64,000 nt of DNA from Clostridium massiliamazoniense (GTDB lineage Bacteria; Bacillota; Clostridia; Clostridiales; Clostridiaceae), in NCBI RefSeq assembly GCF_001403635.1, contig NZ_LN879466.1, positions 274,254 through 338,253 on the forward strand, read 5' to 3'. Made by a program: the position numbers and the translations under genes. The notes under the pieces were generated by a model that saw only the letters and a list, made by a program, of their open reading frames with translations, did no database searches and was not told the origin of the DNA. Below, in pieces: positions 1 to 64,000 of the stretch. Position 1 is the stretch's first letter, and each line of letters starts with the position of its first letter.

Positions 1-256
1 CAGTCTGTTTAATTTTGAGATACCATTAGGTACTCAAAATTGTTCTTTGAAAATTGCACATAAATATGATGATTATAGATATATGTTAAAGCATATAACT
101 TTACTATTCTTTGTAAAGAGAACTAATAACTAAAGTGTGTTAAAAGAAACGAGTAGTACGATGACACAATGAAGCGAGCAACGGAATTTACTTTGTTAAA
201 TGAGTAGCGAAGCAAAGTAGTGGAAGAAGTAATACGAAGTTTATTTTAAGACAATA
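1..256 (+). other. 16S-23S rRNA internal transcribed spacer (partial)
   Basis: The window opens inside an rRNA operon, after the 16S gene, whose conserved 3' end is not present. A boxA-like antitermination sequence (tgttctttga) lies at 41-50. No tRNA is found in this spacer. The remainder is presumably 23S precursor-processing stem. Confidence 0.8.
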
Positions 257-3164
<2,908 letters not shown>

Positions 3165-3215
3165 AATAAATAGAATCACATATTTAGTGCAATTTTCAGA
3201 GAATAAATTCTCTAA

Positions 3216-3333
3216 TCTGGTAATTATGTTTCTTAGGGTAACACCCGTTCCCATTCCGAACACGAAGGTTAAGCCTAAGGAAGCCAATGGTACTGCATGG
3301 GTGACCGTGTGGGAGAGTAGGTTGTTGCCAGGT
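3216..3333 (+). rRNA. rrf: 5S ribosomal RNA
   Basis: The 118-nt gene lies 51 bp after 23S. It has the characteristic central part (cccgttcccattccgaacac) and ends that pair (tctgg with ccagg). It is cotranscribed with 23S and the following tRNA-Phe. Confidence 0.96.
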
Positions 3334-3338
3334 CATAT

Positions 3339-3413
<75 letters not shown>

Positions 3414-3414
<1 letters not shown>

Positions 3415-3444
3415 AAACTTAGCATTATTGCTAAGTTTTTTTTG
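3414..3444 (+). terminator. Rho-independent terminator of the rRNA operon
   Basis: The stem aacttagca / tgctaagtt with a 4-nt loop is followed by a run of eight or more T. It directly follows the CCA end of tRNA-Phe. Confidence 0.9.
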
Positions 3445-3889
3445 TTTAATTTTTTAGTTAATGACTAGTATTTATATATTTAAATTTTATAAATTAGAGA
3501 GAAATAGATATAGGACAATTATAAGGTGTAGAAGATAGTTAGAGTTAAAAATCTCTTTGAATTAAGTTTTAGTTTATGTAAAGTTTAGCTGAAATATATT
3601 AAATTATATATTTATGGATAATTAAATCAATATTTTTATTTCTATAATTTAATGAATATGATAGTAAAATCTGATTTAATTTAATAAATGTAAAATCTTT
3701 CTAAAATTGTACATAGTATGTTAAAAAAAGTTTAAAAATTAGTAGAATATTATTATAATAATATTGTAGGTAAAATAAAATTTAATTATTAACTTAAAGC
3801 TTTAGGAGAATTAAAAGAGTTAGTTTTATTAAAGTATTTTAGAATGAAAGTTTAAAGGAAATGTAACTTAAGAACAAGGAGAGTATGTT
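3445..3889. other. AT-rich intergenic region upstream of the IIB-like gene
   Basis: About 445 bp without a gene. A possible -10 (tataat, 3754-3759) with a poor -35 precedes the next gene. No tRNA, riboswitch or repeat was recognised. Confidence 0.5.
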
Positions 3890-4174
3890 ATGAAAATAGT
3901 TGTGGCATGTGATGGAGTAGTTAGTTTATACACTATGGTCAAAAACTTAGAGATGTTGACAGAGGAAATTGGATTAAAATGTGTACATATTGAAGAGTCT
4001 AGTTTAGAAGAAGTTAAATCAGAAAGAGCAGACATATTTATTGGGGCTACTAAAGATAAGGAAGAGTTAGAAGGATTAGATGGTTTAATTATATTACTTA
4101 ACAATACTATGGATAAGCAAGAAATAACTCTTAAGTTATTAGAGGGCTTTAATAAATTGGGACTTTCAAGATAG
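3890..4174 (+). CDS. Small PTS EIIB-like protein (degenerate active-site loop)
   Basis: This 94-residue protein starts with a beta strand and loop (MKIVVACDGVVS) resembling the Rossmann-like IIB subunits of lactose/ascorbate/galactitol-type sugar phosphotransferase systems, where a Cys at this position is phosphorylated. The usual CGxGxxTS/SS loop is not intact: only Cys7 and the general hydrophobic pattern remain. The second strand region (ERADIFIGATKDKEEL) also fits the fold. No IIA or IIC gene is adjacent and the gene is monocistronic, with its own RBS (aaggagag) and a long terminator. It could be a regulatory or decayed IIB domain. Function is not established; the family assignment is an inference from pattern. 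Confidence 0.6.
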   Translation: MKIVVACDGVVSLYTMVKNLEMLTEEIGLKCVHIEESSLEEVKSERADIFIGATKDKEELEGLDGLIILLNNTMDKQEITLKLLEGFNKLGLSR

Positions 4175-4190
4175 TGTAATAGAATTAAGG

Positions 4191-4276
4191 AAATAGATGA
4201 GTTCTAAAAATAATAATAGAAGGTTTTTTACTTACATAGTGAAGTTATAATTTTTAGAGCTTATCTATTTTTTTAG
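4191..4276 (+). terminator. Long-stem terminator after the IIB-like gene
   Basis: Arms 4191-4211 and 4250-4270 pair over 21 positions, with two G-U wobbles, and are followed by seven T. The loop is about 38 nt. Confidence 0.75.
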
Positions 4277-4427
4277 TATCTTATGAAAGAAAATTTTTTC
4301 ATATATTGTAGAATTTAATAGTTAAATAGAGTATTTTGGAAAATAAACTTAATAACTTTATAATTTGAGGAATAATAGAATTTACAATTTATAAAAAAGA
4401 TTATACAATAATAAATGTATTAATTAC

Positions 4428-4502
<75 letters not shown>

Positions 4503-4503
<1 letters not shown>

Positions 4504-4535
4504 AAAAAAGCTTAGCATTTGCTAAGCTTTTTTTT
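4503..4535. terminator. Bidirectional terminator between tRNA-Phe and the MFS gene
   Basis: The hairpin agcttagca / tgctaagct is bracketed by seven A and eight T, so it can stop transcription from both sides. It resembles the terminator after tRNA-Phe copy 1. Confidence 0.88.
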
Positions 4536-5961
4536 ATGCTTTTAATTTCTTTGGAATAAATAAAGATAGAATTAAAGAAACAATTGCAATTATTAATAAT
4601 GTAGTGAATATACTATGTATTCCTGAAAAGAATCCTTTATGAATTTCGTTTATAGGAATATGAAATAGTTTTTCAGCTTTGTCTAGGTTGTTTGGGTTAA
4701 CAAATCCAAGACCTAAATTTTTAAAATAGCTACTTATACCAGAGTTTAGAACAGAGCCGAATATGCTTACTCCTATAGTCTGTCCTAGAGTCCTTATAAG
4801 TGTAGTTGTTGATGTTGATACACCTATGTCATGTGGTTTTACAGCAGCTTGAGCAACAATTATTGCTGTTGTCATTATACCTCCAAAACCAAAGCCTAAA
4901 ATAAGCATTGATACAATTAATAATGTTATAGGATTATTTAGATTTAAGAAGTAAACAGCGATAAGTCCAATTATTATGATTATATTAGCAACTATTATAT
5001 TTATTTTATCTCCATATTTAGGTATTGTTTTTGCTAAAATAAATGAACTTAAGAACCAAGTTAGTGATACTGGTGCAAGGAATAATCCTGATATTAAAGG
5101 ATCATAACCTAATACATTTTGAGTATATATAGGTAAATAAGATTGAATAGCTATTAGAACCATAGATATTAGGAAACAAACTAAATTAGCTAATATAAGT
5201 GGTTTTGTAAACATCTTAAAAGGTACTAAAGGTTCACTTGCTTTGTTTTCAATAAAATAGAATATTATTAAAGAAATTATTGTTATTATTATAAAGCTTA
5301 TAAAATATTTTTTATTTGAATTTTCTAAGCATGCAAATAGTAAAGATACAATTGCTATAGTAAGGAAAAGTACACCTAAGTAATCTATAGAAACTTTTTT
5401 CTTAACAACATTTTCTTTTAAGTTAGCATTAAGCATATATATTCCGATTAGTCCAAAAGGGATATTTACGAAGAATATCCAGTGCCAAGACAACCTAAAA
5501 AGTATAGCACCACCAACAAATGGACCAGCTAAACTAGCTATTCCCCATACAGTACTAAGCCATCCTTGCATTTTTGCCTTTTCTGATACTTCAAATAAAT
5601 CTCCTATTATAGTATAAGTAAGTGTAAGAATTGCTCCAGCACCAAGTCCTTGAATACTACGAGAAATAATTAAGTAAAGCATAGTTGTTGAAAGTCCACT
5701 TAAAGTTGTTCCAATTAAAAATATTATAATACCAATAGAAAGTATCTTTTTTCTACCAAATAAGTCAGATAGCTTACCGTAGACAGGGGTAGAAACTGCT
5801 GAAGTTAATAAATAGGCAGAAAAAACCCAACTTATTAGTGCATAACCATTTAAGTTTTCAGCAATTGTAGGCATAGCAGTACTTACAACTGTACCTTCAA
5901 AGGCTGCCAAAAATGTTACTAGCATTAAGGCTATAACAACATTTCGTTTTTTAGTATCCAT
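4534..5961 (-). CDS. MFS drug:H+ antiporter, DHA2 (14-TM, EmrB/QacA) family
   Basis: This 475-residue polytopic membrane protein is the usual length for DHA2 exporters. It carries the family signatures: motif D1-like segment near the N-terminus (FLAAFEGTVVSTAMPTI, about residues 18-34), motif A (YGKLSDLFGRKK, about 61-72), RSIQGLGAGAI with the motif B Arg (about 101-111), and motif C (SLAGPFVGGAI, about 143-153). Such pumps expel lipophilic drugs, dyes or bile compounds using the proton gradient; the substrate here cannot be told. The RBS aaaggagga precedes ATG. A perfect inverted repeat sits on the putative -10 box. No regulator gene is adjacent. Confidence 0.93.
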   Translation of the reverse strand: MDTKKRNVVIALMLVTFLAAFEGTVVSTAMPTIAENLNGYALISWVFSAYLLTSAVSTPVYGKLSDLFGRKKILSIGIIIFLIGTTLSGLSTTMLYLIISRSIQGLGAGAILTLTYTIIGDLFEVSEKAKMQGWLSTVWGIASLAGPFVGGAILFRLSWHWIFFVNIPFGLIGIYMLNANLKENVVKKKVSIDYLGVLFLTIAIVSLLFACLENSNKKYFISFIIITIISLIIFYFIENKASEPLVPFKMFTKPLILANLVCFLISMVLIAIQSYLPIYTQNVLGYDPLISGLFLAPVSLTWFLSSFILAKTIPKYGDKINIIVANIIIIIGLIAVYFLNLNNPITLLIVSMLILGFGFGGIMTTAIIVAQAAVKPHDIGVSTSTTTLIRTLGQTIGVSIFGSVLNSGISSYFKNLGLGFVNPNNLDKAEKLFHIPINEIHKGFFSGIHSIFTTLLIIAIVSLILSLFIPKKLKA

Positions 5962-6000
5962 TATTTTCCTCCTTTGTTTAACATAAATTTTTAAAGTCTA

Positions 6001-6020
6001 AAGTTATATTATAGTAACTT
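6001..6020 (-). promoter_or_regulatory. Candidate operator on the MFS promoter
   Basis: AAGTTA-N8-TAACTT is a perfect 6-bp inverted repeat whose 8-bp spacer contains a -10-like TATAAT on the minus strand (6008-6013). A half-site-like aagttata recurs near 6034. This would suit a dimeric repressor of TetR or MarR type, which is an inference. Confidence 0.4.
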
Positions 6021-6202
6021 AATAATTTAAAGTAAAGTTATATATATTTTTTTTTCTTAAATAATGTTTTTATATGGAGAACTATAAGTTTTAGTGAATT
6101 TATCTTATAGTAATAGGTGAGAAATATAGTTTATCTATGGTATTGTATCTACTTAGTTCTAACTTATAGAAAGTTGAAGTATTATAGATATAGTTAGCAG
6201 AT

Positions 6203-6256
6203 AAAAAAATAAAACTATCTAAAAGGAATAAGTTTAGTATATCCTTAGATAGTTTT
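6203..6256 (-). terminator. Terminator of bcp
   Basis: On the minus strand, aaaactatctaagg pairs with ccttttagatagtttt, followed by a T-rich tail (attttttta). Confidence 0.8.
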
Positions 6257-6266
6257 GTGTTAATAA

Positions 6267-6719
6267 TTATAGTAAAGCTAAAATTTCATCTACATGATTT
6301 TTCACTTTTACTTTTCTAAATTCATGAGTAAGTATTCCTTCCGGATTTATTATAAAAGTACTTCTTTCTATGCCCATATAAGTTTTACCATAAAGCTTTT
6401 TTTCTTTTATAACATCATACAATTTACAAAGTTCTTCTTCTTTATCACTTAAAAGAAGAAAAGGTAATTGAAATTTACTTATAAAATTTGAATGTGTCTT
6501 TACAGAATCTCTTGAAACCCCGATAATTATAGCATTTTTATCTTCAAAATTTGTACTGTTATCTCTAAAATCACAAGCTTCAGTTGTACAACCTGGTGTA
6601 TTATCTTTTGGATAGAAATATAAAATAACAGTTTTACCTAAATAATCTGATAAAGAATGTTCTTTATTATCAGAACCTATTATTTTAAAGTCAGGTGCTT
6701 TTTTTCCGATTTCTAACAT
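6267..6719 (-). CDS. bcp: Thioredoxin-dependent thiol peroxidase (Bcp/PrxQ)
   Basis: This 150-residue peroxiredoxin reduces H2O2 and organic peroxides in the cytoplasm. The active-site segment (PKDNTPGCTTEACDFRD) places the peroxidatic cysteine at residue 44 and a resolving cysteine at 49, the five-residue spacing of the Bcp/PrxQ subgroup. The IGVSRDS segment and a fold-typical FIINPEG follow. Length and start are standard. The gene is transcribed alone, with a good sigma-A promoter whose -10 and spacer contain two AT palindromes (see separate entry), which suggests peroxide- or metal-responsive control. Confidence 0.95.
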   Translation of the reverse strand: MLEIGKKAPDFKIIGSDNKEHSLSDYLGKTVILYFYPKDNTPGCTTEACDFRDNSTNFEDKNAIIIGVSRDSVKTHSNFISKFQLPFLLLSDKEEELCKLYDVIKEKKLYGKTYMGIERSTFIINPEGILTHEFRKVKVKNHVDEILALL

Positions 6720-6749
6720 ATATTATACATCCCCTTAATAAATATTTCT

Positions 6750-6786
6750 TAATAATTATTATATAATAATTATTATTGATGAACAA
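6750..6786 (-). promoter_or_regulatory. bcp promoter with overlapping palindromes
   Basis: Minus strand -35 TTGTTC (6781-6786), exact 17-bp spacer, -10 TATAAT (6758-6763). TAATAATTATTA occurs twice, at 6750-6761 and 6764-6775, flanking and overlapping the -10. These resemble the AT-rich dyads bound by Fur-family regulators such as PerR, but do not match the 7-1-7 PerR consensus exactly. Confidence 0.55.
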
Positions 6787-6793
6787 TAGAAAA

Positions 6794-6850
6794 TAAACGT
6801 AAACTTAATTCAGATGGAATTTTGATGTTTTCATCTGAATGCTTAGTGGA
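6794..6850 (+). repeat. Intergenic repeat family, hairpin fragment
   Basis: The segment from aaacgtaaacttaattcag to catctgaatgcttagt matches the central hairpin module of the larger copies at 25367 and 53565. Only this module is present. It lies between bcp and the divergent isomerase gene. Confidence 0.7.
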
Positions 6851-6951
6851 GGTTTATAATCACTGTAAAGTGGATAATTTTACTTTGTTTAAATTTACAT
6901 AGTATGATATTATTAAATAGAATCATTTTAAATATGAAGGGAACGATTTCT

Positions 6952-7710
6952 ATGGATAAAGAAAATAAAGTATTAGTAACTGTAGCAGGAAGAGACATTA
7001 CAGAAAAAGATATAGATATAATAATATCAAGATACCCAGAAGAGCAAAGAGCTATGTTTCAAAGCGAAGAAGCAAGAGCTGCTATATTAGAGCAAGTTAT
7101 TGGATTTGAGCTAGTTTATAACTATGGAAAAGATCAAAAAGTTGATGAAACAGAAGAATATAAATTCCAAATCGAGCAACTTAAAAAAGAAATATTAATC
7201 CAAACAACATTTAGTAATATAATTGACAAAGTAACTGTTAGTGATGAAGATGCTAAAAAATATTACGAAGAAAACCAAGAAGAATTTGAAGAACCAGAAA
7301 TGGTTTCAGCTAAACATATCTTATTAAAAGATAGTAAAAAAGCAGCTGAATTAAAAGAACAAATAGTTAGTGGAGAATTAACTTTCGAAGAAGCTGCAAA
7401 AGCAAATTCATTCTGTCCATCAAAAGAACAAGGTGGAAATTTAGGTGAGTTCTCAAGAGGAATGATGGTTCCTGAATTTGAGAAAGTTGCTTTTGAAATA
7501 GCTATTGGAGAAGTTAGTGATCCAGTAGAAACTCAATTTGGATATCATTTAATAAAAGTTGAAAGCAAAAAAGATGCTTCAACTAAAGCATTTGAAGAAG
7601 TTAGAGATCAAATAGCAAGTAAATTATTAACTATGGCTCAACAATCTGAATATGCAAAATTATTAAAAGAATTAGAAGCTAAATACGAAGTAGTAAGAAA
7701 CGTAAAATAA
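6952..7710 (+). CDS. Cytoplasmic parvulin-type peptidyl-prolyl cis-trans isomerase
   Basis: This is a PrsA/SurA-like foldase of 252 residues. The N-terminal half is helical (SurA_N-like); the rotamase domain spans about residues 115-220, with SAKHILLK, a GGNLGEFSRGMMVPEFEKVAF core and GYHLIKVE, all parvulin signatures. There is no signal peptide or lipobox, so unlike secreted PrsA it should act in the cytoplasm. I place the start at ATG 6952, because aaggga lies about 10 bp upstream; an in-frame ATG at 6904 has no RBS and would add 16 atypical residues. A terminator follows. Confidence 0.9.
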   Translation: MDKENKVLVTVAGRDITEKDIDIIISRYPEEQRAMFQSEEARAAILEQVIGFELVYNYGKDQKVDETEEYKFQIEQLKKEILIQTTFSNIIDKVTVSDEDAKKYYEENQEEFEEPEMVSAKHILLKDSKKAAELKEQIVSGELTFEEAAKANSFCPSKEQGGNLGEFSRGMMVPEFEKVAFEIAIGEVSDPVETQFGYHLIKVESKKDASTKAFEEVRDQIASKLLTMAQQSEYAKLLKELEAKYEVVRNVK

Positions 7711-7722
7711 TTAATATATAAG

Positions 7723-7757
7723 GGATGTATCAGAACAACTGATACATTCTTTTTTTA
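7723..7757 (+). terminator. Terminator after the isomerase gene
   Basis: gatgtatcag / ctgatacattc form a stem with a short loop, followed by seven T. The stem resembles the end hairpin of the dispersed repeat (gatgtatc...gatacatc). Confidence 0.85.
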
Positions 7758-8106
7758 CAAGTTTTTAGAATATTTATTAAGAAATAGAGGAAGATTATAT
7801 TTGTAACATTGTTAATATTTACGTATAAATGAAAGGAGGTTGAATATTAAAATAACTAGTAATAGAATAGGTTAAATTATAAGAATGAAATAGTTATAGG
7901 AAATTTGTATATTTTTCATAATAGATATACATTTTTTTTTTATAGTTTGAAGTTATTAGGTGAATATAGTAGGTTTTTATTAGAGAAATTATGATATAAT
8001 AACATGAGTAAGAATGCTACTTTAAAAAAATGGAATATTTGTATTATTAATGTCAAGTGTGTTTAGAATTGAATTATCACACAAAAATTGAGTAGAGGTG
8101 AAAATT
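7758..8106 (+). promoter_or_regulatory. Leader of the polysaccharide operon
   Basis: About 350 bp without a convincing gene. An extended -10 (TGATATAAT) ends at 8000, with no clear -35. A consensus-strength Shine-Dalgarno (aaaggaggt, 7832-7840) is followed by no usable open frame and may be a relic of a lost gene or mark a short leader peptide. Confidence 0.5.
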
Positions 8107-8955
8107 TTGAAAAATTGGTTGGAGTTAGAGAGGAGTATTTTCTCTCATTGGAGAATGATACTAAATATCTCAAAGAAAGACTTTATAAAGGAGTTTGCAG
8201 GAACTAGACTAGGACTATTTTGGGCTGTAGTAAGACCTTTAGCACAAATTATAGTTTTCTGGGTTGTTTTTGGAATGGTGTTTAGTAGTGGACCACTTGA
8301 TTTAATGGTTCATGGGAAAAAACAAGCAGTACCTTATCTAGTTTGGTTGGTAGCAGGTTATATTCCTTGGATGTTTATTTCAGAATACATAGTATCAGGA
8401 GCAAGTTCTATAAGGCAGAATGCCTTTTTGGTAAAGAAGGTAAAGTTTCCAGTAGAGATTTTACCAAGTATAAGACTTGGAGTAAGTTTTTATAACTATT
8501 TAATTTTAGTTGTAATAAACTTTGTAATTATGGCCGCTAATGGATGGCTAGGAAAAATAAATTATTTAATGGTTATTTACGCTACAATAGTAACGTTAGT
8601 ATTCTTAACTGCATTGGCACGTCTTTTCGCAACATGGGTTGTTATGTCACCAGACTTTATACACGGCATTGGCGTTGCAATGAATTTCTTATTTTGGTTA
8701 TGTCCAGTAATGTGGGGATTCCATCAATTAACAGGAATGACTTTAGTACCACAACATTACATTCATTTAATAATGACATTAATAAAAGTAAATCCATTAA
8801 CTTATTTAGTATTAGCTTATAGAGATGCATATCTAGGAACTAGCTATATTGGATGGCATTATACAGTTTATTTCTTTATAGTGACAATTCTATTATTTAT
8901 GTTTAGCTCAAAAGTATTTAAAAAATTCAGACCAGAGTTTGATGACGTACTTTAG
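8107..8955 (+). CDS. ABC-2 polysaccharide export permease (Wzm/TagG-like)
   Basis: This integral membrane subunit of about 282 residues exports an undecaprenyl-linked glycan across the membrane. The N-terminal amphipathic segment and first helix (KDFIKEFAGTRLGLFWAVVRPLAQI) are typical of the Wzm/TagG/KpsM family, followed by about six membrane segments and a short charged tail. I prefer the TTG start at 8107, where the RBS (agaggtg) has normal spacing; a GTG at 8098 overlaps that RBS. It is first in the operon, 15 bp before an ATPase, and is the only permease for two ATPases in the locus. Confidence 0.9.
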   Translation: MKNWLELERSIFSHWRMILNISKKDFIKEFAGTRLGLFWAVVRPLAQIIVFWVVFGMVFSSGPLDLMVHGKKQAVPYLVWLVAGYIPWMFISEYIVSGASSIRQNAFLVKKVKFPVEILPSIRLGVSFYNYLILVVINFVIMAANGWLGKINYLMVIYATIVTLVFLTALARLFATWVVMSPDFIHGIGVAMNFLFWLCPVMWGFHQLTGMTLVPQHYIHLIMTLIKVNPLTYLVLAYRDAYLGTSYIGWHYTVYFFIVTILLFMFSSKVFKKFRPEFDDVL

Positions 8956-8970
8956 AAAAGAGGTATATAT

Positions 8971-10140
8971 ATGTCTGAAACTATGATAGAAGTTAAAAAC
9001 ATTAAAAAAATGTATAAGATGTATGAAAATGAAGGAATTAAAGTATTTACAGGTTTTAGAAAAAGAAAGTATAAAGAGTTTTATGCTTTAAATGGAGTAT
9101 CTTTTAAAATAGATAAAGGAGAATGTGTTGGAATAATAGGCCATAATGGGGCAGGAAAATCAACACTTCTTAAAATATTAACAGAAGTTGCTTTCCCTAC
9201 ATCAGGAGAGCTAAAAATTAATGGGAAGGTTTCTTCATTACTAGAATTAGGTTCAGGGTTTAACCCTGAGCTTACAGGTCTAGAAAATATATATTTTAAT
9301 GGTAACTTAAATGGTTTAGAAAAAGCTGAAATAGATGCAGTAAAGGATGAAATAATAGAATTTGCGGATATAGGAGATTTTATTCATCAACCTGTTAAAC
9401 AGTATTCTAGTGGAATGTTTGCTAGATTAGCTTTTGCAGTAGCCATAAATGTAAATCCAGAGATACTAATTGTAGATGAAATTTTATCAGTTGGAGATGT
9501 AGGCTTTCAAGTTAAATGTATGGCAAAATTTGAAGAGTTTAAAAAACAAGGTAAAACTATAATATACGTATCCCATGGGTTAGGAACTGTTAAAAAATTC
9601 TGTGATAGAGCTATATGGTTACAAAGAGGGGAAGTTATGGATGATGGAAACTCAGTTATTGTAGTTGAAAGATACTATAATATAAACTTTAACCCTGCTG
9701 TAATTGAAGACATAGAGCATACAGATAGTAATATTATAAAAAATATTTCCTTAAATAATGTAGGAGAAGAGGCTGAATATCACGGGAATTTAGATTTAGA
9801 ACTTAGTTATGAACTTGTAGAAGAACTTAAAAATCCAAGAGTAATATTAGAACTTAGAAAAACAGATTATGAGCCAGGTACAACAAGAGGTCATGATCAA
9901 TTTGTATGTGCTTTTAATAGTATAGATGGAAATCTAAGTTTAAGTGGAAAAAAAGGCAAAGATAGTTTTAAGTTATCTTTAGAGGAAATAAGCTTAGTTG
10001 CAGGTGTTTATTATTTTGATGTTATTATACAAGATGAAAAAGGCACTGTTTATAGAAAAATTAATGCTTATAACTTCACTATTAAAGATAAATATAGAGG
10101 TGAAGGTTTCTTAATATTAGATCATAGTTGGGGAAAGTAG
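8971..10140 (+). CDS. ABC exporter ATPase with C-terminal Wzt-like domain, copy 1
   Basis: This ATPase of 389 residues partners the upstream permease. Walker A (GHNGAGKST, about 57-65), a shortened signature (YSSGM, 145-149), Walker B (ILIVDE, 165-170) and the switch His (SH, about 201-202) are intact. The segment LLELGSGFNPELTG is typical of the Wzt/TagH group. Residues from about 250 form a beta-rich extension like the Wzt_C carbohydrate-binding domain, which in O-antigen exporters recognises the finished, terminally modified glycan. This extension distinguishes it from short TagH or KpsT ATPases. It is about 60 percent similar by eye to the ATPase at 12703. Confidence 0.92.
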   Translation: MSETMIEVKNIKKMYKMYENEGIKVFTGFRKRKYKEFYALNGVSFKIDKGECVGIIGHNGAGKSTLLKILTEVAFPTSGELKINGKVSSLLELGSGFNPELTGLENIYFNGNLNGLEKAEIDAVKDEIIEFADIGDFIHQPVKQYSSGMFARLAFAVAINVNPEILIVDEILSVGDVGFQVKCMAKFEEFKKQGKTIIYVSHGLGTVKKFCDRAIWLQRGEVMDDGNSVIVVERYYNINFNPAVIEDIEHTDSNIIKNISLNNVGEEAEYHGNLDLELSYELVEELKNPRVILELRKTDYEPGTTRGHDQFVCAFNSIDGNLSLSGKKGKDSFKLSLEEISLVAGVYYFDVIIQDEKGTVYRKINAYNFTIKDKYRGEGFLILDHSWGK

Positions 10141-10161
10141 TTCGAGGAGGATTTTCATAAC

Positions 10162-11442
10162 ATGGGTGTTATGATAGAGAAATATAAGAGTATAATAAAG
10201 GAAGAAGGGTTTTTAGGGCTTATGAAAAGTTTTTTTAAGTATATAGGCTATAAGTGGTATTGCTATAGAAGTAGCACGAGACAGTTCTATAATAAAAATT
10301 ATAACAAATATTATGCAGAGTTTGAGAAAATACTTCAAAATGAAAACTATGAGGCAGTTGTAGTTTTTGATTCAAGAGTAGGGTGGAATATTCCTTTATT
10401 CCAAAGGTCACAACATATGGCTAATGAACTTACGGATAAGGGATTTCTTTATTTTTATAGAACATCAGAGCAATTTGATAAGGAAATAACAGAAATACAA
10501 AAGCAAAAAGATAGGTTATATTTAGTTAATATGGCTAACTACGCCCTTCAAAATGCTATGTTTGATGTTTTAAAGAAACATAATAGACCTAAATTCTTAT
10601 CACTTTATTCTACAGATGTTTATTTAGATGAACCATATATAAAAGAAAAATATACCGACTCAGGGTTTCATATAATTTATGAATACATAGATGAAATGTC
10701 TGATCAAATATCAGGATGGTTACCAGAATTTGTTTACGATAGACACAAACATATATTAGAAGATACAAGTAATTTTGCTGTGGCTTCAGCAGATAAACTT
10801 ATAGAGGAAATCAGAGAAATAAGAGGAGATAAAAATCTCGCAATGGTGACTAATGGTGTTCAGTATAAGGATTGGATAAGAGAAGATATAGAAGCACCTG
10901 AAAAAATAAAGGATATTGTTGCAAAAGGTAATCCTATTATTGGGTATTTTGGGGCTTTAGCTAAGTGGTTTGATTATGATATAGTTAGAAAATTAGCTGA
11001 GGCAAGACCTAATTATGAAATTGTTTTAATAGGATTTCTTTATGATGAAAGTTTTAAGAATAGTAAGATAGGGGAACTACCTAACGTACATTATTTAGGA
11101 GTAATAGATTATAAAGAATTACCTAGATATGCAAGATTTTTTACAGTATCAACTATTCCATTTTTATTAAATGATATAACTGAGTCAACAAGTCCAGTAA
11201 AGTTATTTGAGTATATGGCTATGGGGCACCCTATAGTAACAACAGATATGAGAGAATGTAGAAAGTATAAATCAGTTTTAATAGGAAAAAATTATGATGA
11301 TTTTATTGTTAAAATAGATGAAGCTTTAAATATGGATAAAAATAGTGAGTATTATAATTGGTTAGAGGAAGAAGCTTTAGATAATACATGGAGCAAAAAG
11401 GCAGAAACTTTACATCAATTAGTTAAGAAAAATATGCAATAA
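10162..11442 (+). CDS. Glycosyltransferase (GT4/GT-B like), copy 1
   Basis: This 426-residue cytoplasmic protein has a two-Rossmann (GT-B) outline. A locus-specific N-terminal motif (FQRSQHMANEL, about 90-100) is followed by the linker IIGYFGALAKWFDYD (about 262-276), LPNVHYLGVIDYKELPRYA, and the donor-site region STSPVKLFEYMAMGHPIVTTD, which has the Glu of the GT4 ExE-like motif (LFEYMA). The substrate sugar is unknown. RBS gaggagg lies 11 bp before ATG. It sits 21 bp after the ATPase and is probably cotranscribed. It is a clear paralogue of the next gene and of those at 13886 and 15518. Confidence 0.87.
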   Translation: MGVMIEKYKSIIKEEGFLGLMKSFFKYIGYKWYCYRSSTRQFYNKNYNKYYAEFEKILQNENYEAVVVFDSRVGWNIPLFQRSQHMANELTDKGFLYFYRTSEQFDKEITEIQKQKDRLYLVNMANYALQNAMFDVLKKHNRPKFLSLYSTDVYLDEPYIKEKYTDSGFHIIYEYIDEMSDQISGWLPEFVYDRHKHILEDTSNFAVASADKLIEEIREIRGDKNLAMVTNGVQYKDWIREDIEAPEKIKDIVAKGNPIIGYFGALAKWFDYDIVRKLAEARPNYEIVLIGFLYDESFKNSKIGELPNVHYLGVIDYKELPRYARFFTVSTIPFLLNDITESTSPVKLFEYMAMGHPIVTTDMRECRKYKSVLIGKNYDDFIVKIDEALNMDKNSEYYNWLEEEALDNTWSKKAETLHQLVKKNMQ

Positions 11443-11456
11443 GGGGTGCAGTATTT

Positions 11457-12689
11457 ATGAGTATAATAGATTCAATAAAAAATTTATTCAGACCTGTAGC
11501 AATTCCTATATATCAAAAGTATAGATCTACAGGGCATGAAGATAGCCAAGAACAGTTCTTTACAGAAATGAGAGAAGTAATAAATAGCAAAAAATATGAT
11601 GCTGTAGTTATTTTTGATACTTATTTCGGATTTAATGTAAAGATGTTTCAAAGACCACAACATATAGCTTTGAATATGGCTGAAGAAAATATATTATATT
11701 TTTATAAGGCTTCACCCTATGTGGAAAAAGAAATAACTGTAAGTAAAAAAATAAAGGATAACTTATATCTTGTTAATACTGACTTGTACTGGTTACAAGA
11801 AGGATTATTAGATATGATTAAGGAAAGTGGAATACCTTGTTATGGTCAAATTTATTCTACATGCTTTACTGAATATGATAAGTATATGAAAAAATTTACT
11901 GATAGAGGGTTCAAAATAATATATGAATATGTAGATGATTTATCAGATGAAATAGCTGGCTTTAAAATATCAAATGCGATTAAAAATAGTCATAATACTA
12001 TGCTTAAAAATAGTGATGATGTTTATGTTGTTACAACAGCTACTAAGCTTTATGAAGAGGCGAAATCTATTAGAGGTGATAAGAGAGTAGCACTTATAAC
12101 TAATGGAGTTGAATATGAGCATTTTTCTAATATAAAATGTACTAAGTGTCCAGAGGAAATAAGAGAAGTAGTTGAAAGTAATAGAAAAATAATAGGATAT
12201 TTTGGAGCATTAGCTAAGTGGTTTGATTATGAATTGATTAAAAAGATGTCAAGAGAGCTTTCAGACCATGAAATAGTGCTTATAGGAATAGATTATGATA
12301 AATCTTTAGGGAAAAGTGGTATATTAGATCTACCTAATGTACATTATTTAGGTACTAGAGATTATAAGGATCTTCCTACTTATGCTAAATTCTTTAATGT
12401 TGGTATAATACCATTTGTTATAAATGATATTACTGAGGCAACAAGTCCAGTAAAACTATTTGAGTATATGGCGCTTGGAAAGCCAATAATAACTACTGAT
12501 TTACCAGAATGTAGAAAGTATAAATCAGCATTAGTGAGCAAAAGTCACGAAGAGTTCATAGAAAATATTAAAAAAGCTGAAGAACTAAAAGGTGATCCTG
12601 AATACTTAGAAACACTTAAGAGTGAGGGATTAAATAATACTTGGAGACAAAAGGCGAGAGATATTAAAGACCTTATATTAAACTCTTAA
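11457..12689 (+). CDS. Glycosyltransferase (GT4/GT-B like), copy 2
   Basis: This 410-residue paralogue of the preceding gene keeps the same landmarks: FQRPQHIALNM, KIIGYFGALAKWFDYEL, LPNVHYLGTRDYKDLP, and ATSPVKLFEYMALGKPIITTD. The gap to the previous stop is 14 bp and the RBS (aaggggtg) is in that gap, indicating one transcript. It probably adds a sugar to the lipid-linked glycan exported by this locus. Which linkage it forms cannot be read from sequence. The pair probably arose by tandem duplication. Confidence 0.87.
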   Translation: MSIIDSIKNLFRPVAIPIYQKYRSTGHEDSQEQFFTEMREVINSKKYDAVVIFDTYFGFNVKMFQRPQHIALNMAEENILYFYKASPYVEKEITVSKKIKDNLYLVNTDLYWLQEGLLDMIKESGIPCYGQIYSTCFTEYDKYMKKFTDRGFKIIYEYVDDLSDEIAGFKISNAIKNSHNTMLKNSDDVYVVTTATKLYEEAKSIRGDKRVALITNGVEYEHFSNIKCTKCPEEIREVVESNRKIIGYFGALAKWFDYELIKKMSRELSDHEIVLIGIDYDKSLGKSGILDLPNVHYLGTRDYKDLPTYAKFFNVGIIPFVINDITEATSPVKLFEYMALGKPIITTDLPECRKYKSALVSKSHEEFIENIKKAEELKGDPEYLETLKSEGLNNTWRQKARDIKDLILNS

Positions 12690-12702
12690 TGGAGGTAGAA
12701 AA

Positions 12703-13884
12703 ATGTCTTATGCAATAAAAGTAGAAAATCTAACGAAAAAATATAAAATATATGATTATGCAACTAAAACTTCTATGTTAATCAATCCATTTAGTAAGGC
12801 AGAACCAAAGGAATTTGTAGCTTTAAATAACTTAAATTTTGAGGTTAAAAAAGGTGAGATTATAGGTATAGTTGGAAATAATGGTGCTGGTAAATCTACT
12901 TTATTAAAGATATTATCAGGAGTTGCATTTCAAAATGAAGGTACAATTGATATCAATGGAAGAATATCATCACTTATAGAACTTGGAGCTGGATTTAATC
13001 CAGAACTTACAGGAATAGAAAATATATATTTTAATGGAAGTATATTAGGTCTTGAAAAAGAAGAAGTAGATAAGGTAAAGGATTCTATATTAGAATTTGC
13101 AGACATAGGGGAGTTTGTTAATCATCCAGTAAAAAACTACTCTAGTGGTATGTACGCTAGACTTGCCTTTGCAGTTGCAATAAATATAGATCCAGATATT
13201 CTTATAGTAGATGAAATATTATCTGTAGGTGATGTTGGATTCCAAGAAAAATGTATGAGAAAATTTGAAGAGTTTAAAAATGCAGGGAAAACAATAATAT
13301 ATGTTTCTCATGGATTACAAACTGTTCAAACTTACTGTGAAAGAGCTATCTGGCTTGAAAAAGGAAAGATAAGAGAGATAGGTCCTGCTTTTGACGTTGT
13401 AGAAAATTATTATAAAACTATGATGGAAAAGGGAGAAGAAGTAGAGGGTGCTGAGAAAAATTTCGTTACTCTTGACAAAATTGAAATTGAAGGTGGAAAA
13501 AAAGAATTTAATTATGGAGATTCTATAACCTTTAATTTAGAATATGATGTTGCCATAGATGATATAAAGAATCCTGGGCTTACTATAGAGCTAAGACAGG
13601 CTTATAAAGAACCAGGTGAGTTTAAAAATGCAGATCAATTTATATGTGCTATAAATAGTAATGTTGATAATTTTCAAATACCGTGGAAAAAGGGAAAAAA
13701 TAAAACTTCAGTAACTTTTAATAGTTTAAGGGTTGCAGAGGGAACTTATTATTTAGATATAATATTTTCAGAAAGCCAAAATTTAGTTGCTCTAGAGACA
13801 ATAGAAGTAGCTATTGATTTTAAAGTAAAGAATGATAGAGTATCTCAGGGGTTTGTATTTTTAAAAGAAAATTGGGTGAAATAG
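12703..13884 (+). CDS. ABC exporter ATPase with C-terminal Wzt-like domain, copy 2
   Basis: This second ATPase of 393 residues has Walker A (GNNGAGKST, about 58-66), YSSGM signature, ILIVDE Walker B and the ISH-type switch (YVSHG). Its C-terminal domain (about 250-393) has the same framework as copy 1, with matching DQF-C-A and RVAEGTYYLDI-type segments, but differs in the putative ligand-facing stretches. No second permease is present, so either the two ATPases form a heterodimer with the single permease or they compete to load different glycans. It begins the second ATPase-GT-GT module and follows the preceding gene by 13 bp with RBS ggaggt. Confidence 0.92.
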   Translation: MSYAIKVENLTKKYKIYDYATKTSMLINPFSKAEPKEFVALNNLNFEVKKGEIIGIVGNNGAGKSTLLKILSGVAFQNEGTIDINGRISSLIELGAGFNPELTGIENIYFNGSILGLEKEEVDKVKDSILEFADIGEFVNHPVKNYSSGMYARLAFAVAINIDPDILIVDEILSVGDVGFQEKCMRKFEEFKNAGKTIIYVSHGLQTVQTYCERAIWLEKGKIREIGPAFDVVENYYKTMMEKGEEVEGAEKNFVTLDKIEIEGGKKEFNYGDSITFNLEYDVAIDDIKNPGLTIELRQAYKEPGEFKNADQFICAINSNVDNFQIPWKKGKNKTSVTFNSLRVAEGTYYLDIIFSESQNLVALETIEVAIDFKVKNDRVSQGFVFLKENWVK

Positions 13885-13885
13885 A

Positions 13886-15301
13886 ATGTTTAAAATAGTC
13901 TTAGAAAATAAAGAATTAGAACAGAAATTGTTAGAGGCGCTTAATAAGGGGTACAATAATTTATCTTCAGAAGAAAAAAGTTATTTAGCTAATGAAATTA
14001 AAAAGAATAACAATGGATTATTTTCACCATTATATACAGATGAAAAAAGAGGATATTTTTGTAATGTTTTAAATGGAGAAGCAAGGGAAAAGTATCTAGG
14101 TTTAGTAACAATTATTAATAATATATATAGTGATGAAATTGAAAGAATAGAAGAGGAAGCCTTTAAAGCAGAAATAGATAAGATGTTAAATGGGAACTTT
14201 GATGCTATAGTAATTTTTCATGCTAGTTTTGGATGGCATATAGAATTAAAGCAAAGACCACAACATTTAGCAGAAGCTATGGCTAATAATAAAGTTCTTT
14301 ACATTTATAGAACTAATGCAAAACATGATAGTATATTTTCTTTAGAGAAATTAAAAGAAAATCTTTATCTTATGAATCTAGAAAATAAGATATTAAATAA
14401 GGTTTTTTTTGAAGCATTAAGTGAAAAAAATGATGTAAAGAAATTTGTTCATGTTTATGCTACCTGTCTTTATGATGTGCCTTATGAAGTTATTGCAGAA
14501 TATATGAAGAAGAATTTTTATGTTTTATATGATTTTGTTGATGAATTAACTGAGACTATAAGTTACAGAGAAATAACTGAAACTATGATTAATTCTCATG
14601 AAAAGCTAATAAAAGATAAAGAACATGTATTAGTAGTAGCGACGGCAGATAAGCTAAAAAAAGTATCTGAGGAAATTAGAGGATCTAATAAAGGAATTGT
14701 TCTTGCTCCTAATGGAGTGAATTTAGAGGATTTTGATGAAGCTTTTAAGGGAACTCCAGGAGAAAAAATAAAGACTATTTTACAAAAGAAAAAAAATATA
14801 ATTGGTTACTATGGTGCTTTAGCTAGCTGGTTTGATTATGAATTAATAAGAGCTTTAGCTATGAAGAGACCAAATTATGAAATAGTTTTAATTGGAATAG
14901 ACTATGATGGAACTTTAGATAAAAGTAAAATATTAGATATACCTAATGTTCATTATCTTGGTATTATAGAATATAAGGAATTAATAAGAAATTATGCGCC
15001 TTATTTTGATGTATGCTTAATTCCATTTGTAAAAAATGAAATAACAAATTCTACATCACCAATAAAGCTATTTGAATATATGGCATTAGGCAAACCAATA
15101 GTAACAACAGATATAGATGAATGTAAAAAATATAAAAGTTCTATGGTATCTTATAATTACCAAGAATTTATTGAAAATGTGGATAATGCTATAAGTTTAA
15201 GGGATAATAATGGCTATAAAAAATTATTAGAACAAGAAGCAAACTTTAATACTTGGCTAAATAGAGCAAAGGTTATTAAAGAAGAGATGATTAAATATTA
15301 A
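13886..15301 (+). CDS. Glycosyltransferase (GT4/GT-B like), copy 3, with N-terminal extension
   Basis: This 471-residue protein belongs to the same family as copies 1 and 2 (LKQRPQHLAEAM, NIIGYYGALASWFDYEL, IPNVHYLGIIEYKEL, TSPIKLFEYMALGKPIVTTD). It has an extra helical N-terminal stretch of about 80 residues shared only with copy 4. The start codon is one base after the upstream ATPase stop, so translation is probably coupled; the RBS is poor. The extension may bind a partner or the membrane; its role is unknown. Confidence 0.87.
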   Translation: MFKIVLENKELEQKLLEALNKGYNNLSSEEKSYLANEIKKNNNGLFSPLYTDEKRGYFCNVLNGEAREKYLGLVTIINNIYSDEIERIEEEAFKAEIDKMLNGNFDAIVIFHASFGWHIELKQRPQHLAEAMANNKVLYIYRTNAKHDSIFSLEKLKENLYLMNLENKILNKVFFEALSEKNDVKKFVHVYATCLYDVPYEVIAEYMKKNFYVLYDFVDELTETISYREITETMINSHEKLIKDKEHVLVVATADKLKKVSEEIRGSNKGIVLAPNGVNLEDFDEAFKGTPGEKIKTILQKKKNIIGYYGALASWFDYELIRALAMKRPNYEIVLIGIDYDGTLDKSKILDIPNVHYLGIIEYKELIRNYAPYFDVCLIPFVKNEITNSTSPIKLFEYMALGKPIVTTDIDECKKYKSSMVSYNYQEFIENVDNAISLRDNNGYKKLLEQEANFNTWLNRAKVIKEEMIKY

Positions 15302-15517
15302 TTAACAAAAATAAATTGATAAAGGGGTATTATATTACGATAGTAAGCTTATAAATTGAGTAAGCTTATTAGTAATTGATGCCTCTTTTATTATTATTTA
15401 TATGAAAAACATGGATAAAAATATGGGTAACTGTGGAATAATAAGTTATAGATAAACTGAGAATTAATTCAGAAAAATATAAGTAGGTTATTCATATGAT
15501 TATTGGAGGAGGACACT
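15302..15517 (+). promoter_or_regulatory. Gap inside the polysaccharide locus
   Basis: This 216-bp gap is much longer than the others in the operon. It contains a direct repeat (gtaagcttat near 15344 and 15360) and a weak outer complementarity between ataaaggggtat and atgcctctttta, ending in a T-rich stretch. It may be a leaky terminator or processing site, with separate initiation of the last gene. No clear promoter was identified. Confidence 0.35.
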
Positions 15518-16969
15518 ATGTTTGGCTTAGGAAGAAAAACAGAGAAATATGAAGAGAAAAACAAAGGAGAATGTATAGAGAAGGTTGTTGAAGTAGCTAA
15601 AAAAGGTTATTCAAATCTTGATAATGATGAAATTATAGAACTAAATAAAATTATACTTAGAGATTATCCAGAAATAGCAGATCCTTTATACTCAGGATTT
15701 CAAGGGGATTTTTCAAGTGAAGTATTTAGTGGGGAGTTTTTTGATAGATATAAAAATACTATGAAGATTATAGATGGTGCATTAAACACCATATTATATC
15801 AAACACAACAAGAGCAATTTAGAATTGGTTTAGAAAAAATATTTGAAGAGGAAGATTTTGAGGATGTAGTTATTTTTCATGCAGGATTTGGATGGGATAT
15901 AAAACTTAAACAAAGACCTCAACACTTAGCTGAGGCAATGTCTGCTAAGAAAACTTTGTATATTTATAAAACAAGTCCAACACAAGATGAAGATGTATTT
16001 GCTGTGAAAAAAATCAAAGAGAATTTATATTTAATGAATTTAGAAATGATTTTATTAAAAGACATATTATTTGAGGTTATGGAAAGAAAAAATATAAAAA
16101 ATAAGTTTGTTCATGTCTATGCTACTTGTTTATATGATGTAAGCTATAAAGTTATAAAGAAGTATATTGATAATGGTTTTAAAGTTTTATATGATTTTGT
16201 AGATGAAATATCAGAAAAAATTAGTGGAATTCCAGTAACTGAAGAATTAATTGAAAGTCATGAAAAAATATTAAAAGATGAAGAAAATGTTATAGTTATA
16301 TCTACTGCTTTATCACTTAAAGAAGCCGCTGAAAAAGTAAGAGGAAATTCTAAAGGAAGTGTTTTAGCACAAAATGGAGTTAACTTAAATGATTTTTCAT
16401 CAAATAATAAAGAACCTGGAAAGAAAATTAGAGATATAGTTAGTAAAAACAAAAAAATAATAGGTTATTATGGTGCTTTAGCTAGTTGGTTTGATTATGA
16501 AAAAATAGAAGAACTAGCTAAAGAAAGACCAGAATATGAAATAGTATTAATTGGTATAGATTATGATAAAACACTTAAAAAGAGTGAAATACTTAAATAT
16601 GAAAATGTACATTATTTAGGTATAGTAGATTACAAAGATTTAATTAGTGTTTATGCTAATTATTTTGATGTATGTATGATACCATTTATAAAAAATGATA
16701 TTACAGATTCAACATCACCAGTAAAATTATTTGAATATATGGCATTAGAGAAGCCAATAGTAACTACTGATATAAATGAATGTAAAAAGTATAAAAGTGC
16801 TTTAATATCTAGTTCAAATGAAGAATTTATAAACAATATAGATAAGGCTATAGAATTAGCTAATGATTTTGAATATAGAGAACTACTTAAAAAGGAAGCA
16901 GCAGAAAATACTTGGTTAAATAGAGCTGAAGTTATAAAGGCAGAAATGAAAAAATATTATGAGGAATAA
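15518..16969 (+). CDS. Glycosyltransferase (GT4/GT-B like), copy 4, with N-terminal extension
   Basis: This is a 483-residue paralogue of copy 3, with the same N-terminal helical extension and core motifs (LKQRPQHLAEAM, KIIGYYGALASWFDYEK, ENVHYLGIVDYKDL, TSPVKLFEYMALEKPIVTTD). I use ATG 15518, which has a perfect ggaggagg six bases upstream; an in-frame TTG at 15503 lies on that RBS. The last gene of the locus, it is followed by a copy of the dispersed repeat, whose end hairpin may serve as its terminator. Confidence 0.87.
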   Translation: MFGLGRKTEKYEEKNKGECIEKVVEVAKKGYSNLDNDEIIELNKIILRDYPEIADPLYSGFQGDFSSEVFSGEFFDRYKNTMKIIDGALNTILYQTQQEQFRIGLEKIFEEEDFEDVVIFHAGFGWDIKLKQRPQHLAEAMSAKKTLYIYKTSPTQDEDVFAVKKIKENLYLMNLEMILLKDILFEVMERKNIKNKFVHVYATCLYDVSYKVIKKYIDNGFKVLYDFVDEISEKISGIPVTEELIESHEKILKDEENVIVISTALSLKEAAEKVRGNSKGSVLAQNGVNLNDFSSNNKEPGKKIRDIVSKNKKIIGYYGALASWFDYEKIEELAKERPEYEIVLIGIDYDKTLKKSEILKYENVHYLGIVDYKDLISVYANYFDVCMIPFIKNDITDSTSPVKLFEYMALEKPIVTTDINECKKYKSALISSSNEEFINNIDKAIELANDFEYRELLKKEAAENTWLNRAEVIKAEMKKYYEE

Positions 16970-16972
16970 TAA

Positions 16973-17106
16973 TTAAGTGGTTGTATCAAATCAGCCACTT
17001 AATTCATATTACAGCTTCTTTACGTAGGTGAGTGGTCACAAATGATGAACCTATATAGCTAGATAAAAGGCAGAGAGGATGTATCGGTAATTTGATACAT
17101 CCTCTT
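16973..17106 (+). repeat. Intergenic repeat family, copy A (internally deleted)
   Basis: It starts with ggttgtatcaaatcagcca and ends with the hairpin gaggatgtatc / gatacatcctc. The two ends contain the inverted sequences gtatcaaat and atttgatac. It retains the module cttctttacgtaggtgagtggtcacaaatgatgaacc but lacks the central hairpin modules of copies D and G. Its end hairpin overlaps the stop codon of the convergent HAD gene, so it may terminate both transcripts. Confidence 0.85.
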
Positions 17107-17761
17107 AATTATTTAAAAGTTCTTCAAATGAGTTAATATATTTATGAGATGCTTTAATTAAAGCTTCTTTTTGATGTTCAGCAGCCTTATCATATACAGA
17201 GATTACTTTCATTTCAGCTTTTTTAGCACCTTCTACAGCTGGAAGTATATCTTCAAAAACTATGCATTCTTTTGGGTTTATTCCTAATCTTTCTGCTGCA
17301 AGAAGATAAACGTGAGGATTGTCCTTACCAAATTCTACTTCACTGGTCATTGTTATACTATCAAATAAGTCAAGGATTTCATTTGATAGTAAACAAGCTT
17401 CTAAAAGTTCCTTGGAGTTACTAGTAGCTAATGCTATTTTAATACCTTTTTCTTTTAGATACATTAAGAATTCTTTTGCAAAAGGTTTTAATTTAACCTT
17501 TGTGCTATATTGATCAAAGGCCATCTCATGCCATCTATTACATATAAGTTCAACAGAATCTTCTATATTAAATTTATTTTTAAAATATTCACCAGTTTGA
17601 GTGAAACTCAAATGATTTATTTCATCCTTTAATTCCTTTAAGTCAACAGGGTCAGCGCCTATTTCCTTTAAATAATCAACATCTATTTGTTCCCAAACCC
17701 ACATTGAATCTACAAGTGTTCCGTCTAAGTCGAATATAGCCCCTTTAATATCTTTTAACAA
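17105..17761 (-). CDS. HAD-superfamily hydrolase (beta-phosphoglucomutase/phosphatase-like)
   Basis: This 218-residue protein is a subfamily I HAD enzyme that dephosphorylates or isomerises a small phosphorylated metabolite. Motif I DLDGTLVDS gives nucleophile Asp11 and acid/base Asp13; motif II is LATSNS; motif III Lys lies in EFGKDNPHVY; motif IV is VFEDILPAVEGAKKA. An alpha-helical cap lies between motifs I and II. The specific substrate is not evident. The start is TTG 17761, with RBS aggaggt at good spacing. Confidence 0.88.
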   Translation of the reverse strand: MLKDIKGAIFDLDGTLVDSMWVWEQIDVDYLKEIGADPVDLKELKDEINHLSFTQTGEYFKNKFNIEDSVELICNRWHEMAFDQYSTKVKLKPFAKEFLMYLKEKGIKIALATSNSKELLEACLLSNEILDLFDSITMTSEVEFGKDNPHVYLLAAERLGINPKECIVFEDILPAVEGAKKAEMKVISVYDKAAEHQKEALIKASHKYINSFEELLNN

Positions 17762-17923
17762 TCTTATGATACCTCCTAGTGTTAATTTATCTAATTTACT
17801 TAAAATGGTTTAGCTTTATTATAATACAAATTTGAAGTTATTGAAAAAGGAATTTCCTTAGTATATTATTAAATAAAATAGTATAAATTCTTACTTTATG
17901 GAAATAATATGAAATAAGATTTT

Positions 17924-18053
17924 TATCTGATAGCTAGAGGATGTAATATTCCTATCTTCTATAAGTAGGAGATAAACAGTCTCGAGCTTCTAGATAACTT
18001 TGACTAAGCATTCAGATGGAGTCAAAACTCCACCTGAATTAGATCTACGTTTA
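17924..18053 (-). repeat. Intergenic repeat family, copy B (partial, inverted)
   Basis: Reading the minus strand from 18053, it matches the aaacgtag...ttaattcaggtggag...tccatctgaatgcttagtc...tctcctacttatagaag...cagataa order of copies D and G. The terminal terminator module is absent. It is followed by an 11-bp hairpin (18051-18083) with a T-run. Confidence 0.75.
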
Positions 18054-18128
18054 TTATTATGATAATTTTTTACATAATAATAAGTTTTTAAAGATACAGA
18101 TGATATTCTTTTACAGGAAGTGATTAAC

Positions 18129-18248
18129 ATGAAGATAATATTAATAGGTCTTGGAATATGGGCAGTTTTAGTTTTAGGGTTCATGTCCTTATTTAAAGCT
18201 GCAGCAAGAGGGGATAAACTTATGGAGGAGTTAGAGAGTAAAGAATAA
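18129..18248 (+). CDS. Small single-pass membrane protein (39 aa)
   Basis: The reading frame runs MKIILIGLGIWAVLVLGFMS to ...LMEELESKE and encodes 39 residues: one hydrophobic helix (about 3-21) and a charged amphipathic tail. The RBS aggaag lies 8 bp upstream, and a strong terminator follows at 18286. The lone position with its own RBS and terminator supports a real gene. Function is unknown. Confidence 0.6.
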   Translation: MKIILIGLGIWAVLVLGFMSLFKAAARGDKLMEELESKE

Positions 18249-18285
18249 AGAAGAAAAAGTTTTATACTAATGAGAAAAGCAAGAT

Positions 18286-18339
18286 GAGCATTTATAAAGA
18301 GAAAATAATTTTCTTTTATAAATGCTCTATTTTGTTTTA
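18286..18339 (+). terminator. Terminator after the 39-aa gene
   Basis: gagcatttataaaga pairs with tttataaatgctc through a stem continued by gaaaa/ttttc, with a T-rich tail (tattttgtttta). Confidence 0.85.
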
Positions 18340-18496
18340 TTTGTATAATATTTCGAGGTTCTATGAGCCGAAGATAAAAAAATATAGTACCTATTATAAA
18401 AGTTTAATTTGTTTTAATGGATTACCCTAGAATAGAATTATTTTAATTTTAAACTAATATATTATAAAGATGAATAATATAAGGGTTTGAGATATT

Positions 18497-19765
18497 ATGA
18501 AAGATGTTTTTATTTTAGTAACTATAAAAAAGGAAGATTTAAATGTTCATAATAAATTAGGTGACTATAAAAAAATTTTATGCAAGAAGATGAGAGGATT
18601 TTTAAATAATAATGATGTAAGTAATGAAATATTGGAAGAACAGTCTAATATAGATTTAAATTCAGATATGAAATGTTTTATGGATATAGAAATAAACAAT
18701 TGTTCTCATAAGGGAGGAGTAGAGATTTTTTCTCCTAAGATAGCGAATAAATCTTATGATTTCGCTAATATATTAGAAAAGTATTTGGGAGATATAGGAA
18801 ATATAAATTATAATACTGTAGATTTTATAGGAAATAAATTACCTTATAGTGTAGCTAAAGTTCATTTGGAAATATATTTAAATGATACTTCAGAAAAAAT
18901 GGATGAGATGTTAGGAGAGATATCAAAAAATATATCTTTGAGCATAGGTGAATACTTAGGTCTTAATATTAATTTAGAGGATAAGGTTAAGTTAATAAAA
19001 GTAATAAATAGCACTAATATAAATAAAAATAAAGCAAAACAGTTTAGCAAAAATATTGGATTGAATGAAAAACTAATGGAATTAATAGATTATTATTGGG
19101 AACTATGTAAAGAACATGGAAATGTAGATCCATTATTAGCTTATGCTCAAGCTATAGTTAATATAAATGAGAAGAAAATAGATTATAATTATTTTAACCC
19201 AGGAGGAATTAAAGATTTTAAATTGAATTCTTCAGGTGTATATGATTATAAAAGATTTACATCATTAAAAGAAGGTGTTAAAGCTCAATTAGATCATTTA
19301 GCTTTGTTTGGAGGAGCTGATGGTTATCCAAAAGCAAATAGTGCTGATCCAAGGCATTTTAAATATTTATTTGGTTCAGGTAAAACTTTAGATGAGCTTT
19401 CAGGAAAGTGGGATAATGATAAAAATTATGGAGAAAAGATATTAAAAATCTATAATGAAATATGTGATTTAGAAAAATTTGAGGATTTTAAAGAAACTAC
19501 TACAAATCTTTTAACCGTGGAATCAAAAGTAGATAAATTTCAGGAAAGGTTAATTGGTATGGGGAATTTATTAGAAAATTTATTTAAGGAATATAGTGTT
19601 TTATATAAAGATTTAGAGGGAATAAGAAAAGATATTTTAGCCTTAAATAAAGAAAAAAGAGAAATAGAAATTCAAAAGGAAGAGCTTGAAAAGAAAATAA
19701 CAAAGCAAAAAAATGTAATAAAGGATATTTTAAATGTAATAGGGGGAAGTCTAGAAAAAAAATAA
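18497..19765 (+). CDS. Amidase_3-like / glucosaminidase-like protein, probably catalytically inactive
   Basis: This 422-residue protein has three parts. Residues about 1-160 follow the outline of a zinc amidase (Amidase_3): FMDIEINNCSHKGGVEIFSP aligns with the usual SIHAN...GVEVYY, and AKVHLEIYLND with the catalytic LVE.GFISN. The zinc His is replaced by Glu. Residues about 195-330 resemble clostridial glucosaminidase domains (NPGGIKD, EGVKAQLDHLALFGGADGYPK, DPRHFKYLFG, LSGKW), but the usual catalytic ETG segment reads NIN. Residues 345-415 are a coiled coil. No signal peptide is present. I infer a cytoplasmic or non-catalytic relative of cell-wall hydrolases; the role is unknown. Start ATG 18497 follows aaggg at 11 bp. 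Confidence 0.65.
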   Translation: MKDVFILVTIKKEDLNVHNKLGDYKKILCKKMRGFLNNNDVSNEILEEQSNIDLNSDMKCFMDIEINNCSHKGGVEIFSPKIANKSYDFANILEKYLGDIGNINYNTVDFIGNKLPYSVAKVHLEIYLNDTSEKMDEMLGEISKNISLSIGEYLGLNINLEDKVKLIKVINSTNINKNKAKQFSKNIGLNEKLMELIDYYWELCKEHGNVDPLLAYAQAIVNINEKKIDYNYFNPGGIKDFKLNSSGVYDYKRFTSLKEGVKAQLDHLALFGGADGYPKANSADPRHFKYLFGSGKTLDELSGKWDNDKNYGEKILKIYNEICDLEKFEDFKETTTNLLTVESKVDKFQERLIGMGNLLENLFKEYSVLYKDLEGIRKDILALNKEKREIEIQKEELEKKITKQKNVIKDILNVIGGSLEKK

Positions 19766-19767
19766 AA

Positions 19768-19858
19768 GTGGTTGTATTATTTAGCAGAAGATTCCTAAAA
19801 ATTATCGATTAGCAACGAATGAATTTTTAGGGATCTTCTAACTTTTACACAACCACTC
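19768..19858. repeat. 91-bp long inverted repeat (hairpin)
   Basis: agtggttgt pairs with acaaccact at the ends, and agaagattcctaaaaatt pairs (with one bulge) with aatttttagggatcttct inside. The outer gtggttgta resembles the start of repeat copy A. It lies between convergent genes (amidase-like + strand, tRNA-Pro - strand) and may terminate both or be a small non-autonomous element. Confidence 0.6.
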
Positions 19859-19884
19859 TTGGGTATTAAAATGTTCTGCAAATG

Positions 19885-19914
19885 AAAAAAGAATTGCATT
19901 TGCAATTCTTTTTT
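19885..19914 (-). terminator. Terminator of tRNA-Pro
   Basis: agaattgca / tgcaattct hairpin flanked by six A and seven T directly abuts the 3' end of the tRNA. Confidence 0.9.
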
Positions 19915-19990
19915 TGGTCGGGGTGACAGGGCTTGAACCTGCGACCTCATGCTCCCAAAGCACGCGCGCTCCCATCTGCGCCACACCCCG
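19915..19990 (-). tRNA. tRNA-Pro (TGG)
   Basis: On the minus strand: acceptor cggggtg/caccccg, anticodon arm cgtgc-tttggga-gcatg with anticodon TGG, T arm ggttcaagccc, and encoded CCA. 76 nt. Confidence 0.95.
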
Positions 19991-20170
19991 AAGACAATAT
20001 TAATTATATACTGCTTATAGAATATTGTCAACATAAAAAATAAAATTTTTCTTAAAAACTTAAATATTTGTTGAAAGTTAGGTTAACATAATAGATTGAT
20101 TAAAAGGATTAGTGTTATAAGTTTGAGTGAAGTTTGAAGTTAGAATAGTGGTTTTTCCATAAAAAAGATA

Positions 20171-20200
20171 TTGTTCAACGTTTACTTTAGATGATATAAT
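20171..20200 (+). promoter_or_regulatory. Promoter of the NlpC/P60 gene
   Basis: -35 TTGTTC (20171-20176), 18-bp spacer and extended -10 TGATATAAT ending at 20200. It leaves a leader of about 65 bp. Confidence 0.65.
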
Positions 20201-20272
20201 AAAAATATCTTGTTTTGAAAATATTGGAAAGGGGGGCCTTTTAGTTTTAATTCTAAGAGGTATAAAGTATTT

Positions 20273-21505
20273 ATGAAAAGGAGATTAATTTCAGGAGTAA
20301 TTGTAGCATCTATGTTACTAGGAACTAGTTATCCAGCCTTTGCTACACCTTCAGAAGAAAATAGTAAAGTCGAGGATGTAAGAGGACAATATAAAAGTGT
20401 AATTAATAAAATTGATGATTTAAATTCTAAAATTGATGATATTAATCAAAAAATGGAACCAGTATTTTTTTCTATTGAAAATAATAAGGAAAAAATAGCC
20501 ACTATTGAAAGTCAAATAGCAGATAGTAATAAAAAAATAGAACAATCTAAAAATGAGATTAAAGAGAAACAAAAAATATTAGATAATAGATTAAGAGAGA
20601 CATATAAATCTGGAACTAAAACTAGTTTTTTAGCTATGTTATTAACTTCTAGGAGTATGAGTGAGTTTTTAGGTAATATAGAGGCTATTGGTAGAGTAGT
20701 TTCATTGGACAAAGCAGTAATAGAAGACTTAGGGAATAAAAAAGAAAAATTAGATAATCAAATAAAGGATTTAAATAATCAAAAGGATTCAGTTGCTAAG
20801 TTAAATGAAGAAAATGAAGTTAAACTAAAAGAGTTTACTGAAATGAAAAGTAGAGAAGAGATTTTACTAAATGAGTTAAAAACTGAAAAGGACAGTATTG
20901 GTGATAAATTAACTGACTTAGAAAGATCTTTGGTGGCAAGCAAAATATCTACAATTAAAAGTTCTAATAGTACAGTTGAACAAATAAGAAATGCTATAAA
21001 TGAATTAAGTGTATTAAAGTCACAAATTATAAGTAGTAAAGTAGAAGAGGAAATAAATAATGCCATAAGTGAGGGCAGGGATGCTATAAATAAAAAAGAA
21101 GAGGTACAAAGTGGAAGTGGACAAGGGTCAGGAAGCCAATTAGTACAACCTTCAGGAAATGCTAGTGGATTAATATCCTATGCTTATCAATTTGTAGGCA
21201 AAAGATATGTTTTAGGAGCTACTGGTCCAGATGCTTTTGATTGTTCGGGCTTTACACAATTTGTTTTTAGAAAATTTGAATATAATTTAACGAGAACAAC
21301 TTATACTCAAGTTAATCAAGGGACTTATGTACCTAGAGACCAATTAAGACCAGGAGATTTGGTGTTTACAGAGGGACCACCATCTTCACCAGGGCATGTT
21401 GGAATTTATGTAGGTAGTGGTCAAATGGTTCATGCTGCAAATCCTAGAAAAGGTGTAATTGTAGGACCAATATATAATTATTCAACAGCTAGGAGAATCA
21501 TGTAA
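20273..21505 (+). CDS. Secreted NlpC/P60 peptidoglycan endopeptidase with coiled coil (CwlO/PcsB-like)
   Basis: This 410-residue protein has a signal peptide (cleavage likely after PAFA, residue 25), a long coiled-coil region (about 30-270), a Gly/Ser linker and a C-terminal NlpC/P60 domain (about 295-410). Catalytic Cys lies in FDCSGF, His in GHVGIYVG, and a third polar residue in the following HAANP segment. It should cut D-glutamyl-diaminopimelate or similar stem-peptide bonds outside the cell. Homologues of this architecture (CwlO, PcsB) are activated by FtsEX, and ftsEX is encoded at 41306-42884. The nearest SD-like aagagg is about 12 bp before ATG. Confidence 0.92.
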   Translation: MKRRLISGVIVASMLLGTSYPAFATPSEENSKVEDVRGQYKSVINKIDDLNSKIDDINQKMEPVFFSIENNKEKIATIESQIADSNKKIEQSKNEIKEKQKILDNRLRETYKSGTKTSFLAMLLTSRSMSEFLGNIEAIGRVVSLDKAVIEDLGNKKEKLDNQIKDLNNQKDSVAKLNEENEVKLKEFTEMKSREEILLNELKTEKDSIGDKLTDLERSLVASKISTIKSSNSTVEQIRNAINELSVLKSQIISSKVEEEINNAISEGRDAINKKEEVQSGSGQGSGSQLVQPSGNASGLISYAYQFVGKRYVLGATGPDAFDCSGFTQFVFRKFEYNLTRTTYTQVNQGTYVPRDQLRPGDLVFTEGPPSSPGHVGIYVGSGQMVHAANPRKGVIVGPIYNYSTARRIM

Positions 21506-21557
21506 AGTAAGGTTTGCTTAGATTATTAATTTTATTTTTATAAATATATTTCTTTAT

Positions 21558-21617
21558 CTACCGAGATAGCTAGATAAAAGGCAGAGAGGATGTATCTGTA
21601 ATTCGATATATTCTCTT
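21558..21617 (+). repeat. Intergenic repeat family, copy C (3' end only)
   Basis: ccgagatagctagataaaaggcagagaggatgtatctgtaatt matches the last module of copies D and G; the terminal arm has decayed to cgatatattctctt, which weakens the hairpin. Confidence 0.75.
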
Positions 21618-21632
21618 AAAGTTTCATTTTAA

Positions 21633-21675
21633 AAGGGGATATACCAATCTACTATGGAAGGTTGGTATATCCCCT
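21633..21675. terminator. 15-bp perfect hairpin, possible terminator
   Basis: aaggggatataccaa pairs perfectly with ttggtatatcccctt around a 13-nt loop. There is no strong T-run on the plus strand. It could end the NlpC/P60 transcript with repeat copy C or be a processing structure. Confidence 0.45.
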
Positions 21676-21789
21676 TAATGATTTGAGGGGGAGTTTTAGT
21701 TTAAAATAGTGAAAAGGACTTTAATAAATTATATGTTATAATTATAAAATGTGTGAAAAAAATATAATAATAGAAAGGTGGTTTTAATT

Positions 21790-22545
21790 TTGACGTTGGA
21801 TAAAATGGATATGTCTTTGGTGAGAGAAGATGAAAGTTTAGATGATTTACAATTAGATGGAATACATATAATTCAAAAAAAAGAAGGCTTCAGATTTGGA
21901 GTAGATGCAGTATTGCTAGCTAATTTTGCTAATGTAAAATCTAAACATAATGTTATAGATTTATGTACAGGAACAGGAATAGTACCTTTAATTATAAAAG
22001 GAAAGAAAAAACCAAAATCAGTTATTGGAGTGGAAATACAAAGCGATTTTGTTGAAATGGCTAATAGAACGAAAAAAATAAATAATTTTGGGGATGATAT
22101 AAATTTTATAGAGGGAGATTTAAAGGATGATACTTTAATTAAGTCCTTAGAGAAGGCTGATGTAATAACAGTTAATCCTCCATATAAATTACAGAATGCA
22201 GGTATAGTGAATCCAACTGATAAATTATCTATAGCTAGACATGAAATCATGTGTACTTTAGAGGATGTTATAAAAACAAGTAGAAAATTATTAAAGGATA
22301 ATGGAAGATTATATATGATACATAGACCTGAGAGACTTGCGGATATATTTTGCTTAATGAGAAAATATAAAATTGAACCTAAAAGAGTAAGAATGATTCA
22401 TCCTAATAGTAAAAAAGCACCTAATATTGTTTTAGTAGAAGGACAAAGAGATGGAGGAGCATTCTTAAAGTGGGAGCCAGCTCTTTTTGTTTATGATGAT
22501 GAAGGAAATTATAGTCAAGAGATAAATGAAATATACGGAAGGTAA
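21790..22545 (+). CDS. tRNA1(Val) A37 N6-methyltransferase-like protein (TrmN6/YabB family)
   Basis: This 251-residue SAM-dependent methyltransferase has the SAM loop DLCTGTGIVPLI (about 60-71) and the amino-methylating motif NPPY (about 133-136), as in the TrmN6/YfiC and Bacillus YabB group. The N-terminal FRFGVDAVLLANF is also diagnostic. It should methylate an adenine in tRNA. I favour TTG 21790, 8 bp after aaaggtgg; a GTG at 21778 lies on that RBS. It precedes rsmI, as yabB precedes yabC/rsmI in Bacilli. C-terminal residues contain the LVEGQRDGG segment of this family. Confidence 0.88.
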   Translation: MTLDKMDMSLVREDESLDDLQLDGIHIIQKKEGFRFGVDAVLLANFANVKSKHNVIDLCTGTGIVPLIIKGKKKPKSVIGVEIQSDFVEMANRTKKINNFGDDINFIEGDLKDDTLIKSLEKADVITVNPPYKLQNAGIVNPTDKLSIARHEIMCTLEDVIKTSRKLLKDNGRLYMIHRPERLADIFCLMRKYKIEPKRVRMIHPNSKKAPNIVLVEGQRDGGAFLKWEPALFVYDDEGNYSQEINEIYGR

Positions 22546-22619
22546 GAGTTTAAATTAGTTGAGCAATGAAATAGAGAGCTGTGAAGGCAGTTTAATTATT
22601 AGGTAAGGAGAGATAAAAA

Positions 22620-23459
22620 ATGGGAAAGATATATTTAGTACCTACACCTATAGGTAATTTAGGTGATATAACATTAAGAGCATTAGAAGTTTTAAAGAGT
22701 GTAGATATAGTTGCAGCAGAAGATACAAGACAAAGTTTAAAGCTTTTAAATCATTTTGAAATAAAAAAGCCTCTAATAAGTTATCATATGCATAATGAAC
22801 AAGGTAAAGGCGAAGAATTAATAGAAATGGCTAAAGGTGGAAAAAACATAGCAGTAGTAACTGATGCGGGTACACCAGGAGTATCTGATCCAGGAGAGAT
22901 AGTTGTTAGAAAGGCTATTGATAATGGAGTAGAAATAGAAGTTTTACCAGGAGCAACTGCTTTTACAACAGCTTTGGTTTATTCTGGACTTAGTACTAAT
23001 CAATTTATGTTTAAAGGATTTTATCCTAGAGAGAAAAAAGAGAGGATTGCTTTTTTAGAAAATATAAAAGATAGACAGGAAACTATAATATTATATGAAT
23101 CTCCATATAGAATAATTGATTGTTTAGGCTCTATTAAAGAAAATTTAGGAAATAGAAGAATAGCAGTTTGCAGAGAATTAACTAAATTACATGAACAAAT
23201 AGTAAGAGGAACTATTGAAGAGGTTATTAATTATTTTATTGAAAATACACCTAAAGGAGAATTTGTTTTAGTTTTAGAAGGGAAAACTAAAGAGGAAATA
23301 GAAATAGAAAAAAAATCTGAGTGGGAAGATTTAACTATAGAAGAGCATATATTAAAATATATGAATAGTGGAGAAAGTAAAAAAAATGCAATGAAATTAG
23401 TAGCAAAGGATAGAGGAATTTCTAAATCAGAGGTATATAAATATTCTTTAGAATTATAA
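22620..23459 (+). CDS. rsmI: 16S rRNA (cytidine1402-2'-O)-methyltransferase RsmI
   Basis: This 279-residue enzyme 2'-O-methylates C1402 of 16S rRNA, in the ribosomal P site. The tetrapyrrole-methylase-like fold shows the N-terminal YLVPTPIGNLGDITLRAL, the AAEDTRQSLKLL segment, and SAM-binding VVTDAGTPGVSDPG and VLPGATAFTTAL. Length is standard. RBS ggagag lies before ATG. It follows the tRNA methyltransferase gene by 74 bp, forming a small RNA-modification unit that ends at a bidirectional terminator. Confidence 0.96.
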   Translation: MGKIYLVPTPIGNLGDITLRALEVLKSVDIVAAEDTRQSLKLLNHFEIKKPLISYHMHNEQGKGEELIEMAKGGKNIAVVTDAGTPGVSDPGEIVVRKAIDNGVEIEVLPGATAFTTALVYSGLSTNQFMFKGFYPREKKERIAFLENIKDRQETIILYESPYRIIDCLGSIKENLGNRRIAVCRELTKLHEQIVRGTIEEVINYFIENTPKGEFVLVLEGKTKEEIEIEKKSEWEDLTIEEHILKYMNSGESKKNAMKLVAKDRGISKSEVYKYSLEL

Positions 23460-23467
23460 TAATATAA

Positions 23468-23508
23468 ATAAAAAATCACTTCTTTATTAAGAAGTGATTT
23501 TTTTTATT
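23468..23508. terminator. Bidirectional terminator between rsmI and abrB
   Basis: aaatcacttctt-TATT-aagaagtgattt, flanked by A-run and T-run. Confidence 0.92.
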
Positions 23509-23519
23509 TATATGGTTAA

Positions 23520-23759
23520 TTATTTTTTTAATTCATCTAAACAATTTTTGCAGATGTTTTTACCTTTGTAGTTAACAACATCTCTTGCATCTCCACAGAA
23601 AATACAAGCTGGCTCATATTTTTTTAATATTATTTGTTCACCATCTACATATATTTCTAATGCATCTTTTTCTGCGATATCTAATGTTCTTCTTAATTCT
23701 ATAGGAATAACTATTCTTCCTAATTCATCTACTCTTCTTACTACACCTGTTGATTTCAT
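23520..23759 (-). CDS. abrB: Transition-state regulator AbrB family
   Basis: This 79-residue protein has the swapped-hairpin DNA-binding domain (STGVVRRVDELGRIVIPIELRRTL, residues 3-26), nearly invariant in AbrB/SpoVT, and a C-terminal CxxC...CxxC knuckle (CIFCGDA...NICKNC) seen in clostridial AbrBs, probably binding a metal. It represses post-exponential functions. ATG 23759 has a strong RBS (ggagga, 6-7 bp upstream); an ATG 39 bp further up adds 13 residues not seen in the family. A Spo0A-box-like site lies at the expected repression position upstream. Confidence 0.93.
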   Translation of the reverse strand: MKSTGVVRRVDELGRIVIPIELRRTLDIAEKDALEIYVDGEQIILKKYEPACIFCGDARDVVNYKGKNICKNCLDELKK

Positions 23760-23790
23760 CGTTTTTTCCTCCTTGCAAACAATATCATCT

Positions 23791-23839
23791 TTCGACAAAA
23801 TATATTATAATACTAACAAAGTTGACATAATAAGTCAAC
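23791..23839 (-). promoter_or_regulatory. abrB promoter with Spo0A box and upstream dyad
   Basis: On the minus strand, TATAAT (23804-23809) is followed, at about +1, by TGTCGAA (23791-23797), the 0A-box consensus. Upstream lies the dyad gttgac-N7-gtcaac (23821-23839). In B. subtilis, phosphorylated Spo0A represses abrB by binding just downstream of the start point; the layout here matches. No good -35 at 17 bp is seen. Confidence 0.6.
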
Positions 23840-24517
23840 AGTTTTTATTAAAAAAAAATTAAAGAATTTGTTATAAAATTACTTTAAATATATTATATAT
23901 AAAATATACTACCAATTATTTCAAAAGTCAATAATATTTTTACATATATTGTTTAATTAATATCTTTATTGTAAAAAAAGATATAATAGTAAAAAAACAA
24001 AACAAATTAATGTATATTTTTATAGGAAAAAATATATATAAATAGCATATTATTAAATATAAAAAAGTAAAATATACATAAAAAGGATATTGTACATAAT
24101 ATATTATATGTAAAAAACTAAAAATGGTGTGTTACTAGTAAATATGTACAAAAAATAAACGGAATTTCTTTAATTTTGGATTAAAAGTTAAATTTTTATA
24201 TAAATTACATTTATATTATTTCATTAGCTCATGAAAGTATACATAATTTAATTAAAAAAATTTTTAAGGATAAATTAAAGTAAGATTGGGAATAATTAAA
24301 AATAAATAATAAGTCTAAAAATTTTTTAACTGGAATATACGAAGTTGCTTTGTTTTTTTATATTAATAAAATAATAATAAATTATTTAATTTTTATGAAT
24401 TATTCAAAAAAATAGTGAAAAAATAGCATTAATGGGAATAAAGAATAGAAAGTAACTTGTAATGTGATTTTTTTTACTATATAATATTAGTATAGTAAAT
24501 TACAATGAGGTGTAACT
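23840..24517. other. Very AT-rich 680-bp intergenic region
   Basis: Almost entirely A/T, with no open frame, tRNA or repeat that I can support. A -10-like tataat (24480-24485 area) and RBS tgaggtg precede the DUF1836 gene. It may be bent or regulator-binding DNA between abrB and its divergent neighbour. Confidence 0.5.
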
Positions 24518-25111
24518 ATGAGTGTAAGAAAAATAGATGAAAATTATGTTATGGAATTAGCTGAGGAAGTTTCAAAAAATAATACTGTTACATATGATGA
24601 GTTACCACAATATGATTTATTTCTTTCACAAGTAATAGATTATTTAAATGATAAATTTAGTGATGAAAAGTATACAAATAATATAGTTCAAAATTATATT
24701 AAAAGCGAAGTAATTTCTAAACCAGAAGATGGTAAAAAAAGAGGATATACTAAATTACATCTAGCACAATTAGTTCTTCTAAGTTACATGAGACCAGTTT
24801 TAACAACTGAGGAAATAAAAAAGGTTTTTAGTTTAGTTTTTAATGATATTAATAACCGTGAAGATGATATAATAAGTTGGGAAGAAGCTTATGAAATATT
24901 TTCAGATGTTCAAGAGCATAGTTACCAAGAAATATTTGCATCACATATATTTAATGAAGAAAAGGTAAATAAAACCATAAGCAAGCTTAATTTAGGAGAA
25001 GAAGACAATGAAAAAATAAAATTATTTGTGTTAGTGATGTCTTTAGTTTTTCAAGCAAGTATTATTAAAAAAATGGTCAGTAAAATAGTAAATGAAAATT
25101 CAGAAGATTAA
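24518..25111 (+). CDS. DUF1836 family protein
   Basis: This 197-residue cytoplasmic protein matches the clostridial/lactobacillar DUF1836 outline: an N-terminal partially helical region, the YIKSEVISKPEDGKKRGYTKLHLAQL segment, which resembles a MerR-like wing-helix, and a helical C-terminus. By that resemblance it may be a DNA-binding regulator, but no function is known. It has a good RBS (gaggtg) and is followed by a hairpin and a small membrane peptide gene. Confidence 0.75.
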   Translation: MSVRKIDENYVMELAEEVSKNNTVTYDELPQYDLFLSQVIDYLNDKFSDEKYTNNIVQNYIKSEVISKPEDGKKRGYTKLHLAQLVLLSYMRPVLTTEEIKKVFSLVFNDINNREDDIISWEEAYEIFSDVQEHSYQEIFASHIFNEEKVNKTISKLNLGEEDNEKIKLFVLVMSLVFQASIIKKMVSKIVNENSED

Positions 25112-25114
25112 TTA

Positions 25115-25160
25115 AAAAATCCCTCTTAATGAATATATAAATGTTAAGGGGGGATTTTTT
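25115..25160 (+). terminator. Terminator-like hairpin overlapping the RBS of the YvrJ-like gene
   Basis: aatccctcttaa pairs with ttaaggggggatt, followed by six T. The 3' arm contains the G-run that would be the Shine-Dalgarno of the gene starting at 25161, so folding would hide it. Confidence 0.6.
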
Positions 25161-25301
25161 ATGGATTTTTTAATTGAAACTATAGCCAATGTAGGATTTC
25201 CAATAGGAATAAGTATTTATCTTTTAATAAGAATAGAAGGAAAACTTGAAAATCTTACAACGAGCATAGAAAAGTTATCACAAACAATTGTAGAAAAATG
25301 A
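25161..25301 (+). CDS. YvrJ-family small membrane protein (46 aa)
   Basis: The frame begins MDFLIETIANVGFPIGISIY and contains RIEGKLENLTTSIEKLSQTI. The NxGFPIxxSIYLLxRIExKLExL pattern is that of the YvrJ family, seen in Bacilli and Clostridia: one membrane helix and an amphipathic tail. Related peptides also resemble phage holin-like accessory peptides. A G-rich SD sits 6 bp upstream, inside the terminator hairpin. Role unknown. Confidence 0.75.
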   Translation: MDFLIETIANVGFPIGISIYLLIRIEGKLENLTTSIEKLSQTIVEK

Positions 25302-25366
25302 AATAAAATTTGAAACTTACCTCGATTAAGAGTTAGTATGAATTTATTATTTAAAAAATGGGAGAA

Positions 25367-25592
25367 GGGGTTGTATCAAATAAGTCACTTAATTTATATT
25401 ACTTTTATAAACGTAGACTTAATTCAAGAGGAGTTTTGACTCCATCTGAATGCTTAGTCGCAGTTATCTAGAAGTGTGAGACTGTTTATCTCCTACTTAT
25501 AGTATCAGATAAATGTACTTTTCATCTGCCGAGATAGCTATATAGCTAGATAAAAGGCAGAGAGGATGTATCTGTAATTTGATACATCCTCT
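25367..25592 (+). repeat. Intergenic repeat family, copy D (near complete)
   Basis: Order: ggttgtatcaaat end; acgtagacttaattca-hairpin-tctgaatgcttagtc; tctcctacttatag; cagataa...catctgccgagatagc; agataaaaggcagagaggatgtatc-hairpin-gatacatcctc. Inverted ends contain gtatcaaat and atttgatac. It lies 3' of the YvrJ-like gene. Confidence 0.88.
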
Positions 25593-25713
25593 TCTTTGTA
25601 AAAGGAACTTCTATTCTTTTCACTACTAAGAAATTTTCTATAATTAAATCAAGGATTTAAATAATCATTTAAAATAATTTTTAATTAGAAAGGAAGAACT
25701 TTTGTACTTAAAA

Positions 25714-26601
25714 TTACTGATGGATTGTAACAGAGTAAGTACATGAGAATTCTTTATTAGTTGAAAGTGATAAGACCCCTTCTTTTTCTTTAAAATCTTC
25801 ATTAAAGTTTTCGTAATCAGCATGTCCAAACCAAGGTTCAATACAAACAAAAGGAGCTCCTTCTTCAGGTGCCCATAAACCTAGATATGGGAAATCAGTG
25901 AAATTAAATTCTATAAACTTATTATGATTTTTAGACTTTAAATTTATTATATTTGATTTTAATTTATAACTTTCAAAAACTAAAGCGTCATTAGCAAATA
26001 ATTCTTTTGATAAAGGAATTTTATTTTCATCATTTAAAAATTCTTTTCTTTCTCCAGTAAATAATCCATTACTAGTATTTAAAAGCATTATAGTAGCATC
26101 TTCTTTTTCATTAAATTCAAAGTAGTAATCATTTAAGTTTTCATTTTCTAGTATTGGACACATATAAGCTGGATGTGCACCTATAGAGAAGTATATTGTC
26201 TGATCATCTAAATTTTTAACTATATAGGATATTTCAATTGTTGAGCCTATAAGAGTATATTTTACTATTAAAGAGAATTTAAAAGGATATATATTTAGGG
26301 TTTCTTCAGAATAGTCTAGCTTATAACTTAAGCTATTTTGAGTTTCTTCAATTAATTCAAAGTCATTTAATCTTCCTAGGCCATGCTGTGGTAAGGAATA
26401 AGTTTTATTATTAACTTTATAAGTGTTATCTTTAACTTTACCTACAATAGGGAAAAGAATAGGAGCATGATATTTCCAAAAATCAGGATTTCCATTCCAT
26501 AAAAATTCTATATTTTCTTTTTTTCCTTTTATACTGTGAAGCTCAGCTCCATGAGTATTAGCAACTATTTTTAAAAAATCATTTTCCAAGATATGAGACA
26601 A
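25714..26601 (-). CDS. Aldose 1-epimerase family protein (LacX-like)
   Basis: This 295-residue beta-sandwich sugar mutarotase-like protein shows the GAELHSIKGK start and HAPILFPIVG, LPQHGLGR (catalytic-site His), IGAHPAYMCP (second active-site His) and the acidic CIEPWFGHAD segment near residue 265. It probably interconverts anomers of a hexose or hexose phosphate, as LacX/YeaD-type proteins do. It is monocistronic and not linked to sugar catabolic genes here, so the substrate is unknown. ATG 26601 is preceded by a G-rich RBS (aagggtg). Confidence 0.9.
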   Translation of the reverse strand: MSHILENDFLKIVANTHGAELHSIKGKKENIEFLWNGNPDFWKYHAPILFPIVGKVKDNTYKVNNKTYSLPQHGLGRLNDFELIEETQNSLSYKLDYSEETLNIYPFKFSLIVKYTLIGSTIEISYIVKNLDDQTIYFSIGAHPAYMCPILENENLNDYYFEFNEKEDATIMLLNTSNGLFTGERKEFLNDENKIPLSKELFANDALVFESYKLKSNIINLKSKNHNKFIEFNFTDFPYLGLWAPEEGAPFVCIEPWFGHADYENFNEDFKEKEGVLSLSTNKEFSCTYSVTIHQ

Positions 26602-26726
26602 TTAAATCACCCTTTCTATTTAGCTGATAGTTAGTGGTTATAATTAAGTGAGAAATGAACTGTTACAATTGATTATTTATTCCACTATTTAGCTATCAGA
26701 TAAATTATATCATTGATAAAAGTAAA

Positions 26727-26766
26727 AAAACTAATATTAATATATTATTAACATTAGTTTTTTATT
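26727..26766 (-). terminator. Terminator of the LCP gene
   Basis: aaaaaactaatgtt-type arm pairs with the ctaatattaa arm on the other side; A-run and T-run flank it. Confidence 0.7.
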
Positions 26767-26783
26767 TCTTATATAGTTTCAGT

Positions 26784-27842
26784 TTAATTAACTGGCTTTA
26801 TATCTTCATTTATATAATTAAAAATTTGCTTTTTAGTAATTTCTTTATCAAAAGTTAAGTACCATTGAGCAGTAGAATTTGGTGTTCTTCTAAATATTTT
26901 ACCTTCACTATGCTCATCTGTAGGAAAACGTTCTTGTTCCATGTCACTAATTCCAGAACTTAAAATTTGAGTTCCTAAGGAAATTAAATCTGTTGTAGTT
27001 AAGCTAGTTTCAACATAAGGTAGTAAGTTACTTATGACGCTAGGTAATTTACTCGCTGGCAAAGCATTGATTTTATTAAATAATCCTTCTAAAATAGTCC
27101 TTTGTCTTTGAGTTCTTTCATAATCACCATCACCAACGTATCTTATTCTACTATAGGCTACAGCTTGTACGCCTGAAAGTGTTTGTTCACCAGCTCCACT
27201 TATAGGGTTCCCAGCTAACCCTGTTACTAGAGATACATCTTTTACATAATCATTTACATATTTTACTTCATAATCTTTAATATTTATTTTTACTCCACCA
27301 AGATTATCAATTATATGAGCTAAATCTTCAAAATTTACTGAGATATAATCTTTTATATTCAATCCAAAGTTTTGGTTAAGTGTTTTTATTGCTAATTGAG
27401 GTCCTCCAAAGGCATAAGCATGATTAAGTTTATCTTCTCCATGACCATCAATAGAAACATAGCTATCTCTCATTATTGAGGTTAATTTTATTTTTTTATG
27501 TTTTTTATCAAAAGAAGCAACCATAGTTGCATCAGAACGACCCCTCTCATTTTTTGTTCTTCCATCTATACCGAATAAGGCTATATTAACTACATCATCA
27601 TGAAACTTATCATCTGATATGCCAAGAGAGTTTAAATCTTTATCTATTTTTTGAGTATTAATTTTGCTTAGGATAAAGAACACATAAGTTCCACCAGAAA
27701 CTACAGCAAAAAGCATGAGAAATATAATAGATAAAAGTATAATCTTTTTTTTGTTTTTTTTCTTTTTCTTTCTAGATGGTACAGTAGAGTTATTTGGTCT
27801 TTTGTTCATTGTTTTTTTAGAAGAGTTTTTATCATAACTCAT
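26784..27842 (-). CDS. LytR-CpsA-Psr (LCP) family cell-wall glycopolymer ligase
   Basis: This 352-residue protein has a long basic cytoplasmic N-terminus (SRKKKKKNKKK), one membrane helix (about 33-56) and an extracellular LCP domain (about 85-250). Hallmarks are ALFGIDGR, GRSDATMV (the Arg/Asp phosphate-binding pair), the conserved SIMRDSYVSI and LNHAYAFGG, and the R.R.GDGDYERTQRQR block. LCP enzymes move undecaprenyl-linked glycans such as teichoic acid or capsule onto peptidoglycan, so it is a plausible attachment partner for the glycan exported by the 8-17 kb locus, though unlinked. RBS aaggggga precedes ATG. Confidence 0.94.
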   Translation of the reverse strand: MSYDKNSSKKTMNKRPNNSTVPSRKKKKKNKKKIILLSIIFLMLFAVVSGGTYVFFILSKINTQKIDKDLNSLGISDDKFHDDVVNIALFGIDGRTKNERGRSDATMVASFDKKHKKIKLTSIMRDSYVSIDGHGEDKLNHAYAFGGPQLAIKTLNQNFGLNIKDYISVNFEDLAHIIDNLGGVKINIKDYEVKYVNDYVKDVSLVTGLAGNPISGAGEQTLSGVQAVAYSRIRYVGDGDYERTQRQRTILEGLFNKINALPASKLPSVISNLLPYVETSLTTTDLISLGTQILSSGISDMEQERFPTDEHSEGKIFRRTPNSTAQWYLTFDKEITKKQIFNYINEDIKPVN

Positions 27843-28194
27843 TTTTTATCCCCCTTAAATAATTTATAAATTTTAATACAAAATATATAATATAAAATAT
27901 TGCATTAAAAAACTTGAATAAAGAACTGTGGAAATTACCTTCTTTTTAGAGAAGATATAATAAGTATAATTAAGTAAATTATACTATTAAGTTGTTAAAA
28001 AAATAGTGCTGAAGTGTAAACAATGATAAAATATAGTATATATATTGATAGAAGATAAGTAAAAATAAGGTGATTTTAAAAAAAGAAAAAATAATTAATT
28101 TTAATTACATTAAAGTGAAAGAGTGGTGAGTATATTTAAGAGAAAATGAATTTAGGTAAATAAAAATGAATTTATAATTTAAATAGGTGAGTTT
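27843..28194. promoter_or_regulatory. Divergent intergenic region, LCP gene / yihY-like gene
   Basis: About 350 bp, AT-rich, carrying divergent promoters by necessity. Several tata-type -10 candidates occur (for example near 27963 and 28036) but no box pair stands out. No repeat or RNA recognised. Confidence 0.4.
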
Positions 28195-29025
28195 ATGAAA
28201 AATAGAATATTATCGGGATTTCTTAGATTTTTTAAGAAGATAATGGAAGATGACATATATGCTTTATCATCACAATTGGCCTATAATTTGATATTATCTT
28301 TTTTTCCATTTATTATTTTTATAATGACTGTAATAGGTTATTTACATTTAAATAGTGAAGAAGTTTTGACTTTACTTAAAAACATAATGCCATTACCAGC
28401 TTATGAATTAGTTCAAAGTACTGTTTTAGAGGTTGTAAATAGCCAACAAGCGGGTTTATTATGGGGAAGTATATTATTAACATTATGGGTTTCATCTTCT
28501 GGTTTTGGAGCTGTAATAAGAGGACTGAATAAAGCTTATGGCATAGAAGAAAAAAGGTCATTTATAAAAGTTAAATTAATATCAATAATATCTGTATTAA
28601 TTTTAGCTATAGTAATAGTTATAACTCTTTTCTTATTTGTTTTTGGAGAGTATATAAAGAACTTTATTATAATAAATACATCTTATTCAGGTGCATTTAT
28701 GCTAATATTAGGAATAGGGAAAAATATAATATTAACTTTATTTTTAATAATAGCATTCACAGTGATGTATGAGTTAATACCATGTAAAAGAATTGGTTGG
28801 TATAATGCCGTGCCAGGTGCTGCATTTACAACTTTAGGTTGGATATTATCTTCTTATGCTTTTGCATATTATGTAAATAATTTTAGCAATTATTCAAGAT
28901 TGTATGGTAGTTTGGGAGCAGTTTTTATATTTATGACTTGGATATTTTTAACCTCTTTTATACTAATATTAGGTGGAGAAGTAAATGTAATATTATTAGA
29001 TAAGGAAAACAAAGAATTTAAATAA
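28195..29025 (+). CDS. YihY/UPF0761 (BrkB) family inner-membrane protein
   Basis: This 276-residue protein has six membrane helices and the family pattern: ALSSQLAYNLILSFFPFIIF near the N-terminus, the LWVSSSGFGAVIRGLNKAYG segment (about 95-115), PGAAFTTLGWILSSYAFAYYV (about 203-223), and YGSLGAVFIFMTWIFLTSFILILGGEVN near the end. It was once misannotated as ribonuclease BN; the cellular function is not settled. RBS aggtg. It is followed by ssb after 78 bp. Confidence 0.92.
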   Translation: MKNRILSGFLRFFKKIMEDDIYALSSQLAYNLILSFFPFIIFIMTVIGYLHLNSEEVLTLLKNIMPLPAYELVQSTVLEVVNSQQAGLLWGSILLTLWVSSSGFGAVIRGLNKAYGIEEKRSFIKVKLISIISVLILAIVIVITLFLFVFGEYIKNFIIINTSYSGAFMLILGIGKNIILTLFLIIAFTVMYELIPCKRIGWYNAVPGAAFTTLGWILSSYAFAYYVNNFSNYSRLYGSLGAVFIFMTWIFLTSFILILGGEVNVILLDKENKEFK

Positions 29026-29103
29026 AAATATCGTTCTAAATTTTGTATATAAATTAAAACAATGGTTAGAATTTATAAAGAATTAATTTAGGAGGATATT
29101 ATT

Positions 29104-29451
29104 ATGAATAAAATAGTTTTATTAGGGCGATTAGTAAAAAATCCAGAGTTAAAAACTATAGAAAATAGTGATAAAGTATACACTAAAATAACTATAGCTG
29201 TGAAAAGAAATTATAAATCATCAACGGGAGAAAGAAAATCAGATTTTATACCGTTGATAATGTGGGATAGAAGAGCTGAAGCAGCTTGTAACTACTTATC
29301 TAAAGGAGATATTATAAGTGTTAGTGGAAGATTAATAACTAAAAATTATGAAGATGGTGAAGGAAAAAGAAGATATTTCATAGAGGTTTCAGTGGATGAT
29401 TTCAGAAAAATTTACTTTCCAGAAAAGCATAATATAGAAGAGATTCAATAG
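29104..29451 (+). CDS. Single-stranded DNA-binding protein, short form
   Basis: The 115 residues are essentially one OB fold: NKIVLLGRLVKNPELK, FIPLIMWDRRAEAACNYLSKGDIISVSGRL and a final strand. It lacks the flexible linker and the acidic C-terminal tail (DDDIPF type) through which replicative SSB recruits partners. It therefore looks like an accessory SSB comparable to the shorter SsbB/YwpH paralogues, and a full-length ssb is expected elsewhere. RBS aggagga. A bidirectional terminator follows. Confidence 0.9.
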   Translation: MNKIVLLGRLVKNPELKTIENSDKVYTKITIAVKRNYKSSTGERKSDFIPLIMWDRRAEAACNYLSKGDIISVSGRLITKNYEDGEGKRRYFIEVSVDDFRKIYFPEKHNIEEIQ

Positions 29452-29458
29452 ATAAAGG

Positions 29459-29500
29459 GAAAAGGTACTATGTTATTTACTTTAACATAGTACCTTTTTA
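29459..29500. terminator. Bidirectional terminator, ssb / fprA
   Basis: aaaggtactatgtta pairs with taacatagtacctttt around a 7-nt loop; T-run on both strands. Confidence 0.9.
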
Positions 29501-30700
29501 TTATAAAATTGATTCTGCTATTTTAGCTCCTAAATTAAAGCAAATATCTAATTCCTTATCAGAAGGTTTAAAATTAATATTTGCTGAAGGAACTGGCATC
29601 TTCATTTTAAGTTCTTTTAATCTGCTTTCTATTCTAGGAACACCTTCACCACTCCATCCATAAGAACCAAAGGCTGCTGCAACTTTACCACCATGAATTA
29701 CAGGATTTAGTTTGCAAAGAACTTCTCTAACTGGTTCAAGCATGTCGCCAAGAATAGTAGGAGAACCAACTATTAGAGCATCAGCTGTATTTATATCTGC
29801 TACAATATCATCCATATCATGTTCAATTATGTTGTATAATTTTACGTCAAAGTTTCCTACTGATTGAATTCCTCTAAGAATTTCTTTAGCCATTGATCCG
29901 GTATAACCATAAGCAGAAACATAAGGAATTACTATTTTTTTAATTTCATTTTCCTTAGCTGGAGCACACCAACCTTTACAAGTATTTACGATATCCATAG
30001 GATTTTCTCTTAATACAGGACCATGACCTGGACAGATAACATCTATATCAAGTGGTTCTATTTTAGCAATAGCTTTAAGCATAAATGGCTTAAATGGTCC
30101 TAATATACAATCAAAATAATATTTTAATGCTTCATTATAAGCATCTTTATCCTTTATAAAATCATTAAATACTTCATCTATGCAGTAATGACTACCAAAA
30201 GAATCACAAGTTAATAATGTTTTTTCTTCTTCTATATAAGTATACATAGAATCAGGCCAATGTAGCATTGGTGCACTTATAAATCTTAAGGTTTTATTTC
30301 CAAGAGATAAAGTATCTCCATCTTTAGCTTCTATAAAATCAAATTTTTTATTAGTTATAGCACATAAATATTTTAAGGCTATAGCGGAACCAACTACTTT
30401 AGCATTAGGTGCTAATTCAAGTAGTTTAGCAACAGAACCAGCATGGTCAGGTTCTGTATGGTTAACAACAATGTATGATATTTCATCAAAGTTTAAATCC
30501 ATATGCTTTAATCTTGCTACATATTCATCAAAAAATTCTTCTTTAACAGTTTCAAAAATGGCAATACCTTCTGAACCCTTTAAAACGTAAGAGTTATAAG
30601 ATGTGCCATAAGGTGTATACATTATAATATCAAATATTCTAAGTTTGTGGTCTAAAGCTCCAACCCAATATAAATCTTTTTTTATTTGTAATGATTTCAT
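29501..30700 (-). CDS. fprA: FprA-type flavodiiron protein (O2/NO reductase)
   Basis: This 399-residue two-domain enzyme has an N-terminal metallo-beta-lactamase di-iron domain with HTEPDHAGS (His, Glu, Asp, His ligands about 80-86), His in PMLHWPDS, Asp in CDSFGSH and His in GHGPV; its C-terminal flavodoxin domain (about 255-399) binds FMN (VSAYGYTGSMA, SPTILGDM, FGSYGWSGEG). It reduces oxygen or nitric oxide with electrons from rubredoxin/ferredoxin systems and protects the anaerobe. The start matches the family (KKDLYWVGALD), but the only strong RBS is 40-odd bases upstream, separated by an inverted repeat. Confidence 0.95.
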   Translation of the reverse strand: MKSLQIKKDLYWVGALDHKLRIFDIIMYTPYGTSYNSYVLKGSEGIAIFETVKEEFFDEYVARLKHMDLNFDEISYIVVNHTEPDHAGSVAKLLELAPNAKVVGSAIALKYLCAITNKKFDFIEAKDGDTLSLGNKTLRFISAPMLHWPDSMYTYIEEEKTLLTCDSFGSHYCIDEVFNDFIKDKDAYNEALKYYFDCILGPFKPFMLKAIAKIEPLDIDVICPGHGPVLRENPMDIVNTCKGWCAPAKENEIKKIVIPYVSAYGYTGSMAKEILRGIQSVGNFDVKLYNIIEHDMDDIVADINTADALIVGSPTILGDMLEPVREVLCKLNPVIHGGKVAAAFGSYGWSGEGVPRIESRLKELKMKMPVPSANINFKPSDKELDICFNLGAKIAESIL

Positions 30701-30760
30701 AAAAAATAGTTATTACTGTAATTTAGTCAGTTATATATAGTAATAACTTCCTCCTCTCAT
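30698..30760 (-). promoter_or_regulatory. fprA leader: Shine-Dalgarno, 10-bp hairpin, start codon
   Basis: On the minus strand the order is gaggagga (SD), AGTTATTACT (30748-30739), a 21-nt loop, AGTAATAACT (30717-30708), atttttt, ATG. The arms are perfectly complementary. No RBS lies between the hairpin and ATG. If the hairpin folds, SD and ATG are about 8 nt apart, the normal spacing. A further agtaataa occurs at 30777. It might instead be a protein operator or a weak attenuator (stem plus T-run). Confidence 0.6.
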
Positions 30761-31261
30761 TATATATAATGTAAATAGTAATAATAGCCATACATATTAT
30801 AACTCAAAAAAGAAAGAAATTTCAAATTGTGAACAAAACTTAATAAAAATAAAAAATTGAAAAAGAAGAGGTAATAAAAAAATTGAAAAAATATACCATA
30901 TAAGTTATTATAAATTTGTGATATTTGATTTTATGTAAAGCTAGATTAGAATGATAATAGTTAAAAATAAAAGAAACATCAGAACATAAAATATGTATAA
31001 AATTTGTTTTTTTAATAGAACAAAACTCGACAATAACATCAGGAAAATAATTTTAAATAAATAGAATAAATGTATAAAATTGGTTATAAAAAGTAGATAT
31101 ATGTAATTAATTAATAGAAAAAAAAATTTATTCAGCCCAAGGTTTGACAGTTTTTTTTGTCTATTAATGGTAATATAAGGTTGTGGAATAAAAGTGAAAC
31201 TTTATTTTAAACTAAATTAACTTAAAGGGATTTATAATATTTTGGTGAATGGGGGAGCATG
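30761..31261. other. AT-rich 500-bp intergenic region
   Basis: Divergent spacer between fprA and the following operon. A minus-strand TATAAT (30796-30801) can serve fprA. On the plus strand a consensus TTGACA (31145-31150) is present, though a -10 at correct spacing is not clear. No gene, RNA or repeat copy recognised. Confidence 0.5.
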
Positions 31262-31588
31262 ATGTTAGTTGTTGAGAGTTTAAAGAGAAATTTTTATGAT
31301 GAAAATTCACAAAAAGAATATTTTTATAGACTTACTGTAAAGAATTACGAGGATGAGGATTTTTATGGAATAGAAATAGAAAGGCATGATTTTGAAAAAA
31401 ATAATTTAGTAAACATAGAAAGAGAATATATGGATTATGTAGAAACTGATAGAACCAAAGCTTTAGAATTATTAGAAATGGTTTGGGAAAATCAAGTATC
31501 TCCTATACATTTAATTGATATATTAGGTGCATATTCTGATAATACTATAGAGAGGTATAGTCTGAATAAAGAACTATTCTGTGTTTAA
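31262..31588 (+). CDS. Conserved clostridial protein, DUF6514-like
   Basis: This 108-residue soluble protein has the pattern VVESLKRNFY...YRL.VKNYE...YGIEIERHDF...NIERE...ENQVSPIHLIDILGAY, which I associate with the clostridial family DUF6514. No function is known. Two adjacent ATG codons occur (31259, 31262); gggggag spaces better to the second. It precedes acpS by about 30 bp and is probably in the same transcript. Confidence 0.7.
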   Translation: MLVVESLKRNFYDENSQKEYFYRLTVKNYEDEDFYGIEIERHDFEKNNLVNIEREYMDYVETDRTKALELLEMVWENQVSPIHLIDILGAYSDNTIERYSLNKELFCV

Positions 31589-31616
31589 ATTGTTTAGCAA
31601 GATATAAGGAATTGGC

Positions 31617-31994
31617 ATGATAGTTGGAATAGGTATAGATATTATAGAAATATCAAGAGTAAAAAAAGCTGTTGAAAGAACAGAAAGATTTTTGTATAGA
31701 AATTTTTCAGAAAGAGAAATAGATTATTTTAAAGCTAAATCATATAAGGCTGAAAGCATAGCTGGAAGCTTTGCTGCTAAAGAGGCTCTTAGTAAAGCTA
31801 TAGGTACTGGATTTAGAGGTTTTTCTTTAGAAGATATAGAAGTTTTAAGGGACGAATTAGGGAAGCCTTATATAGAGTTTAGTGAAAAGGTGAGTACAGT
31901 TTTAAATGAAAGAGGACTGAAAAATATAAAAATTCATTTAAGTATTTCTCATAATAAAGAAAATTCTATAGCAAATGTCATAATTGAAAATTAA
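31617..31994 (+). CDS. acpS: Holo-[acyl-carrier-protein] synthase AcpS
   Basis: This 125-residue 4'-phosphopantetheinyl transferase converts apo-ACP to holo-ACP using coenzyme A. Signatures: GIGIDIIEISRV (Mg-binding Asp8) and SFAAKEALSKAIGTG with the second Mg ligand Glu, then the C-terminal HLSISHNKENSIANV. It is the usual length. The order acpS, YdcC-like, alr, EndoAI/EndoA is shared with B. subtilis. The RBS is weak (aagga, 7-8 bp before ATG). Confidence 0.96.
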   Translation: MIVGIGIDIIEISRVKKAVERTERFLYRNFSEREIDYFKAKSYKAESIAGSFAAKEALSKAIGTGFRGFSLEDIEVLRDELGKPYIEFSEKVSTVLNERGLKNIKIHLSISHNKENSIANVIIEN

Positions 31995-32179
31995 TTTAAA
32001 ATAGACCATTAAGAATTACATAAAATTAAATATTAATAATATTTTTAGCGTTAAAATGTTACATATTAATAAAAATAAGAAAAATTAAAGAAAAAAGATT
32101 AAAACTTCATTTATAAAAGGTAATAATTTGAATTAAAACATAATACTATGTACTGTATAGTTCTTTATTTGGAGGAAGG
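31995..32179 (+). other. Short AT-rich gap after acpS
   Basis: 185 bp; no terminator or structured element recognised. A strong RBS (ggaggaagg) for the next gene lies at its end. Confidence 0.4.
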
Positions 32180-32785
32180 ATGAAAAATAAAAAATTAATA
32201 GCAGTATTAGTTGGAGTTTTAATTATTTTACTAATTTTAGTGGGTATTTTCTTTTTAAAACAATTTGCTCCTAAAGAAAGTATTGATAATACGGTTAAAA
32301 AGGCGTTAACTGTATCTAAATACTCAACGGATATAACTTATAATTGTAAAAATTCTAGAGGGGAATTTGTTGAAAAAGGAACCTTAGAGTATAGTAGAGA
32401 AGATGGAGCAAAAATCAATTTAGGTTATGTGGAACAAACTTTCACTGATGACAAAATAAAAATTCATTATTTTGATGATGAGGAGAAAGGTATAAAAGAT
32501 AAAACTTATACGGTAGATAGGTCATATGATGAGTTCTACAGGTATTTTTTAATTAATGAAATACCAAAATATTTAAAAGAAGATTCAACAACATATACTT
32601 TAGACGAGAATGATGAAAATATTATTCGAGTTGAATTTTTAACGAATAGCAAAAATGTGAATTTTCATAAAGCTTTATTAAAAGTAGATAAAAATAATAA
32701 AGTGGTAAAATCTTTATCTATATATGATGATAAGGGGAAAGAGAGAGTAGAAGTTAACTATTCTAATTTCAAAAAATTAAAATAA
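32180..32785 (+). CDS. Membrane-anchored LolA-fold-like protein (YdcC/GerS-like)
   Basis: This 201-residue protein has an N-terminal membrane anchor (about 5-27) with no lipobox Cys, then a beta-rich extracytoplasmic domain ([27 protein letters not shown]...[34 protein letters not shown]) of the LolA/outer-membrane lipoprotein sorting type. Position between acpS and alr equals B. subtilis ydcC; C. difficile gerS, needed for spore cortex hydrolysis, also adjoins an alanine racemase gene. I infer a spore-envelope or germination-related role. The sequence similarity itself is modest. Confidence 0.7.
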
Positions 32786-32837
32786 AAGAAATAAACCTAA
32801 GAAAAAGGTTAGTAGCTATATTAAGAGGTGGATAACA

Positions 32838-33995
32838 ATGGATAGCATAAGACCAGTTTGGGCTGAAATTAATTTAAATAACTTAAAAAATAATATAAAG
32901 GCAATTAAAAGCAAAGTAGGAGATAAAGAAATAATAGCAACTGTAAAAGCAAATGCTTATGGCCATGGTGCAGTAGATGTTGCTCCAGTTTTATTGGAAA
33001 ATGGAGCAACAAGATTGGCTGTTGCAGTAATAACAGAGGCTTTAGAGTTAAGAAGAGCTAAAATAAGTGCTCCTATTATAATATTAGGGTTTACTCCTTT
33101 AGATTTCAGTAAAGAGATAATAACTAATGAAATAGAACAAACAGTTTATAATTATGAATATGCCAAGAACTTATCAGATGAAGCAATAAAATTAAATTCT
33201 AAGGCTAAGGTTCATATAGCATTAGATACAGGGATGGGAAGAATTGGATTCTTACCAAATGAAGAATCCATAGAAGAAATTAAAAAAATATTTAAATTAC
33301 CAGGGATAAAAGTAGAAGGAATATTTACTCATTTTGCTACTTCAGATGAAGCAGATAAGGAATATTCAATGATGCAATATGAAAAATTTAAGTATGTTTG
33401 TAATGCTATTGAAGAAACAGGAATAAAAATTCCTCTAAAACATGTTTCAAATAGTGCAGCTATAATTGATTTAGAGGAAACTTATTTAGATGCAGTGAGA
33501 CCAGGAATAATCTTATATGGTTATTATCCTTCTGAGGAAGTCAAAAAAGATTTAATAAAAATTAAACCTGTTTTAACACTAAAAGCAAAGATAGCTAATT
33601 TAAAAACATTACATAAAGATATGTATATAAGTTATGGAAGAACTTTTAAAACAGAAAGAGAAAGTAAAATAGGTACTTTACCAATTGGTTATGCAGATGG
33701 ATACAGCAGATCTTTAACAGGGACAGGGAAGGTTTTAGTAAATGGAAAATTTGCACCTGTTGTAGGAAAAATATGTATGGATCAATGTATGATAGACTTA
33801 ACGGATATAGAAGACATAAAATTAGGAGATGAAGTAATTCTTTTAGGGGAAGATTCTAATATAAAGATGGATGCTGATGATATAGCAGAATTACTTGGAA
33901 CAATAAGCTATGAAGTTCTATGCATGATTAAGAATAGAGTTCCTAGAGTTTATATAAATGATGGAAAAATAATTAAAATAAAGAATTATCTGTAG
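32838..33995 (+). CDS. alr: Alanine racemase
   Basis: This 385-residue PLP enzyme makes D-alanine for peptidoglycan and, in spore formers, controls L-alanine germinant levels. The PLP lysine is Lys37 in [12 protein letters not shown]; the catalytic Tyr lies in YISYGRTF (about 270); [26 protein letters not shown] and [13 protein letters not shown] are all family blocks. The start has RBS aagaggtg. It follows the YdcC/GerS-like gene by 52 bp and precedes the toxin-antitoxin pair, which has its own promoter. Confidence 0.97.
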
Positions 33996-34034
33996 AAACA
34001 TGAAGAATTTTTTATAAAATTTTAGAATAAACCT

Positions 34035-34063
34035 TTGATTTGTGATGAATTATATAATATAAT
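34035..34063 (+). promoter_or_regulatory. Sigma-A promoter of the toxin-antitoxin pair
   Basis: TTGATT (34035-34040), 17-bp spacer, TATAAT (34058-34063). It lies 61 bp before the antitoxin start, so the pair need not depend on the alr transcript. Confidence 0.75.
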
Positions 34064-34123
34064 TTAAAGACAGTATAAAACTCTTTTTATAAGATTATTT
34101 GTTAAAAAAGGAGAGCAATAGTT

Positions 34124-34351
34124 ATGTCACATTTAAAGGAATTAACAAAACAAAAATATTTTGAATTTGAAAACGAAAAAAAATGTCAATTAAATAATGA
34201 AGAAGTAATATCATATAGTATAGAGATGTTAGAACTTATGAAAAAAGGGTACGAGCAAATGGGGGAATTAAACCTACAATACTCTAATGAAGCTAGTACT
34301 TCAGAATATGAAGATAGTATAGATTATGAGATGTGGCTTTGCGGAGTGTGA
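34124..34351 (+). CDS. EndoAI/MazE-type antitoxin, shortened N-terminus
   Basis: This 75-residue protein ends with a segment alignable to B. subtilis EndoAI (MKKGYEQMGELNLQYSNEAS...YEDSIDYEMWLCGV against MRRGYMEMAKINLNISSEAH...E...ERLVSGG), the part that wraps around the toxin. The N-terminal 38 residues do not show the ribbon-helix-helix beta strand (KISLP type) of EndoAI, so DNA binding may be weak or lost. It sits 6 bp before the toxin gene, the standard antitoxin-first order. Confidence 0.8.
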   Translation: MSHLKELTKQKYFEFENEKKCQLNNEEVISYSIEMLELMKKGYEQMGELNLQYSNEASTSEYEDSIDYEMWLCGV

Positions 34352-34357
34352 TTATAA

Positions 34358-34711
34358 ATGACAAATATTAATGTAAAAAGAGGCGATATATTCTACGCGG
34401 ATTTAAGTCCAGTAGTAGGGTCAGAGCAGGGGGGAATAAGACCTGTTATAATTATCCAAAATGATATAGGTAATAGATATAGCCCAACTGTAATAGTTGC
34501 AGCTATAACTTCTCAAATTAATAAAGCCAAGTTGCCAACTCATGTAGAGATATCATCTGAAGAATATGGATTAAATAGAGATTCAGTAGTTCTCTTAGAG
34601 CAAATTAGGACTTTAGATAAGAGAAGATTAAAAGAAAAGATTGGACATATGACTGAAATAGATATGAATAAAGTGAATAAGGCTTTAAGTATAAGCTTAA
34701 ATTTAGGATAA
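34358..34711 (+). CDS. ndoA: mRNA interferase EndoA/MazF
   Basis: This 117-residue endoribonuclease toxin cleaves single-stranded RNA at short, U-rich motifs (UACAU in B. subtilis). Motifs: [31 protein letters not shown], the Arg-containing loop, [19 protein letters not shown], and [19 protein letters not shown]. The sequence is close to B. subtilis EndoA (NdoA/YdcE). The cognate antitoxin is directly upstream; a bidirectional terminator follows. Confidence 0.95.
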
Positions 34712-34713
34712 AT

Positions 34714-34758
34714 AAAAAATGGGAATGTATGAGATTTCAATACATTCCCATTTTTTTA
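34714..34758. terminator. Bidirectional terminator, ndoA / PilZ glycosyltransferase
   Basis: aaaaatgggaatgtat pairs with atacattcccattttt around about 9 nt; A-run and T-run on the sides. Confidence 0.92.
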
Positions 34759-36642
34759 ATCCATATCCCTTTTTAATTCATAATAAGGTTTTAAGTTCTC
34801 TATATATAATTTTATTACTTCAATAGTTTGTTTTTGATTTAGATCTTTGAATTGAATGCCTATAAGATTATTATTCTTTCTTACAACTTTTCCACCAATA
34901 TTTATTTCATTTAATTTTAAGGTTATATCTTCATTGACGCTTAAATTTAAATTTTCTGTAAGGTAGCACCCCATACCCTTGTCCGATATATCATTAATTA
35001 AAACAGTACTTTTAGTATTACCTGTAGAAAAAGGAACTGCTATTTTATTGTCTAGTTCAATTCTTTCACTGCTTCTGAATATAGGTTTTTGATAAGCAAC
35101 TTTAATTGCTGTAAAAAGTCCAAATCCATTATAAATGCTCCAAGCTATATTTAAAAGCACATAAGTTGGAAAAACAACACCTTTATAAATTAGATAACCT
35201 GATATACACCAAGATAATACTGTCCCAATAAGCAATATTAAATGTGGGAGTATAAATCTAAGTTGAAAATACGCTTTTTCATAAGTTACATCTTTTGCTG
35301 TAACTTTAAAACCTATAGATTTAAGAGAAAGAAGTTCACTTAATATTGCACCACTAATGCTAGGAGCCATAACTGTTTCATAATAATGAGACCACTTTAG
35401 AGTTCGTGTTCCAGGAGACAGTATTTTAAATACTAGCATTTGAGATAGTAAAAAAGGAATATAAAAAGACAATAACCTAGGTACTGATGAATTTATTGAT
35501 AAAATTCCAAATAATAAATAAAACATTGGAGCTATAATATAAATTATTTTCTGTATACTAGAAAACCAATAAATTAATCCGTCTATATAGGCTATTCTTT
35601 GTTTAATTGTTAGTCCTTTTGAAAATAAAGGATTATGTTTTTTGAATACTTGGACATTTCCTCTAGCCCAACGTTTTCTTTGTTTTATTGATTCTTCGAG
35701 AGTTGTAGCACTTAATCCTAAAACAAGAGGTTCATTAACTAAAATAGAATTATATCCCTTAGATTGAAGTATCATTCCTAAGGCCATATCTTCGGTTATT
35801 GAAAATGTAGGAAAACCTCCGATGGAATCAAGATGTTCTCTTCTAAAAATTGCATTAGTACCAACGTGAAGTACTGCATTAAGTGAAGCTCTTGCTTCCT
35901 GAATATCTCTCATGAACAAATCTTGTTCATTAGGCATTGAACGTATCATATTATATTGATACATATCAGCATTGTAATAACTTTGAGGAACCTGTACAAA
36001 AGCTAATAAGTCATCATCTAAAAAATATTGCATTGTTTTTACTAAAAAATTATTTTTAGCAATCATATCAGCATCCAAAATGGAAACAAATTCGCCCTTA
36101 GCAAATTTTAATGCATTATTAATATTTCCAGCTTTAGCACCCTCATTGGAATCTCTAGTGATATACTTTAACCCATATTCTAAGCAAAGTTCTTTTACTT
36201 CCTTACGTTTACCATCATCACAAATAAAAATATTAAGTTTCTCTTTGTTATAGTTTAAACATTTAGCTGCTATAGCAGTTTTTTTTAGCAAATCTACGGG
36301 TTCATTATAAGTACATATTAATATATCAACAGTTGGAAGTGTTGAACTAAAAGGATTCTTTAATTCTTTTTTTTCTAATTTATACTTACGGGTAGAAAAG
36401 TACCCGAAATTAAAAAATTGAATTATTCCCATTAATTCAGCAATCAATAATAAGCTTCCTAATACTAGAGATAGACCGTGTGGGGGAATAACTGTAAATC
36501 TCCATATAATATATACTATGGATGAAATAACACCACAGAGCATTATTACATATCTAGCACTCTTTACTTTAAAATGAAGTAAATAAGAAACTAGTAAAAT
36601 AAATAATAAAGTTATTAAGTAAATTTCTTCAAGGTTAGTCAA
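34756..36642 (-). CDS. Membrane glycosyltransferase family 2 (cellulose-synthase-like) with C-terminal PilZ domain
   Basis: The 628-residue protein has N-terminal membrane helices (about 1-80), a GT2 domain (about 100-350) with VDILICTYNEP, ILDADMI (DxD), FSITEDMALG (TED) and QRKRWARG (Q..RW), which together define processive BcsA-type synthases, then further helices, and a PilZ domain (about 530-628) with RSSER and NDISDKGMG, the two c-di-GMP contacts. It should polymerise and extrude an exopolysaccharide when c-di-GMP is high. There is no BcsB, BcsZ or other partner gene adjacent. The transcript is monocistronic. Confidence 0.92.
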   Translation of the reverse strand: MTNLEEIYLITLLFILLVSYLLHFKVKSARYVIMLCGVISSIVYIIWRFTVIPPHGLSLVLGSLLLIAELMGIIQFFNFGYFSTRKYKLEKKELKNPFSSTLPTVDILICTYNEPVDLLKKTAIAAKCLNYNKEKLNIFICDDGKRKEVKELCLEYGLKYITRDSNEGAKAGNINNALKFAKGEFVSILDADMIAKNNFLVKTMQYFLDDDLLAFVQVPQSYYNADMYQYNMIRSMPNEQDLFMRDIQEARASLNAVLHVGTNAIFRREHLDSIGGFPTFSITEDMALGMILQSKGYNSILVNEPLVLGLSATTLEESIKQRKRWARGNVQVFKKHNPLFSKGLTIKQRIAYIDGLIYWFSSIQKIIYIIAPMFYLLFGILSINSSVPRLLSFYIPFLLSQMLVFKILSPGTRTLKWSHYYETVMAPSISGAILSELLSLKSIGFKVTAKDVTYEKAYFQLRFILPHLILLIGTVLSWCISGYLIYKGVVFPTYVLLNIAWSIYNGFGLFTAIKVAYQKPIFRSSERIELDNKIAVPFSTGNTKSTVLINDISDKGMGCYLTENLNLSVNEDITLKLNEINIGGKVVRKNNNLIGIQFKDLNQKQTIEVIKLYIENLKPYYELKRDMD

Positions 36643-37109
36643 AACTTTATCTCCTTCATTTAAGTATTGTTTTAAATATAAGCAAAATTTTAATTTAAAT
36701 AAAAGTTTATTACTTCAAAAACAGTATTATTATAACATAAGTTAGCAAATAGATTTAGAATAATTTTGAATGATTAAAAAAAGGAAAAAAGTATATTCTA
36801 TTTAAAAGAGAAAATAATAAAAGGTTAGAGTATAAGAATAAACTTTTATACTAATTGATAATAATTTTAAAACTATTAAGTAAAAGATTACAAAAGTATA
36901 TGCTTAATAATAGATTAATATATTCTATAATGTCTTATAAAAGCATAAAGATTATTCAATTAAGGTTTTTTTTATAGGAAAACAATAAGAAATATGTTAA
37001 AATAAAATGGTTAGAAAAAGTAAATAATATATTAAAAATGTTTATTTATTAAATTGATATTTTAATAAGTGTACTCAAATTTTCTTTTTTAATAAGTAGG
37101 AGGGTTAGT
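36643..37109. promoter_or_regulatory. Divergent intergenic region with transketolase promoter
   Basis: About 467 bp. An extended -10 (TGTTAAAAT, 36995-37003) can serve the plus-strand transketolase genes with a leader of about 100 bp; the -35 is poor. The RBS for the transketolase is taggaggg. No riboswitch was recognised. Confidence 0.5.
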
Positions 37110-37934
37110 ATGAAAAAGAATGTGGAAGAATTAAGGAACATAGCAACTACTGTAAGAAAAGATATAGTAACTATGTTAACTGAATCGGCATCAGGACATC
37201 CAGGTGGATCTTTATCAGCAGCAGATATTTTAACAACTTTATATTTCAATGAAATGAATGTAGATCCAAAAAATGAGAAAGATCCAAATAGAGATAGATT
37301 TGTATTGTCAAAAGGACATGCAGCCCCTGTTTTATATAGTACTTTAGCTAGAAGAGGGTATTTTGATGTAGAGGAGTTAAAGACTTTAAGAAAGTTTGGT
37401 TCAAATCTTCAAGGACATCCAAATATGAATGATTTACCAGGAATAGATATGTCAACAGGTTCATTAGGACAAGGAATTTCAGCTGCTGTTGGAATGGCTA
37501 TAGCTGGCAAATTAGATAATAAAGAATATAGAGTATACTCTTTACTAGGTGATGGAGAATTAGAAGAAGGTCAAGTGTGGGAAGCAGCAATGTCAGCAGC
37601 ACACTATAAACTAGATAACTTAACAATTTTTGTGGACTTCAATGGATTACAAATAGATGGAGATATTACAAAAGTAATGAATCCTTCACCAATAGATAAA
37701 AAATTTGAAGCTTTTGGATGGAATGTAATAACTATAGATGGACATAACTTTGATGAAATATTAGGAGCTTTAGAAAAAGCTAGAGCTACAAAGGGAATGC
37801 CAACTTGTATAGTTGCAAAAACTGTAAAAGGTAAAGGTGTTTCATTTATGGAAAACCAAGCTGGATGGCATGGAGCAGCTCCAAATAAAGAGCAATGTGA
37901 GCAAGCATTAAGTGAATTAGGAGGGGAAAAGTAA
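37110..37934 (+). CDS. Transketolase, N-terminal (TPP-binding) subunit
   Basis: This 274-residue half-enzyme carries the thiamine diphosphate domain: SASGHPGGSLSAADIL with the catalytic-site His, SKGHAAPVLYSTLARRG, STGSLGQGISAAVGMA, and the GDGELEEGQVWEAAMSAAHYKLDNL Mg/TPP motif. It works with the next gene product to move two-carbon units in the non-oxidative pentose phosphate pathway. Splitting into two polypeptides is common in Clostridia and archaea. RBS aggaggg. Confidence 0.96.
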   Translation: MKKNVEELRNIATTVRKDIVTMLTESASGHPGGSLSAADILTTLYFNEMNVDPKNEKDPNRDRFVLSKGHAAPVLYSTLARRGYFDVEELKTLRKFGSNLQGHPNMNDLPGIDMSTGSLGQGISAAVGMAIAGKLDNKEYRVYSLLGDGELEEGQVWEAAMSAAHYKLDNLTIFVDFNGLQIDGDITKVMNPSPIDKKFEAFGWNVITIDGHNFDEILGALEKARATKGMPTCIVAKTVKGKGVSFMENQAGWHGAAPNKEQCEQALSELGGEK

Positions 37935-38875
37935 TGGCAGGAAAAATAGCAACTAGAGAAGCTTACGGAAAAGCTTTAGCAAAGTTAGGAAAAGTTAATG
38001 ATAAAGTAGTAGTTTTAGATGCTGACCTTTCAAAATCAACTAAAACAGCTGATTTTAAAAGTGAATTCCCAGAAAGATTCATAAATATGGGGATTGCAGA
38101 AGGAAATATGATGACTGTAGCAGCAGGTTTATCAACATGTGGAAAAGTTCCATTTGCAAGTACATTTGCTATGTTTGCAGCAGGAAGAGCTTTTGAGCAA
38201 ATAAGAAACTCAATTTGTTACCCAAGATTAAATGTAAAAATATGTGCTACTCATGCAGGTCTAACAGTTGGAGAAGATGGAGCATCACACCAATCAATAG
38301 AAGATTTAGCTTTAATGAGAGCTATACCTAATATGACAGTAATATGTCCATCAGATGCAGTAGAAACAGAAGCTGTTATAAATGCCATTGCAGAATATAA
38401 TGGTCCTTGTTATGTAAGATTAGGAAGAGCTGGAGTTAATGTTATAAATGACAGACCAGATTATAAATTTGAATTAGGAAAAGGTGTTCAATTAACTGAA
38501 GGAAATGATGTTACTATAGTAGCAACAGGAATAATGGTTGATGAAGCCTTATCAGCAGAAAAAATGTTAAAAGCAGAAGGTATCTCAGCAAGAGTTATAA
38601 ACATTCATACTTTAAAACCTATAGATTCAGAAATATTAGTTAAGGCAGCTAAAGAAACAGGAGCTATAGTTACTGTTGAAGAGCACAATATTATAGGTGG
38701 ATTAGGTTCAGCTGTTTCAGAGGTAGTAAGCGAAGAAAAGCCTGTTCCAGTTATTAGAGTTGGAGTTAAAGATACTTTCGGAGAAAGTGGAAAACCAGAA
38801 GAATTATTAAAAGCTTATGGCTTAAAAGATATAAATATAGTTGAAGCTGTTAAAAAAGCTATAAGTTTAAAATAA
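37934..38875 (+). CDS. Transketolase, C-terminal (pyrimidine-binding) subunit
   Basis: This 313-residue half-enzyme has the pyrimidine domain (DADLSKSTKT, NMGIAEGNMMTVAAGLSTCGKVPFASTFAMF with the conserved catalytic Glu) and the C-terminal transketolase domain (NIHTLKPID, VTVEEHNIIGGLGSAV). It overlaps the previous gene by one base (TAATG), suggesting translational coupling and equal subunit production. A repeat copy with an end hairpin at 38927 follows and probably ends the transcript. Confidence 0.96.
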   Translation: MAGKIATREAYGKALAKLGKVNDKVVVLDADLSKSTKTADFKSEFPERFINMGIAEGNMMTVAAGLSTCGKVPFASTFAMFAAGRAFEQIRNSICYPRLNVKICATHAGLTVGEDGASHQSIEDLALMRAIPNMTVICPSDAVETEAVINAIAEYNGPCYVRLGRAGVNVINDRPDYKFELGKGVQLTEGNDVTIVATGIMVDEALSAEKMLKAEGISARVINIHTLKPIDSEILVKAAKETGAIVTVEEHNIIGGLGSAVSEVVSEEKPVPVIRVGVKDTFGESGKPEELLKAYGLKDINIVEAVKKAISLK

Positions 38876-38926
38876 TATAGATAATTATAGATTGTTATTG
38901 TAATAAGATATAATTTAAATAAGATA

Positions 38927-39175
38927 GAGGATGTATCAAATTACAGATACATCCTTTCTGCCTTTTATCTAGCTATATAGGTTCATTATTTGTGATCACT
39001 CACTTATGTAAAGAATCCCTAATACTCCTATATTCTATAAGTAGGAGATATAAATAGACTTAGGCCTCTAGATAAGTGGAACTAAGCATTCAGATGAGAT
39101 TTAAAACTCCACCTGAATTAAGTCTACGTTTATAAAAGTAATATAAATTAAGGTACTGTTCAATTTGATATAATC
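38927..39175 (-). repeat. Intergenic repeat family, copy E (near complete, inverted)
   Basis: In minus orientation it contains the same order as copy D plus the cttacgtaa...gtgatcac...atgaacctatata module. Its terminator hairpin (gaggatgtatc...gatacatcc) sits nearest the transketolase stop, 50 bp away. The other end (ttgatataatccc) is decayed. Confidence 0.85.
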
Positions 39176-39364
39176 CCTATTTTAATATAAGTAAATTTTC
39201 TTTTGCAATGGATAGATAAATAATTTAAAATAGAACTGTTATCAGTAGTATATAACAATTACTTTAAGAATATGTCAATGTTTTTTACTAATTAAGTTAA
39301 AAGGTAAAGTATTGGCTAGTTTATAAAATAAATTAAAATTAAATAAAACAAAAGAGGAGAAGAA

Positions 39365-40210
39365 ATGAATAAAGCAGTAGTAAAAAAATATTTCAATATT
39401 ACATTAGGTGTTTTTTTATTAGCAGCATCACTACAATTTTTTTATTATCCAAATGATTTAGTTAGTGGTGGGGTATCAGGATTAGCTCTTATTATAGGAG
39501 ATTTTACACCTATATCTCCAGGGATATTTATGAATATAGCTAACGTGGTATTATTTATATTAGCTTATTTTACATTGGGAAAAAGATTTGTTGCTGATAG
39601 TATATATGCATCTTTTGCATTTTCAATAATACTTCTATTATTAGAAAAAGCTTTTCCAAATGTAGTAGTTACTAAAGATCCCATTTTAACAGTAATTTTT
39701 GGAGCTATAGTGGCAGCTTTAGGACTAGCATTAGCCTTTAATGAAGGAGCTTCTACTGGTGGAACTGCAATAATAGCTAAGATAGTAAATAAGTATTTCC
39801 ATATTGATATTGGTAAATCAACTATAGTAGTTGATGGTGTTGTTGTAATATGTGGATTAGCAGCTTTTGGGGTAAATAAGGGGTTATATGGATTATTAGC
39901 ATGTATTGTAATAGGTCTTTTAACTGATAAGTTCATAGAAGGATTTAGTGATTGTAAGCAATTAGTTATAATAAGTAAAAAAAGTGAAGAAGTTAAAAAA
40001 TACATAATGCATAAAGTTGGAAGAGGTTGTACAAAGGTAGTTGGTGAGGGAGCATATTCAGGTAATGAAGTAGACATAATATATGCTGTAGTACATAGAA
40101 GACAATTTGTTATGATAAAAAAAGCAATAAAAACAATTGATCCAGAAGCTTTTATAACAGTAAGCGATGCAAAGGAAGTTTTAGGTGAAGGTTTTACTGA
40201 TTTAGAATAA
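39365..40210 (+). CDS. YitT family membrane protein, paralogue 1
   Basis: This 281-residue protein has five membrane helices (DUF161/YitT_membrane) and a cytoplasmic C-terminal DUF2179 domain (about 215-281). Typical segments: DLVSGGVSGLALII, PGIFMNIANVVLF, LAFNEGASTGGTAIIAKIVNKYFHIDIGKS, and TVSDAKEVLGEGF. Function is unknown in the family, though transport of a small solute is suspected. RBS gaggaga. Strong similarity to the next gene shows a tandem duplication. Confidence 0.93.
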   Translation: MNKAVVKKYFNITLGVFLLAASLQFFYYPNDLVSGGVSGLALIIGDFTPISPGIFMNIANVVLFILAYFTLGKRFVADSIYASFAFSIILLLLEKAFPNVVVTKDPILTVIFGAIVAALGLALAFNEGASTGGTAIIAKIVNKYFHIDIGKSTIVVDGVVVICGLAAFGVNKGLYGLLACIVIGLLTDKFIEGFSDCKQLVIISKKSEEVKKYIMHKVGRGCTKVVGEGAYSGNEVDIIYAVVHRRQFVMIKKAIKTIDPEAFITVSDAKEVLGEGFTDLE

Positions 40211-40227
40211 TATAATAATTAAATTTT

Positions 40228-40268
40228 GAAAATAATAGTATAGAGTAATTCTATACTATTATTTTTTT
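40228..40268 (+). terminator. Terminator between the YitT paralogues
   Basis: aataatagtatagaat-type stem: atagtatagag-TAATT-ctatactat followed by tattttttt. Confidence 0.8.
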
Positions 40269-40303
40269 GTTAGAATTATATAATTTTATTTTAGGAGGAA
40301 CTT

Positions 40304-41149
40304 ATGAGTAGAGATTTTATGAGGAAATATAGTTTTATAACATTAGGTGTAATATTAGAAGCTATTTCACTACAATACTTTTATTATCCTAATAAGATAA
40401 TAAGTGGAGGAGTATCTGGTTTTGCACTTATTATTAGTGAGTATTTACCTATATCACCAGGTATGTTTATGAATATAGCAAATGTAGTTTTATTTATAAT
40501 AGCTTATTTTATAATGGGAAAGAGATTTGTTTTAGATAGCATATATGCTTCTTTTGCTTTATCTTTAGTATTACTTGGATTTGAGAAGTTTTTACCACCC
40601 TATGTAGTAACTAATAATCAACTTCTTGTTACTATATTTGGAGGTGCTATTGGAGCAATAGGAATGGCTTTGTCTTTTAATGAAGGTTCATCTACAGGTG
40701 GAACATCTATAATAGCTCAAATAATGAATAAGTTAACCCATATAGAGGTAGGAAAATCTCTTTTAATAGCAGATGGAGTAGTTATTATTTTAGCTATTTT
40801 TTCTTATGGAACAGAAAGAGGATTATATGGTTTATTAGCTTGTATAACTACTGGATTATTGACAGATAAATTTATAGAAGGTTTTAATAATTGTAAACAA
40901 TTAATGATAATAAGCAGTAAAATTTCAGAAATAGAAGATTTTATTATAAATAAAATAGATAGAAGTTCTACAAGAATAATTGGAAAAGGTTCTTATTCTA
41001 AGAAGGAAGTAGTGATTTTATATGTTGTAGTTCGTAAAAAACAATTTATTGCATTGAAGAAAGCAATGAAGGAAATTGACAAGGATGCATTTATTATCGT
41101 AAGTGAAGCTAAAGAGGTTCTTGGGGAAGGATTTAAGGATTTGGAATAA
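40304..41149 (+). CDS. YitT family membrane protein, paralogue 2
   Basis: It is the same length (281 residues) and architecture as paralogue 1, with matching SGGVSGFALII, NEGSSTGGTSIIAQIMNKLTHIEVGKS and SEAKEVLGEGF. The two are easily aligned end to end without gaps. A terminator and a separate RBS (taggagga) suggest independent expression despite adjacency. Confidence 0.93.
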   Translation: MSRDFMRKYSFITLGVILEAISLQYFYYPNKIISGGVSGFALIISEYLPISPGMFMNIANVVLFIIAYFIMGKRFVLDSIYASFALSLVLLGFEKFLPPYVVTNNQLLVTIFGGAIGAIGMALSFNEGSSTGGTSIIAQIMNKLTHIEVGKSLLIADGVVIILAIFSYGTERGLYGLLACITTGLLTDKFIEGFNNCKQLMIISSKISEIEDFIINKIDRSSTRIIGKGSYSKKEVVILYVVVRKKQFIALKKAMKEIDKDAFIIVSEAKEVLGEGFKDLE

Positions 41150-41305
41150 AGTAGTGCGTATGCACAAAAATACAAAAAAGGAATCAGATAATGAAAAAAT
41201 ATGTTATAATAATTGAAGAATAATGTAAAATATTATATAATATAAAAATTACAAAAAAATTTTTGAATGTGAAAGATGTATAAAACTAAAGTTAGGAGTG
41301 TTTAG

Positions 41306-41992
41306 ATGATAGAATTTAAGAATGTATCTAAAGTATACAAGAACGATGTTAAAGCTCTATCTAATGTGGACATAAAAATTAAAGCTGGGGAATTTGTTTT
41401 CCTAGTAGGCCCTAGTGGGGCGGGGAAATCCACTTTTATAAAAATGTTGTTGAAAGAAGTCGAACCCACTACAGGAAATATTGTAATGGGAGATACAGAG
41501 TTATCAACAGTAAAAAGAAAGCAAATACCATACCATAGAAGAAAAATAGGTATGATATTCCAAGATTTTAGATTAATACCTACATTGAATGTTTATGAAA
41601 ATGTGGCTTTTGCAATGAGGGTTGTAGAAGCTTCAGATAAAGAAATTAGAAAAAGAGTACCAATGGTATTATCTTTAGTTGGATTATCTAATAAATACAA
41701 AATGTTCCCAAATCAATTATCTGGTGGGGAGCAACAAAGAGTGTCTATAGCAAGGGCTATAGTTAATAATCCACAGTTACTTATTGCTGATGAGCCAACA
41801 GGTAACTTAGACCCTGAAACAGCTCAAGAAATAATGTCTTTAATAGATGATATAAATAAAGCTGGTACAACTGTAATAATGGCAACTCACGCAAAGGATA
41901 TAGTTGATGATATGAGAAGAAGGGTTATAGCTATAGATAAAGGTGAAGTTGTAAGGGATGTTAAGAGGGGAGGATATGAAGATGAAGTTTAA
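41306..41992 (+). CDS. ftsE: Cell-division ATP-binding protein FtsE
   Basis: This 228-residue ABC ATPase pairs with FtsX to gate peptidoglycan hydrolases from inside the cell. Walker A GPSGAGKST (about 36-44), Q-loop FQDFRLIPT, signature LSGGEQQR, Walker B LLIADEPTGNLDPET and H-loop ATHAK are intact. The N-terminal IEFKNVSKVYKNDVKALSNV and the LIP-type Q loop are specific to FtsE. RBS taggag. It overlaps ftsX. Confidence 0.97.
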   Translation: MIEFKNVSKVYKNDVKALSNVDIKIKAGEFVFLVGPSGAGKSTFIKMLLKEVEPTTGNIVMGDTELSTVKRKQIPYHRRKIGMIFQDFRLIPTLNVYENVAFAMRVVEASDKEIRKRVPMVLSLVGLSNKYKMFPNQLSGGEQQRVSIARAIVNNPQLLIADEPTGNLDPETAQEIMSLIDDINKAGTTVIMATHAKDIVDDMRRRVIAIDKGEVVRDVKRGGYEDEV

Positions 41993-42884
41993 TAGTGTTA
42001 TTTATTTCATATCAGATGCCTTTAAAAGTTTAAAGAGAAATGCAACAATAAGTATTGCATCAGCTTTAACAGTATTAACAACATTAGTTGTATTTGGAGC
42101 TTTTTTATTAACAGCACTAAATGTAAGTGTTGGTGTTCAAGATGTTCAATCTAAGGTTCAATTGAAGGTTTTCCTTCAAGAGAATGTAACTCAAGAGGAA
42201 CAAACTAATATAGAAAATACAATAAAAGCAGTTCCGGGAGTAAAATCAGTAACTTATGAAAGTAAAGCACAAGCTTTAGAAAACTTTAAAAATCAATTAT
42301 CAAACTCTCAAGAAATATTACAAGGTTATACAGAAAGTAATAACCCATTACCAGCATCTTATGTAGTAGATTTAACTGAGCCAACAGCAGCAGATGCAGT
42401 TATAAAAGCTGTTAAGCCAAATGGAAAGTTAATGGCTGGAGTAAATGATGTAGGAAATGACCAAGAGGTTGTAAATGCCATAACATCTTTTGCAAATACA
42501 GTAAGATGGGTTGGATTAATATTATTTGTAGTATTAATAGGAGTATCATTATTCTTAATAATGAATACAATAAAAATAACTGTTTACTCTAGAAGAAGAG
42601 AAATAGGTATTATGAAATTTGTTGGAGCTACTGACTGGTTCATAAGATGGCCATTTATTATAGAAGGTATAGTAATAGGATTAGTAGGGTCCATAATTTC
42701 CATACTGGTTATATACGGAATATATTCTTGGTTATATAGTTCCTTCCTTGCATCAATTTATACAATGAAATTTATAAGTCCATTCTATGTATTAACTACT
42801 ATGTCATGGCAATTCGTTATAGCTGGTGTAATTATAGGGGCTGTAGGAAGTATAATAGCATTAAGAAAATTCTTAGATGTATAG
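41982..42884 (+). CDS. ftsX: Cell-division membrane protein FtsX
   Basis: This 300-residue protein has four membrane helices, a large extracellular loop between the first two (about 50-170, PCN/ECD domain with PLPASYVV), and the FtsX core (SRRREIGIMKFVGATDWFIRWPFIIEG). In Firmicutes it transmits FtsE ATP hydrolysis to CwlO/PcsB-type hydrolases, such as that at 20273. I use ATG 41982, 8 bp after the gaggggagg RBS; ATG 41976 is too close and ATG 41958 precedes the RBS. It overlaps ftsE by 11 bp. Confidence 0.96.
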   Translation: MKFNSVIYFISDAFKSLKRNATISIASALTVLTTLVVFGAFLLTALNVSVGVQDVQSKVQLKVFLQENVTQEEQTNIENTIKAVPGVKSVTYESKAQALENFKNQLSNSQEILQGYTESNNPLPASYVVDLTEPTAADAVIKAVKPNGKLMAGVNDVGNDQEVVNAITSFANTVRWVGLILFVVLIGVSLFLIMNTIKITVYSRRREIGIMKFVGATDWFIRWPFIIEGIVIGLVGSIISILVIYGIYSWLYSSFLASIYTMKFISPFYVLTTMSWQFVIAGVIIGAVGSIIALRKFLDV

Positions 42885-42937
42885 AATATAAGATAATAAT
42901 AGATATAAAAAAATTAAATAAAATTTAAGTAATATTT

Positions 42938-42994
42938 AAATAGCTTAAGATACGTACGAATTTAAAGAGTATAGTATTTTAAGCTATTTTTTTA
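42938..42994 (+). terminator. Terminator of ftsEX
   Basis: aaatagcttaa pairs with ttaagctattt over a long internal loop, followed by seven T. Confidence 0.75.
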
Positions 42995-43278
42995 TTTATT
43001 AGATTAAATGATAGATGTTAGGGTTTAAGGGAAATATACATAAAATGAAACTGAATTTAGATGGGTATAACATAAGTATTTAGTAGGGAACATAAAAATA
43101 AAGGATAAAATAAATTAAAGTGGGTAAAAATATATAAAAGATATTTGTTTTATTAATTTTAAGCACTTAATAATAAATCAATAAATATAAAATATTTTAT
43201 TCATTAATTATGTTTATAATTAATAATGGGTTTATATGTAAAAATAGATAATTAATTTCTCTTGAAAGGGTGAAAATA
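42995..43278 (+). other. AT-rich gap before the CtpB-like gene
   Basis: About 285 bp with no open frame of note. A tttata/tataat-poor promoter may be present around 43205-43235. No RNA or clear repeat copy. Confidence 0.4.
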
Positions 43279-44520
43279 TTGAGGAAAAAAAATAGAGGAT
43301 TAAATAAAAATTATAAGGTTAGGAGAGCCATTGTCTTTACAGTATTTACTTCTGTAATTTTTTTATCAGCCTTATTTTTAGGCAATAAATTAACAGCTTA
43401 TGGGATAATGCCACTAACTAACAAAAATGAATTACAAACAGTTTTTAAATCTATGAATAAAAATGTGGAAGGATATGATGAATTATTTAAAATAAGAGAG
43501 CAGCTTTATAGATATTATGATGGTGATATAGATGAAGAAAAGCTTATAGAAGGAGCTATTAAAGGGATGACAGCAGCTTTAAATGATCCTTACACATATT
43601 ATATGAATAAGGAAGAGTTTGAGGAGTTTAACGAACATAATTCAGGCGAATATATGGGAGTAGGAATTCAAGTAGGAGTTCAAGACAATAAAATAGTAAT
43701 AATGGACCCTATAGCTGGAGGACCTGCAGATAAGGCTGGAATTGAGTCAGGTGATGTTCTTTTAGAGGTAAATGGAAATAAGGTTGTTGGTGAAGATTTA
43801 AAGAAAGCTACTGACATGATGAAAGGAAAAACAAAGGAAGTCTTAAATTTAAAACTAGAGAGGGAAGGAAAAGGAACCTTTAATGTTGATGTAACAAGAG
43901 ATGTTGTAAAAATGATAAATGTTAAAGGTGAAATGATAGATGATGAGGTTGGATATATACAAATAGTTGCATTTGAAAAAAATGTTGCTAAGGATTTCAA
44001 AGAAAAGTTAACTTCATTGAAAAAGGCTGGAATGAAGAAGTTAGTATTAGATTTAAGAGGTAATCCTGGAGGATATATGAATGAATGTGTAGATATAGTT
44101 TCTAATTTTATTCCAAAAGGGAAACTTATAGTATCAACAAAGGATAAGTATGGGAAAGAGGAGAAAAGCTTATCTACTGGAGGTAGTGCTATAGGAATGC
44201 CATTAACAGTACTTGTAAATGGAAATTCAGCATCTGCATCAGAAATAGTTGCAGGAGCTATTAGAGATTATAAAGTTGGAACATTAGTTGGAGAAACAAC
44301 CTTTGGCAAAGGTATTGTTCAAACTGTTTTAAATGAAGATGAAGGAAAGGGATTAAAGCTTACAATATCAAAGTACTACACTCCAAATGGTGAAAATATT
44401 CATAAAAAGGGTGTAAATCCTGATGTTAAGGTTGAGTATAAAGAATCTTTAACTAGAAAGGATTATGACAGGTCAGAAGATCCACAATTTAAAAAGGCTT
44501 TAGAAATACTAAAGAAATAA
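43279..44520 (+). CDS. Carboxyl-terminal processing serine protease, S41 (CtpB-like)
   Basis: This protein of about 413 residues has an N-terminal membrane helix (about 15-37), a PDZ domain (about 110-185, GEYMGVGIQV...PADKAGIESGDVLLEVNG) and the S41 catalytic core: LRGNPGGYMNECVDI, nucleophile Ser in NGNSASASEIVAGA and base Lys in TFGKGIVQT. It also carries a C-terminal peptidoglycan-side segment. In B. subtilis CtpB acts in sporulation signalling, and it follows ftsEX there too. I favour TTG 43279, spaced 6 bp from aaagggtg; GTG 43270 overlaps the RBS. Confidence 0.93.
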   Translation: MRKKNRGLNKNYKVRRAIVFTVFTSVIFLSALFLGNKLTAYGIMPLTNKNELQTVFKSMNKNVEGYDELFKIREQLYRYYDGDIDEEKLIEGAIKGMTAALNDPYTYYMNKEEFEEFNEHNSGEYMGVGIQVGVQDNKIVIMDPIAGGPADKAGIESGDVLLEVNGNKVVGEDLKKATDMMKGKTKEVLNLKLEREGKGTFNVDVTRDVVKMINVKGEMIDDEVGYIQIVAFEKNVAKDFKEKLTSLKKAGMKKLVLDLRGNPGGYMNECVDIVSNFIPKGKLIVSTKDKYGKEEKSLSTGGSAIGMPLTVLVNGNSASASEIVAGAIRDYKVGTLVGETTFGKGIVQTVLNEDEGKGLKLTISKYYTPNGENIHKKGVNPDVKVEYKESLTRKDYDRSEDPQFKKALEILKK

Positions 44521-44542
44521 CTTAAGAAGGAGTATAGAGACT

Positions 44543-45868
44543 ATGGAATTAATCCTAAATGCCTTAAAGAGCAGTTTAAGATTTTTAGAAAATCCTATTT
44601 TATTATTAACTTTAGTTGCTGTTGGAATAGTTTTTTATAAAAAAAATTTAAATATTGAAAGAGAACAAGAATATATAGTTGGAGAAAAGGTTAATTCAGC
44701 ACTTGAATTAACTTTTTCTCAGTTAACAGTAGGGATAATTGGTGGAATAGTGGCGTCTATGTTACTTTTTATCTTAGGAGTGACCTTTGATGATAATTCT
44801 GCTATAGAAACATTATTTATTTTATCTTTTATACTTATGTTTTATAAACCAAGAATGATATGTTTTTCATATTCTGGAGCTATTTTAGGTTTAGGGGCAT
44901 TAATAATAAGTCATCTTTCTAAAGGAATAATAGATTATAAAATTATAAGTATAAATACAGTGTCTTTAATTTTATTTGTGGCAATTATGCATTTAATTGA
45001 AGGAATAATGGTAATTTTAGATGGATATAGAGGGGCTGTACCAACCTTTAAAGTAAATAAGGGGAGAATAATAGGGGGATTTAAATTAAGTAGAAATTGG
45101 TTAGTGCCAACTGTATTAATCATGTTTTCTGCAAATAAGCCATTGCAAGATGAAATTGTAGTATCAAATTTAGCAACTAAATTAGGTATGTTAGATGTTA
45201 AGACTCTAGGAACTATGATATTTTTTGCTATGTCTTTATATGCTATGGTAGGTTTTAAAGCTAAAACATTTACCTTATCAAAAGAGAATAAGGCAAAGGA
45301 ATCAGGAGGAATAATAATATTTTATGCTATAATATTAATGGTATTAGCTCAACTTTCTCGAGTTAATATATACTTTGAGGGGAGTTCGTTATTATTAATG
45401 CCTATAATACATGAAGCCATGTTAAGTTATCAAAGATATAGAGAAAATAATAGGGAATATACATATATATCTGATGATGGAATTTCAGTTTTAGATTTCT
45501 TACCTAATTCACCATTAAGGTCAATAGGAATTGAATCAGGAGATAAAATAACCTCTGTAAATGGATTTAAAGTAAGGGAAGAAAGAGATATAATAAGAAT
45601 AAAAAATGAGTATTATAGTATTATAACAGTAGAATTGTTGAAGAAAAATGGTTCTGTGGAATTACATGAAGTTAATCTAAGAGACAATGAAAAATTACAT
45701 TTAATACTGGTACCTAATAGCTTAGATAAACTTAATAAGAGTGAAGAAAATAAATTTGAAGAAGTATTAAAAAGGTTAAAAAAAGAGATTGAAAGTAAAA
45801 ATTCAATTGATTTGATTAATATGGACATTAGAGAAAAAGAAATTGAGAATAAAGGCGATAAAAATTAG
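44543..45868 (+). CDS. Polytopic PDZ-domain protein, MinJ-like
   Basis: This 441-residue protein has about eight membrane helices (1-300) followed by a cytoplasmic or membrane-proximal PDZ domain (about 310-375: [35 protein letters not shown]) and a charged tail. The architecture and the place after ftsEX-ctpB match B. subtilis MinJ, the adaptor that links DivIVA to MinD at division sites and cell poles. The ortholog call rests on synteny and architecture rather than on strong sequence recognition. It is 22 bp after the protease gene and 11 bp before uvrB. Confidence 0.75.
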
Positions 45869-45879
45869 GAGTAATAAAG

Positions 45880-47853
45880 ATGGGCGAATTTAAAATACAT
45901 TCAAAATTTAAACCAACAGGGGATCAGCCAAGGGCTATAGATGAATTAGTTAAATCAATAGAGTTAGGGAATAGAGGGCAAACCCTTTTAGGAGTAACAG
46001 GTTCAGGAAAAACATTTACTATGGCAAATATAATAGAAAGAACTCAAAAACCAACGATTATATTAGCTCATAATAAAACTTTAGCAGCACAGCTTTGTTC
46101 AGAATTTAGAGAGTTTTTCCCAGATAATATAGTAGAATATTTTGTTTCATACTATGATTATTATCAGCCAGAGGCATATGTTGCTCAAACTGATACATTT
46201 ATAGAAAAGGATGCTTCTATAAATGATGAAATAGATAAATTAAGGCACTCAGCAACAGCTGCACTTTTAGAAAGAAGAGATGTCATAATAGTTGCTTCAG
46301 TATCTTGTATTTATGGATTAGGTAATCCTGAAGAATACAAAAAATTAACTATATCCTTAAGAGTAGGGATGGAAAAGGATAGAGATGAAGTAATTAAAAA
46401 ACTTATAGAAATCCAATATGAAAGAAATGATATAAATTTTGCAAGAGGAACTTTTAGAGTAAGAGGGGATAGTTTAGATATAATACCAGCCAACTCATCA
46501 TCAAAAGGAATCAGAGTAGAGTTTTTTGGAGATGAAATTGATAGTATAAAGGAGTTTGATGTTTTAACAGGAAATGTTATAGCAAGCAGAAAACATGCTA
46601 TTATAACACCAGCTTCTCACTTTGCTACATCTACAGAAACTCAAGAAAAAGCTATAAAGGTAATAGAGGCTGAATTAGAAGATAGATTAAAGGAATTAAC
46701 AGTTCAAGATAGACTTTTAGAAGCGCAAAGATTAAAACAAAGAACAAATTATGATATAGAAATGATTAGAGAAATGGGCTATTGTCAAGGAATAGAGAAT
46801 TATTCTAGAATACTAGATGGAAGAGCTCCAGGAACACCACCTGAAACTTTATTAGATTATTTTCCAGAGGATTACTTAATGTTCATAGATGAAAGTCATG
46901 TTACATTACCTCAAGTAAGAGCAATGTATGGTGGAGACAGGTCAAGAAAGGAATCTTTAGTTGAATACGGTTTTAGATTACCTTCAGCTTATGATAATAG
47001 ACCATTAAAGTTTAAAGAATTTGAAGAAAAGATGAATCAAGTTGTATTTGTAAGTGCAACTCCTGCTGCTTATGAAATAGATAATTCTTCAGAAGTAGTT
47101 GAGCAAATAATAAGACCTACTGGTCTTTTAGATCCTAATATAATAATAAGACCTATAAGAGGACAAATAGATGATTTATATTCAGAGATTTTAGAAACTA
47201 CTAAAAGAGGTTTCAGAACTCTTGTAACAACTTTAACTAAGAAAATGGCAGAGGATGTTACGACTTATTTTAAAGATTTAGGAATAAAGTGTACCTATAT
47301 GCATTCAGACATAGATACTATTGAAAGAATGAAGATAATAAAAGATTTAAGAACTGGTGAAGCAGATGTTTTAGTTGGAATAAACCTTTTAAGAGAAGGT
47401 TTAGATATTCCAGAAGTTGCATTAGTAGCCATACTTGATGCAGATAAAGAGGGATTTTTAAGATCTGAAACTTCACTTATTCAGACTGTAGGAAGAGCAG
47501 CAAGAAATTCTGAAAGTAAAGTTATAATGTATGCTGATAGTATAACAAAGTCTATGGATAGATGTATAAAGGAAACTGAAAGAAGAAGACAAATACAGGA
47601 AGAGTATAATATAGAGCATGGAATTATACCTAAGACAATAACAAAAGATATTAGAGACGTTATAATGGCAACAACAGTAGCAGAAGAAGGAAATAGTTAT
47701 GAAGTAGCCAAGGAAAAAATAACAAAAGAAGATATTCCAGTAGATAAATTAATTAAAGAATATGAAAAAGAAATGAAAGAAGCCGCAAAAAATCTTAATT
47801 TTGAAAGAGCTGCTGAATTAAGAGACTTAATCTCTGAGTTAAAAAATTCATAG
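45880..47853 (+). CDS. uvrB: UvrABC system protein B
   Basis: This 657-residue excision-repair helicase verifies DNA damage and loads UvrC. Walker A is [10 protein letters not shown] (about 39-48), the DNA-gripping beta-hairpin region is [11 protein letters not shown], the DEAD-like box is IDESH, and helicase motifs V and VI ([23 protein letters not shown]) are intact. A UVR domain ([26 protein letters not shown]) at the C-terminus docks on UvrC. RBS aggag. It is the last gene of the ctpB-minJ-uvrB unit; uvrA is 6.7 kb away rather than adjacent. Confidence 0.98.
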
Positions 47854-47926
47854 AATAATAATTTATTGATAATAGCAAAACTTTAAAATAAAGTATTTAA
47901 ATGAGTTTTGCGATTTGGAGGAGAGT

Positions 47927-48229
47927 ATGACTGATAAGATTGTAAGGAAAGTATTTAATGGATTTATATATATACACATTCTGCATCATGGAAATAGAGA
48001 GCCTTTTTATGGCTCTTGGATGATGGAGGAATTAAGAGAACATGGATATAGCGTTAGTCCAGGAACTTTATATCCTATATTAAGATCAATGCTAGATGAA
48101 GAACTTTTAGAACAAGAAGAAGTAAATGTTAATGGGAAAATAAGAAAGTATTATAGAACAACTCAATTAGGAAATGAAGTTTTAAAGGATGTAAAAGAAA
48201 AAATAGAGCAATTAACACATGATATATAA
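47927..48229 (+). CDS. PadR family transcriptional regulator
   Basis: This 100-residue winged-helix protein has the PadR core: YIHILHHGNREPFYGSWMMEELREHGYSVSPGTLYPILRSMLDEELL, followed by a wing (VNVNGKIRKYYRTT) and a single dimerisation helix. The length is that of short PadR-s2-like members. I use ATG 47927, 3-4 bp after ggaggag; a TTG at 47915 lies on the RBS. It may regulate the following membrane protease gene 43 bp away, with which it could be cotranscribed. Confidence 0.9.
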   Translation: MTDKIVRKVFNGFIYIHILHHGNREPFYGSWMMEELREHGYSVSPGTLYPILRSMLDEELLEQEEVNVNGKIRKYYRTTQLGNEVLKDVKEKIEQLTHDI

Positions 48230-48272
48230 GAAGAGGGCCGTTAAAACAAAAGAAAAATCATGAGGTGAAAAG

Positions 48273-49082
48273 GTGAAAAAATTTATAATTTCTGTTATAA
48301 AATCTATTTTATTTATTTTGGTATACTTACTCATTCAAGGTAATGTAGCAAGGTTTATAACCAATGAATATCTTTTAAAAGGAAGAAGGTTTATTGATAA
48401 TGCTAACTCAATTGAGTATAGCAAGATGATAATTGATACTACAGCTATAAGTTTACTTATATCAATTATCTTAACTTTTATTTTTTTATTCTTGCTATAT
48501 AAATTTTCTAAGAGAGGTTTATTAGAAAGGTGTAAATTTAAAAAATTTAAAGCTGAGTATATTATATACATTGCTATGATTATAATAGGATTTGCTTTAG
48601 TTAATAGTTTAATTGTTTCTATTCTAAGCAATAACATAAGTAGTTATGAGGAAACTAATAATTTCATAGTAAATATGCAAAGTACATTAATATCGATGAT
48701 AATAATAAATATAGTTGGGCCCATATTTGAAGAAATATTATTTAGGGGAGTTATCTTTGATGAACTTTCAGAGACAAGTCCATTGTACATAGCAATAATT
48801 ATACAGGGATTATTATTTGCTATAGCTCATGGTAATTTATTACAAGGTATTTATACTTTCACATTAGGAATTATACTTGCTGTAATAAATTATTATTGTC
48901 AGTCAATATGGAGTGATATACTAGGGCATATTTTATTTAATATATTTGGTGGAGTGCTAATAGCTTATTTATTTAACATATCTCCATATCTATATTTAGT
49001 ATCTGTATTCTTAGGTATGGTTATTTTTGTAGTAGGATTCTATTTACTGATAAAAAGAAGTAAAAGGAATTTTACAACTTAA
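48273..49082 (+). CDS. CPBP family intramembrane metalloprotease
   Basis: This 269-residue polytopic protein contains the CAAX/bacteriocin-processing (ABI/CPBP) motifs: GPIFEEILFRGVIF (Glu-Glu and Arg), FAIAHGNLLQG (His) and GHILFNIFGG (His/Asn). Members are glutamate-type intramembrane proteases involved in prenyl-protein processing or bacteriocin self-immunity. The start is GTG 48273 with RBS gaggtg. A terminator follows. The substrate is unknown. Confidence 0.9.
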   Translation: MKKFIISVIKSILFILVYLLIQGNVARFITNEYLLKGRRFIDNANSIEYSKMIIDTTAISLLISIILTFIFLFLLYKFSKRGLLERCKFKKFKAEYIIYIAMIIIGFALVNSLIVSILSNNISSYEETNNFIVNMQSTLISMIIINIVGPIFEEILFRGVIFDELSETSPLYIAIIIQGLLFAIAHGNLLQGIYTFTLGIILAVINYYCQSIWSDILGHILFNIFGGVLIAYLFNISPYLYLVSVFLGMVIFVVGFYLLIKRSKRNFTT

Positions 49083-49107
49083 AACATTAAGTATTAACAA
49101 ACTAAGA

Positions 49108-49146
49108 TTTAATTCAGCTAGAGTTTCGGCTCTAGCTGAATTTTTG
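49108..49146. terminator. Bidirectional terminator
   Basis: aattcagctagag-TTTCGG-ctctagctgaatt, with A-rich and T-rich flanks. The outer attcag/ctgaat arms resemble the central hairpin of the dispersed repeat family. Confidence 0.88.
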
Positions 49147-49150
49147 CTAT

Positions 49151-49324
49151 TTAAGAATATTGTTTTAGAAGTTTAATTACTTCTTTTTCACAACGATTTC
49201 CATTACAGTGTCCAGTACAAGCCCCAGTTGCTTTTTTTACAGCTTCTAAAGTATTAGCTCCTGATTTTATAACTCTAATTAATTCATCTCTATCTATATT
49301 ATTACATATACAAACTACTCCCAT
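49151..49324 (-). CDS. Bfd-like [2Fe-2S]-binding small protein (57 aa)
   Basis: The frame starts MGVVCICNNIDRDELIRVIK and includes ACTGHCNGNRCEKEV. CxC near the N-terminus and CTGHC...C in the second half give the four-cysteine CxC-x(n)-CxxxxC-like arrangement of the BFD (bacterioferritin-associated ferredoxin/NifU-central) [2Fe-2S] fold. RBS aaaggaga lies 7 bp before ATG. It is monocistronic and converges on the CPBP gene. Such stand-alone domains hand electrons or iron-sulfur clusters to partners that are not evident here. Confidence 0.82.
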   Translation of the reverse strand: MGVVCICNNIDRDELIRVIKSGANTLEAVKKATGACTGHCNGNRCEKEVIKLLKQYS

Positions 49325-49465
49325 GATAAATTCTCCTTTGATAAGTATTTAAATATATATTTTAGTTTTTCCTAAATAAGAAATTGTATGTAAATTAATA
49401 AAAATATAAATATATAGAAATAATATATAAAGTGAAAATTGAAAACTAAAGAGGAGACTTTTATT

Positions 49466-50863
49466 ATGGAAAAGAAAGTTGGAATAATAGGATTAATTTC
49501 AATAGTAGTTGGTTCTATGATTGGTGGAGGAATATTTCAATTGCCATCATCAATGGCACAGGCAGGAGGTCCTGTAGCAGCTGCTATTGCATGGACAATA
49601 ACAGGAGTAGGAATATTTTTCTTAGGTAAGGTATTTCAAATACTTAATGAAAAAAGACCAGATTTATCTGGAGGAATATATAGTTATGCAAGAGAAGGCT
49701 TTGGAAAATACATAGGATTCAATTCAGCGTGGGGGTATTGGATAGCTCAAACCTTAGGAAATGTATCCTATGCAGTGTTGCTTATATACGCTTTAAAATC
49801 ATTTTTTCCTACTATGGGGGGAGTTAATAGTATAACTGGTTTTATTATAGCTACAATTATGATTTGGGGGGCTATGGCCATTTTATATAAAAGTATGGAG
49901 TTTGGGGAAAACTTAAATGTAATAGCAACCATAGCTAAATTAATTCCTGTGGCTTTAGCCATAATATTATTAATATTATCATTTAAAGTTAAAATATTTA
50001 CATCGGACCCTTTTGCTATGAATGTAGTTATGCAAAAGGACAAATATTTTGGAACTATCGGGAATCAAGTAAAGAATTCTTTATTACAAACTCTATGGGT
50101 TTTTATAGGTATAGAAAGTGCTGTTGTTATATCTGGAAGAGCAAAAAAATCTACTGATGTAGGTAAGGCTACCATAATAGGTTATTTTGGAACATTAGTA
50201 TGTTACTTATTAATAGTTTTTTTGAGTTATGGAGTACTTCCACAATACACTTTAATGAATCTTCAAAATCCTGCTTTAGGCGGCTTATTGCAAGATACCT
50301 ACGGAACTTGGGCCGCTGTAATAGTAAATATAGGTGTCATAATATCAGTTTTAGGAGCATGGATGGCATGGACAATTATCAATGCAGAAATTCCAATGAC
50401 TGCTGCGAAGGATAAAGTATTTCCAATGTCTCTAGGAAAAGTAGGGAAGAGTGGAGCTGCTATAAATGCTTTATTTTTAAATTCTATAATAATGGAGATA
50501 GCCTTTGTTTTTGCTATGTTTGCAAATAATGCCTTTATAGCTATTACTAACATAGCCACTACAATGGTCTTATTACCTTACATATTATCAGCAGCTTTTT
50601 TAATTAAGATATCTTGGAGTGAAAAAGAATATTTACATATACTCTATGGTCTTATAAGTATGGTATTTTCTCTTTATGCTATATCAACAGCTGGAATAGT
50701 TGGTATTTTGCAGTTGTTTATTATTTATTCTATAGGATTAATATTTATTATAATAAGGGCAAGAGAGCAAAAGGAACAGCTCTTTGAAAAGAGTTGGGAA
50801 AGAACGATTGGAGTTATAATAACTATATTAGGGGTAATAGGAATTATTTATTTAATAATGTGA
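49466..50863 (+). CDS. APC-family amino acid permease/antiporter (basic amino acid/polyamine, ArcD-like)
   Basis: This transporter of about 465 residues has 12 or more membrane helices. The N-terminal GLISIVVGSMIGGGIFQLPSSMAQAGGP is the substrate-binding first helix of the basic amino acid/polyamine antiporter group. RPDLSGGIYSYAREGFGKYIGF and WVFIGIESAVVISGRAKKSTDVGKAT are also typical. Probable substrates are arginine/ornithine or a related pair. No arginine deiminase genes are adjacent, so specificity is uncertain. ATG 49466 has RBS gaggag; a TTG at 49439 does not. Confidence 0.88.
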   Translation: MEKKVGIIGLISIVVGSMIGGGIFQLPSSMAQAGGPVAAAIAWTITGVGIFFLGKVFQILNEKRPDLSGGIYSYAREGFGKYIGFNSAWGYWIAQTLGNVSYAVLLIYALKSFFPTMGGVNSITGFIIATIMIWGAMAILYKSMEFGENLNVIATIAKLIPVALAIILLILSFKVKIFTSDPFAMNVVMQKDKYFGTIGNQVKNSLLQTLWVFIGIESAVVISGRAKKSTDVGKATIIGYFGTLVCYLLIVFLSYGVLPQYTLMNLQNPALGGLLQDTYGTWAAVIVNIGVIISVLGAWMAWTIINAEIPMTAAKDKVFPMSLGKVGKSGAAINALFLNSIIMEIAFVFAMFANNAFIAITNIATTMVLLPYILSAAFLIKISWSEKEYLHILYGLISMVFSLYAISTAGIVGILQLFIIYSIGLIFIIIRAREQKEQLFEKSWERTIGVIITILGVIGIIYLIM

Positions 50864-50943
50864 AGAAAGAGAATATTGAAAGGTTATTAACTATTAAAAC
50901 TTTGGTTTTTATAGATTTTAGAAAATAATAGCTAAAAGGAAAA

Positions 50944-50992
50944 GAAGTTATATCAAAATTCTTATTAGGAGTTTTGATATAACTTCTTTCTT
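50944..50992. terminator. Bidirectional terminator
   Basis: agaagttatatcaaaa pairs with ttttgatataacttct around 13 nt; T-rich on the plus side and near the stop of the convergent gene. Confidence 0.85.
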
Positions 50993-50997
50993 TATAT

Positions 50998-51552
50998 TTA
51001 ATCAAGAAATTGATGTTTTAATCTATTGACTACAGGGGATAGTGGTAATGCTATTATTATCCCAAGAATTATTTCAGAGATATCTCCAGGAAAATGAGCA
51101 GCAGCATATAATATACTAGCCCAAAATGATGTTGTAGCTCCAACTATTAGCCTACCAACTATAGCATTTGCTATAAAATAGCCTATAGCAGAAATTGCAC
51201 CACCAACAATAAATGATAATAGATAAATTTTAAAGTTTCTTTTATCAAAAGCATCTAGAACTGCAGCAGCTCCAAGACCCATTAAACCTTGAATAACAAA
51301 ACTAAAAGGAGCCCAATAGGCATAACCTGATGCAAGGTCAATTAACCCCATTCCAAAAGCACCTACTAAAAAGCCTTTTTTCTTTCCTAATAAAACTGCT
51401 GAAAGTAAAACTATACAATCTGCTGGTTGGGCCATTCCATTAAGAGTTGGTACTCTTATAAATGAGCCTATAACGAAGGTGAAGGCTATCATAAGTGAAG
51501 TTAAAATGAGAGCCATTAGTTTTACATTTCTTCCTTTAGATTGACTTTGCAT
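50998..51552 (-). CDS. ECF transporter S component (substrate-binding membrane subunit)
   Basis: This 184-residue protein has six membrane helices. The pattern near the start (GSFIRVPTLNGMAQPADCIVLLSAVLLGKKKGFLVGAFGMGLIDLASGY) fits energy-coupling-factor S components that capture vitamins or cofactor precursors and borrow the shared EcfAAT module, which is not encoded here. I could not assign the vitamin and found no riboswitch upstream. I use ATG 51552, 8 bp after aaggagg; ATG 51558 is only 2 bp away and the longer frame to 51633 precedes the RBS. Confidence 0.85.
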   Translation of the reverse strand: MQSQSKGRNVKLMALILTSLMIAFTFVIGSFIRVPTLNGMAQPADCIVLLSAVLLGKKKGFLVGAFGMGLIDLASGYAYWAPFSFVIQGLMGLGAAAVLDAFDKRNFKIYLLSFIVGGAISAIGYFIANAIVGRLIVGATTSFWASILYAAAHFPGDISEIILGIIIALPLSPVVNRLKHQFLD

Positions 51553-51558
51553 GTTCAT

Positions 51559-51798
51559 TTCCTCCTTAGTAAAAGCACGTATATGTATATATAAATCATA
51601 TAGGTAGGTATAATTAAATGCAAATATACCCATACAATTTATAAAATTTATTTTATTCAGTAATTTAAATAATAGTTTTAAAGAAAATATATTATTCTAT
51701 AAAATATATTTTTAGAGAATAAATTACAAATTATTCATGGATTATATTTCAATAGTTTTAAAAATGAGGAATAAAGGTTAATATTAAATATTTAATAG
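51559..51798 (-). promoter_or_regulatory. Leader region of the ECF S-component gene
   Basis: About 240 bp, AT-rich. A weak dyad ggtata-N12-tatacc (51605-51628) is the only symmetry found. It does not resemble any vitamin riboswitch I know. Confidence 0.35.
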
Positions 51799-51893
51799 TT
51801 TATATTACTTTTATAAGTGTATTTTTTCACCTATATAGCTAGATAAAAAAGAAAAGAGGATGTATCTGTAATTTGATACATCCTCTTTTTTTA
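51799..51893 (+). repeat. Intergenic repeat family, copy F (partial)
   Basis: tatattacttttataa...ctatatagctagataaaa...gaggatgtatctgtaatttgatacatcctc is followed by seven T, making a strong terminator. Middle modules are deleted. A separate minus-oriented piece of the hairpin module (attcagatag...ctgaattaagtct) lies at 51910-51950, next to the dehydrogenase stop. Confidence 0.8.
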
Positions 51894-51961
51894 GATTTTT
51901 TATAATTTTGATTAAAATTCAGATAGAATTTGACTTTAGCTGAATTAAGTCTCAGCTTATG

Positions 51962-52963
51962 CTATGCAAATAATATATTTTTTTCTTTTATTAGAATGTC
52001 TAGAGGAGTTTCTATTCTGTTTTCAATGCCACCTGAATAGAAAGAGTCTATATTACTTAAAACTCCAGAGAATAGTGTTTCTTTTGCTTCAGCACTAAGC
52101 CAAGCACTATGTGGAGTTAAAACAATTTTAGATGGATTATCTAAATGTAAAAGAGGATTATAAGCTTCTATAGGTTCAACTGTGAACACATCCAAAGCAG
52201 CACCACCAATTAAATTTTCATTTAAAGCTCTAGTAAGATCTTTTTCAACAATTATTGGTCCTCTACCTACATTGACTATTAAAGCATCTTTTTTCATCAT
52301 TTTAAGAACTTCATAGTTTATAAGTCCCTCAGTTTTTTTATTAAGTGAAGCATAAATTGAAATTACATCTGATTCTTTTATTAGTTTTTCAAAACTAACC
52401 ATCTCATAAGGAACATCTTGTTTATTTCCTGATGGAGAGTAATATATTACTTTAGCACCGAAGGCATCAAAGACTTTAGCAGCTTGTCTTCCAATATTGC
52501 CAAGACCAATTATTCCAACTGTCTTTCCAAAAAGTTGAGCTGGATTATTATAAGGACTAGCAAAAGTATTTAGTTTAGAAAATTCTCCATCCTTAACGAA
52601 TTTATCTTGAATAACTATTTTGTTCATTAGAGATAAAAGTAGAGCTATACTGTGTTGAGCTACAGTATGTGTTGAGTATCCAGCTACATTAGTTACAGCT
52701 ATTCCTTTTTCTCTAGCGTATTCTATATCGATTATATTAAAGCCAGTAGTCATTTGGCATATTAGTTCTAATTTTTCTGCATGTTCTAAAACTTCTTTAT
52801 TTAGAACTGCTTGAGTATTAATTATTATTTGAGCATCTTTAATTCTCTCAATAAGTTCATCCCTAGATGTTGATTTATATATTTCAACATTTCCATATTG
52901 ATTTAATCTGTTAAAGCAAAAATCGCCCATGACTTTTGAATCTAAAACTACTATTTTTTTCAT
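51962..52963 (-). CDS. D-2-hydroxyacid dehydrogenase (NAD-dependent)
   Basis: This 333-residue enzyme reduces 2-oxoacids (such as glyoxylate or hydroxypyruvate) to D-2-hydroxyacids. The NAD-binding motif is VGIIGLGNIGRQAAKVFDAFG (about 150-170). The active-site triad is visible: Arg in VNVGRGPIIVE, Glu in VFTVEPIE and His in LTPHSAW. The N-terminal catalytic domain includes TGFNIIDIEYAREKGIAVTNVAGYSTHTVAQH. Substrate specificity cannot be read. RBS aaggag is close to ATG. Confidence 0.92.
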   Translation of the reverse strand: MKKIVVLDSKVMGDFCFNRLNQYGNVEIYKSTSRDELIERIKDAQIIINTQAVLNKEVLEHAEKLELICQMTTGFNIIDIEYAREKGIAVTNVAGYSTHTVAQHSIALLLSLMNKIVIQDKFVKDGEFSKLNTFASPYNNPAQLFGKTVGIIGLGNIGRQAAKVFDAFGAKVIYYSPSGNKQDVPYEMVSFEKLIKESDVISIYASLNKKTEGLINYEVLKMMKKDALIVNVGRGPIIVEKDLTRALNENLIGGAALDVFTVEPIEAYNPLLHLDNPSKIVLTPHSAWLSAEAKETLFSGVLSNIDSFYSGGIENRIETPLDILIKEKNILFA

Positions 52964-53048
52964 ATATAAAACTCCTTTTTATTTTTAAATTTAAACCCCG
53001 TTAATCATTAATCAATATAATAGCTAAAAACACTAAACTTAAAAAGGA

Positions 53049-53082
53049 CCACCATAAGGAATTTAATTCTATAAGGTGGCTT
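53049..53082 (-). other. Hairpin upstream of the dehydrogenase
   Basis: ccaccata...tataaggtgg arms (with a bulge) surround ggaatttaattc, itself a palindrome. On the minus strand it is followed by tccttttta. It may be an attenuator in the dehydrogenase leader or a terminator for an unseen transcript. Confidence 0.4.
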
Positions 53083-53228
53083 GTGTTAAAATTATATACT
53101 AAAAAAGCTCCTAGGACTTTAGATAAACTATTAATAATTTATTAAAAAAACAATTATGAAAAGGTTTAATTAAATTTTAATAGAATATATATAGTAGTAA
53201 TTAAATAATTTCAGAAGGGGTAATGTCT

Positions 53229-53552
53229 ATGAGTAATTTATTTTTTCCAGTTATAAATATAAATAACAAAAGCCTAAAAGAATTAGGAAATTTCATTTTT
53301 ACCTATGAGGGGTGTAAATACCCTGGTGGAATTAGAAGAATAAAAGAAAATAGTAGCAAAACAGTTAAATTACCAAATAGTTACTTAGATACAGAGGAAA
53401 AATTAATAATGATATATAGAGATAAAAGTGGAAAAAAGAAAAGGTATATAATAAAGGATTCTTTTTCAAAAAATGATTTATGGAAAATGGATGTAAATGT
53501 TTATGATATTAGTGATTATGGTGAACTTGAATTCAATGTGGCAATAAACTAA
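53229..53552 (+). CDS. Hypothetical protein (107 aa)
   Basis: I do not recognise this soluble protein. It is rich in Lys, Asn and aromatic residues, has no membrane segment or signal peptide, and looks mostly beta-stranded: alternating hydrophobic segments such as NFIFTYEGC, KTVKLPNSYL, KLIMIYRD, KKRYIIKD and WKMDVNVYDI. Two ATG codons are possible (53223, 53229); aagggg is best spaced to the second. It lies alone between the dehydrogenase and a large repeat copy. Confidence 0.65.
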   Translation: MSNLFFPVININNKSLKELGNFIFTYEGCKYPGGIRRIKENSSKTVKLPNSYLDTEEKLIMIYRDKSGKKKRYIIKDSFSKNDLWKMDVNVYDISDYGELEFNVAIN

Positions 53553-53564
53553 TTATTGATAAAG

Positions 53565-53994
53565 ATGGGGCTATATTAAATCAGCCCCTTAATTTATATT
53601 ACTTTTATAAACGTAGACTTAATTCAGGTGGAGTTTTGACTCCATCTGAATGCTTAGTCGTAGTTATCTAGAAGCGTGAGGCTTTATCTCCTACTTATAG
53701 AAGAGAGGAGTATTACAGCCTCTAGCTATCAGATAAGTGTATTTTTTCATCTGCCGAGATAGCTATATAGGTACAAAATGCTGTGACCATTGAACTAGTA
53801 GTAGAAGCTCTTTATTTTTGAACAATAGTTTCGTGAAAAATTTTGATTGTTTGAACAAAGTGAGTTTAGAAATTTTAGAAACTGTTGTAGAAAAAATATT
53901 AGAGCTTCTTTACGTAAGTGAGTGGTCACAAGTGATGAACCTATATAGCTAGATAAAAGTCAGAGAGGATGTGTCTGTAATTTGATACATCCTC
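53565..53994 (+). repeat. Intergenic repeat family, copy G (longest, with nested inverted repeat)
   Basis: It holds the complete module set of copy D, plus about 190 bp at 53762-53950 flanked by imperfect inverted arms of about 45 bp: ctatataggt...tgtgacca...gaagctct on the left, and tagagcttc...agtggtcaca...aacctatata on the right. The end hairpin (gaggatgtgtc...gatacatcctc) and T-run close it. It lies 3' of the 107-aa gene and 3' of the small minus-strand gene. Confidence 0.85.
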
Positions 53995-54005
53995 ATTTTT
54001 TTATT

Positions 54006-54119
54006 TTATGGTTTAAGATTTTTTTTATTTTGTAAAGCTAGATAAGGATAAATAATAAAAGCTCTAATAGTGTAAAATAGACGTACTAAAAGATCGGCTA
54101 GAACATCCATTTCTTGCAT
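54006..54119 (-). CDS. Small hydrophobic protein (37 aa)
   Basis: The frame is MQEMDVLADLLVRLFYTIRA continuing FIIYPYLALQNKKNLKP. It has a moderately hydrophobic, aromatic-rich helix with a basic tail. The RBS ggagt lies 7-8 bp before ATG, and an extended -10 (TGATATAAT) lies about 30 bp upstream, so it has both expression signals. The size and composition recall membrane-active peptides, including type I toxins, but no antisense RNA is shown. Function unknown. Confidence 0.55.
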   Translation of the reverse strand: MQEMDVLADLLVRLFYTIRAFIIYPYLALQNKKNLKP

Positions 54120-54148
54120 TATATCAACTCCTATCTATTATGATTTAC

Positions 54149-54157
54149 ATTATATCA
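54149..54157 (-). promoter_or_regulatory. Extended -10 promoter of the 37-aa gene
   Basis: TGATATAAT on the minus strand, with no strong -35 at 17 bp. It leaves a leader of roughly 22 nt before ATG 54119. Confidence 0.5.
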
Positions 54158-54334
54158 TTCCCTACAATATCCATTATATTACAATAGATTCAAATATAAA
54201 TAATTTTTTAGTTAATTAAATATAAGTATCCAATTATGCAAATTAATAAAAACAATAGAGGTAAAAAGAACTAATATTGGGGAATGAATCCTTGTTATAC
54301 TATTATTACGCACTGGATTATATTTCAAAATAAA

Positions 54335-54363
54335 TTGACACTTTAGCCATAGAGTTTTAAAAT
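54335..54363 (+). promoter_or_regulatory. Sigma-A promoter, probably for uvrA
   Basis: Consensus TTGACA (54335-54340), exact 17-bp spacer, TAAAAT (54358-54363). It gives a leader of about 220 bp before uvrA. No LexA-type gaac...gttc dyad was seen near it. Confidence 0.7.
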
Positions 54364-54591
54364 ATTATAAATAATGAATTATAGGATTAATATTAATTCC
54401 TAGATTAAAAAATAAGGTGAAATTTTTTTTAAGTTGTGATATTTAGACTGAAAGAAGATTAATAATTATTTAGATAATAGAGATTTAATAAATAGGACAA
54501 AATTATAGAGATTACTAGATATTTAAAATGTTTTTAAATAAAAAGTAATTTTCTATGAGTTTAAGTTTTATTATATAAAGGGAGATATACC

Positions 54592-57417
54592 ATGAAAAAT
54601 AAAATTGTAATAAAAGGATCGAAAGTACATAATTTAAAAAATGTCGACCTTGAAATACCGAGAGACAAGTTAGTTGTTTTCACAGGGTTATCAGGCTCTG
54701 GTAAATCATCATTAGCTTTTGACACCTTATATGCTGAGGGACAAAGAAGGTATGTTGAATCATTATCTTCTTATGCGAGACAATTTCTAGGTCAAATGGA
54801 TAAACCAGATGTTGAATCTATAGAGGGATTGTCACCTGCTATATCTATAGATCAAAAAACAACGTCAAGAAATCCACGTTCAACAGTGGGAACAGTAACT
54901 GAGATATATGATTATTTAAGATTGCTTTATGCAAGAATAGGTGTGCCTCATTGTCCAAAGTGTGGAAAGGTTATATCAAAACAAACTGTAGATACCATTG
55001 TTGATAGTATTTTATCTTTAGAGGAAAGAACTAAAATTCAGTTATTAGCACCTCTTGTTAGAGGAAGAAAAGGAACTCATGAAAAGGTCTTAGAAAATAT
55101 TAAGAAAAGTGGATTTGTAAGAGTTAGAATTGATGGTGATATCTATGATATTACAGAAGAGGATATTAAGCTAGAAAAAAATAAAAAACATAATATTGAA
55201 GCAGTAGTTGACAGAATAGTTGTTAAAGAAGGAATTGAAAGAAGATTAACAGATTCCTTAGAAACAGCTTTAAGATTAGGTGAAGGGTTAGTAATTCTTA
55301 ATGTGATTGGTGAAGGAGATAAAATATATAGTGAAAACTTTGCTTGTGCAGATTGTGGAATAAGCATAGAAGAATTAGAACCAAGAAGTTTTTCATTTAA
55401 CTCACCTTTTGGTAAATGCGACTATTGTGATGGGTTAGGAAGTTTACTAGAAATAGATGTGGATTTAGTTGTACCCAATAAAAACCTTACAATAAAAGAA
55501 GGAGCCATATCAAGTTGGGGTGAAGGAAGATTAAAGGAGGAAGCATGGACTTTTGCAGTATTAAAATCACTTATGGAAACATATGATTTTGATTTAGATA
55601 CTCCGTTTAAGGATTTAAGCAAAGAAGTTCAAGATATCTTACTTTACGGTACTAATGGTGAAAAAATAGTAGTTAATTATGAAAAAGAAGGCGTTAAGGG
55701 TACTTATAACCACTCCTTTGAGGGTGAAATAAATGCTTTAAGAAGAAGATATTTAGAATCAAATTCTGATTATATAAAAGCTGAAATAGAAAAATATATG
55801 AGTGATAATAAATGTCCTAAGTGTAAAGGTGCTAGATTAAGACCAGAAGTTTTAGCTGTTACAGTTGGAGATAAGAATATATATGAATTTACTAAATTAT
55901 CTATAGGTGATGAATTAGAATTCTTAAAAAATGTAGAATTATCAGAAAAAGATAAAATTATAAGTGACCAAATATTAAAGGAAATTGTAGCTAGATTAAC
56001 ATTCCTTATGAATGTAGGACTTGATTATTTAGACTTAGCTAGAACAGCAGGAACACTTTCAGGGGGAGAAGCACAAAGAATAAGATTAGCAACTCAAATT
56101 GGTTCACAACTTATGGGAGTATTATATATTTTAGATGAGCCATCTATAGGTCTTCATCAAAGAGATAATGATAAATTAATAGCAACTTTACAAGGATTAA
56201 GAGATGTTGGAAATACCCTTGTAGTCGTAGAACACGATGAAGATACAATGAGAGCGGCAGATTTTATCGTAGATATTGGACCAGGTGCTGGTGAGCATGG
56301 TGGTGAAATTGTAGCCACTGGAACTCTAGAAGAGATAATGGAAAATGAAAAATCATTAACTGGTCAATATTTATCAGGTAAAAAGAAAGTTGAAATTCCT
56401 ACTGAAAGAAGAAAAGGTAATGGAAATTTCATTACAGTAAAGGGAGCTAAGGAAAATAACTTAAAAAATATAAATGTAAAGTTTCCTCTAGGAACCCTTA
56501 CTATGGTAACAGGAGTATCAGGTTCTGGTAAAAGTACCTTAGTTAATAGTATTCTTTACAAAGGACTTGCTAAAGTTGTTTCTAAGTCAAAGGTTATTCC
56601 AGGGGAACATAAAGAAATTTTGGGGTATGAAAATATTGATAAAATAATAGAGATTGACCAAAGTCCTATAGGAAGAACTCCAAGAAGTAATCCTGCTACT
56701 TATACAGGAACTTTTGATATAATAAGAGAGTTATTTTCACAAACACCAGATGCAAAAATGAAAGGTTATAAACCAGGAAGATTTTCATTCAATGTTAAAG
56801 GTGGAAGATGTGAAGCTTGTAGTGGAGATGGAATAATTAAAATTGAAATGCAGTTTTTATCAGATGTTTATGTACCTTGTGAAGTATGTAAGGGTAAGAG
56901 ATACAATAGAGAAACTTTAGAGGTAAAATACAAGGGCAAAAATATAGCTGAAGTATTAAATATGACTGTAGAAGAGGGCTTAGAGTTCTTTGAAAATATA
57001 CCAAGAATCCATAAAAAACTTCAAACTTTAAATGATGTTGGTCTTGGGTATATTAGATTAGGTCAACCATCAACACAATTATCAGGAGGAGAAGCTCAAA
57101 GAATTAAGTTAGCTTATGAGTTATCTAAAAGAAGTACAGGTAAAACTTTATACATTTTAGATGAGCCAACAACAGGATTGCATATAGATGATGTTAATAG
57201 ACTAATAAAAATATTGCAAAGATTAGTTGATGCAGGTAATACTGTAGTTGTTATAGAGCATAATTTAGATATGATAAAGTGTGCTGATCACATAATTGAT
57301 TTAGGGCCAGAAGGTGGTCAAAGAGGTGGAACAATTATAGGAACTGGAACCCCTGAGGAAATAATGAATACAGAAGGTTCATATACAGGAAAATACTTGA
57401 AGTTAACTACAAAATAA
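54592..57417 (+). CDS. uvrA: UvrABC system protein A
   Basis: This 941-residue damage-recognition ATPase has two ABC modules. The first Walker A is [14 protein letters not shown] (about 31-44), the second [13 protein letters not shown] (about 640-652). Signature motifs LSGGEAQRI occur twice. CxxC zinc clusters are present: CPKCGK, CADCG/CDYCDG, CPKCKG and CEACSGDG...CEVCKGKR, with the last forming the C-terminal zinc finger that contacts DNA. Length is full. RBS aagggag. It stands alone, unlike the usual uvrB-uvrA pair. Confidence 0.98.
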
Positions 57418-57993
57418 GACTATTATTTTAAATTTATAAGGCAAAATTTATTAGATTTTTTTAAATTTGAGGAATTTTGTTTGAATTTTGTAATTTATTT
57501 ATGATAGGATTTAGTATAATACAAAATACAATAGACTAAATTTTTATAAGTCAATTGGAGGTATTTGTAAGTTAAATCTTAGTTAATCTAATGACTAGTG
57601 TCTGTAATACTCCAACTATGTATAAGCTGGAGGAAAACAAAGACATATTCTTAGATAATTTTTAAAGAATAAAATTTTAATAAGCATAAGGGCATATTTT
57701 AGGTACTAATGTAGCCTTAATTGAAATAATATAATATATAACTCTTTTTAGAGTATACGGATAATATTTTAAGTAAATTGTGACTACATTTTATAAAGTA
57801 TGACCTTTTAAGCTGTGTAAAAATATTTAAAATATAGTTTATTTTTTAGATTAGCTTTAATTTTTAAATATTTAGCAAATACTATGATAAATAATGATTT
57901 ACACTAGTTAAATAAAAATTTATAATTTTAATAGTGAAGTCATTAATTATATATAATTGGAATAATATCAAATAAATATTTAGAGGTGACAAT
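57418..57993 (+). other. 576-bp intergenic region with a possible structured RNA
   Basis: No open frame. A TATAAT-like box (about 57516-57521) precedes nested complementary segments: TGTCT (57599) with AGACA (57641), and CTCCA (57610) with TGGAG (57628). The rest is AT-rich. It may hold a small RNA or a long leader of the division operon that follows; no known riboswitch core was recognised. Confidence 0.35.
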
Positions 57994-58485
57994 ATGGATT
58001 TTACGAAAGTGATGGGCTATATATTTAGTATTATTTTCATAATAATATTATTTGCAATCATTTATTATGCCCTTAGAATTATGTCTAAGGATGTCCAAAA
58101 TGGTAGTAAAAATAGTGTAAAGTCTACAAAAAGACAAAATCAGTCGCAAACACAGGCAGCAACCTCTAAGAGACCAAAGGGGACTTTTGGTTCTTTAGAA
58201 GTAATGGCTACATTGACTGAAGGCAAACTTAGAGTAGGAACTACTATTCCAATCAACAATTTAATAACATTAGGAAGAAAATCAGATAACCTAATAATAC
58301 TTAACGATCAATTTGTATCTTCACATCATGCTAAGATTTTTGTAAATAATGACGAATGTTTTATTGAGGATTTAAATAGTACTAATGGAACATTTGTTAA
58401 CGAAGAAAGAGTCTTAGGAACTAGAAAATTAATGATGAATGACAGTGTAAGATTAGGTAGTACTGTATTTAAGGTTATAGGATAA
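57994..58485 (+). CDS. Membrane-anchored FHA-domain protein
   Basis: This 163-residue protein has one N-terminal membrane helix (about 5-28), a polar linker rich in Ser, Lys and Gln (about 30-65) and a C-terminal forkhead-associated domain. The FHA phosphothreonine-binding residues are visible: ITLGRKSDN, VSSHHAKIF and DLNSTNGTFVN. It should read Ser/Thr kinase signals at the membrane. It sits 13 bp before the FtsW/RodA gene, the order known in actinobacteria (fhaB-rodA-pbpA), so it probably tunes septal or elongation peptidoglycan synthesis. RBS gaggtg. Confidence 0.92.
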   Translation: MDFTKVMGYIFSIIFIIILFAIIYYALRIMSKDVQNGSKNSVKSTKRQNQSQTQAATSKRPKGTFGSLEVMATLTEGKLRVGTTIPINNLITLGRKSDNLIILNDQFVSSHHAKIFVNNDECFIEDLNSTNGTFVNEERVLGTRKLMMNDSVRLGSTVFKVIG

Positions 58486-58498
58486 TTGAGGTGAAAGA

Positions 58499-59725
58499 AT
58501 GAACACTCTTAAGTATGAAAAAAGGCTTTTAAGAATGGTCTATTTGCTTTGTATTGCCTTGTTTGGATGGCTAGGGCTTCAAAAGAACCCTATAGATACA
58601 AATGCAATAATAATGGGTATTATTCTTATAGTGATAATAAGCTTTTCTCATTACATCATAAGAAGATTTTATCCCGATGGTGATAAATACATTTTTGTAT
58701 TTTCGTCGGTTTTGGCAGTTATAGGTATGGCTATGCAATATAGCATAAGTCCTACAATTGCAGTAAAACAATTAGTTTGGCTTTGTTTAGGTATAATTGC
58801 ATTTATGTTTATAACTATTTTCTTACCGGATTTAAAAAGTTTTTCAAGATTTAAAAAAACTTATTTAATTGGTACTGTTATCTTTTCAGTGATGGCCTTA
58901 ATTTTTGGTACAGATATAAATGGTGCTAAGAACTGGATAAGAATAGGATCATTTACTTTCCAACCATCTGAGATAGGGAAGTTATTCCTTGTTTTATATC
59001 TTGCCTCAGCATTAATGAACTTTGAGAGGAAAGATAGCTTTTTAGCAGAAATAAAACAGCTTATGGTTCCAGGAATAGTAACTTTATTTGCAGTAGGATG
59101 TATGTTCCTTCAAAAAGACTTAGGAGCAGCAGGACTATTCTTCTTCTTAGCAGTTACTGTTATATATATGGCAACATCAAGAAAAAGATATGTTTTCTTG
59201 AGTATAATCTTTTTACTTTTAGGTGGAGTAGTTGGATTCTTTACAATGAGCCACGTTAGAGTTAGAATAGATGCTTGGCTTCATGTATGGGCAAATGCTC
59301 AAGGTAATAGTTACCAAATAGTTCAAGGATTATATGGAATATCTTCAGGAGGTGCTCTAGGTTTAGGGCTTGGACAAGGATATCCACAACTAATACCATT
59401 CTCAAATACAGACTTTGTTTACGCTATGGTATGTGAGGAGTTTGGTATGATATTTGCAATAGGTATGTTATTCTTTTACTTCTTCTTATTCTATAGAGGT
59501 ATGAGAGCAGCTTTAACTGCTGAAGATAATTTTTCACAGCTAGTTGGAGTTGGTATGAGTGCTCTTATAGTAATACAGGTTTTAGTAATAGTTGGAGGAA
59601 TATTCACAATAATTCCTTTAACAGGTATAACATTACCACTTGTAAGTTATGGAGGTACATCAATGCTTACAATATTCTTCGCCCTAGGTATATTACAGAA
59701 GATTTCTGAGGAGGGTCGTAGATAA
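58499..59725 (+). CDS. FtsW/RodA/SpoVE family peptidoglycan polymerase
   Basis: This 408-residue SEDS glycosyltransferase has about ten membrane helices and polymerises lipid II. Family blocks: NGAKNWIRIGSFTFQPSEIGKLFLVLYLA (about 139-167), the QKDLGAAGLFF segment with the putative catalytic Asp, SYQIVQGLYGISSGGALGLGLGQG, IPFSNTDFVYAMVCEEFG, and ITLPLVSYGGTSML near the C-terminus. Whether it is divisome, elongasome or spore-specific is not decided by sequence. The stop abuts the ATG of its cognate PBP, so they are coupled. Confidence 0.95.
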   Translation: MNTLKYEKRLLRMVYLLCIALFGWLGLQKNPIDTNAIIMGIILIVIISFSHYIIRRFYPDGDKYIFVFSSVLAVIGMAMQYSISPTIAVKQLVWLCLGIIAFMFITIFLPDLKSFSRFKKTYLIGTVIFSVMALIFGTDINGAKNWIRIGSFTFQPSEIGKLFLVLYLASALMNFERKDSFLAEIKQLMVPGIVTLFAVGCMFLQKDLGAAGLFFFLAVTVIYMATSRKRYVFLSIIFLLLGGVVGFFTMSHVRVRIDAWLHVWANAQGNSYQIVQGLYGISSGGALGLGLGQGYPQLIPFSNTDFVYAMVCEEFGMIFAIGMLFFYFFLFYRGMRAALTAEDNFSQLVGVGMSALIVIQVLVIVGGIFTIIPLTGITLPLVSYGGTSMLTIFFALGILQKISEEGRR

Positions 59726-61255
59726 ATGAGAGATAACAAAGATTTATCTAAAAATATGAAACATATAATGGTTGTTTATCTGATACTATTAATTGGGCTT
59801 ATAGGATATATAACATATTTTTATTTATTCCAAGCACCCAAAATAGCAGCTAAGCCAACCAACTCAGTTGCTTTTGCACAGGAACATAAAATATTAAGAG
59901 GAACTGTTTATGACAGTTCAATGCAAAAGATAGCTTATAGTGTTAAAGATGGTACAGGACAAAAAAGAATATATCCTAGTGGAGCATTATATGGAGCTAT
60001 AGTAGGATATGATAGTCCTAGATTTGGATTAGATCCAGGTAGCTTAGAACAGATATACAACAAAACTTTAACTACTTACACACCAAGTAATAAATTTAGT
60101 ATTAAAGAAGCCTTTGACAATAGAGGAAAAGCTTTATCAATGACTGGTGATGGAATAGTTACAACTTTAAATGCTGGTTTACAAAAAACTGCATGGAAAG
60201 CCATGAAAGAACAAATGGCAGCTTTATCAGCTAAGACAGGTAGAACAGTAGATACAGGAGCTGTTGTTGCTTTAGATCCTAAGACTGGAGCAATATTAGC
60301 ATCTGTAACAATGCCAACATTTGATCCAAATGATTTAGCAGCTGCTATGGAGCAAGCAAATGCTGACCAAAAAGCAGGAAAGCAAGCCTTTGAATTTATA
60401 AACCAAGTTACAGAAAACCCAACTGCACCAGGTTCAGTATTTAAGATGGTAACATTAACTTCAGCCCTTCAAAATATACCAGGTGTATCAAATAGAGTAT
60501 TTGATGATAAGGGTTATGTAAAAATCAGTAAAGATTATACTCTTCCAAATGAAAGTTGGGAGGCTTATGGAGAAATTGGATTAGCAAGAGCTTTATCAGT
60601 TTCAAGTAACGTTGTTTTTGGTACTTTAGGAATGGAACTTGGAAATACAGCATTAAAGACTACAGCAGAAAGCTTCGGATTTAATCAATCAGTTCCAGCT
60701 AATGGTGTTTATATAGCGCCAAGTAATTTCCCAACACTTAGTCAAGGTAGCTTAGGAGCTATGGCGCAGAGTGCTATAGGTCAAGGACAAACAACAGCGA
60801 CACCAATGCAAATAGCATTAGTTGCATCAACTGTAGCTAATGGTGGTGTTATGATGGAACCAACATTAGTAAAAGAAATTGTTAACTCACAAGGTAAAGT
60901 TCTTCAAACAGTTCAGCCTAAGTCATTAGGAAGAAAGATGACACAAGCTGAAGCTGCAGAAATAACTAAGGATATGAGATATGTAACAGAACAAAGACAA
61001 GGTTATCCATCACATGTTTGGGACTACATGGATCCTAAGTTTAAGATAGCATCAAAAACAGGTACAGCTCAAAAGGCCTTTGCAAATGGTCAAATGGACC
61101 CAGTAACAGATGCATGGTTTGCTTGTTTTGCACCAGCTAATGACCCTAAAATAGCCATTGCTGTAAAAATAGTTAATGGTGGAGCAGGTTCAGTTATAGG
61201 TGCTAATATTGCATATCAAATGATAGATGAATATTTAACACAGACAGGAATGTAA
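59726..61255 (+). CDS. Class B penicillin-binding protein (PbpA/PBP2-like transpeptidase)
   Basis: This 509-residue protein has one N-terminal membrane helix (about 15-35), a short non-catalytic domain beginning with RGTVYDSSMQKIA, and a transpeptidase domain (about 170-509). The active-site Ser lies in APGSVFKMV (SxxK), followed by SVSSNVV (SxN) and SKTGTAQ (KTG). It crosslinks strands made by the upstream SEDS protein; such pairs work as a complex. It lacks PASTA repeats. Actinobacterial PbpA is the closest layout. It ends 24 bp before uvrC. Confidence 0.95.
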   Translation: MRDNKDLSKNMKHIMVVYLILLIGLIGYITYFYLFQAPKIAAKPTNSVAFAQEHKILRGTVYDSSMQKIAYSVKDGTGQKRIYPSGALYGAIVGYDSPRFGLDPGSLEQIYNKTLTTYTPSNKFSIKEAFDNRGKALSMTGDGIVTTLNAGLQKTAWKAMKEQMAALSAKTGRTVDTGAVVALDPKTGAILASVTMPTFDPNDLAAAMEQANADQKAGKQAFEFINQVTENPTAPGSVFKMVTLTSALQNIPGVSNRVFDDKGYVKISKDYTLPNESWEAYGEIGLARALSVSSNVVFGTLGMELGNTALKTTAESFGFNQSVPANGVYIAPSNFPTLSQGSLGAMAQSAIGQGQTTATPMQIALVASTVANGGVMMEPTLVKEIVNSQGKVLQTVQPKSLGRKMTQAEAAEITKDMRYVTEQRQGYPSHVWDYMDPKFKIASKTGTAQKAFANGQMDPVTDAWFACFAPANDPKIAIAVKIVNGGAGSVIGANIAYQMIDEYLTQTGM

Positions 61256-61279
61256 TTTTTTTAGCTAGGAGGTAATAAA

Positions 61280-63151
61280 ATGTTTGATTTTGAACAACAA
61301 TTAAAAACATTACCACAAAAACCTGGCGTATATATTATGAAAAATGATTTAGGTGAAGTAATTTATGTAGGAAAAGCTAAAATCTTAAAAAATAGAGTAA
61401 GACAATATTTTCAGAATTCTAAAAATCATAGTGAAAAAGTAAGAGCTATGGTTAGACATATTGCAGAGTTTGAATATATAGTTACTGATAATGAGATGGA
61501 AGCATTGCTACTAGAATGCAATTTGATAAAAAAATATAGTCCTAAATATAATATTGCTCTGAAGGATGATAAATTTTATCCTTTCATTAAAATAACCACT
61601 AATGAGGATTTCCCAAGAGTTTTCGTCACTAGAAATTATGCTAAGGATGGAAATAAATATTTTGGACCTTATACAAGTGGAGGAGCAGTTTATGAAGTAA
61701 TAAATCTAATAAATAAATTATATCCATTAAGACAATCAAAGAGAAATATTAAAGAAGAGGGGCCTTTTATGAGGCCCTGTCTTAATTATCAGCTAAAAAA
61801 ATGTTTGGCACCATGTGCGGGATATATTAGTAAATTAGAATATGGAAAGATGATAGAGGAAGTTATAAATATTCTAAGTGGGAAAGATAGCTCCTTAAAG
61901 AATAAATTGAAGAAAAGCATGGAAGAAGCTTCTGAAAATTTAGAATTTGAAGAAGCAGCTAAATTAAGGGATAAAATATTAGCTATTGAAACAATTAAAG
62001 AAAAACAAAAAATGTTTACTGCAAAGGATGGAGATGAAGATTATATAGATTTATACTCAGATAATAGTAGCAGTTCAATACAAATATTTTTTGTGAGGGA
62101 TGGTAAAGTAACAGGTAGAGAACATTTTATGATTGATAATAATATGGATAGTAGTAAAGGAACTCTTATAGGGGAATTTATAACTAGGTTTTATGGAGGG
62201 ACAGCAACTATACCTAAGAATATATATGTGCCAGAAATTGAGGATTTAGATTTATTAGAAGAGTTTTTAACCTTAAAAAAAGGTAGTAAAGTATGGATAA
62301 AAATCCCTAAAATAGGTGAGAAAAAAGAAATGCTTACTATGGTTAGAAATAATGCAAAGGTAACTTTAGAAAAGTTTAAAGATAAAATAGTAAAAGATAA
62401 AGAAAGTAATAAAATTGTATTAGAGGAACTAGCAGAAAATCTGAATTTAGAAACACTACCTTATAGAATAGAAGCTTATGATATATCTAATATACAGGGG
62501 GTTGATTCTGTAGGGACAATGGTTGTTTTTGAAGAAGGAAAATCTAAAAATTCTGACTACAGAAGATTTAAAATAAAAACAGTAAATGGACCAGATGACT
62601 ATAGTAGTATGAGGGAAATATTAGAACGAAGATTTTCTAGGGGATTAGAAGAAATTGAAAAGATTCAACATAGTGAATTAAATCTTTCTAAAGGGAAGTT
62701 CTGTGTATTTCCAGATCTAATAATGATGGATGGAGGAAAGGGCCAAGTTAATATAGCCCTAGAGGTTTTAAAGAAATTTAATATAAATATTCCAGTTTGT
62801 GGACTTGTTAAAGATGATAGCCATAATACAAGGGGAATTATATTTAACAATGAAGAAATAATCTTGAATAAGAGATCTAAGGCTATGGCCCTAATAACGA
62901 GAATTCAAGACGAAGTTCATAGATTTTCTATAACTTATCACAGATCCTTAAGGGATAAAAGAACTCTTCATTCAATATTAGATGATATTCCAGGTGTAGG
63001 TGAGAAGAGAAAAAAGGCTTTATTAATAAAGTTTGGAAGTGTAGAAAAAATAAAAAATGCCACGGTGGAGGAATTACTAGAAACGCCGTCTATAGACAGG
63101 AATACTGCTGAAAATATTAGAAATTATTTTAACAATAAGAATAAGCCTTAA
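61280..63151 (+). CDS. uvrC: UvrABC system protein C
   Basis: This 623-residue excision nuclease makes the 3' and 5' incisions around damage. The N-terminal GIY-YIG domain (PGVYIMKNDLGEVIYVGKAK, about 15-34), the UvrB-binding UVR motif (ASENLEFEEAAKLRDKI, about 214-230), the RNase H-like nuclease (RIEAYDISNIQG...DLIMMDGGKGQV) and a C-terminal helix-hairpin-helix pair (LDDIPGVGEKRKKALLIKFGS) are all present. RBS taggaggt. It may be cotranscribed with the upstream PBP gene. Confidence 0.98.
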   Translation: MFDFEQQLKTLPQKPGVYIMKNDLGEVIYVGKAKILKNRVRQYFQNSKNHSEKVRAMVRHIAEFEYIVTDNEMEALLLECNLIKKYSPKYNIALKDDKFYPFIKITTNEDFPRVFVTRNYAKDGNKYFGPYTSGGAVYEVINLINKLYPLRQSKRNIKEEGPFMRPCLNYQLKKCLAPCAGYISKLEYGKMIEEVINILSGKDSSLKNKLKKSMEEASENLEFEEAAKLRDKILAIETIKEKQKMFTAKDGDEDYIDLYSDNSSSSIQIFFVRDGKVTGREHFMIDNNMDSSKGTLIGEFITRFYGGTATIPKNIYVPEIEDLDLLEEFLTLKKGSKVWIKIPKIGEKKEMLTMVRNNAKVTLEKFKDKIVKDKESNKIVLEELAENLNLETLPYRIEAYDISNIQGVDSVGTMVVFEEGKSKNSDYRRFKIKTVNGPDDYSSMREILERRFSRGLEEIEKIQHSELNLSKGKFCVFPDLIMMDGGKGQVNIALEVLKKFNINIPVCGLVKDDSHNTRGIIFNNEEIILNKRSKAMALITRIQDEVHRFSITYHRSLRDKRTLHSILDDIPGVGEKRKKALLIKFGSVEKIKNATVEELLETPSIDRNTAENIRNYFNNKNKP

Positions 63152-63238
63152 ATTATTATTAAAAAGAGGTTTAAATGCTTGATAAGTGGTAAATAATTAA
63201 TTATACTAAAAAGGATAATAGTTAAGAGGAGTTGTATA

Positions 63239-64000
63239 ATGAATCAATACAAGGAAATCAAAGAAATATTATGTAAATGTTGTGGTGAAGAAAATGTAAT
63301 TGCTGAAGCACCTATGAAAGAACATACTCATTTCAGAGTTGGAGGACCAGTTGACCTATTAGTAACTCCATCTACAAAAGAACAAGTTGGTGAAGTTGTT
63401 TCAGTATGTAAAGAAAGAAATGTGCCATATTTCATATTAGGAAATGGATCCAACATCTTAGTTAAAGATGGGGGAATATCTGGTGTTGTTATTAAACTTG
63501 AAAAGATAGATAATATAGAAGTAAATGGGGATGAAGTTACAGCAGATTGTGGAGCCTTATTATCAAAGGTTTCTAAAGCAGCTTTAGACGCAAAATTAAC
63601 AGGATTAGAATTTGCTTGTGGTATACCTGGAAGCATTGGTGGAGCTGTATTCATGAATGCTGGGGCATACAATGGTGAAATGGCAGATGTAATTAAAGAA
63701 GTATCAGCCATAGATTCAGAAGGAAATGTAGTAAATTTAACGCTTGAAGAACTTCAATTAGGTTATAGAACTTCCCTAATAATGACAGATGGATATGTTG
63801 TATTAAGTGCTACATTAAAGCTTGAAAAAGTAAGTGATGAAAATGTTAATAAAATAGAAGATAGAATGAATGATTTAACTAGAAGAAGAGAAGAGAGACA
63901 ACCTTTAGAATATGCATCAGCAGGAAGTACATTTAAAAGACCTGAGGGGTATTTTGCAGGTAAGTTAATTCAAGACTCAGATTTAAAAGGTTTTTCAATT
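63239..64000 (+). CDS. murB: UDP-N-acetylenolpyruvoylglucosamine reductase MurB (3' truncated by window)
   Basis: The first 254 residues are present; the gene runs off the window. MurB reduces UDP-GlcNAc-enolpyruvate to UDP-MurNAc with NADPH and FAD. FAD-binding blocks THFRVGGPVDLLV, FILGNGSNILV and LEFACGIPGSIGGAVFMNAGAYNGEM are intact, as is the later REERQPLEYASAGSTFKRP with its catalytic Ser. This is the type II-like shape (GYRTSLI in place of the longer type I loop). RBS agaggag precedes ATG 63239. uvrC-murB adjacency is common in Clostridia. Confidence 0.95.
   Translation, partial: MNQYKEIKEILCKCCGEENVIAEAPMKEHTHFRVGGPVDLLVTPSTKEQVGEVVSVCKERNVPYFILGNGSNILVKDGGISGVVIKLEKIDNIEVNGDEVTADCGALLSKVSKAALDAKLTGLEFACGIPGSIGGAVFMNAGAYNGEMADVIKEVSAIDSEGNVVNLTLEELQLGYRTSLIMTDGYVVLSATLKLEKVSDENVNKIEDRMNDLTRRREERQPLEYASAGSTFKRPEGYFAGKLIQDSDLKGFSI

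Follow-up and report, generated by a model that had tools for sequence, protein, structure and literature searches.

The hairpin-rich repeats in the window, the whole 64,000-nt stretch of DNA analyzed here, are two nested families: a two-hairpin core element of ~130 nt, with precise ends and empty sites, and a second, hairpin-rich host repeat inside which several of the core copies lie. That the core is mobile is well supported: it has further copies in other genomes, some of them nearly identical, its ends are precise, and empty sites exist. This agrees in part with the first-pass annotation, which had suggested a non-autonomous (MITE-like) element or a structured RNA cassette.

Two repeat families in the window

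All eight sites named in the first-pass annotation carry repeat sequence (Table 1), but the single ordered set of modules described for them is complete only at 25365, 38921(-), and 53565, which combine the ATTCAG-hairpin core with both a left module of the GTATCAAAT type and the terminal hairpin. The host repeat is defined by GTATCAAAT inverted ends and a terminator-like terminal hairpin, and the core lies inside three of its six copies in the window. The inverted GTATCAAAT/ATTTGATAC ends attributed to the whole repeat hold for the host repeat and not for the core, whose ends (ATAAAC../..CATCGG) show no terminal inverted repeat by eye. An empty and a filled host repeat can be compared within the window (51799 vs 53565). 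The proposal of one family was rejected, since this empty site parts the core from the host repeat and a wide distribution is confined to the core. Copies in both orientations and deleted forms were seen among the window copies, as had been claimed.

Table 1. Repeat features in the window, with supporting evidence. Bit scores and E-values refer to R1, the covariance model of the core.
Feature	Position	Strand	Evidence
Core, intact; left end ATAAACG, right end CAG/ATAA, next base G	53607..53736	+	R1 117.9 bits; ends compared with 77 other copies
Core alone, intact, outside host repeat, ends exactly at CAGATAA	17923..18054	-	R1 112.4 bits
Core, 3' end lost; deletion fuses core to host-repeat E module	39000..39133	-	R1 63.6 bits; sequence
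Core, inner part of hairpin 2 deleted	25407..25512	+	R1 59.1 bits; sequence
Decayed core, mainly hairpin 1	6793..6869	+	R1 31.5 bits, E 1.5e-4
Possible decayed core (new to this analysis)	49097..49176	+	R1 35.7 bits, E 2e-5
Possible decayed core (new to this analysis)	57584..57695	-	R1 33.2 bits, E 6.5e-5
Longest host repeat, core inside: left hairpin, core, long D-E hairpin, terminal hairpin	53565..54000	+	fold -160 kcal/mol, z -12.7
Host repeat, damaged core inside	25365..25597	+	sequence
Host repeat, damaged core inside, reverse orientation	38921..39176	-	sequence
Host repeat without core (empty site), TTTTATAA/GTGTATTTTTTCA vs TTTT[ATAAACG..CAG]ATAAGTGTATTTTTTCA at 53565	51790..51892	+	sequence
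Host repeat without core: left hairpin, E module, terminal hairpin	16973..17110	+	sequence
Host repeat, right part only, no core	21540..21621	+	sequence
Terminal hairpin, terminator-like	17073..17106	+	consensus match only
Terminal hairpin, terminator-like on both strands	51849..51892	+	consensus match only
Terminal hairpin, terminator-like	53965..53994	+	consensus match only

Core copies were scored with R1, which was built from the window copies together with copies in the searched genomes, so that these match by construction. The two intact copies in the window (17923-18054 vs 53607) share 91% identity, and two further copies are damaged. Up to E 1, R1 gave 15 matches in the window, several of which are antisense shadows; of the weak matches beyond the eight sites, the best are 49097-49176(+) and 57584-57695(-).

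The host repeat seems special to the genome of the window, as only short fragments matched elsewhere. A pattern of its terminal module with up to three mismatches gave five matches in the window vs none in 100 shuffles, well above what chance would give, and the exact pattern gave none in genome contigs and none in viral contigs. Short matches, which are AT-rich and come from the best three to four candidates scored per genome, were obtained for the left module (~25-58 nt; G033, G034, G046, G064, G166, G174, and G177) and for the terminal hairpin (G184), and a second host-repeat search matched in G072 and G184.

The earlier suggestion that the repeats supply terminators fits the terminal hairpin of the host repeat by consensus match, but the core shows no preference for gene ends. 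A terminator scan covering 16900-26000 and 51600-54300 of the window found terminator-like terminal hairpins at 17073-17106, 51849-51892, and 53965-53994, from which the host repeat might be read as a mobile bidirectional terminator; we regard this role as doubtful, given that it draws on a consensus scan of a repeat with six copies. The core itself was rejected as a terminator since, among its 77 distinct copies, convergent sites were not in excess (49 codirectional, 16 divergent, 7 convergent, and 5 within a gene or not callable).

Ends and insertion sites of the core

Of 98 hits, 20 were dropped before the ends were compared (L047, ten hits that were antisense or scored low, and nine that repeated copies already present in overlapping loci), leaving 78 core copies with 77 distinct flank pairs. 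The right end reads GATAA in 76 of the 78 and the next base is A in 75, corresponding to TTTAT on the other strand, while the left flank is near background, with at most 0.45 bits at every position. Empty sites and target duplications had been named as checks in the first-pass annotation. For the core, comparison of three genomes gave two reciprocal empty sites, both with precise insertion before ATAAA and neither with a target duplication. In one pair, L056 reads aaga[..]ATAAatgag vs aagaATAAatgag in L040, and the situation is reversed at the second position; as the left end there is ATCA, ATAA is not duplicated. Tandem core copies share ATAA. Most core copies are intergenic, and two insertions lie in a Mg-chelatase/comM-type gene (Pfam PF01078, PF13335), the frame of which is restored when the element is omitted. 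The labels comM, YD/Rhs, and IS605 were assigned by reading, except for the Pfam-supported calls (PF01078, PF13335; PF01548).

Distribution in related genomes

The search of related genomes proposed in the first-pass annotation, carried out with R1 at E 0.001, located the core in at least 95 of 206 genomes of one family (Clostridiaceae by reading), some by a single weak match; the genome of the window is not among the 206. Core copies number from at least 39 to at least 150 in six genomes and at least 17-87 in nine further genomes. These counts are lower bounds, as presence was called from at most 16 candidates per genome under stricter filters and copy number from at most 150. Density reaches ~1 copy per 22 kb or denser in G181, and 18 full-length copies with 97-100% identity and 14 distinct flanks are present in G182. 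Neither of the refuting outcomes named in the first-pass annotation arose for the core, since both further copies and empty sites were found. Spread by plasmids or phages was rejected, as neither the 53565 copy nor the L057-type core had a match in plasmids or phages, the L040-type core had none in plasmids, and two exact core patterns had none in viral contigs.

Fold of the core

The core consists of two unlike hairpins in fixed order, a fold for which compensatory changes provide very strong evidence. In an alignment (A4) of 55 of the 78 end-compared copies, the cells of 47 pairs were paired in 90.4% of cases vs 80.0% when shuffled and at most 43.6% when slid, and both sides had changed in 266 cells vs 82. 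Each of three core copies folded as DNA beat 200 of 200 shuffles. Among the closing pairs, TTATC/GATAA, there is almost no variation, and four of the six pairs in that helix never vary; the pair between the internal TTAT and the target ATAA is nearly fixed and therefore cannot show guiding. By eye, some copies carry GTAG or CGTR strings at the base of the inner stem. At the gathering threshold, Rfam 15 gave no match to the core in the window or in three loci with intact copies, where a TPP riboswitch at another place in L139 was the sole match; under permissive settings, all matches stayed below threshold and were unrelated in kind.

Candidate mobilizing enzymes

An IS with the same ends, which had been suggested as a further check, was not found. 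The core is present in 76 of 161 genomes with a Y1 gene (PF01797) and in 19 of 45 without one (p 0.61); no Y1 match was obtained in ten genomes that each had ten or more scored core hits. For short RAYTs, a class cut at ~E 1e-55, the association with the core gave p 0.041 for any hit and p 0.16 for at least ten hits, with kinship not corrected; G105 and G187 contain near-identical sampled core copies and no short RAYT. Adjacency between the core and Y1 genes is at most marginal: the core was near 3 of 50 short-RAYT loci (L268, L253, and L271) vs none of ~87 other Y1 loci searched up to 1.5 kb away (one-sided p 0.047), and density alone gives P 0.03 to 0.12. No R1 match that would point to an autonomous Y1 element with the ends of the core was obtained in sets of 56, 22, and 40 Y1 loci, which overlap in part and represent a subset of the Y1 loci of these genomes. 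Sampled core pairs with at least 98% identity occurred in five genomes, all with Y1, and in none of nine genomes without Y1; best core identity differed between the two groups with a Mann-Whitney p of 0.036, under uneven sampling and without correction for kinship.

A lagging-strand mechanism predicts an orientation bias. No bias by chromosome arm was found in six genomes with 10-36 listed copies each, in which origins were not placed. The 113 core loci contained neither an autonomous copy nor a neighbor gene that recurred convincingly; the largest neighbor group, an ABC-ATPase-like frame at 10 loci, was attributed to the abundance of that family, and an IS110-type gene (Pfam PF01548) lies beside the core at three. 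Five clostridial IS605-like tnpA copies follow TTTAAC, and their left ends differ from that of the core by eye. The tip of their left hairpin, CTTCTATAAG, is similar to some tips of hairpin 2, but the remainder and the TTTAAC target differ, and the similarity was kept as a lead only. None of these comparisons established a partner transposase.

Discussion

We put at about an even chance that the core is a non-autonomous transposable element that is recognized as a folded single strand and likely moved in trans by a Y1/HUH enzyme. On the strand opposite to that printed, this element of ~130 nt presents two end hairpins and no genes, with the large left hairpin starting at the insertion point and the smaller right hairpin a few bases inside the other end. 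It is placed directly 3' of TTTAT (5' of ATAAA) without duplication of the target, and its internal TTAT can pair with the target ATAA, closing the large hairpin across the junction and possibly acting as a guide. The probable engine would belong to the IS200/IS605-RAYT superfamily, and with such an enzyme acting in trans the core would work in the manner of PATEs or REPINs. One core landed in an unrelated hairpin repeat in the window genome, and the composite would then have been copied to at least three places and decayed.

A mobile core could also move by a non-Y1 route, through another recombinase or at the RNA level, with the internal TTAT pairing with the ATAA target as a guide. The core did not track Y1 genes, no autonomous partner or orientation bias was found, and the closing pairs hardly vary, all of which would suit such a route. 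No candidate enzyme emerged for it, however, the nearly fixed TTAT/ATAA pair is uninformative on guiding, and duplication-free junctions plus end hairpins are the traces that Y1 elements leave (PMC7290912); we consider this route unlikely. We consider it improbable that the core is a family-wide clostridial element choosing its sites by TTAT-ATAA pairing and moved in trans by a non-Y1 enzyme or RNA-level route, which would amount to a new mobilization system seen through its passenger.

The very strong compensatory evidence, the mostly intergenic location, and the three DNA folds that beat all 200 shuffles would also be expected of a functional RNA, such as a structured leader, 3' UTR element, or small RNA, with multiplication as an incidental feature. 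Recognition of single-stranded DNA predicts such a fold equally, and near-identical copies scattered over a single genome, insertions within coding frames, tandem copies sharing ATAA, the lack of a preferred gene context, and the lack of an Rfam match at the gathering threshold all count against a primarily RNA-level function, which we regard as quite improbable. Least probable is a single-family, classic DDE-type MITE with inverted ends and target duplication, along the lines of the MITE-like element suggested in the first-pass annotation: both orientations, deleted forms, and the 9-bp inverted GTATCAAAT pair of the host repeat are in keeping with it, but the core has neither inverted ends nor a duplication, an empty site parts the two families, and of the two the core alone is widespread. 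The host repeat may itself be such a MITE.

The insertion mode of the core resembles that of ends-only IS200/IS605 derivatives (PATE, palindrome-associated transposable elements) or REPINs. Like PATEs as described in PMC7290912, the core is short and gene-free, has hairpins at both ends, lacks inverted ends and target duplication, and has a fixed short adjacent target. In contrast to PATEs, the core had no identifiable parent IS sharing its ends, and the copy number is very high across many genomes; the target is TTTAT vs TTTAAC, by eye, at the five IS605-like tnpA copies. REP sequences are 20-40 bp palindromes with GTAG or CGTC tags (PMC3733652). The core shares with REP/REPIN sequences and their RAYT (TnpA-REP) proteins a high copy number, a mostly intergenic location, hairpins, and a lack of matches to the plasmids, phages, and viral contigs searched here, but it has two unlike hairpins in ~130 nt rather than two inverted copies of one REP palindrome, and RAYT genes are not regularly flanked by it.

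The core is not named in the titles and abstract openings of the literature searched; we make no claim that it is new to the literature, and Clop-1 and Clot-1 were compared by description only, as given in PMC2267715. These stem-loop families of C. perfringens (Clop-1, 93 nt, 44 copies) and C. tetani (Clot-1, 74 nt, 19 copies) are, like the core, intergenic, structured, multi-copy Clostridium repeats to which the core may or may not be related, and the same paper lists BOX and RUP of Streptococcus pneumoniae as intergenic multi-copy repeats (PMC2267715).

Present in nearly half of the sampled family genomes, the core shapes intergenic regions and can break genes, and it may surface in transcriptome or sRNA surveys of these species as an unexplained conserved RNA. 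A dispersed RNA motif may be mobile DNA even when its covariation is strong, which calls for caution. Since the ends are sharp, the empty sites reciprocal, and some copies nearly identical, what moves REP-like DNA in Firmicutes becomes directly testable. BOX and RUP have a modular build, whereas the modularity of the window repeats arose as one family nested in the other and long hairpins suffered deletions, rather than through reiteration of modules.

Two repeat families in the window

Inspection of the eight intergenic sites, together with a computation of their repeats, sorted the repeats into two families instead of the single family with one ordered set of modules proposed in the first-pass annotation. 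The core spans ATAAACG to CAG/ATAA and equals the ATTCAG hairpin plus the TCTCCTACTTATAG arm of that annotation, and the host repeat consists of a left hairpin with GTATCAAAT, a long D-E hairpin, and a terminal GAGGATGTATC hairpin. Both are present in the copy at 53565, which has a fold of -160 kcal/mol (12.7 sd below 100 shuffles); the portion 3' of the core by itself gives a fold z of -10. In the predicted fold of this copy the D-E module is a single long imperfect hairpin, so the deleted forms described earlier, which do occur, read mostly as losses within that hairpin.

The host repeat at 51799, which lacks the core, reads TTTTATAA joined directly to GTGTATTTTTTCA, and the 53565 copy reads TTTT, the core (ATAAACG...CAG), then ATAAGTGTATTTTTTCA. 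By this sequence comparison, the core is an insertion within the host repeat. At 25365, 38921, and 53565 the core begins at an identical position of the host repeat, from which we infer that the composite was copied and that these are not three separate core insertions. The four core copies in the window share 69–91% pairwise identity and two have large deletions, so they look old.

The terminator role suggested at first would apply to one family. The terminal hairpin of the host repeat fits the terminator pattern at three sites and is a candidate terminator by this pattern match; no terminator-like placement of the core was seen in gene-context counts.

Distribution across genomes

Relatives were identified via a penicillin-binding-type protein, the best match being 60% identical and from an uncultured Clostridium. 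The DNA query matched none of the seven genomes in the genus of the closest relative by this protein (G001). A DNA search of 206 genomes from the family of G002, in which three candidates were scored per genome, was positive in 31, the core accounting for most of the matches, and R1, a covariance model built from 18 core copies, gave matches in at least 95 of the 206. R1 matches numbered 65 in G187, 82 in G105, 142 in G136, 80 in G013, at least 150 in G181, and 39 in G182, with 17–87 in each of nine further genomes. For the host repeat, two short partial matches were obtained among the 206 genomes, one of them to the palindromic terminal hairpin only, and its left module had short matches in seven in the DNA search. 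Core queries had no matches in plasmids, phages, or viral contigs.

Fold, ends, and insertion of the core

A 47-pair structure left 90.4% of cells paired across 55 distinct core copies, compared with 80.0% for shuffled and at most 43.6% for slid versions, over which it has an advantage as it was derived from one of the copies. Both sides had changed in 266 cells versus 82 when shuffled, kinship among copies making shuffles easier to beat. All three core bottom strands that were folded as DNA beat all 200 shuffles. Extra sequence in some copies lies chiefly at the hairpin 2 apex. Forms that are extended or otherwise unusual occur at eight loci (L046, L047, L048, L054, L058, L123, L131, and L133), and several of them share a comparable insert, GAAAAGCAGA...CGCTTTCACA.AGTGCG, mostly at that apex; they may represent either an older form or an additional nested element.

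Left ends were ATAA in 52 of 78 copies and ATCA in 23, and right ends were GATAA in 76, followed by A in 75; the core that inserted into the host repeat of the window is an exception (ATAAG). The left flank carries at most 0.45 bits at each of 15 positions. Empty sites were found as a reciprocal pair: within one intergenic region, G022 and G011 have the core at one place and G038 at another, each time before ATAAA, so that on the opposite strand it lies 3' of TTTAT. No target duplication accompanies them, as these copies start with ATCA, not ATAA. Tandem core arrays (L051; four pairs in G181) share ATAA, as expected if the left-end ATAAA of one copy acts as the target.

Core copies are mostly intergenic; clear-looking gene interruptions number three, of which two affect a Mg-chelatase/comM-type gene in G013 and the third lies in L121. 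G182 carries 18 full-length copies of 97–100% identity with 14 distinct flanks, and sampled copies in G105 (n=5), G181 (n=6), and G187 (n=5) are 95–100% identical. Three G182 copies (L185, L187, and L188) have identical flanks, and both L185 and L188 contain a frame from a group that has a Pfam match to an IS110-type transposase, so the core may have been carried along on that insertion sequence.

Search for the mobilizing enzyme

Two or more copies had been sampled in each of 19 genomes; the best pair reached ≥98% identity in five of these, all with Y1 transposase genes, and in none of the nine without (p 0.036; best-scoring copies, uneven sampling, related genomes). As 161 of the 206 genomes carry Y1 genes, this link is weak, and Y1 presence does not follow core presence across the 206. 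R1 detected no core up to 1.5 kb either side of 56 and 22 Y1 loci, the former set excluding the BLAST-found L094, already known to hold two copies. A core accompanied three of 30 short-RAYT loci: L268, which coincides with L094; L253, where it precedes the frame by 76 nt; and L271, where it overlaps the 3' end of the frame. Twenty more short-RAYT loci and 20 longer RAYT loci had none, giving 3/50 versus 0 of ~87 distinct other loci (p 0.047); core density alone could yield three RAYT-adjacent copies with P 0.03–0.12. The largest recurring neighbor family, an ABC-ATPase-like frame at 10 of 113 core loci, was taken as chance, and in six genomes core strand did not differ between the chromosome arms. 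These searches leave the Y1/HUH reading supported by the junctions and by the folded ends, with no partner to back it.

At L094/L268 in G013, the frame of the short RAYT continues into a Mg-chelatase/comM-type gene that is truncated and holds two core insertions, and a dprA-like gene (Pfam) is next. Separately, IS605-like tnpA copies (L153, L157, L158, L166, and L169) have their left end after TTTAAC and a left hairpin tip of CTTCTATAAG or near it.

Relation to known elements

The core repeat is real, mobile, structured, and widespread. PATEs are described in part of PMC7290912 as ends-only elements of IS200/IS605, a group without inverted ends or target duplications; the core is alike in both respects, but its parent is missing. 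Sections of PMC6006769 describe RAYT subclass 2.1 as without REP-like neighbors and place Clostridia under subclass 1.1, and the main text of PMC3733652, as far as available, does not mention Clostridi- or Firmicutes. PMC2267715 tabulates clostridial stem-loop families, which may or may not be related to the core. By insertion mode the core is of the PATE/REPIN kind, yet it is assigned to neither because the defining partner was searched for and not found.

Other features of the window

Positions of repeats and other features in the window
Feature	Position	Observation
Core copies	17923–18054; 25407–25512; 39000–39133; 53607–53736	
Host repeat without core	51799	
Host repeat with core	53565	436 nt
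tRNA genes	3336–3417; 4425–4506	99% identical, 1.1 kb apart, directly after 23S and 5S genes
Row of frames	10162–16969	diverged repeats in common
Tandem YitT-type membrane protein genes	39365–41149	281 aa; 72% identity over 300 nt; family test on first gene only

One frame of the row has a match to glycosyltransferase group 1, and another has a match to a teichuronic-acid family that falls below the cut-off; from these matches the row is likely a glycosyltransferase cluster.
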